Assembly: GCA_963920765.1 (NCBI GenBank) | Contig: OY987247.1 | Span: 5,862,471-5,926,470, forward strand | Source of the DNA: Ulota crispa | Lineage: Eukaryota > Streptophyta > Bryopsida > Orthotrichales > Orthotrichaceae | Direction: 5' to 3' | Length of the DNA stretch: 64,000 bases | Shown: positions 1 through 64,000 of the stretch, one piece after another | Layout: every line of letters starts with the position of its first letter | Position numbering within the stretch: the first letter of the stretch is position 1 | Program-made: the position numbers and the translations under genes | Notes under the pieces: model-generated | What the model was told of the DNA's origin: nothing | What the model saw: only the letters and a program-made list of their open reading frames with translations | Database searches by the model: none

Positions 1-3000
1 CTTTATATTTAATGCATACAATCTAGTATGACATATATACCCAATAAATTTATTTGACATTCATGTTAGTTTGAATTAAATATCAGCTTGATTAGAATGT
101 TATATTTTATTTTATTTTAGAATAATGTTAATCAAAAAATATTTTATAGTTTTTGCAATAGTATTTTTGTCAATGCAAGAATATTCATCACATGCATTAG
201 CTACTATTTCATATGCTAATATGCAAGTTGCAACAATTTACTTTCCAAGATTGACAATTCTGCATTTTTAAGAATATCACCTTCATAATTAAAGTATAAA
301 TCAAACCAATACAAAATTACAACCTTTCAAAATAGTTCGCAACGCATTCTAAAATGTCAACAAAAATTTATATATTTACTCATAAAAGAAAGACAAAAAC
401 AATTTAAAAAACAATTATGTTGCTTACTAACTCTTCTATTTACATTTATTAAAGAGTCTAATCAATTAACCACTTATATACTATTTTATAATTAAACTTT
501 TAAAATTTGCTTCAATTTTTAATTTTTAATTTTTAAAATAAGTTCTTTTCCTAAAATATTCTAAAACAAAAAATAATTGCTTTTCCAAAGTTTGTTTAAA
601 AAGTTTATAGCACAACAAACACAACAATTTGCAAGTCAAATAGCTTTGCATCAATTTTAATTTATATTAAATCCTTGCAATCTCTTAAATAAGTTGTAAT
701 TAACCTTCACAATTGTAGTATGGTTTTAGAACAACCTAGGAAAAGGTTTCCTAATTGTAGTGATTTAGTTCGTTCAAGGAGATTGGTTAAATAGGCTTGC
801 CCACTTATCCAATTTGATTAACAACCCACGGTAAAGGAAATTTATAACCTAATTGGTCCATGGTTATAAATAGAAGCTAATTGCTATTAATTATGCCCTC
901 ACTCATAGATATGTCAAAGTTTAAGAATATTCAAATATATTGGTCAATTTGATCTTTATCCTTAAGCTTTCTCCTTGCTCCAATTTGCTTAGCTTTATCT
1001 TTTCTCCAAATTTACTCCCAATCTTTTGTTCTCCAAACACCAAGCTCGCAGCAAAATACTCCAATTTGGTCTTCCTTTATAATGGTTTCTACTCTTCTGC
1101 TCCTACTAGGAATTATTCCTCTCTATCTCTGTGGCAAGGACTCTCTGATTTGGTTTATAAGTCTTGTCACTTGTATTCCTTTTTACCCACTCGGGTCATA
1201 TCACTCACTCACAATTCTCACCTATCTAATTTGCTCTCCATATTCTTCCAATTAGTTGTAATTCTCTTGATTGTTAACATGTCTAATCTCACCAACTCAG
1301 ATATTTGTCTTTAAACACTCTTAATAAGCTTGTAAACCAAATACAAGCCAATCCAACCCATCTCACCATTTAGCTGTTATCTCTTAAATGCTCTCAAATT
1401 GGTTTAAAGATATATAAATACAACAACACCCAATTTGATAAGCTGGAACCATCAATTAACACCTAGAATTACACCCCAATTCAATGCACATGACAATTTT
1501 CAAACACAAGACCAATTAAACAATTCCACTTATAGTCATGCAAGAATTTGATTTGATAACTCCACACACACATATACTCATTTTTTCCATACAACAGGCA
1601 AATTAATCCAATTTAGCATAGTTTCTAAACAACTTGATTTTGAACCATAACACACATAAATCCAAATAACACATTCTCTTTTCAATTTGATCTCATAACT
1701 TATTCTACAACCAGAAATTCAAATTTCAACTATAAACACACATACACAACCTCACACAAGTAAACACCACATTACAAAATCTCTTCTTATATTCCTCATA
1801 CTTAGCATCGACGAGTTTTTAAAACATCAACAAAAACAAAGAAAATAAAAAGCAGCTGAATAGGCTAGACTTGCATGCTCATTCCTAGCAGTGGGTAAAA
1901 ACTTCATTGAAAACTCTCCTACTTGTAGTGCTTCCACCAACCTCCATAACCTCCTAATTGGCCATAACTTCCAAATAACATCATTTCCCACTGGCTCTAT
2001 TTCCACTAGAGATACTCCTATTAGACTTTTTATTCTTTTTACATACAAGTAGGTATACTTAACCCTAATTTGGCTCAATTAACACTCACAGCTAAGAGAA
2101 TAGCAACCAAATTTGAAAATTTAAATTTTATAGCCATATTGGCTAACTGCAACAATACAGCAATGAAACCACTTTTTTTAATTCCTCACATCAACTTGCA
2201 ATTTAATTGTTTAAACTAGGTTTTGGACATGGCCACGATTGTGCCTAATCTGAAGTGAAATATTCTCTATACTTGAACATATAACAATAATTAAAAAATA
2301 AAACTGAATGGAATTTTTAAATTTACAAATTGAATATACTTCGGAATCAAATAAATTTTAGTTCTAAACACCTTGTACATGTTAAAGAATCCTTTAGTTA
2401 CAAAATTTTCAAAAAAATCTGTAAAAATGTATTATGTGGAAGTAAAACTTGACAGAAAAGACGTTTCAAAATATAATTACAAAACAAGAAGGCTTAAGTG
2501 AACATGTTACACGAAATGCTGTTATACCTCATGTTATGAATGTGCAATTATTATTTGATTAATGTTATGTAGTTAAATGCTAGGATTCTCAAGTTTTTCA
2601 TTACGCTAGCAGTATAATATATTGATGCCACCTACAAGTTCATTACAAAAGCTTTTATTGTATGAGTTAGTGTTACGTGACCACACTAAAAATACTTTTG
2701 GATACATATGTGAACAAAAATGGAGAGACAATCAATGGAAGAAACCAACTCTAGCACATCTCAATATTTGCATATTTTATAGATTTCAATCAAAAGCAAC
2801 GATTAGACTACAATTTGTGTCAGCTAAATCCATTGTATACTTCATGAACTATTGACCTTCACAGATGATTGGTAAAATTGTAAAGGAAATAAACAAGTGA
2901 GATACATTGTTCTCTATATTATTCTCTCTAAATAGATCTTTTGCTCAAGGTATTTATTCAAGAAAAGTAATAAAGAACAAAATTGTTTGTATAATATTTT

Positions 3001-3928
3001 TTCTATGCCAATCTTTTTGCTTGTACGCATGTCATAAATCGATTTCATTTTTTTGTAATTGATTTATGTTATTTTGTTTTCAGTTTTAACAATATTATTT
3101 AGTATATGGTTACTTTAAAAGCCGTTTAATGAATGTTGTGTGGCACTTGATTCCTTAAACATTAATTTTAATATTGTCCTTTCAATAGGTTGGTACATTG
3201 TGTTTCAAAATTCATGTTTTTCATAGAAACGTAGATGAGGTGTGATGAGATAAATGTTTTCAAACCTCAATTTTAATGTTTTATTTGTAGACTGCAAGAA
3301 TATATATTTTTGTTTTTTGAATCTGATGTTATGAAGCTACTATAATTAAACATCATATTAAATAAGCTTAGTTGCATATTTGCAGGTATGCAATGCAATT
3401 AGTCTATGATAAATTCCACTTAACAAATTGTATGTTGTCGTAACCAAGTGAATGACACACTTAAAGAATTGTTTTGCTAGTTTGAGGTCCTTATTTTTAT
3501 GGGATTGAAGACATTACGACATCGAAAATTGTTCAGAAACATCAGATTATTTTACAATTGTCCAGTCATAAACTCTATAATAAGTCATTACAAATTTGAA
3601 ACAATTTTTTTGTTGCATTCATTTGTTAACAACAACGAGCTAATGTCTGTCATGGAGGACCCATGATATAACAAAATTGAAAATGTGCATACTATGGTTG
3701 AATCTATTATTCAAATAAATCCGTTTCTATACAATACTGAAGCATTTTATATTGTGGATGATATAATAGTGACTTATAAAGAACGTTAAATTATAATTTG
3801 TCTATACATGAAGTCTAAGCTAATACAGCTTGAGACCAAAGTTTGGGTTCTTGTTTGAAGTCAACACAAAACAACAAAAAATCAGTTGAATATGGAAAAT
3901 GCCAAATTTTAGCTGGTAAAGTCCAAAA
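1..3928. other. AT-rich intergenic DNA, no gene recognised
   Basis: Very AT-rich sequence with frequent homopolymer runs. The longest open frames (about 80-125 codons, for example 940-1314 on the plus strand) have no recognisable domain, biased low-complexity composition and no conserved flanking exon structure. A TATAAATA box at 865-872 followed by a pyrimidine-rich stretch could be a core promoter or the remnant of an LTR, but no coding region follows it. I see no RNA gene here. Confidence 0.6.
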
Positions 3929-4229
3929 CATTACAAGGGATTTGGACCCCCAAAGGGCCTGTGAGTTTTTCTATTCTTGATGTTGGAACCAGCCCTTGTT
4001 GGTCGTCAGAAAAATCAATTAAAAAAATTTTAAAAAAAGAAAACTCTTAGAAAAAAATAAGAAATTTTTTGAATTTTTTTTCAAAACATAAAAAGTAATA
4101 AAGTAATATAGGTTGACATGGTCGACGTTATGCCAGATTGGCCTGCAGCACACTATCCATGTGGAAGGTGTTCCCAAAACTCCCATGGATTTGGGGGAAG
4201 GGCTTTGGGGGTCCAAATCCCTTGTAATG
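3929..4229. mobile_element. MITE-like inverted-repeat element, about 300 bp
   Basis: The two ends are near-perfect inverted copies of each other: CATTACAAGGGATTTGGACC at the left and its complement at the right, continuing for about 30 bp with one small indel. The interior is non-coding. No clear target-site duplication is visible next to the ends, so the superfamily is not assigned. Confidence 0.6.
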
Positions 4230-4550
4230 ATTGCCCAAACACTAATAACCTCAAGCACATGATGGGGTATTTTTAGATATTTTATGTAGTTGCATTTGAA
4301 TATAAGATTATCAATACTTAAAAAGCATAGAATATTGTAATTTAAACTGAAATTAGTGGTGACTCCAAATCATGGCATTAGAACAAAATCAAGCAACTTT
4401 CAAGAAGGCTACTCACATGTAGCAGCCAACCAACACTTTGTAGATCCAATTTGCAAATTGCAATAGTAAAAACAATGTGATGGAAGGCTTTGGACCTTGT
4501 TGCACAACAAGAATTTGTATCCTAATTGACATGTCCACTTTGACTAAATA

Positions 4551-4638
4551 TGTCCAAAATGACAAAAAGATTGTTGAATTGAACAATTTCCGTAGATTTA
4601 GTCATGTTGATTTGGACATATTTTTGTCATTTTGGACA
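4551..4638. repeat. Perfect 18-bp inverted repeat (hairpin)
   Basis: TGTCCAAAATGACAAAAA at 4551-4568 is exactly complementary to 4621-4638, with a 52-bp loop. It may be a very small MITE or a fold-back remnant; no target duplication is evident. Confidence 0.55.
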
Positions 4639-4723
4639 ATTTCCTTTGTAGTGTCCTAAGGTGTTGGAATCAATGGGACATTCTCAAGGGTAGTTGAAAT
4701 CAACGGTCACCACCACAACCATA

Positions 4724-5052
4724 TAAGGTAGGAGGCTCATATTTTGCTCAAGCTCTATACTTGTCCACCTTCTCAAATATATTTTGTGTGTACATGCTAT
4801 TTTTCATAGGTTTCAAAAATGTACAAGCACTATACATTTGAGGAGGTGACCATTTTAGAGCCCTATGGCTTTTCACTTCAAAATTTTATAACTAATTCAA
4901 CAAAGCTTCAAAAAGTATGAAACAACTTGGGTTAGATGTCAATTCTTCTTGTCTTTCAAGGAAAATTTATTGAAAAATAGTTCAAGAAGATTCACCTCCC
5001 CAAAATTCAGTTTAAGCCCTTAGATGGTTGGTTTATGAGCCTCCTACCTTAG
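4724..5052. mobile_element. TA-flanked MITE, AGGTAGGAGGCTC family, copy A
   Basis: The terminal inverted repeat AGGTAGGAGGCTCAT starts after a TA at 4724-4725, and its complement ends before a TA at 5051-5052. The interior matches copies at 5145, 18109 and, more distantly, 29270, including the stretch just before the right end that contains TTAGATGG. TA duplication and small size are typical of Tc1/mariner-type MITEs; there is no coding capacity. Confidence 0.75.
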
Positions 5053-5144
5053 ATTTAGATGCCTCAGCTAATTGCAAATCTTGCAGTCAAGTTTCTTGAA
5101 ACCAAGATTGCCCTAACGCAAAATTTGCATTGATATGGTTTGAT

Positions 5145-5466
5145 TAAGGTAGAAGGCTCAAATTCCACTCAGGCACTAAAATTGTCCACTTTCTCAAATG
5201 TACTTTGTTTGTACATATTACTTTTGAGAGTTCACAATGTGCATGCAAAGTACATTTGAGGATGCAGATGGTTTAAGAGCCCTATATCACTTCAACTTCA
5301 AAATTTCATAACTAATTCCACAAAGTTTCAAAAAATATGAAACAACTTATGTTAGATGCCAATTCCTTTTTCAAGGAAAATTTATTGAAAAATACTTCAT
5401 GAAGTTACACTTCCCCAAAATTCAATTTCAACCTTTAGATGGTTGTTTTGTGAGCGTTCTACCTTA
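5145..5466. mobile_element. TA-flanked MITE, AGGTAGGAGGCTC family, copy B
   Basis: Diverged copy in the same orientation as the copy 100 bp to its left. The ends read AGGTAGAAGGCTCA and TGAGCGTTCTACCT, flanked by TA on both sides. The interior is clearly related to copy A, so the pair looks like two insertions of one family or a local duplication. Confidence 0.7.
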
Positions 5467-5516
5467 CGAACCCTACACTCTATACTTCTCATTGTTCACT
5501 TTAGGCCATTGTATTA

Positions 5517-5730
5517 GGGCTAGTTTCCATGGGGGATTGGAACTAGAGGCACATCCAAGTTGACCTAGGCAGAACTAAGAAAAAACCCTAAAATTGTTTA
5601 TGTTGCGTAGAGTCTAGAAAATAACATTTGGTCAAGGGTCCTGGCCTATAGGAAGGAAAGTCAACTTTTGCAAAATTGGAGGCTAGATGTTCAAAGACCC
5701 CTTCGATCTAGCCCCCATGGAAACTAACCC
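5517..5730. mobile_element. Small MITE-like element, about 214 bp
   Basis: The ends are inverted copies: GGGCTAGTTTCCATGGGGG at the left and CCCCCATGGAAACTAACCC at the right, with one mismatch. The interior is non-coding. No target duplication can be called with confidence. Confidence 0.55.
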
Positions 5731-5902
5731 TTTGTGCTCTACAATATTGCATATGCAACCCCAAGGGACGTTCAAGGGTTAATGTGACGTGCACCCCTTA
5801 CAAGTCTTAGAGTGCTGCATTGAAAGTGTGAATATTCAATGAAGATTACGGACGTTTGAAGACAAAGTAAGAATTAGAGACAAGCGTCTACATATGACTT
5901 GG

Positions 5903-6544
5903 TTAACCCTAAATGCTCAAGGCCTTTCTAAGCTTCTTGGAATTTCCATGTAACCAAACAATCAATCAACCTTTTCATGATTTTCATCAAGTTTTTTTTC
6001 AATTGTAACCATACAAAGTTAAACTAATTATGTTATGGGGAAAGAAATCACAACAATATCACTTATAGTTTGAAAAATTATAATGTTTGAACATGAGGAT
6101 GTTAAAATTGTAAAAGTGATTTGAAGTCCTCTAATCCTCATTTCACATGTCAAATCTAAAAAGTTGGTCACCAAAAAAAAAATGAGGTTTAAGGTCATTA
6201 CATATCTAACTTTAATCAATTTACAACTTTAAAAATCTACTCCTATATGTATTTTTAAATGGATTTCTAAGGTGGATTTTTTTCTAAGCTCTAGTGTATA
6301 TGAGGCTCATTTTCAAGATTTTCCAACATTACAAAACTCAAGATTGTAGTGGACACCCTTGTACAAAATCTTGAGTAGATTAATCATCAACTTTCACTTT
6401 GAAAATCAGATTTCTGATATTGAAAATAGACTTTAAAAAAACTTATATTGAAAAAAAAACTAAAAATAGTTTTCCATAAGGTTTTATTTATCTTCAAAAT
6501 TTTGCAAAGACCCAAATATGGTCGCTTGGTCCTTTAGGGGTTAA
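5903..6544. mobile_element. TTAA-flanked piggyBac-like MITE, copy 1
   Basis: TTAA at 5903-5906 is followed by CCCTAAATGCTCAAGGCC. The right end reads TGGTCCTTTAGGGG followed by TTAA at 6541-6544. The interior is the inverted, diverged counterpart of the element at 57813-58454. TTAA target sites with CCC-starting termini are the hallmark of the piggyBac superfamily. There is no transposase inside, so the element is non-autonomous. Confidence 0.7.
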
Positions 6545-6810
6545 CACAAGTTTGTACTTGGAGTCTCGAGGGTTCTGTGTTGTCAGCAAAGTATGGAGGG
6601 AGTGTCAAAATGAATTCCAGAGTTCAGAAAATAGTAAAAATAAATTAACTTTACAGCAACAAGATAAACAGAAGCTGCAAAATCACCGATGGCATGATAG
6701 TTGGTAACATGACCTTAATGGAATAATCTGGTTCAAAATGACCAGTCCTGGACTGAAGCGATTTGTGGAGATTGTTGGATTGCCGGTAAATTGGTTCAAT
6801 GTGGATGTCA

Positions 6811-9800
6811 TCAATCGTCAAGCTCCGCAACTCGTCTCAAAATTTCAACCTTCCTGTCTTCCTCCTCCTTCACTTCCTTCACCAGCACTGAGATTTTACT
6901 TCGGGCTCGAGTCAGCTTTGTTTCCATTTTCTTCATGAGGAGTGCCATCTGCGTGTATCCGGTCTCTTCATGCAAAGCTTTGACCTTTTGTGTCAGTTCC
7001 AGTCGCATCTTGTCAATTGAAAGTCTCTTCTCGCGACTAACAAAGCTGGACAAGATCGAATTTCTACGATGGCTGTCGAATTTCTCCTCTTGTAATAGAG
7101 CAAATTTAATTGCTGGTTCACCCCTGTCGAGCAGTACAAGATCAAAACAGAGATATTTGAGTCACTTTCTCAATGAAATTTGAGAAACAGTAGCCTATGC
7201 TTGAGATGCACCCACCTAAATTTTTATGGTTCTAGGAGTGCAAATTAACAATGAAAATTATTAGGTATTTTCAACAGAACTTACCCAAGTATGTGCTCAA
7301 GGAAATTTTTGGAATGAATCAGTCCACCGTCAAGCGACACAGCTCCATTAATATGGAACTCCTGAGCAGCGAGCATGTGCTCCTTAGTGTCGTACACTTG
7401 AAGATAAGAAAATAACTGAAAGAAGAGAGATTCACGAAGATTATGCTTGGCTGGAGTGGCATAGCACTCAAGTTGCTGTAGATTGAAACGAAGTAGATTA
7501 ACAGCGTAGCCGAGATATCCTTTCGGACAGGTTTCGTGCTTCGGCCAAGGATCTGGGATGAGCAGCAGTCTTTGGGGATGGTTGAGGTCTACACTGGGCT
7601 GCCCATCTTTTCGCTTGTAAAAACTGCGAGCATATTCAAACAGTTACGAATACTAGATATTTAGAGAATTGTTACTTACAAAAAAAATTGAGAGCTAGTG
7701 TTCATCGATTCCTTACCTAGCTTCGTTGAGAACAAGAACTCGGAAAGTGCCACTAACGCTACGGTTTCTGCTGCGAGCAAAAGCGTGCAGCGTTAAGTCG
7801 TTAGCCTCCGATTTCTCCGCATGCGATTTTTGGAGGTATGTCAAACCCTTCTCAGACCTGCACACAATCATCAACATTCTCTCTACCCCCAGGTAGTCCA
7901 CCAGAGCACTGGGGGAAGAGACCTTTGCGTCAAAACCTTCGCCAGGGAGCAACACAGTTGATTAGTTTAGCGAAATTCGAATGTTATGGTAGATGTTAGT
8001 TACCGGTTAAGAAGATCATTGCTCACACAAGCGAGGAGGGCTACAATGCCCAAGATTTCGCTGCCGGCTCCTCCTGGAGCGAATACGTTGCTTGTGTTCA
8101 CGACGGCTTCCAGGAGAAGGCTGGCTGCATGACTTCCTGGGGGGTCACCTTGCTTCTGGAGAAACTCGATCACTTGGGGCACCGTATATATGTCTTCAGA
8201 ATTAGGACTCAAGGCTCTCGCATTTGCCAGAGCATCGTCCTTTACGTCGCACTCGAACGCATTGAGTTCCTCTGCATCATGTCATTTACTCATAAACGAA
8301 GCTTGTCAAAAAGTTGCATGGACTCAGGTACGAATTTCCCAGGCTCTTTCAAGCTGATTGTCTCATTTTCGCAGTTAACTAATATTAAGTTCGACATCAT
8401 ATGCAACATCATTTTCCGCAGCCTTTAAGAAATCTCTCGTACAATATGACTACTGGAGTATTGGAAGTTTACGGCCATATTACCGATCGATTCAAATCAA
8501 ATGGTTCTCTCATCTGTATTATGGGCTATGGCAGACCTTTCCAAAGTGCCTCTACGTTGTCCACTTCTTGCCGTGTACGTTTGAGGATACTTAGCTCCTC
8601 TTCTGACCTTTTCACTTTTCGCCCTTGCTCTCGCAATTTTCTTTGCATTTTCTGTAGAACGTAGGAATTTCATTGTCAGAAGTTCCTGTCTCTTGCTAAT
8701 TACCTCCATGCCTTCTGATGGAGCTGCAGGTCAAGTACCAAGACTTATTCGCTCCCTGTTAAAACCAAATCTACAGGCAAATTGTAGAGACAAAATCTGA
8801 AAATACACCTCACCAGAACCCAGGTCATCACTGGAAGCCTCACCGTATTACGATCAATGAAATCCTTAAGTTCCCTCTCGTAGTCTTGACGCAGTGCTGG
8901 TGCTTTCATTCGTTTATGTAGTTCGTCCTTCGCGTTCCAGTTCAACATTAATTGTTGGGAAGATGACACAACAGATAGCTGACTCGGTGCTGTTGCCGTT
9001 CTCAAGTTGTTTATATTTGACAACTTGGAAACAACTTTCACCTGCAAGATCCAGCGAATGTACGGTAAGTTCACCAAATCTCGTCACTGTTCGTGAACAG
9101 ATTCAAGCTCGAGTCTTTAATAAGGTCACGTAGAACTCCTCCTAGAACGACCTTACACTTTCAATGACAATAGTGACAGAAACCGTTCGTTACTTAGATT
9201 TCAAATCTGATGCCTACTCATGGCAAGATCTGACGTGGCAGTGAAGTAGCATCGTACAATCTTGGGACAATTTCTGATCGCCATGACGAAGAAACAAAAT
9301 CCTACCTCTCCTGGACAGATACACTGGCACCTGGGGTAAGAGTAATGGGTACTTGCCTCGAGAACAAAAAAAAGTTCTGGGTGTACAGCATGTGCAACTC
9401 GACCTCGCCAAGTTCCAGGTACGATTGGTAGTTTGATTGCCGGGAGTGTGCAGGCACCGGAGTTGAGAGTCACAGAGACTTTCAAGTTCCAGTCTAAAGT
9501 AAGATTGTGAAGAGATCCATTCATCTTGCTATCGACATTGCCATTCTCATCAGTAATTTGAACTTCCAAGCCCTCGAGCTGACTTCCGGCGTGAGCTTTC
9601 TCCGGCACCTGCGTGAATGCATTTCACTACGTCTGAGAGCAGTGCGAAACTGGCGGAATTTCGTAATCAATTGAAGGTTCGAGCTAGAAATACTGTTACA
9701 AAGTTCAACTCTATCTTACCTTCAAAACTCGAAGAGATCTATAGACGGTGTGAAAATTCAGTGCCAGAAGTGATTTTCCTTCACCGGACATAATTGCGAT

Positions 9801-12800
9801 TGTACCTGGAATGCAGCCAAAAACTTGAGTAGCAGGTGCGTACCCTAGCACAGAATCATTAAAGCGAGCACATGGTCTTTCAGTAGCATGTATGTAATGC
9901 ATTAACTGAAGGAATGAAGTTCTAATCTCATCCAGATGCGAAGTACCTTTTGAATTGTACTCGGCAGTAACTTTGAGTAAATCTCCTAGATGAACACATC
10001 CCTGTTCAGCTACCTATCTCAAGCACCATAGCGGATACCATTAAATATGTTGCAGATGTACGCGATCGAAATTTCTAACTGAAGTTTTCAGAATATTAAC
10101 AAAAAATGTTATCGATGTTGAGACGATTCGCCGAGTGCTCAATTTCAAGTGATTATGCAAGCATTTTTATCCTAGCGTACGACGAATTCTATAATATTCA
10201 CTTCGTAGAATGCATATGGGTGTTCTTGAGATATGGAAGGCTGATTACCTGTCTAATAGGGCCTCGTTTGTCCAGGAACATTAAGCCCTCCAATCGAATT
10301 CGGATCTCACGACCGGTTTCCACCATGTTTTTGAAGTCATCAAACACCTGCGCTCAATTAACTTCCCAGAATCAATAATAGATTCACTTAAATCTAGTTA
10401 AGAGAGATTTTGGAGTGTTCAACACCGAAAAGTTGGAGTAGGGTTATTATGAGACCTGTATGACGAACTTCCCAATTGTTTGACCAGGCCGTAAGCAATT
10501 GTCCAGACGGTCACATTCGGTCAGAGCTACTGAGGCTGGCTCACCCGGGAAAACTGCAACCAACAGACAGTTCATGGTTGCCACAATGAATGTAAGATCT
10601 CGGAACGTCATTGACCTTACACATTATTTACTTAATTCTGGCGCCCTATTTAATCAAAGAGGGCTCTCCATACTCACCAGATAGTTGGTATGAAGCAACA
10701 GGGAAGTTATGGATGAATATCCATAAGTGAACAGCGTAAGTAGTTGCGATTTCTGCCAAGGAAGCTCCAACGATCTCTATTCCCTGCGTTGTGGGAAACT
10801 TAGGAGCTTAGAAAAGTCACTAATCGAACTCGAGTTCCGTAGCTAGAAACGTTGCAGAGAAAATCCTGGAAATTGCTTGTATAGGAGCAACTCAAAAGAG
10901 CAGTGCTGACGAATCAAACTTGCACCTTCAGCTCAAGGGCAGCGTTATCAGCACACAGACTGATGCAATCTCTAGGTATCGTCACAGAAAGCTCGAGGAA
11001 TTCACCGTCCAGGTGACCAACTTTGAGGTGCAATTCTTCAGGAACGTTTGAGATCGCCACACGATTATTGTAAATGTCATAACCAGAGAGGTACAAGGGT
11101 TCTTCAATCACCTCCCCTATTCTGCGGCGTGACAAGAAATTACCTCAATAACCATATCTAAGCTGAAGCATACTGCAGAAATGAGTTCTCGCTTTTGACA
11201 CTTTATTTGAAATCCTTACCGAAACAAATTTGACCGAAGAGACATACCTAGTGACGATGCTCTTCAGGTTCCAGTGATTAGGATGCTTAAAACATGCGTC
11301 AGGATGGGAGCATAGCTGCCAATTCTCCACTTCTTCAGATGCTAAAACATTAATGCGTGCCATTGCAGGTGCCACATTTCTATGATTCTCACTCACTACG
11401 GAGAGCGCTAGTAGATAAGTCCCCATTGTAGTAAGGTCATTTCGATTAGTGATAAACGAATACAGACCTTGCACTCCATTTCGCACACATGCTGTGTTCG
11501 TGCAATTGAACACCGTCTTTGAATTTTTCACCTGTTCCTCCGTTAAGACATGTTCGTCGGAAATGTAGTCACTGCTAAATCTTACTTCAAGATTCAGTTC
11601 CATAGAGTCAGTTACGATTGTATTTTGCTCAGTCCTGCAAAAGGCACCAGATTCGAGGCTAGCTCTAGGACAGTTCTTTGGTCTCACCACTGCTATTATC
11701 TCTTTTGGGAACTTAAACCCGGCTTCAACTGATGAGTTGCTTAGAAGAACCTGTAGAGAAATACCCCATACCCATATCTCAGAACTACCACTGATTACCA
11801 GCATTGTGCTACTTTTAATCCTAACATCGTAATATCAAATAATTTTAATGATTGAAATACTTAACGGTATGCCAAAATCATTATGCTGCCTTCTAAACAG
11901 TAGGCAGTGACTCATTGCCCTTGACTGGTTGAACAAACACACATTTGAAAGCAAGAATTCAAAGGAAGAACCTGACCCCATCTAATCCAAATTCATGCAT
12001 CTCCAGTTCGTTTAGAAGCTCCACATACGCGGGGTCGTCACCATAGAGCTTATTCTCGCTAATTTGAGATGAGGATTGGGTGATATTAGAGGCAGCTTCA
12101 GAACCTGAAAACACAAACCACTCGAGTGTGAAAAAAAGCTGTGGTGTAACCAGCCTTTACCAGCCTCAGACAGCGGATAGGCTTGGGGCCACAGAAATGG
12201 ATTTTCGAGGCCTTGCGTAATCATATTCCCAATAACCTGAAATATTAAACTTGAATTCGACAGTTTAGGTTCCACACTCAAATCTACTGTATATAGGGAG
12301 AACCACTCTACTGCTCTTTCTCTAGTACCTTCATGGGTTGCGCCCTTTTCGAGCTTGTTTTGAAGCTCGTTGGCACAAACCTGACGCAATCGCTTACTTT
12401 TATCTCCTCCACATTCATTTGTGTCGTAACTTTTACTGCATTCTTGTATCCAATTGTGGTATTCCAAGCCCAGCATTTGTGGTGTCAAAGGCCATCCCTG
12501 CCCTTGGATAGTGACATCCACTCGAACACCTACCCAGCATAAAAGACCACCAGCCCAAAACAAGTCAAATTCTCTCGGGAGGAATTATAGAACATCATCT
12601 GTGATATGCTAGAAGAGCAAGTTAGATACGGTTGCTTACTTGAAGCTTCGTCGTCTTCTTCTGAAAGCAAGCAGGACATTAACGATTTGGTAAAGCTATG
12701 GTCAGCTGCTAGCGACATCTGCTCACATGGACGCTGAAACAGTTACAATTCCGTGTTCTTCAGCGAAATCTAATGTGGCCACTGTCAAACTTGGTTACTG

Positions 12801-15800
12801 CGATTCACAATCTAAAATTAGAGCTTCGTAATCATGCTCTCACCTTGGATGGAGTCGTCTTGAACCCATCGTCTGTATCTGCGTCATTGTACGAGTGTCA
12901 GATAACAATCGAGGAAGCATTCACGCCTGCCATACAGCTAGGACAAACTGCAAAGTAATACTCCATCAACAACAGAAAGAGATCTTGCCTATAAACGCCA
13001 TCACTCGTTTGTAGCAACGCTGCTGCTGTAAGGTGAGATCTTTGCAGCCTTCGAGAAACGAAATCGTTTTCTGTGATCATCACTTGACAACACGACCAGT
13101 CAGTTCACTTGCAAGGCACAAATTTAGCTAATCAAATTTAACTTGTGAGATCGAAGTACACATTTTCTGGATGCCTCGACTCTAAACGTACCCAATTCTC
13201 CGCCAGGAGTAGCCTTCCTCTCCATCGGACAATCACACGAGGGGATATATCCGACATTCGCGTCTCCCCTACGGTTTTCAAATGATCCTTGATCATCCTT
13301 TGCTGCAAAGTGTCTCTTGATTCTTTTCCCTGATAGGTACAACAAAACTCAAGTTATTATATTTTCTTTTAGAGGCGGTTTAACACACATTATTAATGCA
13401 CCGATTAACAAAATTTACCATTATTAGAGGAAGATAATGAAATGTGATGGTCGCATTCCCTATGCTCCCGTCTGCACCATTTTCACAAAAAGTTAGCTGT
13501 ACAGAAATCGGAATATTAAAGCCACTAGATGCATAAATACAGTATATATGGCTAATTGCAGTTCACAACCAGGAAAAAGAGGAATATTTCAAAATTGACA
13601 GTAGCCAACTTCTAATAAAAAGATGGGCACCTGCGCTCTCAAAGAGGCGAAGATGAACACTAAAGGGTTTCCGATCGCTTGACAGTGACTTCATGATTGT
13701 CGTTTGCCTTCCTTCTATCGCTGAAAGGTTCAACCCCATGGCCTAAATAGTCCCCAAATATTCAGACGTATCAAGGTATGAGCAATCAAGAATTTCTACC
13801 TAAGCAATGCTCCTAACGGAACATGTATCTTTGCAGGATTGGGATTCCTTCACAGCTACCTCTCACCATGATTGTAATCACTTTTGTAGATGATCCAGCG
13901 CATAAGCTTGCGCAAGTTCCCTGTTCCCAGCAAATATAGTAAGTCTCGTAACCATTGCACTGTAGCATTCTCACCGAATAAACGTGAAACAAGACAACTG
14001 GCACTCTCTGTCATTCAGTAGATGAGAAGGTTCATCGTTCTTTTGATAAAAAACCATATGCTAAATTCGGCTAGGAAAACCAACCTGAACGAAAGGGAAG
14101 AATAAATCTTTGAGTTTTCGACGCAGCTCTTCCGTATTCCATTGTATAACCTCTGGTATCACTTCTGTTATCACTACCTGCAGCAAAGAAGATGAAATCC
14201 ATCCACAGGTGAACGCCGCGTGTCTAGGAATTTTGTTAAGAGCATGTTTTCAATAGGCCTCCACGAAGAATTTACGCACCGTTCTGAAGCTACCGTGTGG
14301 TGAGTTGTTTTCCTCCTCTTCCGTTGCACGTCGAGCACCAAGTCTCTTAACAGACAGATCAGGAAAAAGGATAATCATACGTCCATCTCAATCAGAATGC
14401 AACCCTTCTTCAACTTGGGACCCCCAGATATGCATTCAAACTACTAAGTTTTTCCAACGATTGACTTATAGTTATGTTTCTCAATGAAGTTTAGATTGTA
14501 AACGTGATGGAGCAGAAACAGAATCCGTGACAACTGTTTCTGACCTTCTGAATACTGATAGTCTTTTCTTCCTCCCACGCGGTTCTGCTCAGCTGGAGAG
14601 TTGCAACGCCAGTCGAAGCTTTTGTACGGGACGACACTGTAATACACCTGTTGGCAGCCGAAACGCATCATGAGTCGCTTCATTCGTGAAAAGAAATTAT
14701 TTAAGAGAAATCGAAGAGATTGTGTTTGGTGCGTATTTAATCTACCTCCCAAGATATAAACCGGCGCTTATTACACCGTAGCTCCTGTTCTTTTCCTCTT
14801 GCTGCACGGCAGAGAGATGTTCTTAGAGATCCAGCCACAAATACTCTTCAGATAATCCAGTGCTAGTAAATGCCCGAGTAAATGTAGGTACAATATATGT
14901 AAATTTTCCTGGGAGGATATACCATAGTGAGAGTACTTGAACTAATGGATGGGACTAGGATTCAACAATACATTTTGCATGTGAGCAACGCCGTGTAACT
15001 CCGACTTTTGACTGGTTAACGTTCCCCTGCAATTACAAAATTCAAGCATGGCGTGAGGACAGTGCTCAACTGATTTCAATCTTCATTCATGCAGTAAAGC
15101 AGAGTACGGTAAGAATTTGAAAAACACTGGGCAGTTGCAACGTGAAGGCCTAGGAAGCACCATACCAATTTGAAATGGAAACGCCCTGCAGGCCTTTGCT
15201 GGTGTCGAAGATGATGATCTTACCTTCTGACCGGTCCAATTCAATACTGCGGTACATCCACGAAAATTGTTACGGGTATTCATATTTCAGGTAATTTGGC
15301 CTACTAGCTGCGTCCAGCATCAAATCACTCATGCATGAAAGTGACATTTGTCAAAGCAGCATTACAGTCAGCTGCATGTCAATGTAACCTGACGAGCGGA
15401 AGCTTATCCGAGCTTAATTTCGAAACTTCTTCGACCGCATCATCCTGGACATTGGAAAGTAGAAACAAGAAGATTTCAAAGTATAGCATTAAGAATGCAT
15501 GCAAGCGGTGTGAATGATTTGATAGAGAATGATGCAATCTCCATACTATTTTCGAGAAATGAAATGAAGGAAAGCAATCAAAAGGGGCGAGGGGAAACAA
15601 AAGCAATCTCATCTTCAAAGCAAGTTGGAGTTCTCCTTACCACTAGATATGCAAGGGCTGAGAAGGCAGTGAACTCTGGGCAGGTCACAGTCAGAGTTTG
15701 GCAATCTAAGGCTTTCGAATTTACACATCGGCCGGCCTGTAACCCTAGCCTCTGGTAACAACAACGAAAATTGTGAATGAGAATGAGACTTGTTTGGTAA

Positions 15801-16294
15801 TGAAATTGAAATGGTTTTCGATTCCATCATTCGATGCGCATATGCGGTATTAAATAGTTTGAAGAGTAAATAATCCCTGGAAACCACGAATATATCTTAA
15901 CCTTCTCCACACCTAAAAATAACCCATGGTGAAATGCACGATTGTTCGACATGTCGTAAGCATAGAGCACAGACGATTCTAGGCAAATTAAACTAACTGG
16001 ACGCCATTGATAACGAACCTCGGAGATAGCGGATCTTTCGTTCTGATCTTCTGGCTCCAAGTTCTGCTTTAGCTGCTCCCTGAGGATGTCGAATCCTTTG
16101 TTAGTGCTTATTCTTCGCCTTGCTAGAGCTTTGAGAGCATGACTGACCTGGAAGGGCTCACGAGAACTGGAGCTGCTCGCAATGGAGACGAGCTTGCGTT
16201 TCAAACCAGCACTGTCTATCGAGGAAGAATCATCCTCATGCATTGTGAATGTCGTTTCCGTGAGAATGCTGTTCATTTGCAATTGAGAAAGCAT
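6811..16294 (-). CDS. GMI1: GMI1-like (SMCHD1-type) protein: GHKL ATPase-like domain plus SMC hinge
   Basis: Multi-exon gene (about 25 exons; start ATG at 16294, stop at 6811). Exons I can place exactly: 15902-16294, 15641-15736, 15389-15444, 15166-15246, 14972-15026, 14085-14177, 9357-9608, 8844-9041, 8004-8271, 7717-7908, 7285-7623 and 6811-7123; phases agree across the junctions of the first five, of 9357/9041, and of the last four. The second to fifth exons encode a divergent GHKL ATPase fold (ALAYLVDDAV, then IIIFDTSKGL). The exon ending SPHGSFRT (14280) and VVITEVIPEV (14177) form the post-ATPase linker. The middle holds beta-rich repeats (10.3-13.7 kb). The last four exons form an SMC hinge (ILGIVALLACVSNDLL, ALVDYLGVERMLMIVC, GYLGYAVNLLRF, AVSLDGGLI) followed by a coiled coil. 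In Arabidopsis, GMI1 acts in homologous recombination, and the shorter relative DMS3 in RNA-directed DNA methylation; the ATPase domain favours GMI1. Key ATPase residues look substituted. The exon list around 8.3-8.8 kb and 12.5-13.3 kb is uncertain. Confidence 0.85.
9042..9356 (-). other. GC-AG intron in the GMI1-like gene
   Basis: The exon 9357-9608 is 84 codons in phase 0 and ends in GAG; the following bases are GCAAGT rather than GT. The next exon opens after a TTGCAG acceptor at 9041 in phase 0 and continues the frame (VLE then VKVVSK). No usable GT donor lies at the junction, so this looks like a minor-class GC-AG intron with an otherwise strong donor. Confidence 0.6.
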
Positions 16295-17560
16295 TTAGCT
16301 CCGAAGTATTAATAAAACCTTAACTCAAAACTTCGAAACACTCATCACATCAGCAGAGCTCCTTTTATTCCGATTCTCGACTCTCCAGAAGGCTGTCTAT
16401 TGGCTCTCTAAGAGAGCATAATTCAAAATTCAAATAATTCTGGACTTTCTCTTCATTCAAGGTTGACTTTTATCGCAGATATATAATTCTGAGGAATCCT
16501 CCCTTACAACAGAACAGCTAAGAAAACCTCGTCCAACAACAAAATTGACTAACTCATCAACGAAACGTCAATAAACATAGGCCAGCCTTCATCAATTCCA
16601 ACAAAACACCGATGCAACTAAATTAACGTCAACAACGTACGTCGAGTTCAGCTTACATGAAATCTCTTGAGTCTTGTCCTCCGATCAGCACCTCCTCCTC
16701 CACAAATCATCAAGAATCGGACAACATTGGCATTGCGCGTGTTGTCAAACTGATAAAACCTTAAATAATTTTCCGTAATCTCTCGCTTCTTCTTCGATCA
16801 ACACCTCCACCAGCACTCTACCAAATAAATACTTCGAAACACTCATCACATCAGTAGAGCTCCTTTCATTCCGATTCTCGACTCTCCAGAAGGCAGTCTA
16901 GTATTGGCTCTAGAAAGCATTCAACTTCAAATTAATCTGGACTTTCTCTTCATTCAAGGTGGACTTTATCGCAGATACAATAAACATAGGCCTTCATCAA
17001 TTCCAACAAAACACCGATGCAACTAAATTAACGTCAACAACGTACGTCGAGTTCAGCTTACATGAAATCTCTTGAGTCTTCCTCCAATCAGCACCGCCTC
17101 CTCCACAAATCATCAAGAATCGGACAACATTGGCATTGCGCGTGTTGTCAAACTGATAAAACCTTCAATACTTTTCCGTAGTCTCTCGCTTCTTCCTCGA
17201 TCAACACCTCCACCAGCACTCTCTACCAAATCAATTCAAGAACTCGACAACATCTGCCGCCTTCCAACTCCAATCAGCACCTCCTCGATCTTCCACTACA
17301 CAACTTAAATCATCAAGAATCGGACAACAGTCATTGGCATTGCGCGTGTTGTCAAACTGATAAAACCTTCAATAATCTTCCGTAGACTCTCGCTTCTTCC
17401 TCGATCAACACCTCCACCAGCACTCTCTACCAAATGAAATTCAAAAACTTGACAACATCTGCCGCCTTCCACTTGTAGAACCTGAACAAATTACTGTAAT
17501 CTCTTGCTAATCTTCCTCGATCATCACCTAATTTAACTTACTCCCGTCCTCCACTACGAA
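16295..17560. repeat. Tandemly duplicated upstream region of the GMI1-like gene
   Basis: A block beginning ACTTCGAAACACTCATCACA (about 16329) is repeated from about 16839 with high identity over roughly 400 bp, and a sub-block containing GGCATTGCGCGTGTTGTCAA occurs three times (about 16729, 17132 and 17337). The repeats cover the likely promoter and 5' leader of the minus-strand gene starting at 16294. No convincing open frame runs through them. Confidence 0.75.
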
Positions 17561-17975
17561 AACGATCATGCATCGGACAGCATAGCCATGATGATAACAT
17601 GCATGATGCCCTGGCTGATGTGAACTTAACTAAAAGTACCGCCAATCAAATTAAGCTTACATTTCCTCTATTTTCAGCAATGAGTGAGGCATGTCCGTCC
17701 TGCTCTCGAAATTAAATAATGTTCCACCAGCAAGAAATTCTAAAGGCATAGAATCATATCTGGACTAAGCTTACTTAAAAATGTGAACTCAAGCATCCAT
17801 GGATGATGTTGAGATGAATGGCACCATTGGCCATATCCTTTCGCCATAGCCATTCCAGGATTCATGGACATGGACATGGCATAGTGCTATGGGAGTATGG
17901 GAGATGGTGAGAGAATAGAGGGAGAACAGAAAGAGCCGCCAGGGCACGCCATTACTGTAGCTCATAACTTAACCC
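17561..17975. other. Intergenic stretch, no gene supported
   Basis: Contains a short minus-strand frame rich in Met, His and Ser near 17.8 kb and several ATGGACATGG-type repeats on the plus strand. Nothing extends it into a gene. Confidence 0.4.
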
Positions 17976-18768
17976 TTAACCCGTAAAGGACGAGGCAACG
18001 CTTTGCAACCAGTACAATACGGTGTACTTTTTTTGTATTTGGAGTGCATTCACACCTTTATTTTATTTGAGATCAACAAAGAAGTTAGAGAATAGATCAA
18101 TGTTGTTTTAAGGTAGGAGGCTCATAAATGGAGCATCTAAGGGCTAAAACTGAATTTTGGGTAGGTGAAACTCCTTGGAATGATTTTTAGTAAACTTTCC
18201 TTGAAAGACAAGAAGAATCAGCATCTAATCCAAGTTGTTTCATATTTTTTGGAACTTTGTGGAATTAGTTATGAATATTTGAAATGGAAAGGCCATAGGG
18301 CTCTATAATGGAGCACCTCCTCAAATGTACATGAGCTGTGCATTGTTGAAGGGTTATGAAAAACAAGATGTACAAAAAGAGTACATTTGAGGAGGTGCTC
18401 CATTTTAAAACCTGCTCCAAATTTCAGCCTCCTACCTTAGTGAGGTAGTCAAGATCCCAAATTAAAACTTCTTGCAGGCAGCAAATGCCAATTTTACACC
18501 AACATACATATTATGTACTATAGTTTTTAAGGGTTAAACAACCAAGCAACCATAGTACATAATATGTATGTTGTTGTATAACTAGCATTTGTTACCAGCA
18601 AAAAAAATTAATTTGGGATCTTGACCACCTCACTAGAACAGCTCTAATATATATTCTAACCTCTTTGTTGATCTCAAATGTAATAATAATGTGAATGCAC
18701 TCCAAATACCCAAAAATCACATTGTATTGTATTGCTTACTACGGGCTGCCTACTCCTTTAGGAGTAAA
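17976..18768. mobile_element. Fold-back TTAA-type element with a nested MITE
   Basis: Starts TTAA CCCGTAAAGGACGAGG and ends with the inverted equivalent CCTTTAGGAG TAAA (right TTAA degraded). The two halves are a long palindrome: the segment reading GTGAGGTAGTCAAGATCCC near 18440 is mirrored near 18625, as are the ATACATATTATGTAC blocks on either side of the centre at about 18540. The left arm is interrupted by the TA-flanked MITE at 18109-18439. A one-arm relative lies at 33336-33557. Confidence 0.7.
18109..18439. mobile_element. TA-flanked MITE, AGGTAGGAGGCTC family, copy C (nested)
   Basis: TA at 18109-18110 precedes AGGTAGGAGGCTCAT; CAGCCTCCTACCT precedes TA at 18438-18439. The uninterrupted sequence survives twice in the window, at about 33463 and in the right arm of the same palindrome (about 18635), where CTAGTGAGG has a single TA. 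This confirms a TA duplication on insertion. Confidence 0.85.
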
Positions 18769-19457
18769 TGCAGATTCGCTTATTATACTTATGACGCCTC
18801 CAGCGTTATGGACTAAAGCTGCGCATGCATGCTGTGTGCGCTCACCATGCCTTGAATAATATGGGACAACATCCAATGTGACTTTGAAAGGGGTGAATGC
18901 CATGGCCGCCACTTCCAGGATGGTTGATCGTCTTCCAGGATCAAGAGGCATGTATGAGTGAGATTCTGTCCGAGAATGATCCCGGGTGTCTTTAAATCAG
19001 ATGGTGAAGGATTGTGCAAGTACAAGTCTTTATTGGCCAGGGAAAAAGTGGCAACCACAATGTTTTTGCTAGCTATGAGAAAGATGTCGCCCTCGAGGAA
19101 GGTTCTAGAACACATGGGTTTGAGAGGGAGAGAGAATTTGAATATGCCAGGCAATTTGTCATTTTGTCCCTGTTGCATACTAATAGGACCCCTGGAAACA
19201 TCTGTTGGGAACATCTGCTGGGATCATGTGCATGAGGAGTAAAAACAACAAAAAAGCTGCCCCTCCCCCATGAATACACCATGTCCCATGAAAACCATAA
19301 CTTCATGGTTCCATATGCAGCCAATGTAAACCTAATGTTATTTACTGTGCAGAACTGCCCTCCAACAAGTTCTCCCGTTTTTGAAACTGAACTGGTCATT
19401 CTCTTCAACATAGTCAAATTATAACAAGTCCTAATAGACCTGTTAGTATTTTCTCCA
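18769..19457. other. Less AT-rich stretch with unassigned open frames
   Basis: Composition is visibly richer in GC than the flanking repeats, and both strands carry overlapping frames (minus 18813-19214, 133 codons; plus 19014-19235). None shows a motif I recognise or an exon structure. It could be a captured or decayed gene fragment lying between two transposons. Confidence 0.35.
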
Positions 19458-20373
19458 TTAACCCCTAAAGGACCAAGTCCCCTTTTTTAGCAACATAGCA
19501 ATTTTGGGAGGTACTTAAGATTGGAGATTTTCATATTTTAGGCTGAAATTTTAACAAAATGTGGGAACAAGGTTTATCTTTCATACGCATTAAATTTCAC
19601 AACATTTGAAAGTATGGATAAGAAAATATGGCCTAATATGTTGTTTTTTTTTCTTTAATGGGTAGCCTGGGCAGATTTTAAAAAATCACTTTTTCAAAAA
19701 CGAAAACTCAAAATTGATTAAGGGGATTCATGTGGATGTGGAAAGCTTTGAATCATTGTGTTTTGATCAATGAGATGAAAGTTATGAGGAGTTTTTGTTT
19801 GCATGCAATTATGGATTCTCTACTCTAAAATAAACTTTGAAGTCCTTTATTTTACTCAATTTTCAATATTTTGGAAAAAATACAAAGCCAAAGGACAAAA
19901 TTGTTTTATTACAACATTACAACAGTTGGAATTGGCATTTTTCATTTCCAAAATTAAATTCTTAACAATTTAGTGTTTTGAATCATTCTCTACTTCTTAC
20001 TTACTAATTTTTTCCCACATGTTATATAATTCCAAATGATTTGAAACTTTTTTGACATGTACCCCACTTAAGTGGAATAAGGAATCTAGGGAAGCACCAC
20101 CCACACAGCCTTTTTTCTTTAGGAATTTCACCTCTTGAAGGGTAGTTGCTTAGTTTTTGACAAGACTTTGCTGAATATTCAAACCATTCTATCTTCCAAT
20201 TCATGCGATAGAAGATTCTAATTTTTTTTCCAAAACTTCTAAATCTATCCCACTACAAGATCCTACGGTTACATATACAAAGAAATGTTTTTTGTTTTCA
20301 AATTTGGTTGATCCTCTAAAAATGGCAGTTTTGGAGAGTTTTGTGAAAAATTGCTTGGTCCTTTAGGGGTTAA
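19458..20373. mobile_element. TTAA-flanked piggyBac-like MITE, copy 2
   Basis: TTAA CCCCTAAAGGACCAAG at the left and CTTGGTCCTTTAGGGG TTAA at the right are exact inverted copies over at least 16 bp. The interior has no coding capacity and is related to the element at 58543-59473 (shared AGTTATGAGGAGTTT and TGGATTCTCTACTC). This is the best-preserved copy in the window. Confidence 0.8.
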
Positions 20374-20561
20374 CATGATTTGTAGATATGTGGCTTGAGA
20401 TAGCATATAGCCTTATGGGGATTTTATTGATTTTGAAATGTTCAAAAATTATCCTTCACTAGTGGTTACTATTTAGTTGAGTTTCAAAAAACCCAAAAAC
20501 TTGTTGGAGGACATAGCCCAATTAGCATGATACCTAGCTACTATATTTTTGATTTTGAGGT

Positions 20562-21607
20562 TTAACCCCTAAAGCCTTGGGGCCTTTATTTTGTCAAAAG
20601 ACAATTAAAATTGCCATTTCTATTGCAAAGTGTAAAAAAGTTTGAAAATTGGTCTTTTGCATATCTAACCATAGGATCTTGTACTATATTGGTATAAGAA
20701 TGTTTGTAAATATTTTTGGCACAAATTGCAAAATATTTGCGTTGAAAGCGTAAAAAACAAACTTTTTTGCACCTTGGATATTTGACAATCTTTTTCTGAA
20801 AAAATGTTAAACTTGCATTCAATAATGAAGTTTATAAGTTATTTTTTCAAGAAGATGCTTGAATTGCCCAAAAAACATGATTGTCCATAACTTTTTCATA
20901 ATTATTGTAGGTTGAGAGCAGATTTGGCATGTCTTTGCCAAATTGATTATTCTTTGAGAAAAAACCAATTTGGCATTTCATTTTGTAATTAAACAAGATT
21001 AGGCACTTTCAGAAAAGTTGATATTATTTGGCATTCCATCAAATTTTTAGGTAGAATTAAGCCTTTTCTAAGCATCTTCCACTTTCTAAAATTAGTCATT
21101 GATATAAAATTTGCTGTAGATTGAGCCCTCTTAGAATCAACCTTGACCTTCCATTGTTAGTGAAGCTTAATGGCTTTTATAATATTCAGCATTTCAATTT
21201 TTTGAATTGTTTGACATTGGGCACTTTTGGAGAATAATTTATAGAATAGTTAGGCAAAATTTTGGGGAATTATTTTATGCCAAACCTGCTCTCAACCTAC
21301 AATAGTCCAAATGGAATGAATCAAAGCTTTAGATGTAGAAAAAACTATAACTTATGAGAAAAAAAAAACTTCAAAACAAAATCAACTTTAAAAAAAAATT
21401 GCTGCCCAATCTCCATAAACTTTTGCTTATCTAGGCATAACTTTTACTTTTGGGCATAGATTGGAATAAAATTTATTTTTTGCAAATGCTAATGTGTTTT
21501 CCTATCTTCAAAAAAATTTCAAAAAATCAAGTCAAAAATTGAGGCTATAGGTACCTACCCAAAATCCCATTTGTCCTCCAAGGGGACAATAAAGCTTTAG
21601 GGCTTAA
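20562..21607. mobile_element. TTAA-flanked piggyBac-like MITE, copy 3
   Basis: TTAA CCCCTAAAGCCTTGGGGCC at the left; AAAGCTTTAGGGC TTAA at the right. The interior is shared with elements at 33558-34504 and 60806-61735, for example the AAAATTGCCATTTCTATTGC and TGAATCAAAGCTTTAGATGT segments. Non-coding. Confidence 0.7.
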
Positions 21608-22971
21608 AAGCTAGGTATATTCTAAAGTTTAATTTGTGCTTCTTAAAACTTTTTCTTTTAGGATTTTTTTTTTACCTTTCATCACAAGTAGAGATATCGT
21701 TTGCCCAAAATGAACCCATACTTATTTAATTTGTCATTTTTTTGACAACTTAAATTAAGTGTGGGTCTCAGAATGTAGTTTACATTAACAATGTTTCTAC
21801 TAGTGCATGGTTGTTTCAAAACTTTTTTTTATTTCTCCTTGATTTCTTGCAAAAATGGTTCCAAGCTTCTTGTTTTCTCATGCAAGAGAGTCCATGCTTG
21901 CACTAGTCATATCTTGCTAGGTGCACAAAAAATAAATTGTTATCTCATGAAAAACTTAATTATGCATGAAAACAACAATTTTATTTGCAAGAAAAGATGC
22001 TTTGAGAAGAATTTGTTTTCCCCAAAATTTGAACCCTCCTTGGATCATGACATAATAGATTGGGTACTCTGAAAGAACAAAAAAAATTAGGCTAGTGTTT
22101 GCACTAACACAACACTAACACCGATCTTAAGTATTTCCTTTGAAATATTGTCTTAGCTTGTCCATCGATCTAAGAATTGTATGATTGCTTACAAAAAGGG
22201 GAGACTTACACAATTTTAAAATGGAAAACAAACTCTCAACTATAAACTCAATAAGGAGTTTTGAACTTTTATTGTATATTCATTAGTTCATTATTTGTTG
22301 TGCTCCTATTTGCATCAAAAGAAATGCAATTTGTTAGGGTCAAGAGAGCTTGAAGAGTCAATTTCTGCACTTTTATGCACCTCTTAATGTGCAATATATT
22401 TTTGGATTTCCTCATGTCAAAACCATATATTGCATGAAAAGAAAGGCGGTTTTCTTTTTAGAAAACTATGAGTATTTTGAGTAGTAACCCCCAATTTTTT
22501 TTTTATTGAAACATTGAAACCCATTAATTAATAAGCTCTAAACCTTAAGAAAAACTAGATTTCTTCCCCAATTAATTTTTGCACAAGAAAATTGTGGTCT
22601 TCTCATGCAAAATCTAAGTCTTTTTAGAGGGTGAACCAAGTAAATATGCACATCTAGCAAGTTGTAAAAAAGTGCAAGGTTTAGCCGCATGGGCTTCCTT
22701 GCGGACAAAGTAAAGAAATCATTATGCAAAACCACAATTTTTCTTTTGCAATAAGGACCCAAAGAAAAAACAAATTTTATTGCAAAATGCATCAAGTTTG
22801 AAACAATCAAAGGTAGGAGGCTCAAAAACAATTTGGGCTCCAAGAACACACTAACACAAAGATACATATATATTGAATTTACCAAAGTACATATTGGATT
22901 GTTCAATGTATTGACATTGAACATTTTAAGGTGTGGACCCTTTTTGAGCTTTTGCAGTTTCAACTATACAT
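21608..22971. other. AT-rich intergenic DNA, no gene recognised
   Basis: Open frames up to 141 codons exist on the minus strand but consist of low-complexity Leu/Phe/Lys-rich sequence typical of AT-rich DNA. An AGGTAGGAGGCTCAAAA motif at 22811 resembles the terminus of the TA-flanked MITE family; a possible partner lies at about 24873, beyond the two palindromes. Confidence 0.5.
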
Positions 22972-23838
22972 CACCCCTCAGTATGTTTACGTTCGGGCTC
23001 ACTTTGTCATTCAAAAAACTTTGCATACACTAGAGTATAATTGTGTTTTCTTGCCTTGTATCAAGGTTTTGTGATTCTTATGCAATGTCAATCAAGCATA
23101 CCGCATTTTTGTTCCAAAAAATCAAAACCCTATTTTTGGTGAATTGTTTTGTATTAAAATTCATGGTTTATATGAAAATTGCTTGAAGAAAATTGGTGAT
23201 GAATTTTTTAGATTCCATTTCATGGATATGTAGAAAACATGCATATGCGCATCTTCCGTGCTAAAGAAAACCCCCTTAAGTAACAAAAATTTGGCCTACA
23301 AAAGATTCACTAAAACTTGTGATAGGCCCAAATTTTGTAAAATACATATTTCTAAATTTTAGCTAGCCTTTCATGAAATAAAAGATATATCATGTGTAAA
23401 GATACAAACCTAGCTATAACATTTGAGTTAAACAACAAAATTTGATTTTCATCGAATAATATCTATTTTACAAAAGTTGGGCCTATCACAAGTTTTAGTG
23501 AATCTTTTGTAGGCCAAATTATTGTTACTTAAGGGGGATTTCTTTAGCATGGAAGATGTGCATATGCATGTTTTCTACATATTTATGAAATAGAATCTCA
23601 AAAATTCATCACCAATTTTCTTCAAGCAATTTTCATATAAACCATGAATTTTAATACAAAACAATTCACCAAAAATAGGGTTTTGATTTTTTGGAACAAA
23701 AATTTGGTATGCTTGATTGACATTGCATAAGAATCACAAAACCTTGATACAAGGCAAGAAAACACAATGATACTCTAGTTTATGTAAAGTTTTTTGAATG
23801 GCAAAGTGAGCTTGAATGTAAACATAGTAAGGGGTACT
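22972..23838. repeat. Large palindrome 1 (arms about 370 bp)
   Basis: The left arm 22972-23342 is mirrored by 23462-23838 with scattered mismatches; the spacer is about 120 bp of AT-rich DNA. Shared landmarks include AGGCCCAAATTTTGTAAAA at the inner end and CTTGCCTTGTATCAAGG near the outer end. Part of the arm (CTTAAGGGGG, TTTAGCATGGAAGATGTGCA) recurs in palindrome 3 at 56301-57163, so it belongs to a dispersed fold-back family. Confidence 0.8.
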
Positions 23839-23839
23839 G

Positions 23840-24712
23840 TACATTAGCAAGTAGTATAGTTACACAATGCTTGTTCTGGCATTACTAACAAGTTTGTATA
23901 ACAAAAAATATGAATGGTATTATAATCTCATTTTGTTGGTATATAATTCTCATGCAATCCCTATCAACCATACCAAATTTTGGTTACTAAAAGCAAACAT
24001 CCTATTTTTGGTAAATTGTTTTGTGCCAAAATTACGGTTTTACAAGAAAGTTGATTAAAAAGCATTGGTGATGGATTTTTGAGATTTGATTGCATGAATG
24101 TGTTGGAGACCTCAGTGTGCACATCTTTCCTTCTAACAAGCATCTTCAAAATGTTCAAAATTATTTCAATGGAGACTTGAATGCTAAAGTGATCATGACC
24201 AAATTTAGTAAGATAGATATTTCTTTATTGTAATTAGATTGTGCTATTTGACTCATACATTATGATTGAGCTTGTACCTTTGAGCATGATGATATGTTTA
24301 TTCTGCCAAAAGTTATTAAAAAAATTGAGATGTTTATTCTAATAAATTTGGTCCTAATTACACCAATGTTCAAGTCTCCATTGAAATAATTCTGAACTTT
24401 TTGAAGATGCTTGTTAGAAGGAAAGATGTGCACACTGAGGTCTCCAACACATTCATGCAATCAAATCTCAAAAATTCATCACCAATGCTTTTTAATCAAC
24501 TTTCTTGTAAAACCATGATTTTGACACAAAACAATCTACCAAAAATAGGATGTTTGCTTTTAGTAACCAAAATTTGGTATGGTTGATAGGGATTGCATGA
24601 GAATCATATACCAACAATATGAGATTATAATACCATTCATACATTTTGTTATACAAATTTGTTGAGAATGCCAAAAATAGGCATTACGTAACTATACTAC
24701 TTGGTATTGTAG
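23840..24712. repeat. Large palindrome 2 (arms about 375 bp)
   Basis: The left arm 23840-24220 is mirrored by about 24335-24712. Both arms encode the same short frame in mirror image (23867-24058 plus and 24492-24674 minus), which reflects the inverted repeat rather than a gene. It abuts palindrome 1 directly and has related but diverged sequence in its outer arm. Confidence 0.8.
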
Positions 24713-24883
24713 ATACTCACAATTGAATTTACAAGAGTTCAAAAAACAAAAAAAAAAATTTGGATTAGCCACCAATTCATGTACCTTTTCAAAGGACAAT
24801 TTACTATAAATTATTTTAAGGAGCAAAAATGTGCTCAACACAAAAAATAACTCATAAAGGGTCTCTTATATGGACCTCCTACT

Positions 24884-25558
24884 TTAATCCTTAAAATTTT
24901 CAGCCATTTAGAAGGTGTTTTGGATCTCAATTTTGTAAGTTATGAAAGGGTGAAGCTTAAAGAACAACCAATCATTTTTAGGCCAAAGTAATAGTAAGAT
25001 CTTGGAGAATGCCAAGAACTTATCATCTCTACAAGGTTTGGTTTCAATCCAAGTCATAGATTGGAAGATTATAACAAAAATGTAAAGGGCACTACAAGGA
25101 AACCAATATTTGGAGTGGTTGAAATTGTGCTTTGATTGGCTCTTTTGGACAAATAACATTTTAAAAAGTTGGCATCCTACGGTTATTCTCAAGGTAACCA
25201 AGTTCCACATGCATAGAAACAACTCTTATATTTTTTAGGGTAAAGAAAGAGTGAGATAATGGTCTTGCAATAATGACCATTTCACCCTTAAATTTCAAAA
25301 ATTGTGAGTAAAATAAAAGATTTTCACAAATCTAGAGCCAAAATTTAACACTACAACTCCAAGACCACCCAAGGTTGAAAACATTTGTTAATTCAATAGT
25401 GACTCTTCTTCTAAATTTGAAAACACCACTACATAGCTAACTTGTTTCTTTTTCAAATGAGCCAAAGTTCAAGTGACTCTTTACATTCCTAAATTCATAA
25501 ATGGCCGTTCTAAAAGTTGATCAACCCGTTTTGGATTGCTGAAAATTTTAAGGGTTAA
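24884..25558. mobile_element. TTAA-flanked MITE, CCCTTAAAATTTTCAGC subfamily
   Basis: The left end is TTAA TCCTTAAAATTTTCAGC; the right end is GCTGAAAATTTTAAGGG TTAA, an inverted match over 17 bp with one difference. Same target site as the other TTAA elements but a different terminal sequence, so a separate subfamily. The interior is non-coding. Confidence 0.65.
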
Positions 25559-28500
25559 CATGCATATAGAATGGCAAAAGTAAGGATCAAATTCCATGCT
25601 TCATCAAAATTAGAAAATCGATTTAATGATGGAGTTACGGAGACCTGAAATTTTGTAGAAAAAAAAATTAGCGATGAATGGTGCTCTAACAAGCTTTTTG
25701 CAAGGAAGAGAAGAATTTTGATAATTTGAGTTTTCTTTTTGATATTCACAATCAATTTTAGTACAACATGGAAGTTTGCCTTATAGAAATGTCCGCTTGA
25801 CATTGAAAGCTTCATCGTTGGAAAACACAATGTTTTTTTTGTTTCTATTGTACCTGTCCAACTAGGTACGTTGACTTTTAACCAATCACATGTCTCCTCA
25901 CTTGCAAAAGCAAATCAATTCTCCATCATTGATTATTTAATCCATTAATTGAGAAAGACAAGGTAGTTATTGAAAGTGAGTTGCCATACACAAGGAAATT
26001 GCAATTCTTGCCATGCTAACAAAATGTTTTGACAAGTTCATGCACTAATTGTTTCCTTTTCATCCAAAAGCCACCCAACCTAGTATTTTGCAGTGCCCCT
26101 GTAGACGCCCTAAAAGCATTCTTAATGGTAAGACTCCATATGAGAGCAATAAAAGGGATTAGAGGTTGGTTTGGTGGACTCATATAAGTAGGGTGTTGTA
26201 TTTGGGATCAAGGGATCCAACAACCCATCTACCTTATGACTAACTTGCTTGCACAAAGGGAATAACTCTTCAGTTTTGTTTTCTTGTTGGTTGCACAACA
26301 TGCACTTGAAAATGCATGCGGGAAGAAAAATTTAGACAAAAATGGATAGAATCAAAAACTTGTGCACATTCATCCAAAAAATACTAATTTTAGTAGCTTT
26401 CATCCAAATTTTGGTGAATTTGGTGTTTGCATTGGGGAGGAACCTAGGGATTTCATCTATTTTTTCTCATGATCTTTCTTGTGTAACAATAGTAGCTAGT
26501 CTAAAATTAAGGTAAGATTTAGGCAAAAAAATGCTAGGAATTTGAAGGTTGAAACACGTTATTTGTTAAATTGGGAAAAAGCTTACATTTTGGGACTTTT
26601 GAAGGTTTCAGGAGGCCTCTTGAAATAGAGCTCAATGTTTTTTTTGGGTACACGTGTCCTCACTTGAGAGGAGGAATTTGCGAGGGAAAAAATCTTAGTG
26701 GCTCAAACTGAATCTAATACCTTTGAATGTGGTTAAAGGTGACTTTTTGGGTTTAAGGTGAAGTACAAAATGGTACCTCTGTTTTTCCCAATTTAACGAA
26801 TATCGCATTTTGAGGGATTAACACAACAAGCTGGCACTAGTGGGACTCAGTCTTTAATACAAGGGGTTGACATAGCAAGCTAGCTTTGGGGGCTAATTTG
26901 ATCCCTAGCACAAGGATGAAGAAGTTCTAAAAAGAATCTTTGTTCTTCTCTTTTCTTTTTTAGATAGGCTCATTCATCACCATGGTAATATTGACCACAC
27001 CTTGCTGCTTCACTTGGTGTGCGCAATAACTAGTTGCAAAATATTATTTTAAAACTCTCCTTTGGCACACACTCCAACTAGATGTATATAATTTCTATTA
27101 GGACCTTTTTTTGTCACATCCATTTTACTAATATATTGTAGGTCCTCCATGGCATAGACATTGAGGCTGCTCTAAGAATAGCATTAGCGTAGAAAAAAAG
27201 GTACACATAACTTGTACTTTTGCAAAAGGACTTGGAGTTTGGGCCTCCATTGCATTGCCGCTAGCAATTTTCAAATAGTGTTGAAAGACAATACAAGCTT
27301 CCATTCATGTCATAGTAGAGGTTTTTTCAGACCACGCTTGAGCTTTCAAAAGGACTAGAATCTTTTTATTATAGCTGAAAGGCACTAAAGAGAAGAAATT
27401 ATAAATGTATTGGAGAAATAAGCTGAATGGTGCTAACAATGACAAATTACAAGGGGTTAACATGAACTTGGTGGGAGTATCTTGGAATGAACAAAGCCCC
27501 TACTACCAATGACCTGCTCCATGGCTCTCCAAAACAAATTCAGTGAAAGAAGTGAAGCTAGTTTGATGCTAGGGCCACACATGCCCAAATTGGCGGTTTG
27601 AAACAAATGAAGAAGTAACTTTATTTTTGGAACAGTGGGAGACAATCACTTTTCCAAGTTTTCATTTACTATTCAACTAAAGATAACCTCTCCACCATTC
27701 TAGGGCAAGAAGTTTGAGATGCCGGTTTGTGTACTTTGAAAACCAACAATTTTGAAGAGACCAGAAAAGTGGATCCTAGGAAGTCAAAGTATTTGGCTTT
27801 TTCACAAACATGCAAAATCTACCACTTGTTAAGATAATGAGTTTGCACTTTCAAATGTATTATTTGGATACTTTGAGAATAAGTTGTAAGTTTTTAAAGA
27901 GCAAACTGCCATTGCACCCATAAATAACACTAAGGTTTCATGTTTATATGTTGTACATCCTTGTAATTACATCTATTGACTTCCACAGATTTTCCAAGAT
28001 TTTAGAGGTGACAATTATGGGGACACTAATGCTTATGTGTGTTCCTACCTTAGGCTCGCTTTACATATGGGAGCCAGGCAAATTAAGCTTGGGGCCAATT
28101 GCCTCAAATTTCAGCCCACATTTTGCTTAAGATTGGCCTCCACTACTAATTAAAATAAGATTATTGTGGGGGCCAATTGTCTCATATGCAAATGCCTTAA
28201 GGCCAAGGAGTCGGGCCAATTCAATAAAGTTAAGCCACCTTTATACTAGAGGTGAGAAGTTGAGACAAAAATCTTGTATGGGCCATGGCTTGTTTTCAAA
28301 AAGCTAGCATTTGGAGATAGTGGCTTCTTGTTGCAATGTAAAGTGAGAATAGGGCACAACAATTTTTCAAATGAATTGATTTCTTTATCTTTTACTTTTT
28401 GCTTTTTATTTTGTAAATTGAAACAATGACATGATGATAGGTACCAAAAAAATAGAGTTGGATAGAGGGGGTCGTTGCCAAAGTGTGCATGAACCCTAAA

Positions 28501-29269
28501 CATGAAGTTTGAAACAAACTCTTAAGTTTTTTGTTTACATCATCAAGGTATATTACACCAATTGCCTTCATTTATTTTATTTTTATCAACCACAAAGCAT
28601 TTATAATATTTTTGCCTATTAATTAGTTCTTCCAAAAATCAAGTTTTATGCAGATAGTATCTAGCAAAATAAATACTATGAGTTATAGATGATCAAGAGT
28701 ATATTGCATAAAAGATAGAAAAAAAAATCAACATATTAACATATGCAAGGTTTATATAAAGACATCATGAGAAGCATAGAAGGAAAAAATGATTTGCAAA
28801 TAGATACAAAATATACAAGCCTAATGTTTTTCATACACATAAAAACTAGTTTAGCAAGCTAAATAACACATGTCCCCCATTCCCCCCATGCCCCCTATGC
28901 TTCTGGTATAGTATAACAGATTTGATTTGAGAAAAAATAATATTTTATGATTTTTTTTTTTTTTTAATGAAACTTGACATTGCCTCCAAGGCCAGGAATT
29001 GGCCTACCATTCTTGGTGCACCCAATTCACTGAGCTCAGGCCATGTCAAATCTTGTTTTTGTTGAATAAAATATTCATGCCACCAAATTGACCCATACTC
29101 TAGGTGTAAAGGGATTGGGGCTGATTTCAGCTTTCTATCCAATCACAAGTGAAGATTAGTGGCCTCTGACATAGTGAATTGGCTTGGCCAGCAGCAGGTG
29201 TAAAGTGGCCTTTATTTACAAACTGCCTGAAGGCTGGTTCTGGCCTGTGTGGCCAAGCCTTGAGAGAAT
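25559..29269. other. Long gene-poor stretch
   Basis: AT-rich DNA with no frame that looks protein-coding. GGGGTTAACA motifs at about 27447 and the related GGGGTTGACATAG at about 26861 resemble right ends of TTAA elements, but no matching left ends are found. Poly-T and poly-A tracts at about 28950 are otherwise unremarkable. No tRNA or rRNA is seen. Confidence 0.5.
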
Positions 29270-29683
29270 TAAGGTAGTACGCTCAAAAACCGTTCACTCA
29301 TTTCAAACCATCTAGTAGCTTGTTGTGAAATGGTGCAGTGGTGGTTCTTACATTAGCCACTTACAACTCATTGAATGCATGGAAGAAAATTTGTTTTTAA
29401 TTGCAAGAGCCAATCATTCTCCTTGCTTCCTCAAATCTCTTCACAACTTGCAAGTGAACGGTTCTTGGAAGGTTTAAGGCTAATAATAGATACCTATGAC
29501 ACATGCACTTTGAAAATTCCTAAGTAACTCAAAAATGCTTCAAAAAATATGAAACGACTTGTGTTGCATTTAGCATCTATTTCTCTTTGTCTGAAAAATG
29601 AACTAAAAATCCTTCCATCAACGGAAAACCATGAAAAAGAGGGATGAGCCCTTAGATGGGCGGTTTTCGAGCGTACTACCTTA
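29270..29683. mobile_element. TA-flanked MITE, copy D (diverged, longer)
   Basis: TA AGGTAGTACGCTCAAAAACC at the left; GGTTTTCGAGCGTACTACCT TA at the right. The inner right segment AGCCCTTAGATGGGCGG corresponds to AGCCCTTAGATGGTTGG of copy A, linking it to the same family. It lies about 390 bp upstream of the plastid-protein gene. Confidence 0.7.
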
Positions 29684-30071
29684 GAACTGCCTCAAAGTTG
29701 AAATTGAAAATTACAGAAGACGATTCTAGGAAGAGACCACGGAGGATGAAACCCATCCACCATGACCGTCACATCCACTTGTAACGCTATCCCATTCCCA
29801 TCTGCTTCAGAAACCCCGTCGACAGGGGTTTTGCACTTGAAGCTTGAACAGCCCATTCAAGCTCCTCAAGCTCACAGGCCGTCCGTCCCTGGTGAAGATT
29901 CACCACCAAATGCCTCGCTTCCATCACCATTTTGTTACCGTTGATCAAAAACCTCAAACATTCATTCGAACACTGCATTTCTAGAACCTTTGGACTGTGC
30001 AAAACCCCGTGTCCAAGATTATCGATCGTGGCTCGATTGCAAACGACTCCGGAGGCATCAGCAGCACAGCA

Positions 30072-33000
30072 ATGGCGTCGCAGCAATGTCGTAATCTCTT
30101 CTCTGTCCACACTTCCACGTCAAGACTCTTTGTTCCGTATTCCTGTTCTACACCTGCTTCTTCTACTACAAGCGGCACTCTCAGAGTTCATCAGGTGCAA
30201 TACGATTTTTAACTTGCCCTAATCTCAAACCCGAATGCGACATTTCTTGTCCTCTGTTCTGTTTGTTCGTAGATTCCGCTTCACTGTCGTTTTCTTTTGT
30301 GGAATATTGGTAGTGTTAGAATTGTGTGCCTTCTTTTTTTAAGGGGCTTGATACTGCCACCCCCTTTTGATACTGCCACCCTCCTCTTTTAGGTGATTGT
30401 TCAATTTGTAGTGGTTTTTGGGAATATATATATTTTTTTAATTTAGAATTAAATATGTACCAAGTGATTTTTTGTTGGTGTTTCTCAAAATGATAAACTG
30501 CAATCAAGTTTTTTGATAAGAAAAGATAAGAGAGTGCTGTCTTTCCTTATCAAATTTTTTTATTGCAATTTATCATTTTGAAAAACACCAACGAAAAATC
30601 ACTTGATTTTATACTAATTTAACTCTAATTTAAAAAAATAAAATTATCCCCAAAAACCACTAAAACCTGAACAATGATGTAAAAGAGGGGGTGGCAGTAT
30701 CAAAAAGGGGTGGCAGTATCAAGACCCTTTTTTAAATCTCCGGATGAGAATTTGGTTCTAGTGTTTGTGTTTATTAGATATTTGTCTACATACATTTAAT
30801 CTCAAACCCTAATGCGACATTCCTTGTCCTCTGTTCTGCTGTTTGTTCGTCGATTCCGCTTCACCGTCGTCTTCTTTGCAGAATATCGGTAGCATTAGAA
30901 TTTTGTACCTTCTTTTAAATCTCTGGGATGAGAAGTTGGCTAGTGTTTGTGTTTATTAGATATGTGTTGCGTTTCTTTTCTAGGTTTACAAATTAACATG
31001 CCTTTTTCTACATAAATAAATACATGTAATCTCAAACCCTAATGCGACATTTCTTGTCCTCTGTTCTGCTGTTTGTTCGTCGATTCCGCTTCACCGTCGT
31101 TTTCTTCGCGTAATATCAGTAGCATTAGAATTGTGTGTGTACCTTCTTTTAAATCTCTGGGATGAGAATTTGGTTCTAGGGTTTGTGTTTATTAGATATT
31201 TGTTGCGTGTTTTTTGTTTCTAGGTTTCTGTTTTCTTCCGAGGTCAGCGACTTCAATCGCAGCGGCTGTCGGGGCAACCGTCTTTCTCAAAAAGAAGTTC
31301 AAGGCCGCTCGTGCAATGCGTGTCGTCGTCCACATTTGGAGGCTCGTCGACGAACAATGGCGAAGAGAGGCAGCAGAGTACTGTCATCTCCAACGTTGTG
31401 GAACCGATCAGAGCTTTCCCGTGGGGCAAAGCTGGTAGCCTATTCCTCCAGAGGATGCTGGACCAATTCTGGACTGTTGGAAAATGGATTGCCATTCCGA
31501 TGTTGGCGGTGTCGGTGCTCGGTGAGCTTGTGTACACGTTGGTGCAAGAGAGTGTGCTCGTCATACCTGTTGGTATGATTTCCGGCATCTTTTTCGCTGG
31601 AGTCATTAGGGAAACTGCTCTCGAGTTGTCCCCCGGCATTGAGGTACTGTACTTCCCATTACATTGTTGAATGTCCTGCTTACGTTACACCGCAGGCATG
31701 TATGTATGGATTGGGCTCTTTTGAGTACATTGAATATTGCATTTAGGTTGCCTTGACAATTAGGTTGTCTTACCCTGGAAAGTTACCTCATGACTCATCG
31801 CTCGACCACTTGGAGGCAGCGTTTAATTTTCTAGCGAAAATTTGCCTAAATCTTACCTTAAAACCTGTATGGTGATACTAACACTAGGAAAAATCCTGAA
31901 AAAAATGGATGAATTTGCCAAACCCCTCCCCATGTTTGCACCATGTTTGCCAGCTTTTGGATGAAAGTTACCAATATTAGTAGATTTCTTGGATGAATGT
32001 ACACAAGTCATTGATTCTATGTAGCTCTATCCAAATTACCATGCAACTCTCTTAATACTCAAATGTCACATGGTTTACGACTTGGATGTAGCTATTTGAT
32101 TATGCCGCAGCTTTGCCATTGTTGCCAAACCCTTTAATCCCTAAATGCCTGAGGCAGGCACCAAATTCTAGTGTAAAAACCACCAAAAGTTATTGGGTTC
32201 AAAAAATAATAATTGCAATGATTATTGATGAAAATTACTGTAGCAGCAGGAAATATTTATTCAGTGTAAAATGTTGAGAAATTAGTGTGGGGAAACCTAA
32301 ACGCAAGAGTGTAGGCTATATGGCGATTTCCTTTTATTTACCTTACTTCAAAATTTTCACCAACGCATGCAATGGGGTTAGGGGTAGTCACTCTTTCTTT
32401 ACTTCTCAATCTTCAGAGAATGGGGTTGTGTAGTCTTTCCTTGATTTTTGGAAACCCCATTCTTTGAAGATTGAGGTATATTTTTCTTTATCTCCAGAGG
32501 AGGAGAAGAATGGGGTAAAGAGATCTTTGCATGCAAAGTTTTCATCTGTACTTATCTCTTTTTCATTGTTGCTTGTCTTTATTTCAATGTTAGTTATCAC
32601 TTTTTCACCCTTGCTCCTCCTCCTTTCACGGTAGCTCCTCTTACTTTAACCGTTCTCCATTCTTCACCACCTTCATGGAGAAGTGCTTCCATTGGGTCCT
32701 ATTTCCACTCCTAATTCTTCACAGTAGTCTCAATCTCGGAGAAGGTGTGACTACTCCTAATTCTTCACTGATTTTTTGATGATTTGAATTAGGTCTTACC
32801 ACTCCATTTCTCACAATGTGATAAACCAAATTGATTATTTTCGAACGATGAAATCTTGGTCCTTTAGGGATCAGGATATCAAGGCTTCGTCAAAATTCTG
32901 TATTTGCTCAGAGATGTGGTAAGTTAGGTTTTGTGTTCCTCTAATGAATAATTTGCATCGTGTGTGCAGAAGGAACAGACACCATGGAACCTGGTTGCTT

Positions 33001-33164
33001 TAGGCTTGTTGTTTGTAGCCCTCAAGGTTGTCGCCCCACATTTTCCTACTTGGGGCCGGGTCAGTGTTCCCCACTTTGCTAACGGAGGCTTATGGCAAGT
33101 CATTACTTTTGTCAACGATTGGAGAGAAAAGCATGCTAATAGGAAAACAGTAGAACAAAGCTGA
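30072..33164 (+). CDS. Predicted plastid-targeted membrane protein of unknown function
   Basis: Three exons, 30072-30194, 31224-31643 and 32970-33164, all joining in phase 0 with GT-AG introns; 245 residues. The N-terminus (MASQQCRNLFSVHTSTSRLF) and the following 60 residues are rich in Ser, Arg and Thr with few acidic residues, like a chloroplast transit peptide. Three hydrophobic segments follow (about 129-147, 152-170 and 188-205), so the mature protein is probably an integral thylakoid or envelope protein. The C-terminus is hydrophilic and basic. An in-frame ATG at 29997 could add 25 residues, but the downstream start gives the more typical transit peptide. I do not recognise a named family. 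Intron 1 has a triplicated segment and a MITE; intron 2 carries another repeat element. The stop codon lies at the edge of a 20-bp tandem duplication. Confidence 0.8.
30220..31223 (+). repeat. Triplicated segment of about 200-230 bp within intron 1
   Basis: Three tandem copies begin TAATCTCAAACCC at about 30220, 30798 and 31027. Each contains TGTCCTCTGTTCTG, a TTCGT(C/A)GATTCCGCTTCA block, a CTTCTTTTAAATCTC block and a GTTTGTGTTTATTAGATAT block. Copy 1 is split by the MITE at 30343-30727. Copies 2 and 3 each end in a TTTCTAGGTTT acceptor-like motif; the acceptor of copy 3 (AG at 31222-31223) is the one that joins the reading frame. Confidence 0.85.
30343..30727. mobile_element. MITE with 8-bp target duplication inside intron 1
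   Basis: Nearly fully palindromic 385-bp element. The ends read GGGGCTTGATACTGCCACCC and the inverted GGGTGGCAGTATCAAGACCC, each carrying the GATACTGCCACC motif twice. TTTTTTAA occurs at 30335-30342 and 30728-30735, and the unoccupied copies 2 and 3 of the surrounding repeat show the intact site. An 8-bp duplication points to hAT, although a 9-bp Mutator-type duplication with one mismatch is possible. Confidence 0.8.
31737..32306. mobile_element. GCATTTAGGTTGCC-family element in intron 2
   Basis: The left end ATTTAGGTTGCCTTGACAAT matches the element at 62483, including AAAGTTACCTCATGACTCAT and CACTTGGAGGC. The right end GTGGGGAAACCTAAACGC is the inverted counterpart. A TTAA TCCCTAAATGCCTGAGGC motif at 32134 resembles the end of a TTAA element, so a second, partial element may be nested in it. 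A hairpin pair lies just downstream (about 32403-32476). Confidence 0.55.
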
Positions 33165-33182
33165 AAACAGTAGAACAAAGCT
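33143..33182 (+). repeat. 20-bp tandem duplication at the stop codon
   Basis: GAAAACAGTAGAACAAAGCT occurs twice without a gap, at 33143-33162 and 33163-33182. The stop codon TGA at 33162-33164 spans the junction and is repeated after the second copy. Confidence 0.9.
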
Positions 33183-33335
33183 GATATTTTTTTCAGATTT
33201 TAGTTCATGTATACAGTGACTATTTATATGAAACATGGAATTTCAGTAATTTTTTTCCTGGTCATCAACTTTCTTCATTGAAATTATACGCCTTTGGGTC
33301 TTTCTTTGCAAATGGTTAGTACCAATTTAGTATTT

Positions 33336-33557
33336 TAACCCGAGGCAGCCCCTTTGCGACTTGTACAATATGGGGTATTTTTCTTGTGTTTGGAATGGAT
33401 TCACACCTCTATTATATTTGAGACCAATAAAGAAGTTGGAGAACAGATCAATGCAGTTCTAGTGAGGTAGTCAAGATCCCAAATTAAAACTTTTTGTTGG
33501 TAGCAAATGTCAATTATATAGTAGTGTACATATTATGTATTATAGTAGCTCTGTCCT
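33336..33557. mobile_element. Single-arm relic of the 18-kb fold-back element
   Basis: TTAA CCCGAGGCAGCCCCTTTGCG followed by sequence matching 17.98-18.11 kb and then 18.44-18.53 kb without the MITE found there. It ends abruptly near the TATTATGTATTATAG block where the palindrome centre would be, so only half the element is present. It supplies the empty site for MITE copy C. Confidence 0.65.
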
Positions 33558-34504
33558 TTAACCCTAAACCCCTAAAGGACCATGACCTTTATTTTGTGAG
33601 AAGACACTCAAAATTGCCATTTTTATGGCAAAGAGTAAAAAAGTTTGAAAATTGGTCTTTTTGCATATCTACCATAGGATTATGTATTACAATAGTACAA
33701 GAATGTGCAAAACAAAATTCAAAAACTTTGACAGCGCAAATTGCAAGATATTTGCATTTAAAGTGTGAAAAAGAAACTTTTTTGCACCTTGCATGACTAG
33801 ATTATTTGACTATGAATTTTTTCAGCTTAAAATTTTTGCACCACAAAGTTTTGAGGTTTATTTTTTTATGGTGGAAAATTGAGTTGAGAATCATTGGAAA
33901 TAAATTTAAACAAAAAATACTTGATTATCATTCTTAAAGAAAACATTAGGTGGAAGAAGGTACAAAATTGAACAAAAACTTAATTTGTTAATAACCATGC
34001 AATGGAATTGAAACGCAATAATCCCAAGTGTGAGATTGTTCTAGAAAGCAAACTTCACCCTTTCCAACAATTTTTTTTCTGAAAAACTGTTAAACTTGCA
34101 TTTAAAAATGAAGTTTATAAGTTATTTTTTCAAGAAGATGCTTGAATTGCCCAAAAACTAGATTGTCCATAACTTTCTCATAACTAGTCCAAATCTCCAA
34201 ATGGAATGAATCAAAGTTTCAAATGTAGGCAAAACTAAAGATCATGAGAAGAAAAAAATATCAATTTTTTGTAAAAAAAATCACTTTAAAAAAAAAAAAA
34301 TTGCTTTACAGTCTCCCCAAATTTGTGCTTAATTGGACATAACATTTGCTCTCATGCATAGATTGGAATAAAATTATATTCCCTAAAAGTTAATGTGTTT
34401 TTCTATCTTCAAAAAAAATTTCAAAATATCAAGACAAAAATTGAGGCCATAGGTACTTGCCCAAATCCCATTTGTCCCGCGAAGGAACAATGATTTAGGG
34501 GTAA
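33558..34504. mobile_element. TTAA-type piggyBac-like MITE, copy 4
   Basis: The left end contains CCCCTAAAGGACCATGACC just after TTAACCCTAAA; the right end reads TGATTTAGGGG followed by TAAC, so the terminal TTAA is degraded on the right. The interior is closely related to 20562-21607 and, inverted, to 60806-61735. Non-coding. Confidence 0.6.
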
Positions 34505-35702
34505 CAACCCTTTTAGTTTATTAACATCTGTTGTATTGATATTGAAGGAGTTATTGAATGCATTCAATAATAATTTCTCCATGGAATAATACGGACTGTT
34601 GAAAAAGAACATCTGGATATGAATAAAAGGGAGTTTCTCACCTGGCCACTTTTTCCATATATCACCTATCCAAATATTCTTAGACTTTAATCTTCGTCTT
34701 TCAACCTTTGAACAAGGATTCCAAAACCCTTTCGTTCAAAAAACTCAGAGAAATCATGTTCAACTTCAAAGAATGCTTTCTCAGTCTTTCAAAAATGACT
34801 TCAACAACCAAGAAACAAAAAAAGAACAGAAACGTCCGATGTTTTCATAGATTTAAGATTTAAGATTCTTCTAATCATCAAGCTTACCGTATTGTCTTTT
34901 GATGTGTATAAGTCACAAAAACTGGCACATGCAGTAGAAGATGCTCTACACGTACTCCACAAGCAGTGTTCTAAACTATTAATAGATAATCACGTGCACT
35001 CATTTGGAATTTCTAGAGTCGTTGATAAGTGAAGAACAGTACCATTCAAAGTAAACGATGACCATGAAATTAGCTCTTATACCTTCCAAATGTAGCCCAT
35101 GGCACAAGCAAAGTGCGCAGATTCTGACCCAATCCTGTGGGTCCAAGCGAGGCCCAAGCCGGTGCACCTGAAAAGGCGCCTTACAAAGCAAACGGAGGAA
35201 CGGGTAAACATGGTCCCAAGAGATTCTAAACACATACTATACAATTAGTGCAACTCAATATGGATCCCATTCACAAGCATGTACATGTCAGCAGCAACAT
35301 GGACCAGGAATAAGTAGGCGCAAATTAGGTAACAGGTCCATTTCCATTCATGTGGATCTTTACAATAACTCAGGGTATACACTAATCTGTCTGCCGACCT
35401 GCTTGCTAAGGAATTGAGACGCTGAATCGAAATTAAAGCCCAGACTACTCAACCAGAACTTGAGTAAGCACTTCAGGTCCAGGTGCAATTCAATAAAGTC
35501 AAACATAAAAACTACATGTGCAGGTTCGCTGAAACTGGGATTATAAGGTCAAAGATGCTTCTTCCCTAAAAAAAACAGGTGCTGCGCATCTACCCATGCC
35601 AATATTGGAAACTATTGTACTTCTTAAGGGTAGTGTGACTTCCTGTGCCATGTGAAAGTTTCAACTAAAAAAATTCTCCGAGACATACCGAGCAAGGTGA
35701 TC
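34505..35702. other. Region downstream of CLASP, probably partly 3' UTR
   Basis: No additional coding exon follows the CLASP stop at 35703. The composition from about 34.8 to 35.7 kb is closer to that of CLASP introns than to the transposon-rich DNA further left, consistent with a long 3' UTR. No other gene is seen. Confidence 0.5.
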
Positions 35703-38700
35703 TTAGAGCGGTTGTGTTGGCGGTGAGGCTGATCCCATTCTTGCCTGGTAGAAAACAGTTCCGTACAGTACAGTTTAAAACATTAACAAGCAAAACAAGG
35801 AAGTGTTACGCATTTATACCACGCCATTGACATAATACCGTAAGACAGTCTATACCATAACGGCAATACGTGAAACCACAAAATTAGAGAGTCATGGAGC
35901 ACCTGAGAAATGCGATTTGCGTAGATGGTGACTAGTCGTAGCTGTGTGCTGCTAAGACTTCCAAGATACGGAACAAATGATTTGCCCAAAACGATATATA
36001 TCTCCACCAAACAGAAAACCACTGTCTGCAGAACCAAATTTAAGACCACACAGTGTCAAATTATCAATAACCGTCAAGTGAGAATAAGAGACTGCACAAC
36101 TTGCAAATTCACAGTTACTCACAAGTATAATAACTTCTTGCCAGAAAAGGGCTGTTTACAACGCATCAAGTTTCAGTTTCCTACCGGCATCATAGAAATC
36201 ATCAAGCAGTAGAATTTTAGTACAAGTTAATACCCTGGGACGGTATCAAAAAAAATATGAGTTCAATTAAGTAATAGATTACTTTCACACTAATCGTATC
36301 GAGGAGGGGTATTCGTTTCCTACCTTCCGTACATCCGCATCCTGATTCCCGAAGGCATCAAAGAGCATTGGCAAGAAAGAATTTAGCTTGGACGTTAACT
36401 CCTCTGGAGGAAGTCTGCTTACAAGCTGCAGAGGCAAAAATGATGAAGTGAGCAGAATGTTGCAGATATAATGAAGCGAAAGCAAAACCCAGAAACTTCA
36501 ACAAGAAACGTGACAGCTTTATGAAGGCGACTGGGTCTTGGGAATGAAAAGTGTGACAATTTCAAACAGAAACAAAATGCTTTGTCGACAATTAAGAAAA
36601 TTCCTGGCTTCATCTAGCACTACGGTAACATACCCATGAGCAACCCACATACGAAACTCTAGCATTTCTCGTGCCAATCGATACTCAAGAAAGGGATGAG
36701 AAATTCAGGAAATTGCGATGTCACATATTGCGAGGCAAAAGGAAAAGAAACGTACTTTGGTCAGGCAGCTGATGCAAGTCACCAAAGTCTTCTCGTTTTC
36801 AGATACCAAAAGTGGTACAACAACCTGCCACAGATCAAGGATTCTTCAATAATCGATATACCGGAAGATACAAAGGACTAGATATCCGGGGCTGCGTCAA
36901 GGATGTACAAGAGTCTGCAGTGTGCAATCAATGCGCATGTAGAGCTGTGCGTATGGTATGAAAACTTACCGAAAGGCATCGATAGGTGTCTAGCTCCGTC
37001 AAAACAGAATTCAAGCAAAGATCAGCAGCAGCACTCACCTGCATTTAACATGAACGTGAGTATTTAAATCTATGAAGGTTAACCATTAAGAAAGCAACGC
37101 CATTTCAATGAGTTGAACTTTATGTTTCCAAATTTCGTTCTCTTCAACATCTTGCTCGGGACTCTATCTCATATTATGTCAGAGACGGAATGTGCGTTTT
37201 GAACCAGTCACTTCCACTATAAAGACAGCTAGATGACTCAGAGAGAAACTTTGCATGCATCAGTCAGCCACATTTAACTCAAAAAAGATGAGCCACGATT
37301 TACAATTGAGAATCATGTTACCTTAGGGTCAGTATCTCTAGCTGATAGTAAAAGTTTCTCTAACAAAACTTCAGTATCCTTGTCTAGTCTTTCTTTCTGC
37401 ATAAGAGAAATAAGGTTGCGTCAGAAGAGAATTTGAATGATGCCTGCGTTGAACTGAGCATGACTATCATTGCAGTTAATAGTTTCCTGCAAATGATGGG
37501 CAGAACACGATAGGCCAAAAAAAGGCTTTAAGATGAAAACATAAAATTAAACGAGTACCTACTATAGCTAAAAGCCCAACGATTGTACTCAAACAAAGCC
37601 TAGTTAGAATAAGCGATAGGAATGCTCACACTTATAGTCTACAAGCCCTGAGACGAAAGATGAAGTATAAAGTGAAGGTCTGAGATATAGCCATCAACTA
37701 AACACTGGATTGTAAGATATTAAACTGAACTATGGTAGCCAAACCTGATTCTTTAGCATCTCAAGCATGACAGATGCAGCAAGCTCTCTAATTGTTGCTT
37801 CTGGATCATCCAGAGCCTCCAACACCAGTGTAATAATCTGGTTATAGTACTGTACATCAAACCCATCCTCGTCAAAAACCACCTACCAACGGCTCCATTA
37901 CAATCAGGAGTTCCGTAGAAAACAATTATCTAGTTTCTGAGTGAATAAGAAATGGATGCGCATCATATCAAACAACCATACTAGATTATCCATGAGCCAC
38001 CATCCATCAAGAAATGTTCCAACCACTCCCTCCGGTAAACTAATCGTTAAACAATATATACTCACATCATACATCGAATAACGGGGAAATTACAAAAGGA
38101 GTAACAAAAAGGAAAGAAATTACAATTTGGGTAACAAAATCCAAATACCTCAACAGGTTTGGCAAGGGAATTGATATATGTATCATCCCTTTTCAACTAT
38201 TCTACCACACCTACTATATATGGCTGACATTTACAATATTAAAGCAGGTGTGGAATAAGGAAAAAACATCACTAATTTGAAAATTTAATTAAAAAATCTA
38301 AATTATGCTTAGTTTAATTTAGATCTTTTAATTGATACTGTGAGCAAGATCCAAAGCTGTATAAACAAAATTAAAGCTGCAATGTCTATGTCAAACTATA
38401 TTTTCAAATTAGTGATGTTTTTTCTTTAGTACACACCTACTTTAATATTGTAAATGTCAACCATATATAGTAGGTGTGGTAGAATAGTTGAAAAGGGATG
38501 ATACATATATCAATTCCCTTGCCGGACCAGTTGAGGTATTTGAATTTTGTTACCCAAATTGTAATTACTTTCAAACCATTACTCAAATTGTAATTTCTTT
38601 CCTTTTTGTTACTCATTTTGTAATTTCCCCATCGAATAACTAGACTCAAAAACCAAATGTGGTCCCAACAACCATAGACAGCTAGCAAATCAAGTAATCA

Positions 38701-41700
38701 CTTAGCTAATTTGTACTTAGCACCACCGACACAAATTGCCCAGCCTTCCGCCTAAAGATTAGAAATTGTAAATCACTGTGTCATTCAACATTGCTCAGCA
38801 TCAGAAAGAGAGAAATAGTAACGTGGCCCACCTTAGACCAAGTAGCAGAATCGTTGCGATGAGAGAGCTCCATTAGTTGCTGTAGAGCGTTTTCTTTCAC
38901 TGCCATTGCTTTCCCACCGTCCCAGCTTGACATCTGAAATTTCACTCGAAAAGAGCCTCAAAGTAAGTTCAAAATCTAATAGTTGAAGGAGTACAGCTAG
39001 TAAAACTGAAAGCATGTGCATGAAACATGTATACTCCAAAGCACAACATATAGGATAAACGAGGGTGAAACCTGCAGTAATCGACCTCTGTGCCAGTACA
39101 GGTCATACTTTTAAATGACTAAAATGAAGGCTATCGTCTCAGAAAAAAAATGTAAAAGGCAATGCATTACATGTGCTTACAACAAGTCCACTTGCTCAAA
39201 TCAGTTCCAAATATACAAGTACTCTTAAAATATTGACAAAACAATCTCACCTGTAGAACACCGCTAAATGAATCTGATGATACTGGACTCAGAGCCTTTG
39301 AGTTCAGCTTCTGATGGTACAAATCGGTTTCGTCTTTGTTATGCGTGTTGGCTGGTAAACCGGTGTAGTGTAGGTTATCAGAATTGGCCACCATACCAAG
39401 CCCTGAATCCAAGTTATTAACACCCTCTGAGTTAACCAAGGGTAAAACATTATGCCTATTAGTCAAACCCAGGGACTGTTGATCCTGGGTTTGATTGAAC
39501 CATGAGGTAGTGATTTCTGCACTGCTGCTTACATTATTACTTGAATCTTTGGCCAAGCTATGGGAAGTAGATGAGTCTCCAACATAAGGAAAAGGGGGAT
39601 ATGAATGTCTAGACTGGTCAGTCATTGATGACATTGCACCTTCCTGATTTGTCATGTTCATTGCGTCAGGTTGGGCAGGGGGAGCCCACTTTCGACCCAT
39701 ATTACTCAAAGCCACAGCCGAGTAACCTGCTACCATCTGGTTCCTTTCTCCAGTTGGAGACATCTGCTCGGTATAATCCTCGTCTTTCTCTTCCATGGTT
39801 GATGAGGTGGAAGGTCGTTCATGGCCAGATTTTGACTGTTTCCGCTGGCTTCTGTTCTGCATATAGATCATAAGATCCACCTCAATTCGAGGAGTATAGT
39901 GCTTGAGCGCTCGTCGCAAGGTACTCTGTTCCTCAATAGACAATCCAAGAATGAAATTCAGAACTATAGTCGAGTCAAAATGAGAATACACGGATATGAG
40001 GCCTGTCACAGCTGTCTCCTTCAATTTCGCGTTCTTGTCATGAACAAGGGGGGCTAGCTTAGCAAGCCAAAGCTTCAGCAGCCCACTCCCACCTGATGCT
40101 TCTCCGTTCAAAGCCAGTTTCGCAAATGCAGCTATAGCAAATTCGATAACGGCCATTTTTGCCTTGGGAGAACGCTGCTCATCTAGCGACCGGAGCAAAG
40201 CAGGCAGAAGTGCGTCGATACTGTAAGTATTCCCCACCGTCTCAAGAGCAGATGTGCTCAGCTGTCGGATGACCTCCTTTGCATCCACAAGTCTTGCAAA
40301 CACGTGTGGCAAAATCCTCTCCAAGTATGTCTCAAAATACTTCCGACATGCTGGCACCAGCTCCACGAGAGTGGAAAGAGCAGCCTGTGCTACTTTGTGA
40401 TGTGGATCATCCAGATGCTCAGAGAACAGCCTCATCACCCTTTCAAAACTCTGGCCTACTTCTTGAAGACCCTTGCTTCCTTGTTGAAGGAGTCTCTTGA
40501 GAAATGTAAACGCAGCAACTCGAGCCGACCAGTCTGAACCAGGAGTCAAGCCTTCGGTCAAAGCATCATTTAATGACATCAGACCATCCATGTAGGTGAA
40601 CACCTCCCCAGAAGAATTCATGACAACAGTTGGCAGGCTATCCTCTAAACTACTCCTATTTCCTGACGACCTTCCTGACACGGTTTGTCGTAGAAGAGGC
40701 CTTTGATATGCAGGTACTGCATGTGAATTGCCATCTGCTATGGTTCTGTCAATATGGCCTTCCAGCTTTGGAATGCGCTTTGCTTGTTTGGGCTCATCAT
40801 AATCACCATTTGAGCTCCGGGTACTGTACTTTTGGACACTCATCGGTATTCTCTTCGCTGAATGTGTCTTCCCTAAGGTTCGTGCAAAATCCTGGCTCTT
40901 GTCACCCACAAACTCAGATTCTCTACTCATCCCAGTAAATTCTGCGAATCTTCCAGCGTCCATATCACCAAATGCAGAAGGCCCACTTAATGTTCTTCCC
41001 GCAAGTCCAGGTCGAAAGGCTGACAGATTAGGTTGATGGAATGGTGCAGCACCCGATGCCTGGTGAGGAGGATCCCTAGAGGAAGGGGGATCAACCCCTG
41101 CACGTAAGGGCCAGTTTCCACCAGCGGAGTGAATCTTGGAATAACTGTTTTCAACTGTTAACAACAGCTCGATTTCAGTTGGTCGATATAAAAAATTCAC
41201 AAAAAATAGAAGAATTTTCTGCTGTAATGCACAAGGCAAGCACATAAAAGCTCGGGGGGGGGGGGGGGGGGGGGGAGGATTACCAGTTGCTTGCGGGGTA
41301 GAGAAATATGACCCTTGATCGTCAACGGAAACACCTTTTAGCATGCTCTCTATGGCATTTACTTGCTGTTGACTGGCTTGTAATACGCTTTGTAGATTTC
41401 TTTCAGCAGCAACTTCTGACGACTTCCTCTGCAATACACTGGATGATGGCCTCGACACAGGATTAGTGTTGTAGCCATTCCAAGAGGCACTTTGAAGACC
41501 ATTTGACGAATTTAGCGCAGAGGGTGGTGCACTAAGTGCAGAGGCAAGAGTTGGTATGCCAGTGGAATTGCGAAATTGGTGAGTGTCATGGACGGTAGAG
41601 TGACCATATTTCTTGAGGATCCCTCCATCTTCGTCGTTTATGACCTGAAAAGAAGGGAATGTATCAAAACATGCAACCTGGAGTGAAAGAGAAAAGCATT

Positions 41701-44700
41701 TGGGGAATTTAAATGAAGAAATTTCAGGCAGTTCACATTTCGTACAACTCACCCTCTGAGTAACTGGGTCGAATGCTTGATAAAGACGGCGTGCCCGGTC
41801 TGGCCAACACCTAGCAAAAACCCGATAGCACTGCCTAGCTACAGAGCGCACCTGTAACATAATCCAGGTAAAATAAACTCGGATAAGACTAGAAAGCATC
41901 ACAGATCATTTAGAGTTCAATTTACCCAGAGGGTAAACTTAACGCTTTCAAAGTTTGTAGCAATTTAAGCAAATGCACTGAACCATCAGCCAATGCACGA
42001 GGAGCACCTGACCACACCCATTTGACTGTATCGCATCAAGAGAGCAAGACTAACAGTACCTCACTCATTGCATCCCCACAACAGCATTTGATAAGATCCT
42101 CATAAAGCTCAGCTGCGCGCTGCATCTCCGGTGAATCAAACCAATGCTCCAACACCAACAGCAAGTACTCACAGCACCTTCACGGTCAAATATTTACACA
42201 ATTACGCAGCAGAACGCTGTAGCGATCAGAATACTCAGTCAATCAACGATTTCCATCCCTCCCGAAATTGGACGAGTACAAGGTACGCTCTGCTGTCTTG
42301 GAATTCTCTAAACATATATGCAACGTATGAGAAATGGAATACCTTGCCCGCAACACTGCATTGCGGTCGTGTTTAGCCAATTCAACCATCTTGGGAAGAA
42401 CTCGGGCAACTTTGCAATGTTGCAACATCTGTTGCACCAACAAACAAAAAATAAAGAGTTCATAACGAACTTCACTATCTTCACGTTGTAGACTATCATG
42501 AAGCTATGTAACATTCATCCAACACAACATAGCACGATTGCAATATGCGTTTAGACGCAAATTCATGGATCATTCAAGTACTTATTAACACCCCAATATA
42601 AAACTTCGTGATTAGAATGTGTCATCTTCATTCGCGTGAGACATACACGAACTGATATCCTTTGAATACCCAATATACTAATATAAAGAAAGAATAAAAA
42701 ATATCATTATTGTGCGGAGAATTGAGTAATGATACAAGGTTCCGCTACTAAGAATAAAAATATATACAAAAGGAGGCCTTTTCAGAGACTAACCGATTTA
42801 ATGCAAGCATCCGCTGACTCGGCGATAACGAGAACTGTAATAACCACCAGCTTAAAAAGCATCTGAGCAATGAGCCATAAGCAACTTCAAAACCCTCGCA
42901 GTGATGACCTTAATGCAAAATATTTTCAGAACGATAGTACTTAGTAGAATTAGTTGAAAACCCCCACAATCGACTTACTCCAATACGATTGCACAAGCTT
43001 CAGTAAAGGACTCACAGGTAGAAAAGATTCTGCAAAGGGTTCAAAGTCTTGTTTTAGCTCCTTGGTCAGCACCTTCAAGAGTTGACATGCCTGCACAAAG
43101 GGAGAATAATCGTTAGCTGTCGAGACAAATTGAATTCCATATGCACATGCCTATGTTCCCTACGACTGCATCTCTAGTTAACCGTAGCGCTTGATGACAA
43201 CTAATTATTTGATTGGTATGCCTCAATACAGAAACGTGAGACAAATCAGGCTGACGTTACTACTCTCTGTAGCTCTGTTGAGAGATACCTGTTTTACAAT
43301 GCTAGATCTGCGATCAGCTAGCTGATCACAAAGAGGATTGAGAAGTTGCTTCAATAAATGCAGAAAGCCGCTGTACTTTGTTGCACCTGTTAAAAAAGGT
43401 AATAAGAAGACATCATATAATAGACCCCAGAACTCCCAGTACCCTCATTCCTCAGTCTCTGTCAGTGTCACCAAAAAGGAAAAAAGAGCCGACACTCTTT
43501 ACACTCAGCTCAATACAATCATGGCTGACAGAGTATCAATGGAAGGCTGCTGACGCCATCAAGAAACGAGGAGTGTGCAGATGCCAAAGTCATTCTCTTT
43601 ACCATAAGTTGGCTCAAATCTCTCATCAAATTTTAAGGATACGTTAAAATTACTCGTCAAACTAAATAAACGGCAATAGAAGTCAGGTCCGAAATGTTGA
43701 TTAGCACATACCTCCAGCAACTATTCCTTCGATTCTTTGCAGGGCTGACATCCTTATCGACCAATCTTGCGCCGGAGCAAGCATGCTTGCAGCTTTCTCA
43801 AACTCCTTCGCCAGGTCCTTCTCAGAAAAAACTCGAATCGGATCAGCTGGTTTCTCGACCATTGCACTATCACCTGCATAAATGATCAAATTAGTAGAGG
43901 ATCGTCAAGTGTTTATGAACTTTAAAAGTACTGCACTGTAATTAATACACAGGGAATCCCTTCACATGCACTTCCTGAAACCAGTCCTAAAAATTTGACA
44001 AAATGGAAATCATAATATTACCATCTGAAGCCAGCTTGGACCTTGGACTATTGCCCCTCGTGCTTCCTCCAGAAACCGTAACTTTTAACTCGGATACAGG
44101 CCAATGCTGGTTTGTCACAGCATGCTGAGCAACAGGTTTGCTATGGTTGGCAGGGGCGGAGAATCGATTTGGTGGAGTGGCGCATTGAGCTGACGAAGAG
44201 CGCTGCTTGTCAAAAAGGTTCCGCGCTGGTTCAATTTTCTCAAATCTGGCGTGTATTTCCTTAAACTGCAAACAAAGGAAAAAAATTAAGAGTCACAATG
44301 TGCTACCGTCAAAATCTTGCGTCCTAGCTGAGCTCTACAAGACCACATTCAATTCGCGTGTGATCACACCTGCAAGTCCATAAGCGTCATACACTAAAAA
44401 CGCTACAGCCTGCTGAACAACAACAGACAATTTCCAGTGCATTTCTGCAATATGTCTTTCTAAGGTTAAACTGCATAAAGATTCTGATAGAGTCCATCGC
44501 CCACTCAATGCTTGCCATGTCTTGTCGCCTAGAACGCTCCTTTTTACCGCGATTATTCATTTATTTCAGTACTAGTACCCACGAAGTGTCGATCAAAGTG
44601 TTACCTGAGAAGCTCGTAACTGGTGCCGTTGAAGTTCATCTCCAAACTGTTGTCCACCCTGCTGATACATTTCCTGTAATGCCAGACATGTAACAACATA

Positions 44701-46713
44701 AGTGCCTCATGTTTCATTAAAATTGTCTCTGATGGAGACGCACTTCTCAAACCCCTTAAAAAGGTCAACATCAGCATAAAAACACAAAAAACCTCGCAGT
44801 GTCCTAACACACAGTGCCCACTTCCAAGACAAATCCAGAATGACTGCCTGGCAGAATAATATGCCTAAAAGCAAATGAAAACAGAGAAATTGAAAGCGCA
44901 TTGTAAGAGCCGGAAACAAAGAAAAATGTGCAAGTGCCACGACACTCGAACTGTGGGACCAAAGAACTGCAATCCCGAGTTACAAAAAGCACTGTATAGC
45001 ATTTTCAAATCAACTAATGTTCTGAAACAAGCCAATTAGGATCGACGATTGTCACTGATGAAGACATACTTCGAGGCAAAGCATAGCTGCTTCTCTCACG
45101 CTGCTGTTTGAATCCTCCAAAAGATGAAGCACCTGCAATCGAATTGAACAACATCACTTCAGACCCAACACACCAACACAGATGAAGGGCTCGGAATAGA
45201 TATGTCGACTATCAGCGTTCGCCGTAACTACAAGAGCAGTTTGAGTGATTAGAAGTTCGACATAGCTCATACTACGATACAAGTGTTGAGGACGTACCAT
45301 CACCAAGTAGGTCAGACTGTGTCACTGCAGGATTATATAAACTATAAGTAGCACAACATTCGAGTACTGTCTAAAATCAACTTGTAAAACCTAAATAACT
45401 ATGGCATCCATATCTAAGATCAGCTTTCGGTTGAACACTAATTCGGATGCAGGTAGATTTAAAAAAGCTGCGAAGGTCTTTTGTACCCCCTTCCCTTGAC
45501 AAATGACGAAAGCAATAATCATGAAACAAATTACTTCAAAGCTGGATCTTATAATTCACAACCCTCAGCATAAGAAACTGAAAATCTCTTAACCGTACCG
45601 AAGGGAGGATGAGTCGTTGAAATGGAAGCTCCGCTGCAGTGAATAAATTCAAGGCTGAAGCTGCTGTGCGAGCAAATTCCTCCCGTACCCTCCAATTTTT
45701 ATGACTCCATGCATACGCACCAGCTCTCTCCACAATGGTGGTGGGTGATGAAATCTGTCACACAATGAGCCCAAACTTGAGCTCGTAATATTGTAATCCA
45801 GCACGAGTGTATTCTTCATGAATACATAGGAGCACCCGTACACAGAGATAGATAAAATCATTACCATCGTCAAAAATTACGTAGCATGTCCATGAACAGA
45901 CAGATAGCAATTCTAGACAATAGTTCATGCAGGATCATGAGCAGAAATGTGACGCCGGGGACGTCCGGGGTGAACTGTTGTATGAGTGACACCACCTGAA
46001 TGTCTCTCTAGGGTACATGTGATTCTCTTTAAATATACTTGACGAGTACATTTGAGGGGATAGTATAAATTCAACAGCATCCAGACAAAACCTAATTAGA
46101 GCGTGATCAAAAACCCTAAACTTTTAACCGAAAATCCAAGCGCATTCTGACGCTCGTCAAAAATGGCAATTTCTACGACGCTTTGAAGCATTTCCTAAGC
46201 TGGTGTCGATAAATGTAGGCCATCTCGGGAACGGATACAGTAACATTTCCCAATGAAGACTAGAACTGTATGAATTGCTCAGAATTCATTCTCTCCTTCT
46301 AAACCAAATCGTTGTGCAATACAAGAGTGATCAAGAGAAGATGCCTGTTGCTTAAAGTTTCAAGAAAAGCAATCTTTCACCTCCATGAGAGCCAGAAGAA
46401 AGCGCCGCCCGGCATCGCGCACAGGCTGTTTGCTGTCTCCCAAGCGCTCCACAGTGGCCGGCAACAGAGCATTGAAATGCAGCTTGAGGTGCTCTCCAGC
46501 CAACGCAGCTGCGGACGCCAGTGCCTGCAGTGCCCCTTGCGCCACTTTAAAATTATTGTCCTTGAGCAAAGCGATGGACGCGTCCACGAGGCTGGAAACC
46601 TCGGCTGCCGTCAAGCTCTTGCGACATTGCTCCAGCAACGTCTGCAGCCTCTCGACACCTGCCATTCGCTCCTTGGTGTCCTTCGCTTGCAACTGAACCA
46701 AAGCCTCCTCCAT
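35703..46713 (-). CDS. CLASP: CLASP microtubule-associated protein, complete, 22 exons
   Basis: Exons in coding order: 46381-46713, 45599-45754, 45070-45132, 44605-44673, 44022-44265, 43712-43873, 43289-43386, 43016-43090, 42794-42862, 42343-42428, 42060-42177, 41753-41851, 41284-41644, 39251-41097, 38832-38933, 37745-37882, 37322-37396, 36970-37038, 36756-36824, 36324-36425, 35903-36025, 35703-35744. All introns are GT-AG and phases match throughout, giving 1,499 residues (Arabidopsis CLASP is about 1,440). Domains: TOG1 about 1-210 (ERLGDSKQPVRDAGRRFLLA), TOG2 about 290-530, a Ser-rich linker with GVDPPSSRDPP near 645, TOG3 about 830-1060 (LRSLDEQRSPKAKMAVIEFA), a second disordered linker, and the C-terminal CLASP/CLIP-binding TOG-like domain about 1295-1486 (VRLVTIYANRISQ-type end). 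Plant CLASP stabilises cortical microtubules at cell edges and links them to auxin transport recycling. Exon 8 ends at a GTGAGT donor; reading past it would lose the conserved LFKLVVITVLVI continuation, which fixes this boundary. Confidence 0.96.
38083..38630. mobile_element. Mutator-like MITE in CLASP intron 15
   Basis: 548-bp element with long terminal inverted repeats, GGGGAAATTACAAAA at the left and TTTTGTAATTTCCCC at the right, extending through most of each half (for example CCACACCTACTATATATGG on one side and its complement on the other). It is flanked by the 10-bp direct repeat ATCGAATAAC (38073-38082 and 38631-38640). G-starting long inverted repeats with a 9-11-bp duplication are diagnostic of the Mutator superfamily. 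Non-coding. Confidence 0.88.
41254..41275. repeat. 22-base poly-G tract in CLASP intron 13
   Basis: Uninterrupted run of 22 G on the plus strand, that is C22 on the CLASP transcript, starting eight bases into the intron after its GT donor (41283). The intron is only 186 bp. The length may be under-called or over-called by sequencing. Confidence 0.85.
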
Positions 46714-47880
46714 GTTGATGACAACTCCTCCTAAACCTCAAACCACTAACACTCATCTGTCTCCGCCCTGGCAATAATTCGCACACCGCAATCCACACAT
46801 CCATCGACGACTCCGCATTGCCTCCCTGCCCGGCACCCCGCTCAGCAGCTCCCGACTCGTGATCATACCGTCTCAATCCCTAAGTTTACGACTTCTTCTC
46901 CCCCCGCCTCCCTCCCTCCCTCCCAAAGAGATCACCTCCCCTGACGACGCGCCACGAAACGAATGAATCTGACGCTCTGCCAGACAACCACGAGCTCAGC
47001 AACGCCTGGAGTCGACAAAAAAACGCAATGATCATAATAAATAACTAAGCTTAAGCCGCTGCCAGAACGCACAGACATTCGAAAACGTGCTGCAGATGAT
47101 TTGAATGCAATCTGATGATGCCCTGGACCTGGTAGTACGAAATGAAAGAACCGCGCCGCGACAGAGAAAGAAAATGTGCGCACCAACGCTCATCGCATCG
47201 TTTTTCTTCCGGATTTTTTTGTGGCGGTTTTGCCTGCTGCTGTTCCCGACGTATGCTGCACCAGGCGAAGAATGACAGGAATGACAGCAGCAATGTGACA
47301 ACAGAGCCAGACACACACCATCGCCCGGCAAAGCTCTGCAAGGACATAGCCAAGCCAAGGCTTCCCCCGCTTCGTCTCTCTCCTCTTGTCCCGACAGATG
47401 AATGACATTCTGTGGATGAATGCCGAATCGTGGATGTAGCTCACTATTCTGACGGATGAAGTTGGCTCTCCTCTGTGACCGTTTGGAAACCGCCCCGGAT
47501 GAGAAACGTCGTGGGTACGGGTTCAATGATGGACGGTCGTTCTATAACCGTGCCAGCGCTGCTCTGTAAGTCTGTGACCTGTCGTTCCAGACTCCATTTG
47601 TCAGGGGCCCCAGTACGAACGCCAAGACCGTGCGGGATAGATGAAGAACGAATGAACAGTAAATCACGAGGTGGATGACCGCGGACTGGATGAGAAGGCA
47701 TGACGGACGACGAAAGTAGCTCACTGATTATGCATAATTGGATGAAAACATGCAAGAGTGCACCTCACCAGACGAGTGCAATTGCTGTGGGGGGTGAGAG
47801 AAGTATTTATGGGCAGTTGCGTAAAACCTTCATATTGTGAAAGAATTTTTGGAGATCTCTACAGTACATTACATACACTG
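46714..47880. other. GC-richer region upstream of CLASP
   Basis: Noticeably richer in GC and CpG than surrounding DNA, with several short frames on both strands that lack conserved motifs. Repeated GGATGAA or GATGAATG words occur from 47.39 to 47.75 kb. Most likely the CLASP promoter and 5' leader, possibly with leader introns; I see no second gene. Confidence 0.5.
46899..46924 (-). promoter_or_regulatory. G-quadruplex-prone GGGA repeat in the CLASP leader
   Basis: On the transcribed strand the sequence reads as four GGGA units followed by GGC and a run of six G, about 190 bases upstream of the CLASP start codon. It meets the usual G-quadruplex pattern (four G3 tracts with one-base loops). 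Whether it lies in the 5' UTR or promoter depends on the start site, which I cannot see. Confidence 0.5.
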
Positions 47881-48224
47881 AATATTGCGTGTAGGCTGCC
47901 CCACAATAACTTCTTGACATTTCACACTATAAATATTTATTACTACAGTATCTTTCATCAAAAATCACTGCAACAAACTATTTTTAGATAGTCTATCAAC
48001 AACAATGAAGCAACCAAAAAACAATCTAGTGGCTTTCAAGTCACAAATCATGTGAAATTTAAATATTTAGTGAGTTGCATGGGCCTCCAAGTGGCCAAGT
48101 GATGAGTCATGAGGTAACTTATTAGGTTAAGGCAACCTAATTGCCAAGGCAACCTAATAGCCAAGGCAACCTAATAGCCAAGGCAACCTAATAGCCAAGG
48201 CAACCTAACTGCAATATTTAGTGT
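47881..48224. mobile_element. GCATTTAGGTTGCC-family element containing a minisatellite
   Basis: The ends are inverted: TACACTGAATATTGCGTGTA at the left and the complement of TACACTAAATATTGCAGTTA at the right, followed inwards by GGTTGCC or GGCTGCCCCAC. The interior shares CCAAGTGGCC and ATGAGTCATGAGGTAACTTA with the elements at 31737 and 62483, in opposite orientation. The right inner part has expanded into the 17-bp tandem array described separately. Confidence 0.6.
48129..48208. repeat. 17-bp minisatellite, about 5 units
   Basis: Tandem units of AAGGCAACCTAATAGCC at 48129, 48146, 48163, 48180 and a partial unit at 48197; the first carries TTGCC instead of TAGCC. The unit derives from the terminal inverted repeat of the host element, so the array looks like an expansion of a transposon end. 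Confidence 0.9.
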
Positions 48225-49186
48225 AGGTACTAGTCACTGTTAAAAGTGACTTTATGGGCTTTTTATTTATGCCTATTTGATATCTCATACGGAGTGTATT
48301 CACCTCTTTACCTCTAAATGCCCAAGGCACCAAATTTTGATGTTCATGAAATTTTGAGGCCTTGTTGAAAGCAAAGAGTTTAATGTTATAAAGAATAATT
48401 TTGAGAAGTTGTTGTTTGAAGTTACCCTCAATGTTCAACTTGAATGACTAGCATATATCATTACAATTGTTTTTGGTGAAAGTTAGATTAGAAGCATGCT
48501 TATTGCGCACTTGAAATTGTGATGAATAATGTCACTACAAAGCTTATGACAAGCTGCCATGTTGGAAATACAAGTGGCAAGTCCAAAATAATGTCAAGAT
48601 CTCCCCTTGGGCAATGAGCATCTTTCCATTAAAAATTAGTCATTTAATAAAATCTAGATGTGTTTTTGCACCAATTTCACTTGGAATATCTCTTATGGGA
48701 ATTAGAGTCCATGCATCCACTATTAAATTCATTTTGATCATAGTGAATATTGATCAATAACTAAAGCTAAAGTATCTCTTTGTATCAACGGTCATTCTTT
48801 GACTATCGCATTGCAATCTCATTTGTGAAACTATCATGTCATAGATTTGTTTAGAGGATTCATTAGATTTGAAGTAAGAATAACAAATACTAAATCATCA
48901 TAAGTGTTTGTTTCCCAATTATGTAAAATAAAATTGTCATTTTGGCATAATAAATTTTGGGCGGCTGCAAAAACCCAAAAAGATTCCATAGTCATCTACA
49001 CTCAATCACAAATATCTTAACACATGCATAACATTTTGAATTTTTTTTGATAGCAACATCTAGACGACTTAAAATTCAAGATCCTAAAATTGTAATTTTG
49101 ATTCAATGTTTAATAATGATCTTACAACAACGATTCAAAAACTTCCAAAATGCCTTCTTGAAATTTAAAAAGGTGACTTTGGGCGT
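48225..49186. other. AT-rich intergenic DNA, no gene recognised
   Basis: Only short frames without motifs. A CTAAATGCCCAAGGCACCAAA motif at about 48308 resembles the left end of the TTAA element at 57813, so a degraded copy may start here; no right end is found. Confidence 0.45.
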
Positions 49187-49215
49187 CCAACCCATAAAAG
49201 ACCAAGTCCCCTTTT

Positions 49216-49441
49216 TGTTACGATACAAGATCAAGAGTCTACATTCCTTTCCTATTTTGAGATCATAACCTAATGTAGAAACAAACACTTTAAGAGACGC
49301 AAAGGTGACATTGAAAGTATTCCATTGTATTAAGCAAAATGTCAAGTGAAAAACAAACCTCTTCACTTAGTTTAAGAAGGAAATAGGAAGGATAACCAAC
49401 CTCTAATCAACGTAACCGCCATTACGAACTAGTTCGTAACA
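49216..49441 (-). repeat. 3' LTR of the gypsy element
   Basis: 226 bp, beginning TGTTACGATACAAG and ending TTCGTAACA on the plus strand, both terminal dinucleotides intact. It differs from the other LTR at roughly a dozen or more positions by eye, so insertion is not recent. Confidence 0.9.
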
Positions 49442-49455
49442 TTATCTCTCTTCTT

Positions 49456-51410
49456 AGGTAGAGTTTTTTTACGGTTTGGTGCCGGCGCCCCAGGGTGCTT
49501 CTTATGAAATTTTGCCATCGCTAGTGGTGCATTTTTTAAATTCGCCGCCGGCTCCCAAGAATTTTCTTCTGGTCCATAGTCCTTTCAAGAGACTAGATAT
49601 TGCAATCTTCTTCCCCGACCAAAAATCCGTGAATTAAGAACTTTGGGAACTTCCCATTCAACATCTCCATCACGAGTGGTAATCGGTGGGGGTGGTAATT
49701 GGCGTCGTCTCGGAATGGAATCATGACAATATCTTTCACGTAAAGAGACATAAAACACATCATAAATCTGCAATGTTTTTGGTAATTGTGAGTGATAAAC
49801 AACATCAGAGAGTTTAGCAATTACTGTAAATGGTCCCAAAAACTTTGGGGTCAGTTTCCGAGACGGCTCCGTTGTTGTTATATTATCGTGCCGAAAAAGA
49901 ACTTTATCGCCTATTTGAAATGTTGGTTGTAATTGTACCCCGCGATCATAGTTGCGTTTGGCGTCTTCCCCTGCAATTTTTATTATGACTTTAAGTTCTT
50001 TGTGAACTTGTTGTAGGTGTTGCACTCGGTCTTCCGCTGTAGGCACTGTAAATGTGGTTGGTGTAGAAACTAAAAATGCCGGATGATAACCATAAGTGGC
50101 ATAGAAATGAGAGAACTCTGTTGCAGAATGACTTGCGTTGTTACACGCAAATTCCGCTATTGGAAGGAGATCGGCCCAATCATCTTGCTGGGTTGTAGTG
50201 AAAGTTTGAAGAAATTGCTCAAGCACTTGATTTACCCTTTCGGTTTGCCCGTCCGCATGAGGATGAAAAACCGTGGTTAAAGATGACCAAATTCTAAGGA
50301 GTTCGCAAAGTCTTCTCATGAACTTAGAAACAAAAACTGGACCATGATCCGAAATTACCTCCTCCGGTATGCCATGAAACTTTCAAATATTATGTAGATA
50401 TAATGAAGCAATTTTATTGGAGGTAACCGTTTCCTTTGTAAGAATAAAATAACCTAGTTTTGTATTTTTATCGACCATCACCATGATAGAGTCATGTCCA
50501 CTGCTATTTGATAATTTTACTATAAAATCGGTAAAAATTCTTTTCCACGGTGTATAATCGGTCGGAATGGGTTGCATTACTCCATATCTAGGATGGTGAG
50601 TTGATTTCGACCATTGACACAAGTCACATCCCTCAACGTACCGGTAAACATAGCGGCGTAATGTGGACCAATAAAAGATTTAGCTAACCAAATCCAAAGT
50701 TTTAGCTCTCCCTTGGTGTCCCGCGGCTGGTGCATTATGCCGGGATCGCAAAATTCGCCGCTTGAGTTCCTCGTCGTCTGGTACATATATGAAATCCTTA
50801 AAGCAAAAGATTCCATCATCCAACGTGTATCCTTGAAGTCGTCGGCGTATATTTTGGGGAGGTTGCTTGGAATTGTCTTTGAAAAATGACAATAGTGGTT
50901 GTAGTGTGGCATCCTCTTGCAACGCTATCTTAAGTCATTCTATAATCTATACATCCGCCCATACCGGTTCATGAGACTCTAGCGCAGCCAATCGCAGTAA
51001 AAGTCGATTCTCTTTAATTTATCCCTCGGTAACATCTATTCGTCTAGAAAAAGTGTTTGCCCTTCCATTTAGCAATCTCGCCCGGTAGTAAATTTCAAAG
51101 TTAAAAGCAGATAAAAATTCAGATCATCAAACTTGACGTTGATTTAACTGTTTTGTAGTAAGAAATACTCCAAATTTTTGTAGTCCGAGAATATCTGGGT
51201 TTGATACGGTGATCTTTCCAAATATACCCACTAGTCTTGAAACGCCAAAATTATACTTAAGAGTTCCTTATCATAGATATCATAGTTTTGTTTTGCTGGA
51301 GACATCTTTGAACTACGGAACGCACAAGGATAAAAATGTCCATCATCCCCGTGCTGTGAAAGAATAGCTCCTGTTGCCACATCAGATGCGTCCGCCTCTA
51401 CAATGAAAGG
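49456..51410 (-). pseudogene. RNase H, integrase and chromodomain remnants
   Basis: 51.0-51.4 kb holds a decayed RNase H. The integrase zinc-binding region is seen at 50.68-50.92 kb (RHNAPAAGHQGRAKTLDLV), the catalytic core at about 50.3-50.6 kb (YTPWKRIFTDFIVKL, HPHADGQTERVNQVLEQFLQ) and the C-terminal domain at 49.6-50.3 kb (FQIGDKVLFRHDNI). The element's frame ends with a chromodomain (EWEVPKVLNSRI, QYLVS, then KDYGPEENSWEPAANL), interrupted by a stop where a tryptophan codon is expected. Confidence 0.82.
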
Positions 51411-52501
51411 TCATTCAAAATTAGGATGGAGCAATACCGGTGCTTGGAAAAATCTTGATTGAAATTCCATGAAAGTGTGGTCCACTTCTATAGTCCATTC
51501 AAATTTTTTATCCTTTTTTATCAGCATGATAAGGAAACCGGCAATCCTAAAATAATCACATATAAAACGTCGATAAAAATTGGCAAAGCCAAGGAATGCT
51601 TGCACTTCCTTCACAATTTTTGGTATGGGCCAATCCTTAATGGTTTGAACCTTGTCCTTGCACATTTCCAATCCTTTAGCAGACACCACCATTCCTAAAA
51701 ACTCAACAGATTGACAATGAAACCGACACTTTAATTCCTTGGCATAAAGTCCAAGTTTCTCTAATCGTTGAAGAACTTCCCGCACGACTTGTACATGTTC
51801 TTCCAGATCTTTTGAAAAAGTGAGAATGTCGTCCAAATATATTACTATGAAAATGTCCAATTGATCTCCAAATATCTCCTGCATGTAAGATTGAAATTGG
51901 GTAGGCGCATTGGTTAATCCAAAAGGCATCACTAAATACTCGAACAACCCATATCGTGTTTTGAATGCCGTTTTAAACTCATGTCCCAATGCCATCCGCA
52001 CTCGATGGTATGCCTGTCTTATATCCAGCTTAGTGAAAATCTTTGTTTCCACCAACCAGTCTGTGAGCTTTAGAATAAGAGGTAACGGGTAGTGATTTTG
52101 GATTGTGACTTTATTCAAATTTCGATAATCCACGCAAACTCTGATGGAACCATCTTTCTTCTTGGCAAATACAATTGGTGCCGATATCAGGGATTTGGAT
52201 CATTGAATCCATCCTTTCCCAAATTTTCCTCTAAATACTTGCAAAGCTCTTCTAATTCCGCCAATGACATAGATCAGAGACCAGTATTTCGTGGCTCCTG
52301 GCCCTGCTTGAATTCAATCATCATGTCCTCCACGCCGTGTTTTGGCAACTCATTTGATGCCTGTTCACTAAAAGCTCCACTTAAGTCGCGATATTCCTCT
52401 GGAAATGAAGAATTTTTTGTATTAGAAAGACTTACTTTGGAAATATTGAGTGCATAAATTTTCGCATCATTCGCCAAAAAACAAAAAGCGGCCGCAGACA
52501 C
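51411..52501 (-). pseudogene. Reverse transcriptase of the gypsy element
   Basis: The frame 51411-52133 carries the core RT motifs in order: MDYRNLNKVTIQNHYPLP, FTKLDIRQAYHRVRM, YLVMPFGLTNAPTQFQ, VIYLDDILTFS with the YLDD catalytic box, and FLGMVVSAKGLEM. The part just upstream (52274-52501, including PEEYRDLSGAFSEQASNELP) is the RT approach region in another frame, so at least one frameshift separates them. The catalytic aspartates are intact, but the reading frame of the polyprotein is not. Confidence 0.88.
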
Positions 52502-52528
52502 AAAAGAGTGCGTTGAAGCAATTAAGTT

Positions 52529-53562
52529 TCATATAACGGGCCTGGTACCTTTCATTGGCTTACCGGGCCTTATACCTTTAAGCCCCTTATCGGCCCCTGC
52601 ACCCGGTATCCCTATGCCAGATGTCGGGGAGGGTACCGGGGCGGGATTGCCTTCAACCGCCAGCTTGCAGCCTGCAGCCGGTATCGAGTTGCTGGGTGGC
52701 GGGGCAGGGCTCACTGCCTGGGCCCGCCCGGTAGGTCCCGGCAGTCTCGGCAGGACCGTAGCGCCAACGCTCGGGCTGTTTACAGACCCCGACATGCTCG
52801 TAGCGCCAACGCGCAAGCTGTCTGCGAGCCCTGACAAGCCCGCAACTCCTGCAAGGCTCGCGGCGCCTTTTCCTTTGCTAATTTCTTTTTTGATTCTTCC
52901 TTCGTGAACTTTGCTTTGTGAATGCAATGCACTCGCGGTAATCCCACCATTTGTTGACCATCGCCAAGCATCATTCCCAGCTCCGGAATGGAGGCTCATT
53001 ATTTCAGGTATTGTACAATTCGCTCCACAATACGCTGAGTTGAACATTACACTCCTTTGTAACCAACAAATAGTTGAGTCATGACGAATCAACCAAGGGA
53101 TGCTTAAAATAAATGGGTATCTCCCTGCCGCCACCAACTTCTCACGATGACTCCCAATTACAAGTTCAACCATTGCTTTGTGTGTAATAAGCCCGGAATT
53201 AATTATTCGGCCATCAATCACTCGGACTTCTCTTAGTGCTTCCTTGAGTTTTACAATTGTATTGCACTCCTCTGCAAACCTAAGATGCATGAGGATTCAT
53301 GTGGCTCTTGAGTCCACTAGAATGGAAGCCGCTATGGAGTTGATTGTGGAATCCAATGTTACATGGGCCTCCAAATCCAAAGTAGCCCGTAGAAATAATG
53401 GAGTCAATACATTTCCCAGATCCTCATGGATCACTAGAGGTTCCTTCCATTGCAAATATTGCTCATAATCAAGCTCATCATCCCTCCGTTTTATGCTTGT
53501 GCTTTGCTTCGAGATTGTAGCCGCCGTCGTCTGGACAATGCCCGGGTACTGAATCCTCCCAC
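52529..53562 (-). pseudogene. Protease region with a GC-rich Pro/Gly/Ala linker
   Basis: The aspartic-protease active-site region is recognisable near 53310 as ILVDSRAT in place of the usual DSGA, and is followed by an in-frame stop, so it is inactive. The rest of the fold continues at 53290. From about 52.87 to 52.54 kb the frame runs into a repetitive linker rich in Pro, Gly, Ala and Ser, whose DNA is strikingly GC-rich compared with the rest of the element. Confidence 0.7.
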
Positions 53563-54648
53563 TCAATCCCAGGCGTCTTCTTTTCTCGAGGTTGTTTCTT
53601 CCAAATTCATGGTAGCCGAAATTGAAAGTAGCCTAGAGAGATTTGTGGAGCACTTAACTCTGATATGTCCTAGTTCGCCGCAACCCCAACATTGCCCCTG
53701 GCGTTGATACTCTAGCCATTCCGCTGCCATTTTTGCCAAAGCTTGCGTGGCTCGAGTTGCGCCAAGCTCCATAAGCACTGGGTCCAAATTTGCTTGAGAC
53801 CTCGCACTTGGATCACGGAAAGGAGCAGTTGGAACTCTAACATTTTGGGAATCAAATTGTACCCGCCGATTTTGTCATCGGCCTCATAGCCTCTCATCAA
53901 TCCGGGACACCATTGCCATCCAATCTTGAAGTTTTTGTGGTTGGGTCTCTACGGTGGCTATGGAATCCAAGATCTCATCTTTGAGTTCTTCTCAAAACCG
54001 AGCCACCAAGCTAGCTTCATTCCATTTGACTTGAGCGGCATATTCATTAAACGTAGAAATATATGATGCCGCCGAACCGGTTTGCCTAAGCCAACCTAAA
54101 CGGTCTTTTGCGTTACTTTGTCTATCCAAATCATCGTAAATCTCAATGATGGATTTCCGGAAAGCATCATAGTCCGTCAACAGCTCATAATTGCGTCCTT
54201 CATCATGTGCTTGCAAAAGTGGTATCGCCCAATTTTGTGCAGCCCTTATCATATATGAAAGAGCATAAGCAATTTTATTGGCATCAGAATTATAAGTGCG
54301 TAGCTTATCTCGGAATATCAAACGTAATTGTGCAAGCCACTGGTACACCTCGTTACCCTTCTTTCCGGAAAACTTATTCAGTTCCGCTACTTTTAATTTC
54401 TTGATATAAAATCCATCACCTCGAGATTCTTCCATTCTTCTTGGTGCTCGCCCTTCTTCCCCGGATGTAGATGACGCTACTAGTCCTGGCCCCAACATCG
54501 CACGCTCTGAAAGTTCTTGCATCAAATGGGAGATTGCCGCTTGAAACACATTTTGAATTTGTTGTTGTATGAATGAGGCCAACTCCGATCCCACCCCTTC
54601 CAGCATTGTAAGCCCTCGCGGATCTCCGGCTACGTGCTTACAATTCAT
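53563..54648 (-). pseudogene. gag of the gypsy element, frameshifted
   Basis: The first block (53992-54648) encodes a retrotransposon gag capsid domain: helical, with LNKFSGKKGNEVYQWL, LSYMIRAAQNWA and YISTFNEYAAQVKW, the usual plant and fungal gag pattern. The frame then breaks; downstream frames up to 53563 contain a single CCHC zinc knuckle (CWGCGELGHIRVKC). The start ATG at 54648 is the first in frame after the 5' LTR leader. Confidence 0.8.
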
Positions 54649-55127
54649 GGTAGCTCAACCTAACTTAACAACATGACTTCTCCAACCTTCTTCACCCACC
54701 ACAATCTTGCTATTGTAGGTAAACATAGTTGAAACTTGCAATATGATTTATTTGATGCAAGTATTTCCTAACCCTAATCTTATTTCATTTATGCCTCTAC
54801 TCTTCTTTCCTTCCTAATTACTACCAATTAATTGGCCGTTATCCTATCTACCAACCACGGTGAATGCATCAAAATCTAAAATCACCTCCTCGATAGAACC
54901 AACAAACAACCTCAAGAACGCATTGAAACATTGAGTAGAACATGCCAAAATTTTGGAAAAAAAAAACCACACAAATTGTTTGCTACTCCTACCACCATAG
55001 AAAATTTGGAAGAACTCTTGAGCCTATTTACTTCACAATAATTTCCCAAAAGGCAACATCCCACGTTTGTCAAAACCAAATACATCCCTATTCGGTTGCC
55101 TCTTCATCCGAATGTGGGCTTTCAAGG

Positions 55128-55136
55128 ACTTGACAT
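55128..55136 (-). promoter_or_regulatory. Candidate self-priming primer-binding site
   Basis: Two bases inside the 5' LTR the sense strand reads ATGTCAAGT, not the TGG that opens most tRNA-type primer sites. It is exactly complementary to ACTTGACAT within the LTR. This arrangement is known from Tf1/sushi-type chromoviruses, whose transcript 5' end primes reverse transcription. It is an inference from complementarity only. Confidence 0.4.
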
Positions 55137-55138
55137 TA

Positions 55139-55363
55139 TATTACGATACAAGATCAAGAGTCGACATTCTTTTCCTATTTTGAGATCATAACCTAATGTA
55201 GAAACAAACACTTAAGAAATGCAAAGGTGACATTGAAAGTATTCCATTGTCTTAAACAAAATGTCAAGTGAGGAACGAACCTCCTCACTTAGTTTAAGAA
55301 GAAAAGAGGAAGGATAACCAACCTCTAACCAACGTAACCGCCATTACGAACTAGTTTGTAACA
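55139..55363 (-). repeat. 5' LTR of the gypsy element
   Basis: 225 bp, homologous to 49216-49441. Its inner terminus reads TATTACG instead of TGTTACG. On the sense strand it contains ACTTGACAT (plus-strand 55261-55269), which is complementary to the nine bases at the primer-binding position just inside the LTR. Confidence 0.88.
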
Positions 55364-56070
55364 CTTTTGGCGGACAAATGGGATTTTGGGCATGTACCTA
55401 TGGCTAAACTACTTTATGTGATTTTTTGAAACTTTAATGGATAATGGAGAATTCAAAGATTTAAGTGGGCATCTAATTTTTTCTTCATTTTGACATTTAT
55501 TGAAGAAGTTAGAAATGAATTTATGGAAAATGGGTGAGATCGGGCAGCCCCAAAACTTCTTAAAAAATTGCATTTTTCAAAAGTAACAACATAAAATAGA
55601 TTCTTTAGACTTTTATATAAATGGGGAGCTTTAAATCATTTAATTTTGGTTGATGAAAAGAAAGTTATGATAAGTTTTTGTTTGCGGGTAGGTATGGTTT
55701 CTCTCAAATTCACACCTACCCGCAAACAATTACTTATCACAACTTTCTTCTCATCAACCAAAATTAAATGATTTAAAGCTCCCCATCTATATATAAGTCT
55801 AAAGAACCTATTTTGTATTTTTATTTTTGAAAAATTCAATTTTTAAAAATGATTTTGGGCTGCCCAATCTTGCCCGTTTTCTGTAAATTCATTTTTAACT
55901 TCTTCAATAAACGTCAAAATGAAGAAAAAATTTGATGCCCACATAGATATTTGAATTCCCCATCATCCATAAAAGTTTCAAAAAATCACACAAAGTAGTT
56001 TAGCCATAGGTCATGCTCAAAATCCCATTTGTCCCCCAAAAGGGGGCTAGGTTCTTTAGGGGTTAAAGAT

Positions 56071-57515
56071 TACTTGCTCTGTCCCACTATAAAGCTCCAA
56101 ATTAGGCATAGTTCTTGTCCCACTAAAAAGCTTCCTTTTGCTAATTTCAATTGTTAAGAAAGTGTTTGTCATGTTCAATGATTTCATGGGGTAAGTTGGA
56201 GCATTCCTCTCCTAACAAGCTTGGCCTTGCCCATATGAGGTACCATTGTTGCTACTAATCTTTAAATCATCAATAATGAGGAGCTAGCAACATGTACAAT
56301 CAGGTCCATTAGTCGTACAAACTGCCTTTTTGAGGCATTCATATTTTTTAATGAAAGTTGGAGTAAAATTGGTATGTTTTTGTCCAAAATTTTATCATTG
56401 CATCCTTACATAATCTCAATCAAGTGTACCAAATATCAATTTCAAAAAAGCAAAACTTCATTTGTGGTGAAATTTTAAAGCAAAATTCCATGGTTTTACA
56501 TGGTATTTTATTAAAAACAAATGGTGATGAATTTTTGAGACTTGATTTCATGGATAAAAAGGAAACATCCATATGCACATCTTCCATGCTAAAAAACAAC
56601 CCCTTAAGTAATAAAAATTTGATCAATAAAACATTCAATAAAACTTGTGACAGGCCCAAATCTTGAATTTATATTTTATTTTATGAAAATCAAGTTTTGT
56701 AATTTGACTCAAAAATTGTGACTAAGTTTGTATCTTTGAACATGATATCTTGTTTACTTGATGAAAAACTAGTTAAAAAATAAAGATATGTAACTTACAA
56801 GATTTGGGCCTATCACAAGTTTCATTGAACCTTTTATTAATCAAATTTTTGTTACTTAAGGGGGTGTTTTTTAGCATGGAAGATGTGCATATGGATGTTC
56901 CCTTTGTACCCATGAAATCAAATCTCAAAAATTCATCACCATTTGCTTTTAATAAAATACCATGTAAAACCATGGAATTTTGCTTTAAAATTTCACCACA
57001 AATGAAGTTTTGCTTTTTTGAAATTGATATTTGGTACACTTGATTGAGATTATGTAAGGATGCAATGATAAAATTTTGGACAAAAACATACCAATTTTAC
57101 TCCAACTTTCATTAAAAAATATGAATGCCTCAAAAAGGCAATTTGTAAGACTAATGTACCCGTCTATACAAATATGGTACTTTTTGCATGGAGTTTGGGT
57201 GTCCAAATGGCAACATCAAAGCTAGAGATTTTGCATACCTTTGGTAGATGGTATATTGATTCTAGAATGCATGTGTCAATCGTAAAAAGACTAAAACAAT
57301 GAGGAGCTAGCAGCATTTACAAACTAAGTACAAATATGATATTTTTAGCATGGAATTTGGCTGCTCAAGCAATGGCTTTATGAATGAAAAATTTACATAC
57401 ACCTGGCAGATGAGTTACTTATTTTGGATTGCATGTGTCACTAGAAAAATTTGAAAATATAGTTAATCCCTCATGGAGAAGTTTTTTGGAGCTTTATATT
57501 GGAATAGAGGGAGTA
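56071..57515. mobile_element. Mariner/Stowaway-like element with TA ends
   Basis: TA followed by CTTGCTCTGTCCCACTATAA at the left; at the right the complementary strand reads TA, then CTCCCTCTATTCCAATATAA. CTCCCTC-type termini with a TA target site are characteristic of Stowaway/mariner elements. At 1.44 kb it is long for a MITE; most of the inside is palindrome 3. No transposase is encoded. Confidence 0.6.
56301..57163. repeat. Large palindrome 3 (arms about 365 bp)
   Basis: The arms 56301-56663 and about 56796-57163 are nearly identical inverted copies with an AT-rich spacer of about 130 bp. Mirror-image open frames of about 80 codons lie in both arms on opposite strands (56424-56666 and 56773-57039) and differ at only a few residues. 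Inner-arm sequence is shared with palindrome 1 at 22972-23838. Confidence 0.85.
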
Positions 57516-57812
57516 GAGTATTGCAGTGATTATTGCCTAAAACTACTATAGTATCAATATATATTTCTATAGTGGAAAATGTCAAGAGATTACAATGGGG
57601 CAACCTAAATGCATTGTAGTGTAGTATTTTCATACTTACCTTCCTTAATGTTTATTCTACATGTTATAGTTAATTTGTCAAAGTAATTCTAAAGTTTATG
57701 TCCATCAAAAAACATAAAAGTACCAAAATCTTAACGTGGTTCAAAAAAACTTATAGTATAAGAATGTAAGATTATTAGTTTTCATAAGTACTATTTTGGA
57801 CAAAGTACAAGA
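57516..57812. other. Spacer with a one-ended transposon relic
   Basis: GGGGCAACCTAAATGCATTG at about 57596 is the right end of the GCATTTAGGTTGCC family; the left end has not been found, so it is a truncated copy. The rest is featureless AT-rich DNA. Confidence 0.5.
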
Positions 57813-58454
57813 TTAACCCCTAAATGCCTTAGGCATCAAATGTTGAAGTCAACAATATTTTGAAGTTCAAGAACCCTAACTAAGTTTCTACATTTAGTAA
57901 TTTACATTTTTGAACTATTCTTTTTGAAGTTTAGTTTTAGTCCCAGAAATTTGATTTTAAAAATGATTGATTATGATTTTTCTATTCAAGGTTTTGTGCA
58001 AGGGTCTTGATTTTTTGTAGTGTTGAGAGTTTTTGGAAATGAGCCTCAAATACACTAGATCTTAGAGAAAAAATTACACTAGAAACTCATTTAAAAAAAT
58101 CTTAGAAAAGATTTTGGAAAGTTATGCAATGATTGGAGTTGCATATGTTAATTCCTTTAACCTCATATTTTTTTGGTGACCAGTTTATTAAGTTCAACAT
58201 GTGAAACGAGTATTAGAAGATTTCAAGTCATCTTTGCAGTTTTAGCACCTCATGATCAAAAATTATAATCTTTCAATACATAAGTGATGTTAACATGTTT
58301 TCTTTTCCTATGTCATCTCTAGCATATCCGGTTTGAATTTGTATAGTTACAATTTTAAAAAAATTGATTCATATTATTAAAATGTTGACTTTTTGTTCAA
58401 TTTAGAGAAAAATTCCTAGAAGCTCAAAAAAGGCCTCAAGCATTTAGGGATTAA
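57813..58454. mobile_element. TTAA-flanked piggyBac-like MITE, copy 5
   Basis: TTAA CCCCTAAATGCCTTAGGC at the left; GCCTCAAGCATTTAGGGA TTAA at the right. The interior is the reverse of that at 5903-6544, including the segment with TGGTGACCAGTTTATTAAG. Non-coding. Confidence 0.72.
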
Positions 58455-58542
58455 AAAGTAAGGATGAAGCTCTACAATACAAATACCGGAGGTTCACAAG
58501 TAGCAATCTTTTACATATTAGTTCAATTCAAAACATGTAGTT

Positions 58543-59473
58543 TTAACCCCTAAAGGACCATTGTCCCTTTGGGGGACAGGTTGGACTTCAAGCATGTACC
58601 TATGGCTAAACTACTTTGTGTGATTTTTTGAAACTTTTATTAAAAGTGGAGAATTCAAAAATCTATGTGAGTATCTAATCTTTTCTTCATTCTAACATTT
58701 GATGAAGAAGTTATGCATGAATTTGTGAAAATTTGGGGAGGGCCGCCCGTTTGGGCAGCCCAAAACTTCTTTAAAGATTACATTTTTTTAAATAAAATTT
58801 TGAAATTGGTTTTTTAGATTTTTTTATACATGAGAAGTTTTGAATCATTCAATTTCAATCAACAAGATGAAAGTTATGAGGAGTTTTGTTTGCAAGCAGT
58901 TATGGATTCTCTACTCTAAAATAAACTTTGAAGTCCTTTATTTTACTCAAATTTCAATATTTTCAGAAAAATTTAAACCAAAGGAAGTAGATTGTTTATC
59001 ACAATATTATAACCATTGGAATTTGCATTTTCATTTCAATAATTAAATTCTTAACAATTTAGTATTTTGACTCAATATTTCCTTCTTTTTACGTACTATT
59101 TTTTCTTATGTGTTGTATAGTTTCAATTGATTTGAAAATTCTCCCACACATACCTAACTTGATCTCCTACATAGAAAAAATAAAGTGCAACTTTGGGTAG
59201 AGCATTTTTTTTGTTATGAGAGTGGTCAAAGGCTTTTGAAATTTTTGGGCAACATGGAAAAAAACTTTTTTTTCACTTTAAATGTGAATATCTCACTCCT
59301 CTCCATCTGGAATGAGCTAATTTTTTTCCTAGAAGTACCTCTTCTAGTTTGAGGCAAGATCTTAAGATTGGATTTCCCAAAACAAAATATAAAATCCCTT
59401 TTTACTAAACCTCCTAGGAGTAGCAAGTTTCAGTGATTTTCACAAAAAAAAGGCTTGATCCTATACGAGTTAA
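58543..59473. mobile_element. TTAA-flanked piggyBac-like MITE, copy 6
   Basis: TTAA CCCCTAAAGGACCATTGTCC at the left; GGCTTGATCCTATACGAG TTAA at the right, the latter diverged from the GGTCCTTTAGGGG consensus. The interior shares ATGTACCTATGGCTAAACTA and GTGTGATTTTTTGAAACTTT with 55.4 and 60.9 kb. Confidence 0.65.
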
Positions 59474-60805
59474 GGGTGATTGCAAGAAAGACTTCACATT
59501 TTTGTCTCAAAGTCCCTCTTTTTGGGTGTAGTACTAGCAATGCTACCAATATTGCAAGTACTACACAACATCCTTGCTGTGGAAATCTGAATTGTCCATC
59601 CCATCCCAAATCTATTGGGAACAAGGCACATGGCATGTCATTTAGGAAGGCCAACTATCAATAATGGCAATTCAATGAATGGATGGAAAAAAATTCACAT
59701 CCTCAAATGATGTCAGTGGTCAGTGGTACTACGTAGTGCCAGTTAATGGTAGGGAGTAATACGCAGGCATGCGGAGCAGAAATTACCAAAATTTTTAGGC
59801 TGCCATGTTTTCAATTTTAGTAATTACAAATAAAAACCCAAAAAATAAAACAAAAAATGGCCATTTTTGCTCTATTTGAGACATTTGAATAAATGAAATT
59901 GATTTTTTGGGGAAGTTTATTTTCTTTCTCCAATGCTTGACCAAAGGATGCCCACTTTGAGAGCATGCGGAAGGTAGAGAATTCACAATTTCCTAGAACC
60001 CTTCTACATATCCATGTAAAGCTCTATGATGAACAACTTCCCTAATTTGTGGCATGAGATTTGCTTTCTTGGACCCAAAATAGTACTAGAAACCCGCAAA
60101 ATGGCCAAGGTAGACACATATGGGGGCTATTTAAAAATAGTAAAATAAAATAAAAAAAATGTAAAAATTATTGAAGGTTTCTATCTATGACATGTACCTT
60201 CCTTTGAAATTCAGCTCAAAATGACTTGGTACACAAAAGATAGGAGCCAAAAACCACATGTAGGAGGTGAAGGGGACATAGTACAAGTGTTTCTTGCAAA
60301 TTGCTTAAAAGCAATTTTCACCACAACCTGAAGAGTTTGGCATTGGGTTTATGCATGAAAATCTAGTTGGTGGATACACATATATTTCTAGGGCAACTTA
60401 CATATTGTAATATCCAAAAGTTGCAGTAGGCATCAGGGCATTGTTTTTAGCAAAATGGAGCCACAATCTTGACAAGTTTAAACCAATGTGGGCTAGTCCC
60501 TTCATTTATTACCCAAACTAGACAACAAAGAGCTGCTGATTCCAAAAAAATATGCCTTAAGGATTGACCCCAATTCCACACCCTATTTTTTAGGGTTTCA
60601 CCACACACTGTTGAACCCATAGTGGAGCGGTGAACTCTACTTAGATAAGCAAATCCGAGAGCAAATCCCACCACATGTTAAATGCTTAGCTAGTTTGGGA
60701 GGGTTGGGATTGGATTCATCAAGTGCCATTACAAGAACATATCCAGCAGCCTCAAGGTTAGTCTAGAGTTGCTAATAGGAACCCTATGAGCTACAACTTT
60801 GCCCT
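59474..60805. other. Intergenic stretch between TTAA elements
   Basis: Short frames on both strands (up to 75 codons) show no recognised domain. The 59.48-59.65 kb stretch is somewhat less AT-rich, but I cannot assign it. Confidence 0.45.
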
Positions 60806-61735
60806 TTAACCTCTAAAGGACCAACTGTCTATTCAACAGATAAATGGGATTTTGGGCATGTACCTATGGCCAAACTACTTTGCATGATTTTTTGAAACTT
60901 TTATTGAAGATGGGGAATTCAAAAATTTGCGTGGGCATCTAATTTTTATTCCAATTGATGCTAGGGAGCAAAAGTTATGCCCAAATAAGCACAAATTTGG
61001 GGACTCCGGGCAGCAAAAAAAAATCTTATAAAAACTTGAAAAAAAAAGTTAATTTTGTTTTCTCATAGATTATATCTTTGTCTACATCAAAGCTTTGATT
61101 CATTCCATTTGGACTAGTTATGAGAAAGTTATGGACAATCTTGTTTTTTGGGCAATTGAAGCATCTTCTTGAAAAAATAACTTATAAACTTCATTTTTGA
61201 ATGCAATTTTAACATTTTTTCAAAAAAAAATTGTTGGAGAGGGTGAAATTTGCTTTCTAGAACAATCTCACCATTGGGATCATTGCATTTCAATTCTATT
61301 GCAAGGTTACTAGCAATTTAAGTTTTTGTTCAATCTCATACCTTCTTTTGCCTAATGTCTTTTTTAATGAATGAAAATTAATTATTTTTTGTTGTTTTTT
61401 TTCCCAAGATTACCAACTCAACTTCCCACCATGCAAATGTAGAAATCCAAACTTTGTGGTGCAAAAGTTTTAAGTTAAAAAAGTTCAAAGTTAAATAATC
61501 TAGTCATGCAAGGTGCAAAAAAAGCTGTCTTTTAATATTAAATGCAAATATCTTCTAACCTGTATGATCAAAGTTCTTGAGTTTTGTATGACACATTCTT
61601 ATAGTAGTCTAGTATAAGATCCTACAATTAGATATGCAAAAAGATTGATTTTCAAACTTTTTTACTCTTTGCCATAGAAGTGGCAGTTTTGAGTGTCTTT
61701 TGACAAATTAAAGGCCACGGTCCTTTAGGGGTTAA
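60806..61735. mobile_element. TTAA-flanked piggyBac-like MITE, copy 7
   Basis: TTAA CCTCTAAAGGACCAACTG at the left and CACGGTCCTTTAGGGG TTAA at the right, both target sites intact. The interior includes the blocks shared with 20562-21607 and 33558-34504 in inverted order. Non-coding. Confidence 0.75.
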
Positions 61736-61964
61736 TATAAAATAATCTACAATACCTTTTCCCACAAAAACTACATTCCATGATAGCTTTTTGAAAAGTT
61801 AGCCATATGGATTTTTTTCCTGAATTTTCCAAGACCCTGAGGTACCTCAAAAGGTTGGGTATGGGTTTGTCTACCTTAGTATTCAAATGCTTTGCTAAGA
61901 TTCCAAGAGAAATTCAACTATAATGTCTCTACGCTAGGAAAGTAAATCTCCTAATTGAAACTTC

Positions 61965-63215
61965 TTAACCCCTAAACAACCATTGTCCTCTTGGAGGACA
62001 AATGGGATTTCAAGAATGTACTTATAGCTAAATTATTTTTTGTGAAGCTTTCATTAAAGATGGGGAATTCAAAGATCTACATATGCATCTTATTTTATCT
62101 TCATTCCAACATTTATTGAAGAAGATATGTAAGAATTTATCAAAACTAAGGGAGGAGGGGCAATTTAGGCAAAGGCCTCTTCTTTGTAAGTGGGTGTTGA
62201 CTCAAAAAAGGGTTAGCCCTTCTGGGCACAAGGTGTGGACACTTGAACAAAGGGGAGTGGAGTGGAGTGGACGGAGCCTATCTTGGGGGACTCCCAACCC
62301 CTCCATTGCTTTTGCCCCTTGTAAAATTTGGTACTTTGATGTTTTAAGTGGTTTATGTATTTGTTTTTTCATTATTTTTTTTCCAAATTGTAATGGGCTA
62401 AGAGCCCTTGCCTTTTACTATTTAGATTAAAGTAATTCAAATTTTTGAGTTTTGCATAAATCCTCCAATTTTGCCTACACCAAATAATGCATTTAGGTTG
62501 CTTTACCAATTAGATTGCCCTACGATGGAAAGTTACCTCATGACTCATGATTTGGCCACTTGGAGGCGCTTGTAACTGCTTAAATATTAAAATTTTACAT
62601 GGTTCACAACATTGACACAACTAGTTTATCTTCCTTCAGTTGTGTTATTATTGAGGCCTTGAAATGTTGCTTATTGTAGTAATTATTGCTGAAAATTAAT
62701 GTAGTAGCAATAAGTATTTAAATAGTGCAAAATGTTGAGAAATTAGTGTGGGGCAACCTAAATGCACTATTTGATGCACTGTACTTACAAATTTTAGGAC
62801 CTTTTGGCATTCAAAGATTTCTTGAAGTATGTTTTATACCTCTCATTTGACAATTTTCCCACACACCTAACTTGGTCTTCTACATGGATAAATTAAATCA
62901 CAACTTTGTGTAGAGTGATTTTTTTACTATGAGAGTGGTGAAAAACATGGATAAATTAAACCACAACTTTGTGTAAAGTAATTTTTTTACTATGAGAGTG
63001 GTGAAAAGGCTTCTAAAACTTTCAGGGAACAAGGGAATTTTTTTTTTCTTCACTTCAAATGTTGATATCTCCCTCCTCACCACCTCAAATGACCGTACCT
63101 CCTATAATATAGGGCAAGATACAACAGCTGGGTTTTCAAAAAAACTTTCTTTCCCTAAAAGCGACAGTTTTCAGTGATTTTCACAGAAAAAAGGGCTTGG
63201 TCCTTTAGGGGTGAA
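61965..63215. mobile_element. TTAA-type piggyBac-like MITE, copy 8, with nested insertion
   Basis: TTAA CCCCTAAACAACCATTGTCC at the left; GGCTTGGTCCTTTAGGGG TGAA at the right, where TTAA has decayed. It is longer than the other copies because the GCATTTAGGTTGCC-family element at 62483-62776 has inserted. A tandem duplication of about 70 bp (GGATAAATTAAA to GAGAGTGGTGAAAA) lies at 62885-63007. Confidence 0.65.
62483..62776. mobile_element. GCATTTAGGTTGCC-family element, nested
   Basis: Left AATAATGCATTTAGGTTGC, right GGGGCAACCTAAATGCACTATT, clear inverted termini of about 20 bp. The interior shares AAAGTTACCTCATGACTCAT with the copy in intron 2 of the plastid-protein gene. It sits inside a TTAA element and is therefore the younger insertion. 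Confidence 0.65.
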
Positions 63216-63787
63216 CTTAAAAAGAATTTCACAAACTTCTTCACAACAGCACGGGTTCACCTTCGCAAAGGCACATTCCTCGGACTCCACCATAGCTACT
63301 TGCAAATCTATCAATATAGCGGCCAGGCTGGGTAGAAAGGAATGGGCTAAATGCTTATGGAGTCCAGGTTATGGCGTGCAACAAAACTCGACTAGACAAA
63401 CATAAACGATGGGCTCACGATTGACATACACGCAACTCGAAACACGCCAACCTAGGAATTTACGAGTTCGAAATTCCTCGCATCAAACTACAGGACGAAG
63501 AAAGGAAAAATGATCCAGATATGAATGAAATTTATTAAATAGAAAGCAAAGTTTGCTCAACTATGCGCAATTAAATGAAAGACCATCGCACTTGACTGGT
63601 CTACTAACCCACCTACAAAACATCGGCAACCTTGCCAACATGACTACATATATAACCTCAGTATTTCTCTAGAAGTTCTAGGTACTACGTTGTCCGGCTT
63701 CCAAAAGCGCAATACAAGTACAGCCCATGTATGATTCCATGGAATAGCAAGTCCAGGTGGACCTCGTGGGGATTATAATACAAAAGC
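63216..63787 (-). other. Probable 3' UTR and flank of phytoene synthase
   Basis: No coding exon. Composition rises in GC compared with the repeats to the left. It directly follows the phytoene synthase stop codon in that gene's orientation, so at least part is likely to be its 3' UTR. Confidence 0.45.
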
Positions 63788-63970
63788 TTACACTGACCGT
63801 GATAATCTTGGTAGTGCATCTGGTGGTGGAAGCAGCGCTCGGCCGTAGGCTATGGGAAGAGATGCAAGCTTCTTCCACTTGCCGACGTATGCTCTTTTCG
63901 TGAAATTATCGTAGTCATTGGCTTCGATGGCATCAAGAATTTGTTGGTACAGAATGAGAGCAGACCAAAC
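63788..63970 (-). CDS. PSY: Phytoene synthase, last exon only (partial)
   Basis: Final exon of 60 codons plus stop, opened by a CTAACAG acceptor. It encodes [20 protein letters not shown] followed by a Lys-rich segment and [13 protein letters not shown], the highly conserved C-terminal end of plant phytoene synthase. The enzyme condenses two geranylgeranyl diphosphates to phytoene in plastids and is the entry step of carotenoid synthesis. The aspartate-rich catalytic motifs lie in upstream exons beyond the window edge (above 64000). The tail after the conserved block is short, ending in Ser-Val. Confidence 0.92.
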
Positions 63971-64000
63971 CTGTTAGTAGGAAAATCAAAAGCATGAGAA

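Follow-up and report, generated by a model that had tools for sequence, protein, structure and literature searches.

The 64,000-nt stretch of the Ulota crispa genome analyzed here (the window) contains numerous TTAA-flanked elements with CCC termini, which raises the question of which transposon superfamily they belong to and what could have moved them. The piggyBac group is best known from animals. The original prediction was that these elements are piggyBac-like MITEs, and this reading is supported by the duplication of TTAA, the PF13843 transposases, the CCC ends and the link between the main MITE family and a transposase-bearing element, L056. There is little doubt that the elements derive from DNA transposons of the piggyBac superfamily and are non-autonomous. 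They lie in the nuclear genome of a non-seed land plant, in which plant markers are present.

Elements in the window

With at most one mismatch, the end sequence TTAACCCCTAAA was found 18 times in the window versus 0.49 expected (maximum in 100 shuffles, 2), and TTAACCCTAAA was found 9 times versus 2.29 expected, a count that was reached in no shuffle. Next, 16 elements lying elsewhere in the genome were compiled as a library and searched against the window; candidates that paired unrelated or mixed ends (L006, L031, L051 430–1699, L056 2517, L057 7226 and L058 1398) were not included. Eight copies had been proposed. Five of them were delimited base for base at TTAA (5903–6544, 19458–20373, 57813–58454, 58543–59473 and 60806–61735), two were covered in pieces with inner gaps (20562–21607 and 61965–63215), and 24884–25558 was the sole one without a match to the 16 elements. 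Two further copies were found, one at 33567–34502 and one with its end at 56066. The library-matched elements sum to 7,175 bp, or 11.2% of the window. All elements are listed as unstranded.

The element at 5903–6544 has the ends TTAACCCTAAATGC and TTAACCCCTAAAGGACC and is 82% identical over its full length to L035 1514–2162, while both 17-base ends of 19458–20373 are perfect TTAACCCCTAAAGGACC and the element is 83% identical to that of L019. The element at 20562–21607 has the right end TTAAGCCCTAAAGC and an unmatched inner stretch. Positions 20957–21167 inside it represent an empty site of the element L051 8902–9554. The latter is 79% identical to the TTAACCCCTAAATGCC-family MITE at 57813–58454. 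Three copies belong to the main family. The first, at 58543–59473, is 86% identical to the L001 element across 940 bp; both of its TTAA boundaries are exact, but the right terminal repeat at 59473 is decayed. The second, at 60806–61735, has exact library boundaries and paralogous empty sites. The third, at 61965–63215, is enlarged and has a mutated right end, TTCACCCCTAAAGGACC, and its unmatched inner stretches suggest a later insertion. The additional copy at 33567–34502, absent from the original list, has damaged ends (TTAACCCTAAACCCCTAAAGG and TTACCCCTAAA) and is 82% identical to the L016 element. In the other additional copy, an LTR retrotransposon separates the left 29 bp at 49187–49215, where TTAA has decayed to CCAA, from the remainder at 55364–56066. 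The last five bases of the left part, CTTTT, recur at 55364–55368 and constitute the target duplication of the retrotransposon; the joined halves gave one alignment to positions 3–748 of the L023 element (76%).

These elements are short, have inverted ends, occur in high copy number, contain no transposase gene and are related to an autonomous-type element, which are the characteristics of MITEs, though with 640–1,250 bp they are long for this class. The Rfam search of the window gave 0 matches, and a megablast search of plasmid sequences with the CLASP gene region as query gave none either.

Copy number in the genome

The family of TTAA-flanked, CCC-terminated elements turned out to be larger than was claimed from the window. 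For the two main families, both of which start with CCCC, the 275-Mb genome contains 8,154 and 4,241 exact ends, and the reversed-pattern controls gave 0. The main left-end pattern TTGTCCC-N3-5-GGGACAAATGGGATTTTGGGCA occurred 824 times (control 0), a count that does not measure the conservation of the palindrome arms because the pattern itself fixes them. The end of 24884–25558, TTAACCCTTAAAATTTTCAG, had 35 exact occurrences genome-wide (control 0). Given this number and the lack of a library match, 24884–25558, which has TTAAYCCTTAAAATTTTCAG ends, represents a separate low-copy family with weaker support; its assignment to piggyBac is by its ends alone, and no transposase partner of this family was found. 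A telomeric origin of the TTTAGGG-like ends was considered and rejected because other subfamilies in the genome start with CCCTTGCA or CCTTGTATT.

Transposase genes

The original prediction required a transposase source elsewhere in the genome, and piggyBac-type genes were indeed abundant there. The genome was searched with the profile of the piggyBac transposase domain, PF13843, and 120 scored matches were obtained (best E 1.3e-73), of which 10 had a stop-free matched stretch and the majority carried stops; the domain was also found by Pfam on three reading frames. Thus, the genome carries many piggyBac transposase genes, most of which are broken. The L052 transposase matched the structures of Trichoplusia ni piggyBac (PDB 6x67, E 3.6e-20) and of piggyBat (9c0f, E 1.4e-16), and a protein search with its sequence revealed 19 homologues (lgn, ena, jgi), all with PF13843. 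In 14 aligned domains, whose median pairwise identity was 36%, the first, second and third catalytic aspartates were kept in 12, 9 and 12 cases, respectively, and the triad was complete in 8. A Cys/His cluster, detected as a pattern match only, was located in frame 186–195 bp beyond the domain in 9 of 12 loci, several of these clusters having stops ahead of or within them. L053 and L058 have it in a different frame, and in L052 it was not found by pattern.

Transposase-bearing elements and their relation to the MITEs

The search for TTAA pairs in the 1.5-kb flanks of the 12 transposase loci gave no convincing ends, which lie further out. When the loci were fetched with flanks, similar inward-facing ends consisting of TTAA and pyrimidines were found to bracket the transposase in 8 of the 12; a matched pair was absent in the other four, L052 and L061 having one end and L059 and L062 none. 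All 16 ends of the eight elements start with three pyrimidines after TTAA, and these are CCC at 13 of the 16: at both ends of five elements and at one end of L054, L055 and L060. A permutation test of the end pairs gave 0 of 20,000, a result that is not independent because the pairs were chosen as best matches.

The transposase-bearing element L056 505–8537 (8,033 bp) is spanned as a whole by paralogous empty sites at three other places, while no spanning match was found for the seven other elements; a second full-length copy of L056 was not found. Its ends are 78–85% identical to those of MITEs across 52–58 bp, with the similarity of the left end being limited to about 52 bp, and 590–650 bp of its right part are common to many MITEs at about 74% identity. 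Compared with the L033 element of the main MITE family, the identity is 84% over the left 54 bp and 74% over the right 598 bp, so that both ends are shared. In addition, 37 of 38 non-self matches to the right part (40 of 1,724 candidates scored) stop at most 2 bp from the TTAA end. By sequence comparison, L056 is a transposase element having both end types of the main MITE family. More tentatively, L057 may be the partner of the CCCCTAAATGCC family: its left end is common to three MITEs of this family across 23–49 bp (78–91%) and its right end across 21–42 bp only, and no empty site of L057 was found.

These data are consistent with a model in which a piggyBac-type DDD transposase would bind the short terminal repeats (CCC(C)T...) both of the 5–8-kb elements that encode it and of gene-less derivatives of about 0.64–1.25 kb. 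Both kinds of element would be moved by cut-and-paste into TTAA, which is duplicated; by analogy with insect piggyBac, cutting and joining probably proceed through a hairpin on TTAA, with seamless excision. The L056 subfamily may have mobilized the main MITE family. Alternatively, another and perhaps lost subfamily may have mobilized these piggyBac-type MITEs, the ends of L056 being mere cousins. The moderate identity of the ends (about 78–85% across 52–58 bp) and of the right part (about 74%) would agree with this, as would the coexistence of many transposase subfamilies, reflected in the 36% median identity of the 14 domains. However, L056 has both end types in the correct orientation and shares 590–650 bp with many MITEs, and we consider the involvement of a different subfamily possible but less likely.

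Mobilization by a Kolobok transposase is far less probable than that by a piggyBac transposase of either subfamily. Kolobok elements also target and duplicate TTAA and are tied to the abundant T2-MITEs of Xenopus in the available part of PMC6004289. However, RR is the start of Kolobok ends, and AG that of every one of the ten full-length Xenopus elements given there, whereas the main families here start with CCC and each of the 16 ends of the transposase-bearing elements starts with three pyrimidines. Moreover, the domains between these ends are PF13843, the model that was searched, and one of them matches the insect and bat piggyBac structures. Kolobok is thus unlikely for the families with a PF13843 partner.

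Target-site duplication

The empty sites compared were paralogous, not orthologous. For 60806–61735, all 40 scored genome matches (of 2,137 candidates) crossed the junction; 20 of them were fetched, and a single 4-base site was present in 20 of 20, being exactly TTAA in 14. Clean paralogous empty sites with a single TTAA were also found for this element at two local places and for L051 8902–9554. In the local test of eight window elements, none was found for six, and 58543–59473 had two untidy empty sites, neither with exact TTAA. Outside the window, relatives of L010 have CCAA at untidy sites, and the sites of L020 and L036 differ by indels. TTAA is the target duplication, and the paralogous empty sites, which hold one TTAA, favor piggyBac.

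It is hardly credible that TTAA is only a target preference concealing a real duplication of TA (Tc1/mariner-like) or of TTA/TAA (Harbinger-like): the palindromic TTAA includes TA, the available text of PMC10004981 counts many plant MITEs as Stowaway or Tourist, and if T-TA-A were an obligatory target, a duplication of 2 bases would look identical in sequence. However, filled sites are flanked by TTAA on both sides, exactly one TTAA was present in 14 of 20 paralogous empty sites, the symmetry does not allow a 3-base duplication to yield TTAA at both flanks, and PF13843, the model searched, sits between such ends. TTAA MITEs of non-seed plants can therefore be piggyBac, and a Tc1/mariner or unknown label is not required.

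Comparison with known elements

The statement that reports of piggyBac elements from land plants are rare or absent proved too strong. In the parts available, PMC8086355 reports piggyBac-like elements in plants, which are thus already known as hosts, PMC10004981 includes PiggyBac among the angiosperm MITE superfamilies, and PMC6890710 gives a fern PiggyBac annotation of 1,230 copies and 122 kb. The angiosperm and fern reports share the plant host and the superfamily label with the elements studied here; unlike our data, their available text provides labels and counts without transposase linkage or empty sites. The accessible portion of PMC9631980 on moss repeat content does not give the piggyBac superfamily, and the sole name match in PMC10619864 was the word 'piggybacking'. 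In the available text of the literature searched, which lay outside the main piggyBac survey, no plant piggyBac family anchored by transposase-bearing elements and empty sites was found.

The elements resemble Trichoplusia ni piggyBac (6x67/6x68) in the TTAA target and its duplication, CCC termini, the C-terminal Cys/His cluster and the catalytic domain, whose alignment extends over 307 residues and takes in the first two aspartate motifs. They differ in the length of the plant elements (5–8 kb), in the thousands of non-autonomous copies and in the plant host. The piggyBat element (9c0f), from Myotis lucifugus, is similar in transposase sequence (E 1.4e-16) and differs in its mammalian host. 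The Kolobok/T2-MITE system of Xenopus shares the TTAA target and abundant MITEs but, as far as the available text of PMC6004289 goes, has AG ends and a transposase of another superfamily.

Palindrome at the left end

The 5' ends showed a mean dyad of 0.562 at bp 25.0, a center spotted by eye before the dyad scan, versus 0.252 across 86 centers (0 of 2,000 shuffles), and the 3' ends had a mean of 0.234 and no dyad. The dyad was not clear in L053, L055 and L058 taken one by one. A separate per-end hairpin test, for which single-base shuffles were used, was weaker than the dyad scan. The cysteine-rich domain may bind this subterminal dyad.

It could be, though we hold this tentatively, that the left end, with a terminal repeat and a palindrome whose center is fixed at bp 25 and whose sequence is free, is an ancestral selected feature of the superfamily that has been retained both in insects and in this spore-bearing land plant. 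PiggyBac would be long-standing and diverse in this plant lineage, with many subfamilies, each having its own end code and MITEs. Because many end codes occur beside many transposases in this genome, comparison could show how the ends are recognized and what the bp-25 palindrome does. A left-end palindrome centered near bp 25 is also present in Trichoplusia ni piggyBac, where an internal repeat occurs in both ends (PMC7351741), whereas the dyad found here is confined to the 5' ends.

Transposase Loci and Their Termini

A search of the assembly (274.8 Mb in 157 contigs, ten of them 15.8–41.4 Mb long and the eleventh at least 5 Mb) for the Pfam domain PF13843 gave at least 120 scored matches (116 of 528 candidates scored; best E-value 1.3e-73), while 0 of 14 control genomes contained a match. 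Most transposase copies are broken, and the matched stretch was stop-free in 10 of the 120 rows. The sequence of a 436-residue reading frame from the locus L052 matched Trichoplusia ni piggyBac (6x67, E-value 3.6e-20) and piggyBat (9c0f, E-value 1.4e-16), and the alignment took in the first two aspartate motifs. Across an alignment of 14 domains (median pairwise identity 36%), the first, second and third catalytic aspartates were present in 12, 9 and 12 cases, respectively, and all three in eight. Pattern matching revealed a Cys/His cluster 186–195 bp past the domain, in the same frame, in 9 of 12 loci, with stops before or within it in several of the nine; in L053 and L058 it lay in a different frame, and the pattern was not found in L052.

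Eight of these 12 loci, cut with their flanks (L051–L062), were enclosed by mutually similar inward TTAA ends, namely L051 (1863–6889), L053 (111–7605), L054 (152–7240), L055 (2082–8091), L056 (505–8537), L057 (3290–9035, reverse strand), L058 (2896–7997) and L060 (2863–8150). L052 and L061 had one end each, and no TTAA end was found in the fetched flanks of L059 and L062. After the TTAA, partner ends agreed at 10–13 of 13 bases and crossed partners at a mean of 8.0; this comparison is descriptive, as the pairs were chosen by eye. When all TTAA pairs of the first four loci were ranked blindly, the chosen pair took the top rank in L053 and in L054, and in L051 it was outranked only by a pair formed by outer MITE ends (MITE, a short TTAA-flanked element without a transposase gene); no convincing pair took first place in L052. 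The original prediction had read eight TTAA-CCC elements of the window as piggyBac-like MITEs; the search for a transposase of this type between like termini was successful, and the piggyBac reading is supported.

TTAA Target Site and Empty Sites

Paralogous places that match the flanks of an element but lack the element itself are called empty sites here. The flanks of the element 60806–61735, joined with one TTAA, gave an uninterrupted match to the loci L007 and L006, with one TTAA each. Genome-wide, the junction was spanned in all 40 scored places (84–87% identity; 2,137 first-look candidates), and 20 of these, when fetched, all had a single 4-base site, which was an exact TTAA in 14 and carried substitutions in six. 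An empty site for the element 8902–9554 of L051 was located within the window element 20562–21607. Other sites were untidy: relatives of the L010 site carry CCAA, those of L020 and L036 have indel differences, and 58543–59473 had two partial matches, neither with an exact TTAA. Six other window elements gave no junction-spanning match among the sequences compared.

Empty sites also provided an independent test of the linkage between transposase and ends. The L056 element (C7, 11,814,404–11,822,436; 8,033 bp) contains nested repeats, such as a MITE-like piece near 2517–3442. Its joined flanks had junction-spanning matches at L057, at L031/L032 (one place) and at window positions 48898–49113; the first two contain one TTAA, and the third a TTAA with an adjoining 4-base gap. 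These empty sites span all 8,033 bp, and therefore the segment including the transposase was inserted as one unit. No junction-spanning match was found for the other seven transposase-bearing elements in this test. The clean empty sites of 60806–61735 and L051 8902–9554, together with those of L056, show that TTAA is target DNA duplicated on insertion.

Copies in the Window and in the Genome

With up to one mismatch, TTAACCCCTAAA matched the window 18 times against 0.49 expected. A BLAST search of the window with a library of 16 elements from other genome places covered 7,175 bp (11.2%). Match limits coincided with exact TTAA ends at 5903–6544, 19458–20373, 57813–58454, 58543–59473 and 60806–61735, while 20562–21607 and 61965–63215 were covered with inner gaps. 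The remaining one of the eight predicted elements, 24884–25558, was not hit by any library element; it represents a family of its own, of which the genome contains 35 exact ends (control 0). The original observation is confirmed, and the library revealed two further copies, 33567–34502 and one ending at 56066. A possible damaged TTAA element, TTAACCCGTAAA ... TTAACCCTTAAA (17976–18537), was unmatched by the library.

The exact 17-mer TTAACCCCTAAAGGACC had 4,072 + 4,082 genome matches (reversed control 0) and TTAACCCCTAAATGCC had 2,118 + 2,123 (control 0). If every exact end is half an element, this roughly corresponds to 4,100 and 2,100 elements; at about 0.93 and 0.64 kb each, the two families would make up some 5 Mb, about 2% of the genome, an estimate that misses damaged ends and counts unpaired ends as halves. 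In those of the 30 loci cut at TTAACCCCTAAAGGACC matches that had an exact or nearly exact partner end, it mostly lay 750–960 bp away; copy identity in this sample reached 92% (L010/L036, L016/L020). Very small elements of 72–79 bp with both TTAACCCCTAAATGCC ends, far below the 640-bp type, also recur on contig C1 (241512–241590, within L017; 531562–531640; 3362792–3362870; 3324724–3324795).

Relation of L056 to the Main MITE Family

The left 52–54 bp of L056 showed 78–85% identity to MITE left ends. Because this left-end match is short, L056 may, as the less probable reading, be only a cousin of the subfamily responsible for mobilising the main MITEs. The right ~58 bp showed up to 84% identity to MITE right ends. 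The L033 element (~893 bp; right TTAA decayed to TTGA) matched L056 over the left 54 bp (84%) and the right 598 bp (74%), as an internal-deletion derivative would. A genome search with L056 3460–8537, in which 40 of 1,724 candidates were scored, returned 41 matches. Three of these were L056 itself, an inverted self-match and another transposase copy (70%); the other 38 lay over the right part, and 37 of them end within 2 bp of the TTAA end of L056. We conclude that the main MITE family was mobilised by the subfamily of L056 or by one adjacent to it.

Dyad at Position 25

In piggyBac, a dimer of the cysteine-rich domain binds a palindrome at left-end bp 17–33, centred near bp 25, according to passages of a cryo-EM study (PMC7351741), an architecture that the 5' ends studied here share on average. 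Among 86 centres scanned in the eight transposase-bearing elements, the mean 5'-end score peaked at exactly 25.0, a position noticed by eye beforehand (0.562; mean 0.252, sd 0.076), followed by 0.422 at 24.5; this peak was reached at any centre in 0 of 2,000 shuffles, and 3' ends scored 0.234 at 25.0. Individual 5' ends scored 0.75, 0.38, 0.88, 0.25, 0.50 (0.88 at 24.5), 0.62, 0.25 and 0.88. The dyad was not clear individually in L053, L055 and L058, and palindrome sequences vary among the elements. Several of the 14 MITEs scanned scored high near bp 25 at one end (e.g., L010, L036, L020, L029, L035), and L009, L019, 5903–6544 and 19458–20373 had no high score there.

Host and Previous Records

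LEAFY is a marker of the land-plant lineage, and its SAM domain had six matches over the cut-off (best E-value 1.2e-27). Of these six places (C4:16275377 and five more), only one is strong, and the others may be other proteins. Plants retaining dyneins have swimming sperm; dynein heavy-chain domains gave 16 rows, 14 above the cut-off (best 8.5e-43). The host is therefore a non-seed plant, and probably a moss by the contig sizes given above. Of three contig ends fetched, one had a TTTAGGG array, one only N in the inspected stretches and one neither.

Elements of this kind have been described before; what merits specialist attention here is their host, their abundance and the dyad at bp 25. Passages of earlier papers mention piggyBac-like elements in metazoans as well as in plants and fungi, with reference to a survey (PMC8086355), PiggyBac as one of seven angiosperm MITE superfamilies (PMC10004981), PiggyBac in all groups studied (PMC4438587), 1,230 copies (122 kb) in a fern (PMC6890710) and one copy in a grass (PMC8319324); in those passages, the mentions are annotation labels. 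No transposase-anchored piggyBac families in a moss were found in titles, abstracts and passages of the open-licence literature, which is weak evidence of absence.

Other Features of the Window

A Gypsy-type LTR retrotransposon (49216–55363) with gag, RT and Tf2-1-like SH3 domains lies inside a piggyBac MITE; its LTRs are 93% identical over 224 bp and its target duplication is CTTTT (49211–49215 and 55364–55368). Three-copy repeat families (D2, D3; 23074–24606 and 56402–57063), with two copies ~870 bp apart and one near 56–57 kb, were unmatched by the piggyBac library. A dispersed family with CCCTTAGATGG (D7, D10) occurs at 4875–5466 and 29507–29683, and its stretch 4765–5466 also matches the part of L056 that matches L015, L017, L025 and L060. 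A local tandem-like duplication (D4, D13, D19) lies in a higher-GC stretch at 16322–17426, one pair being 100% identical over 91 bp. The minus strand carries reading frames that encode CLASP/TOG/HEAT domains (39167–41902 and 46360–46713) and are likely to be exons of a normal host gene.
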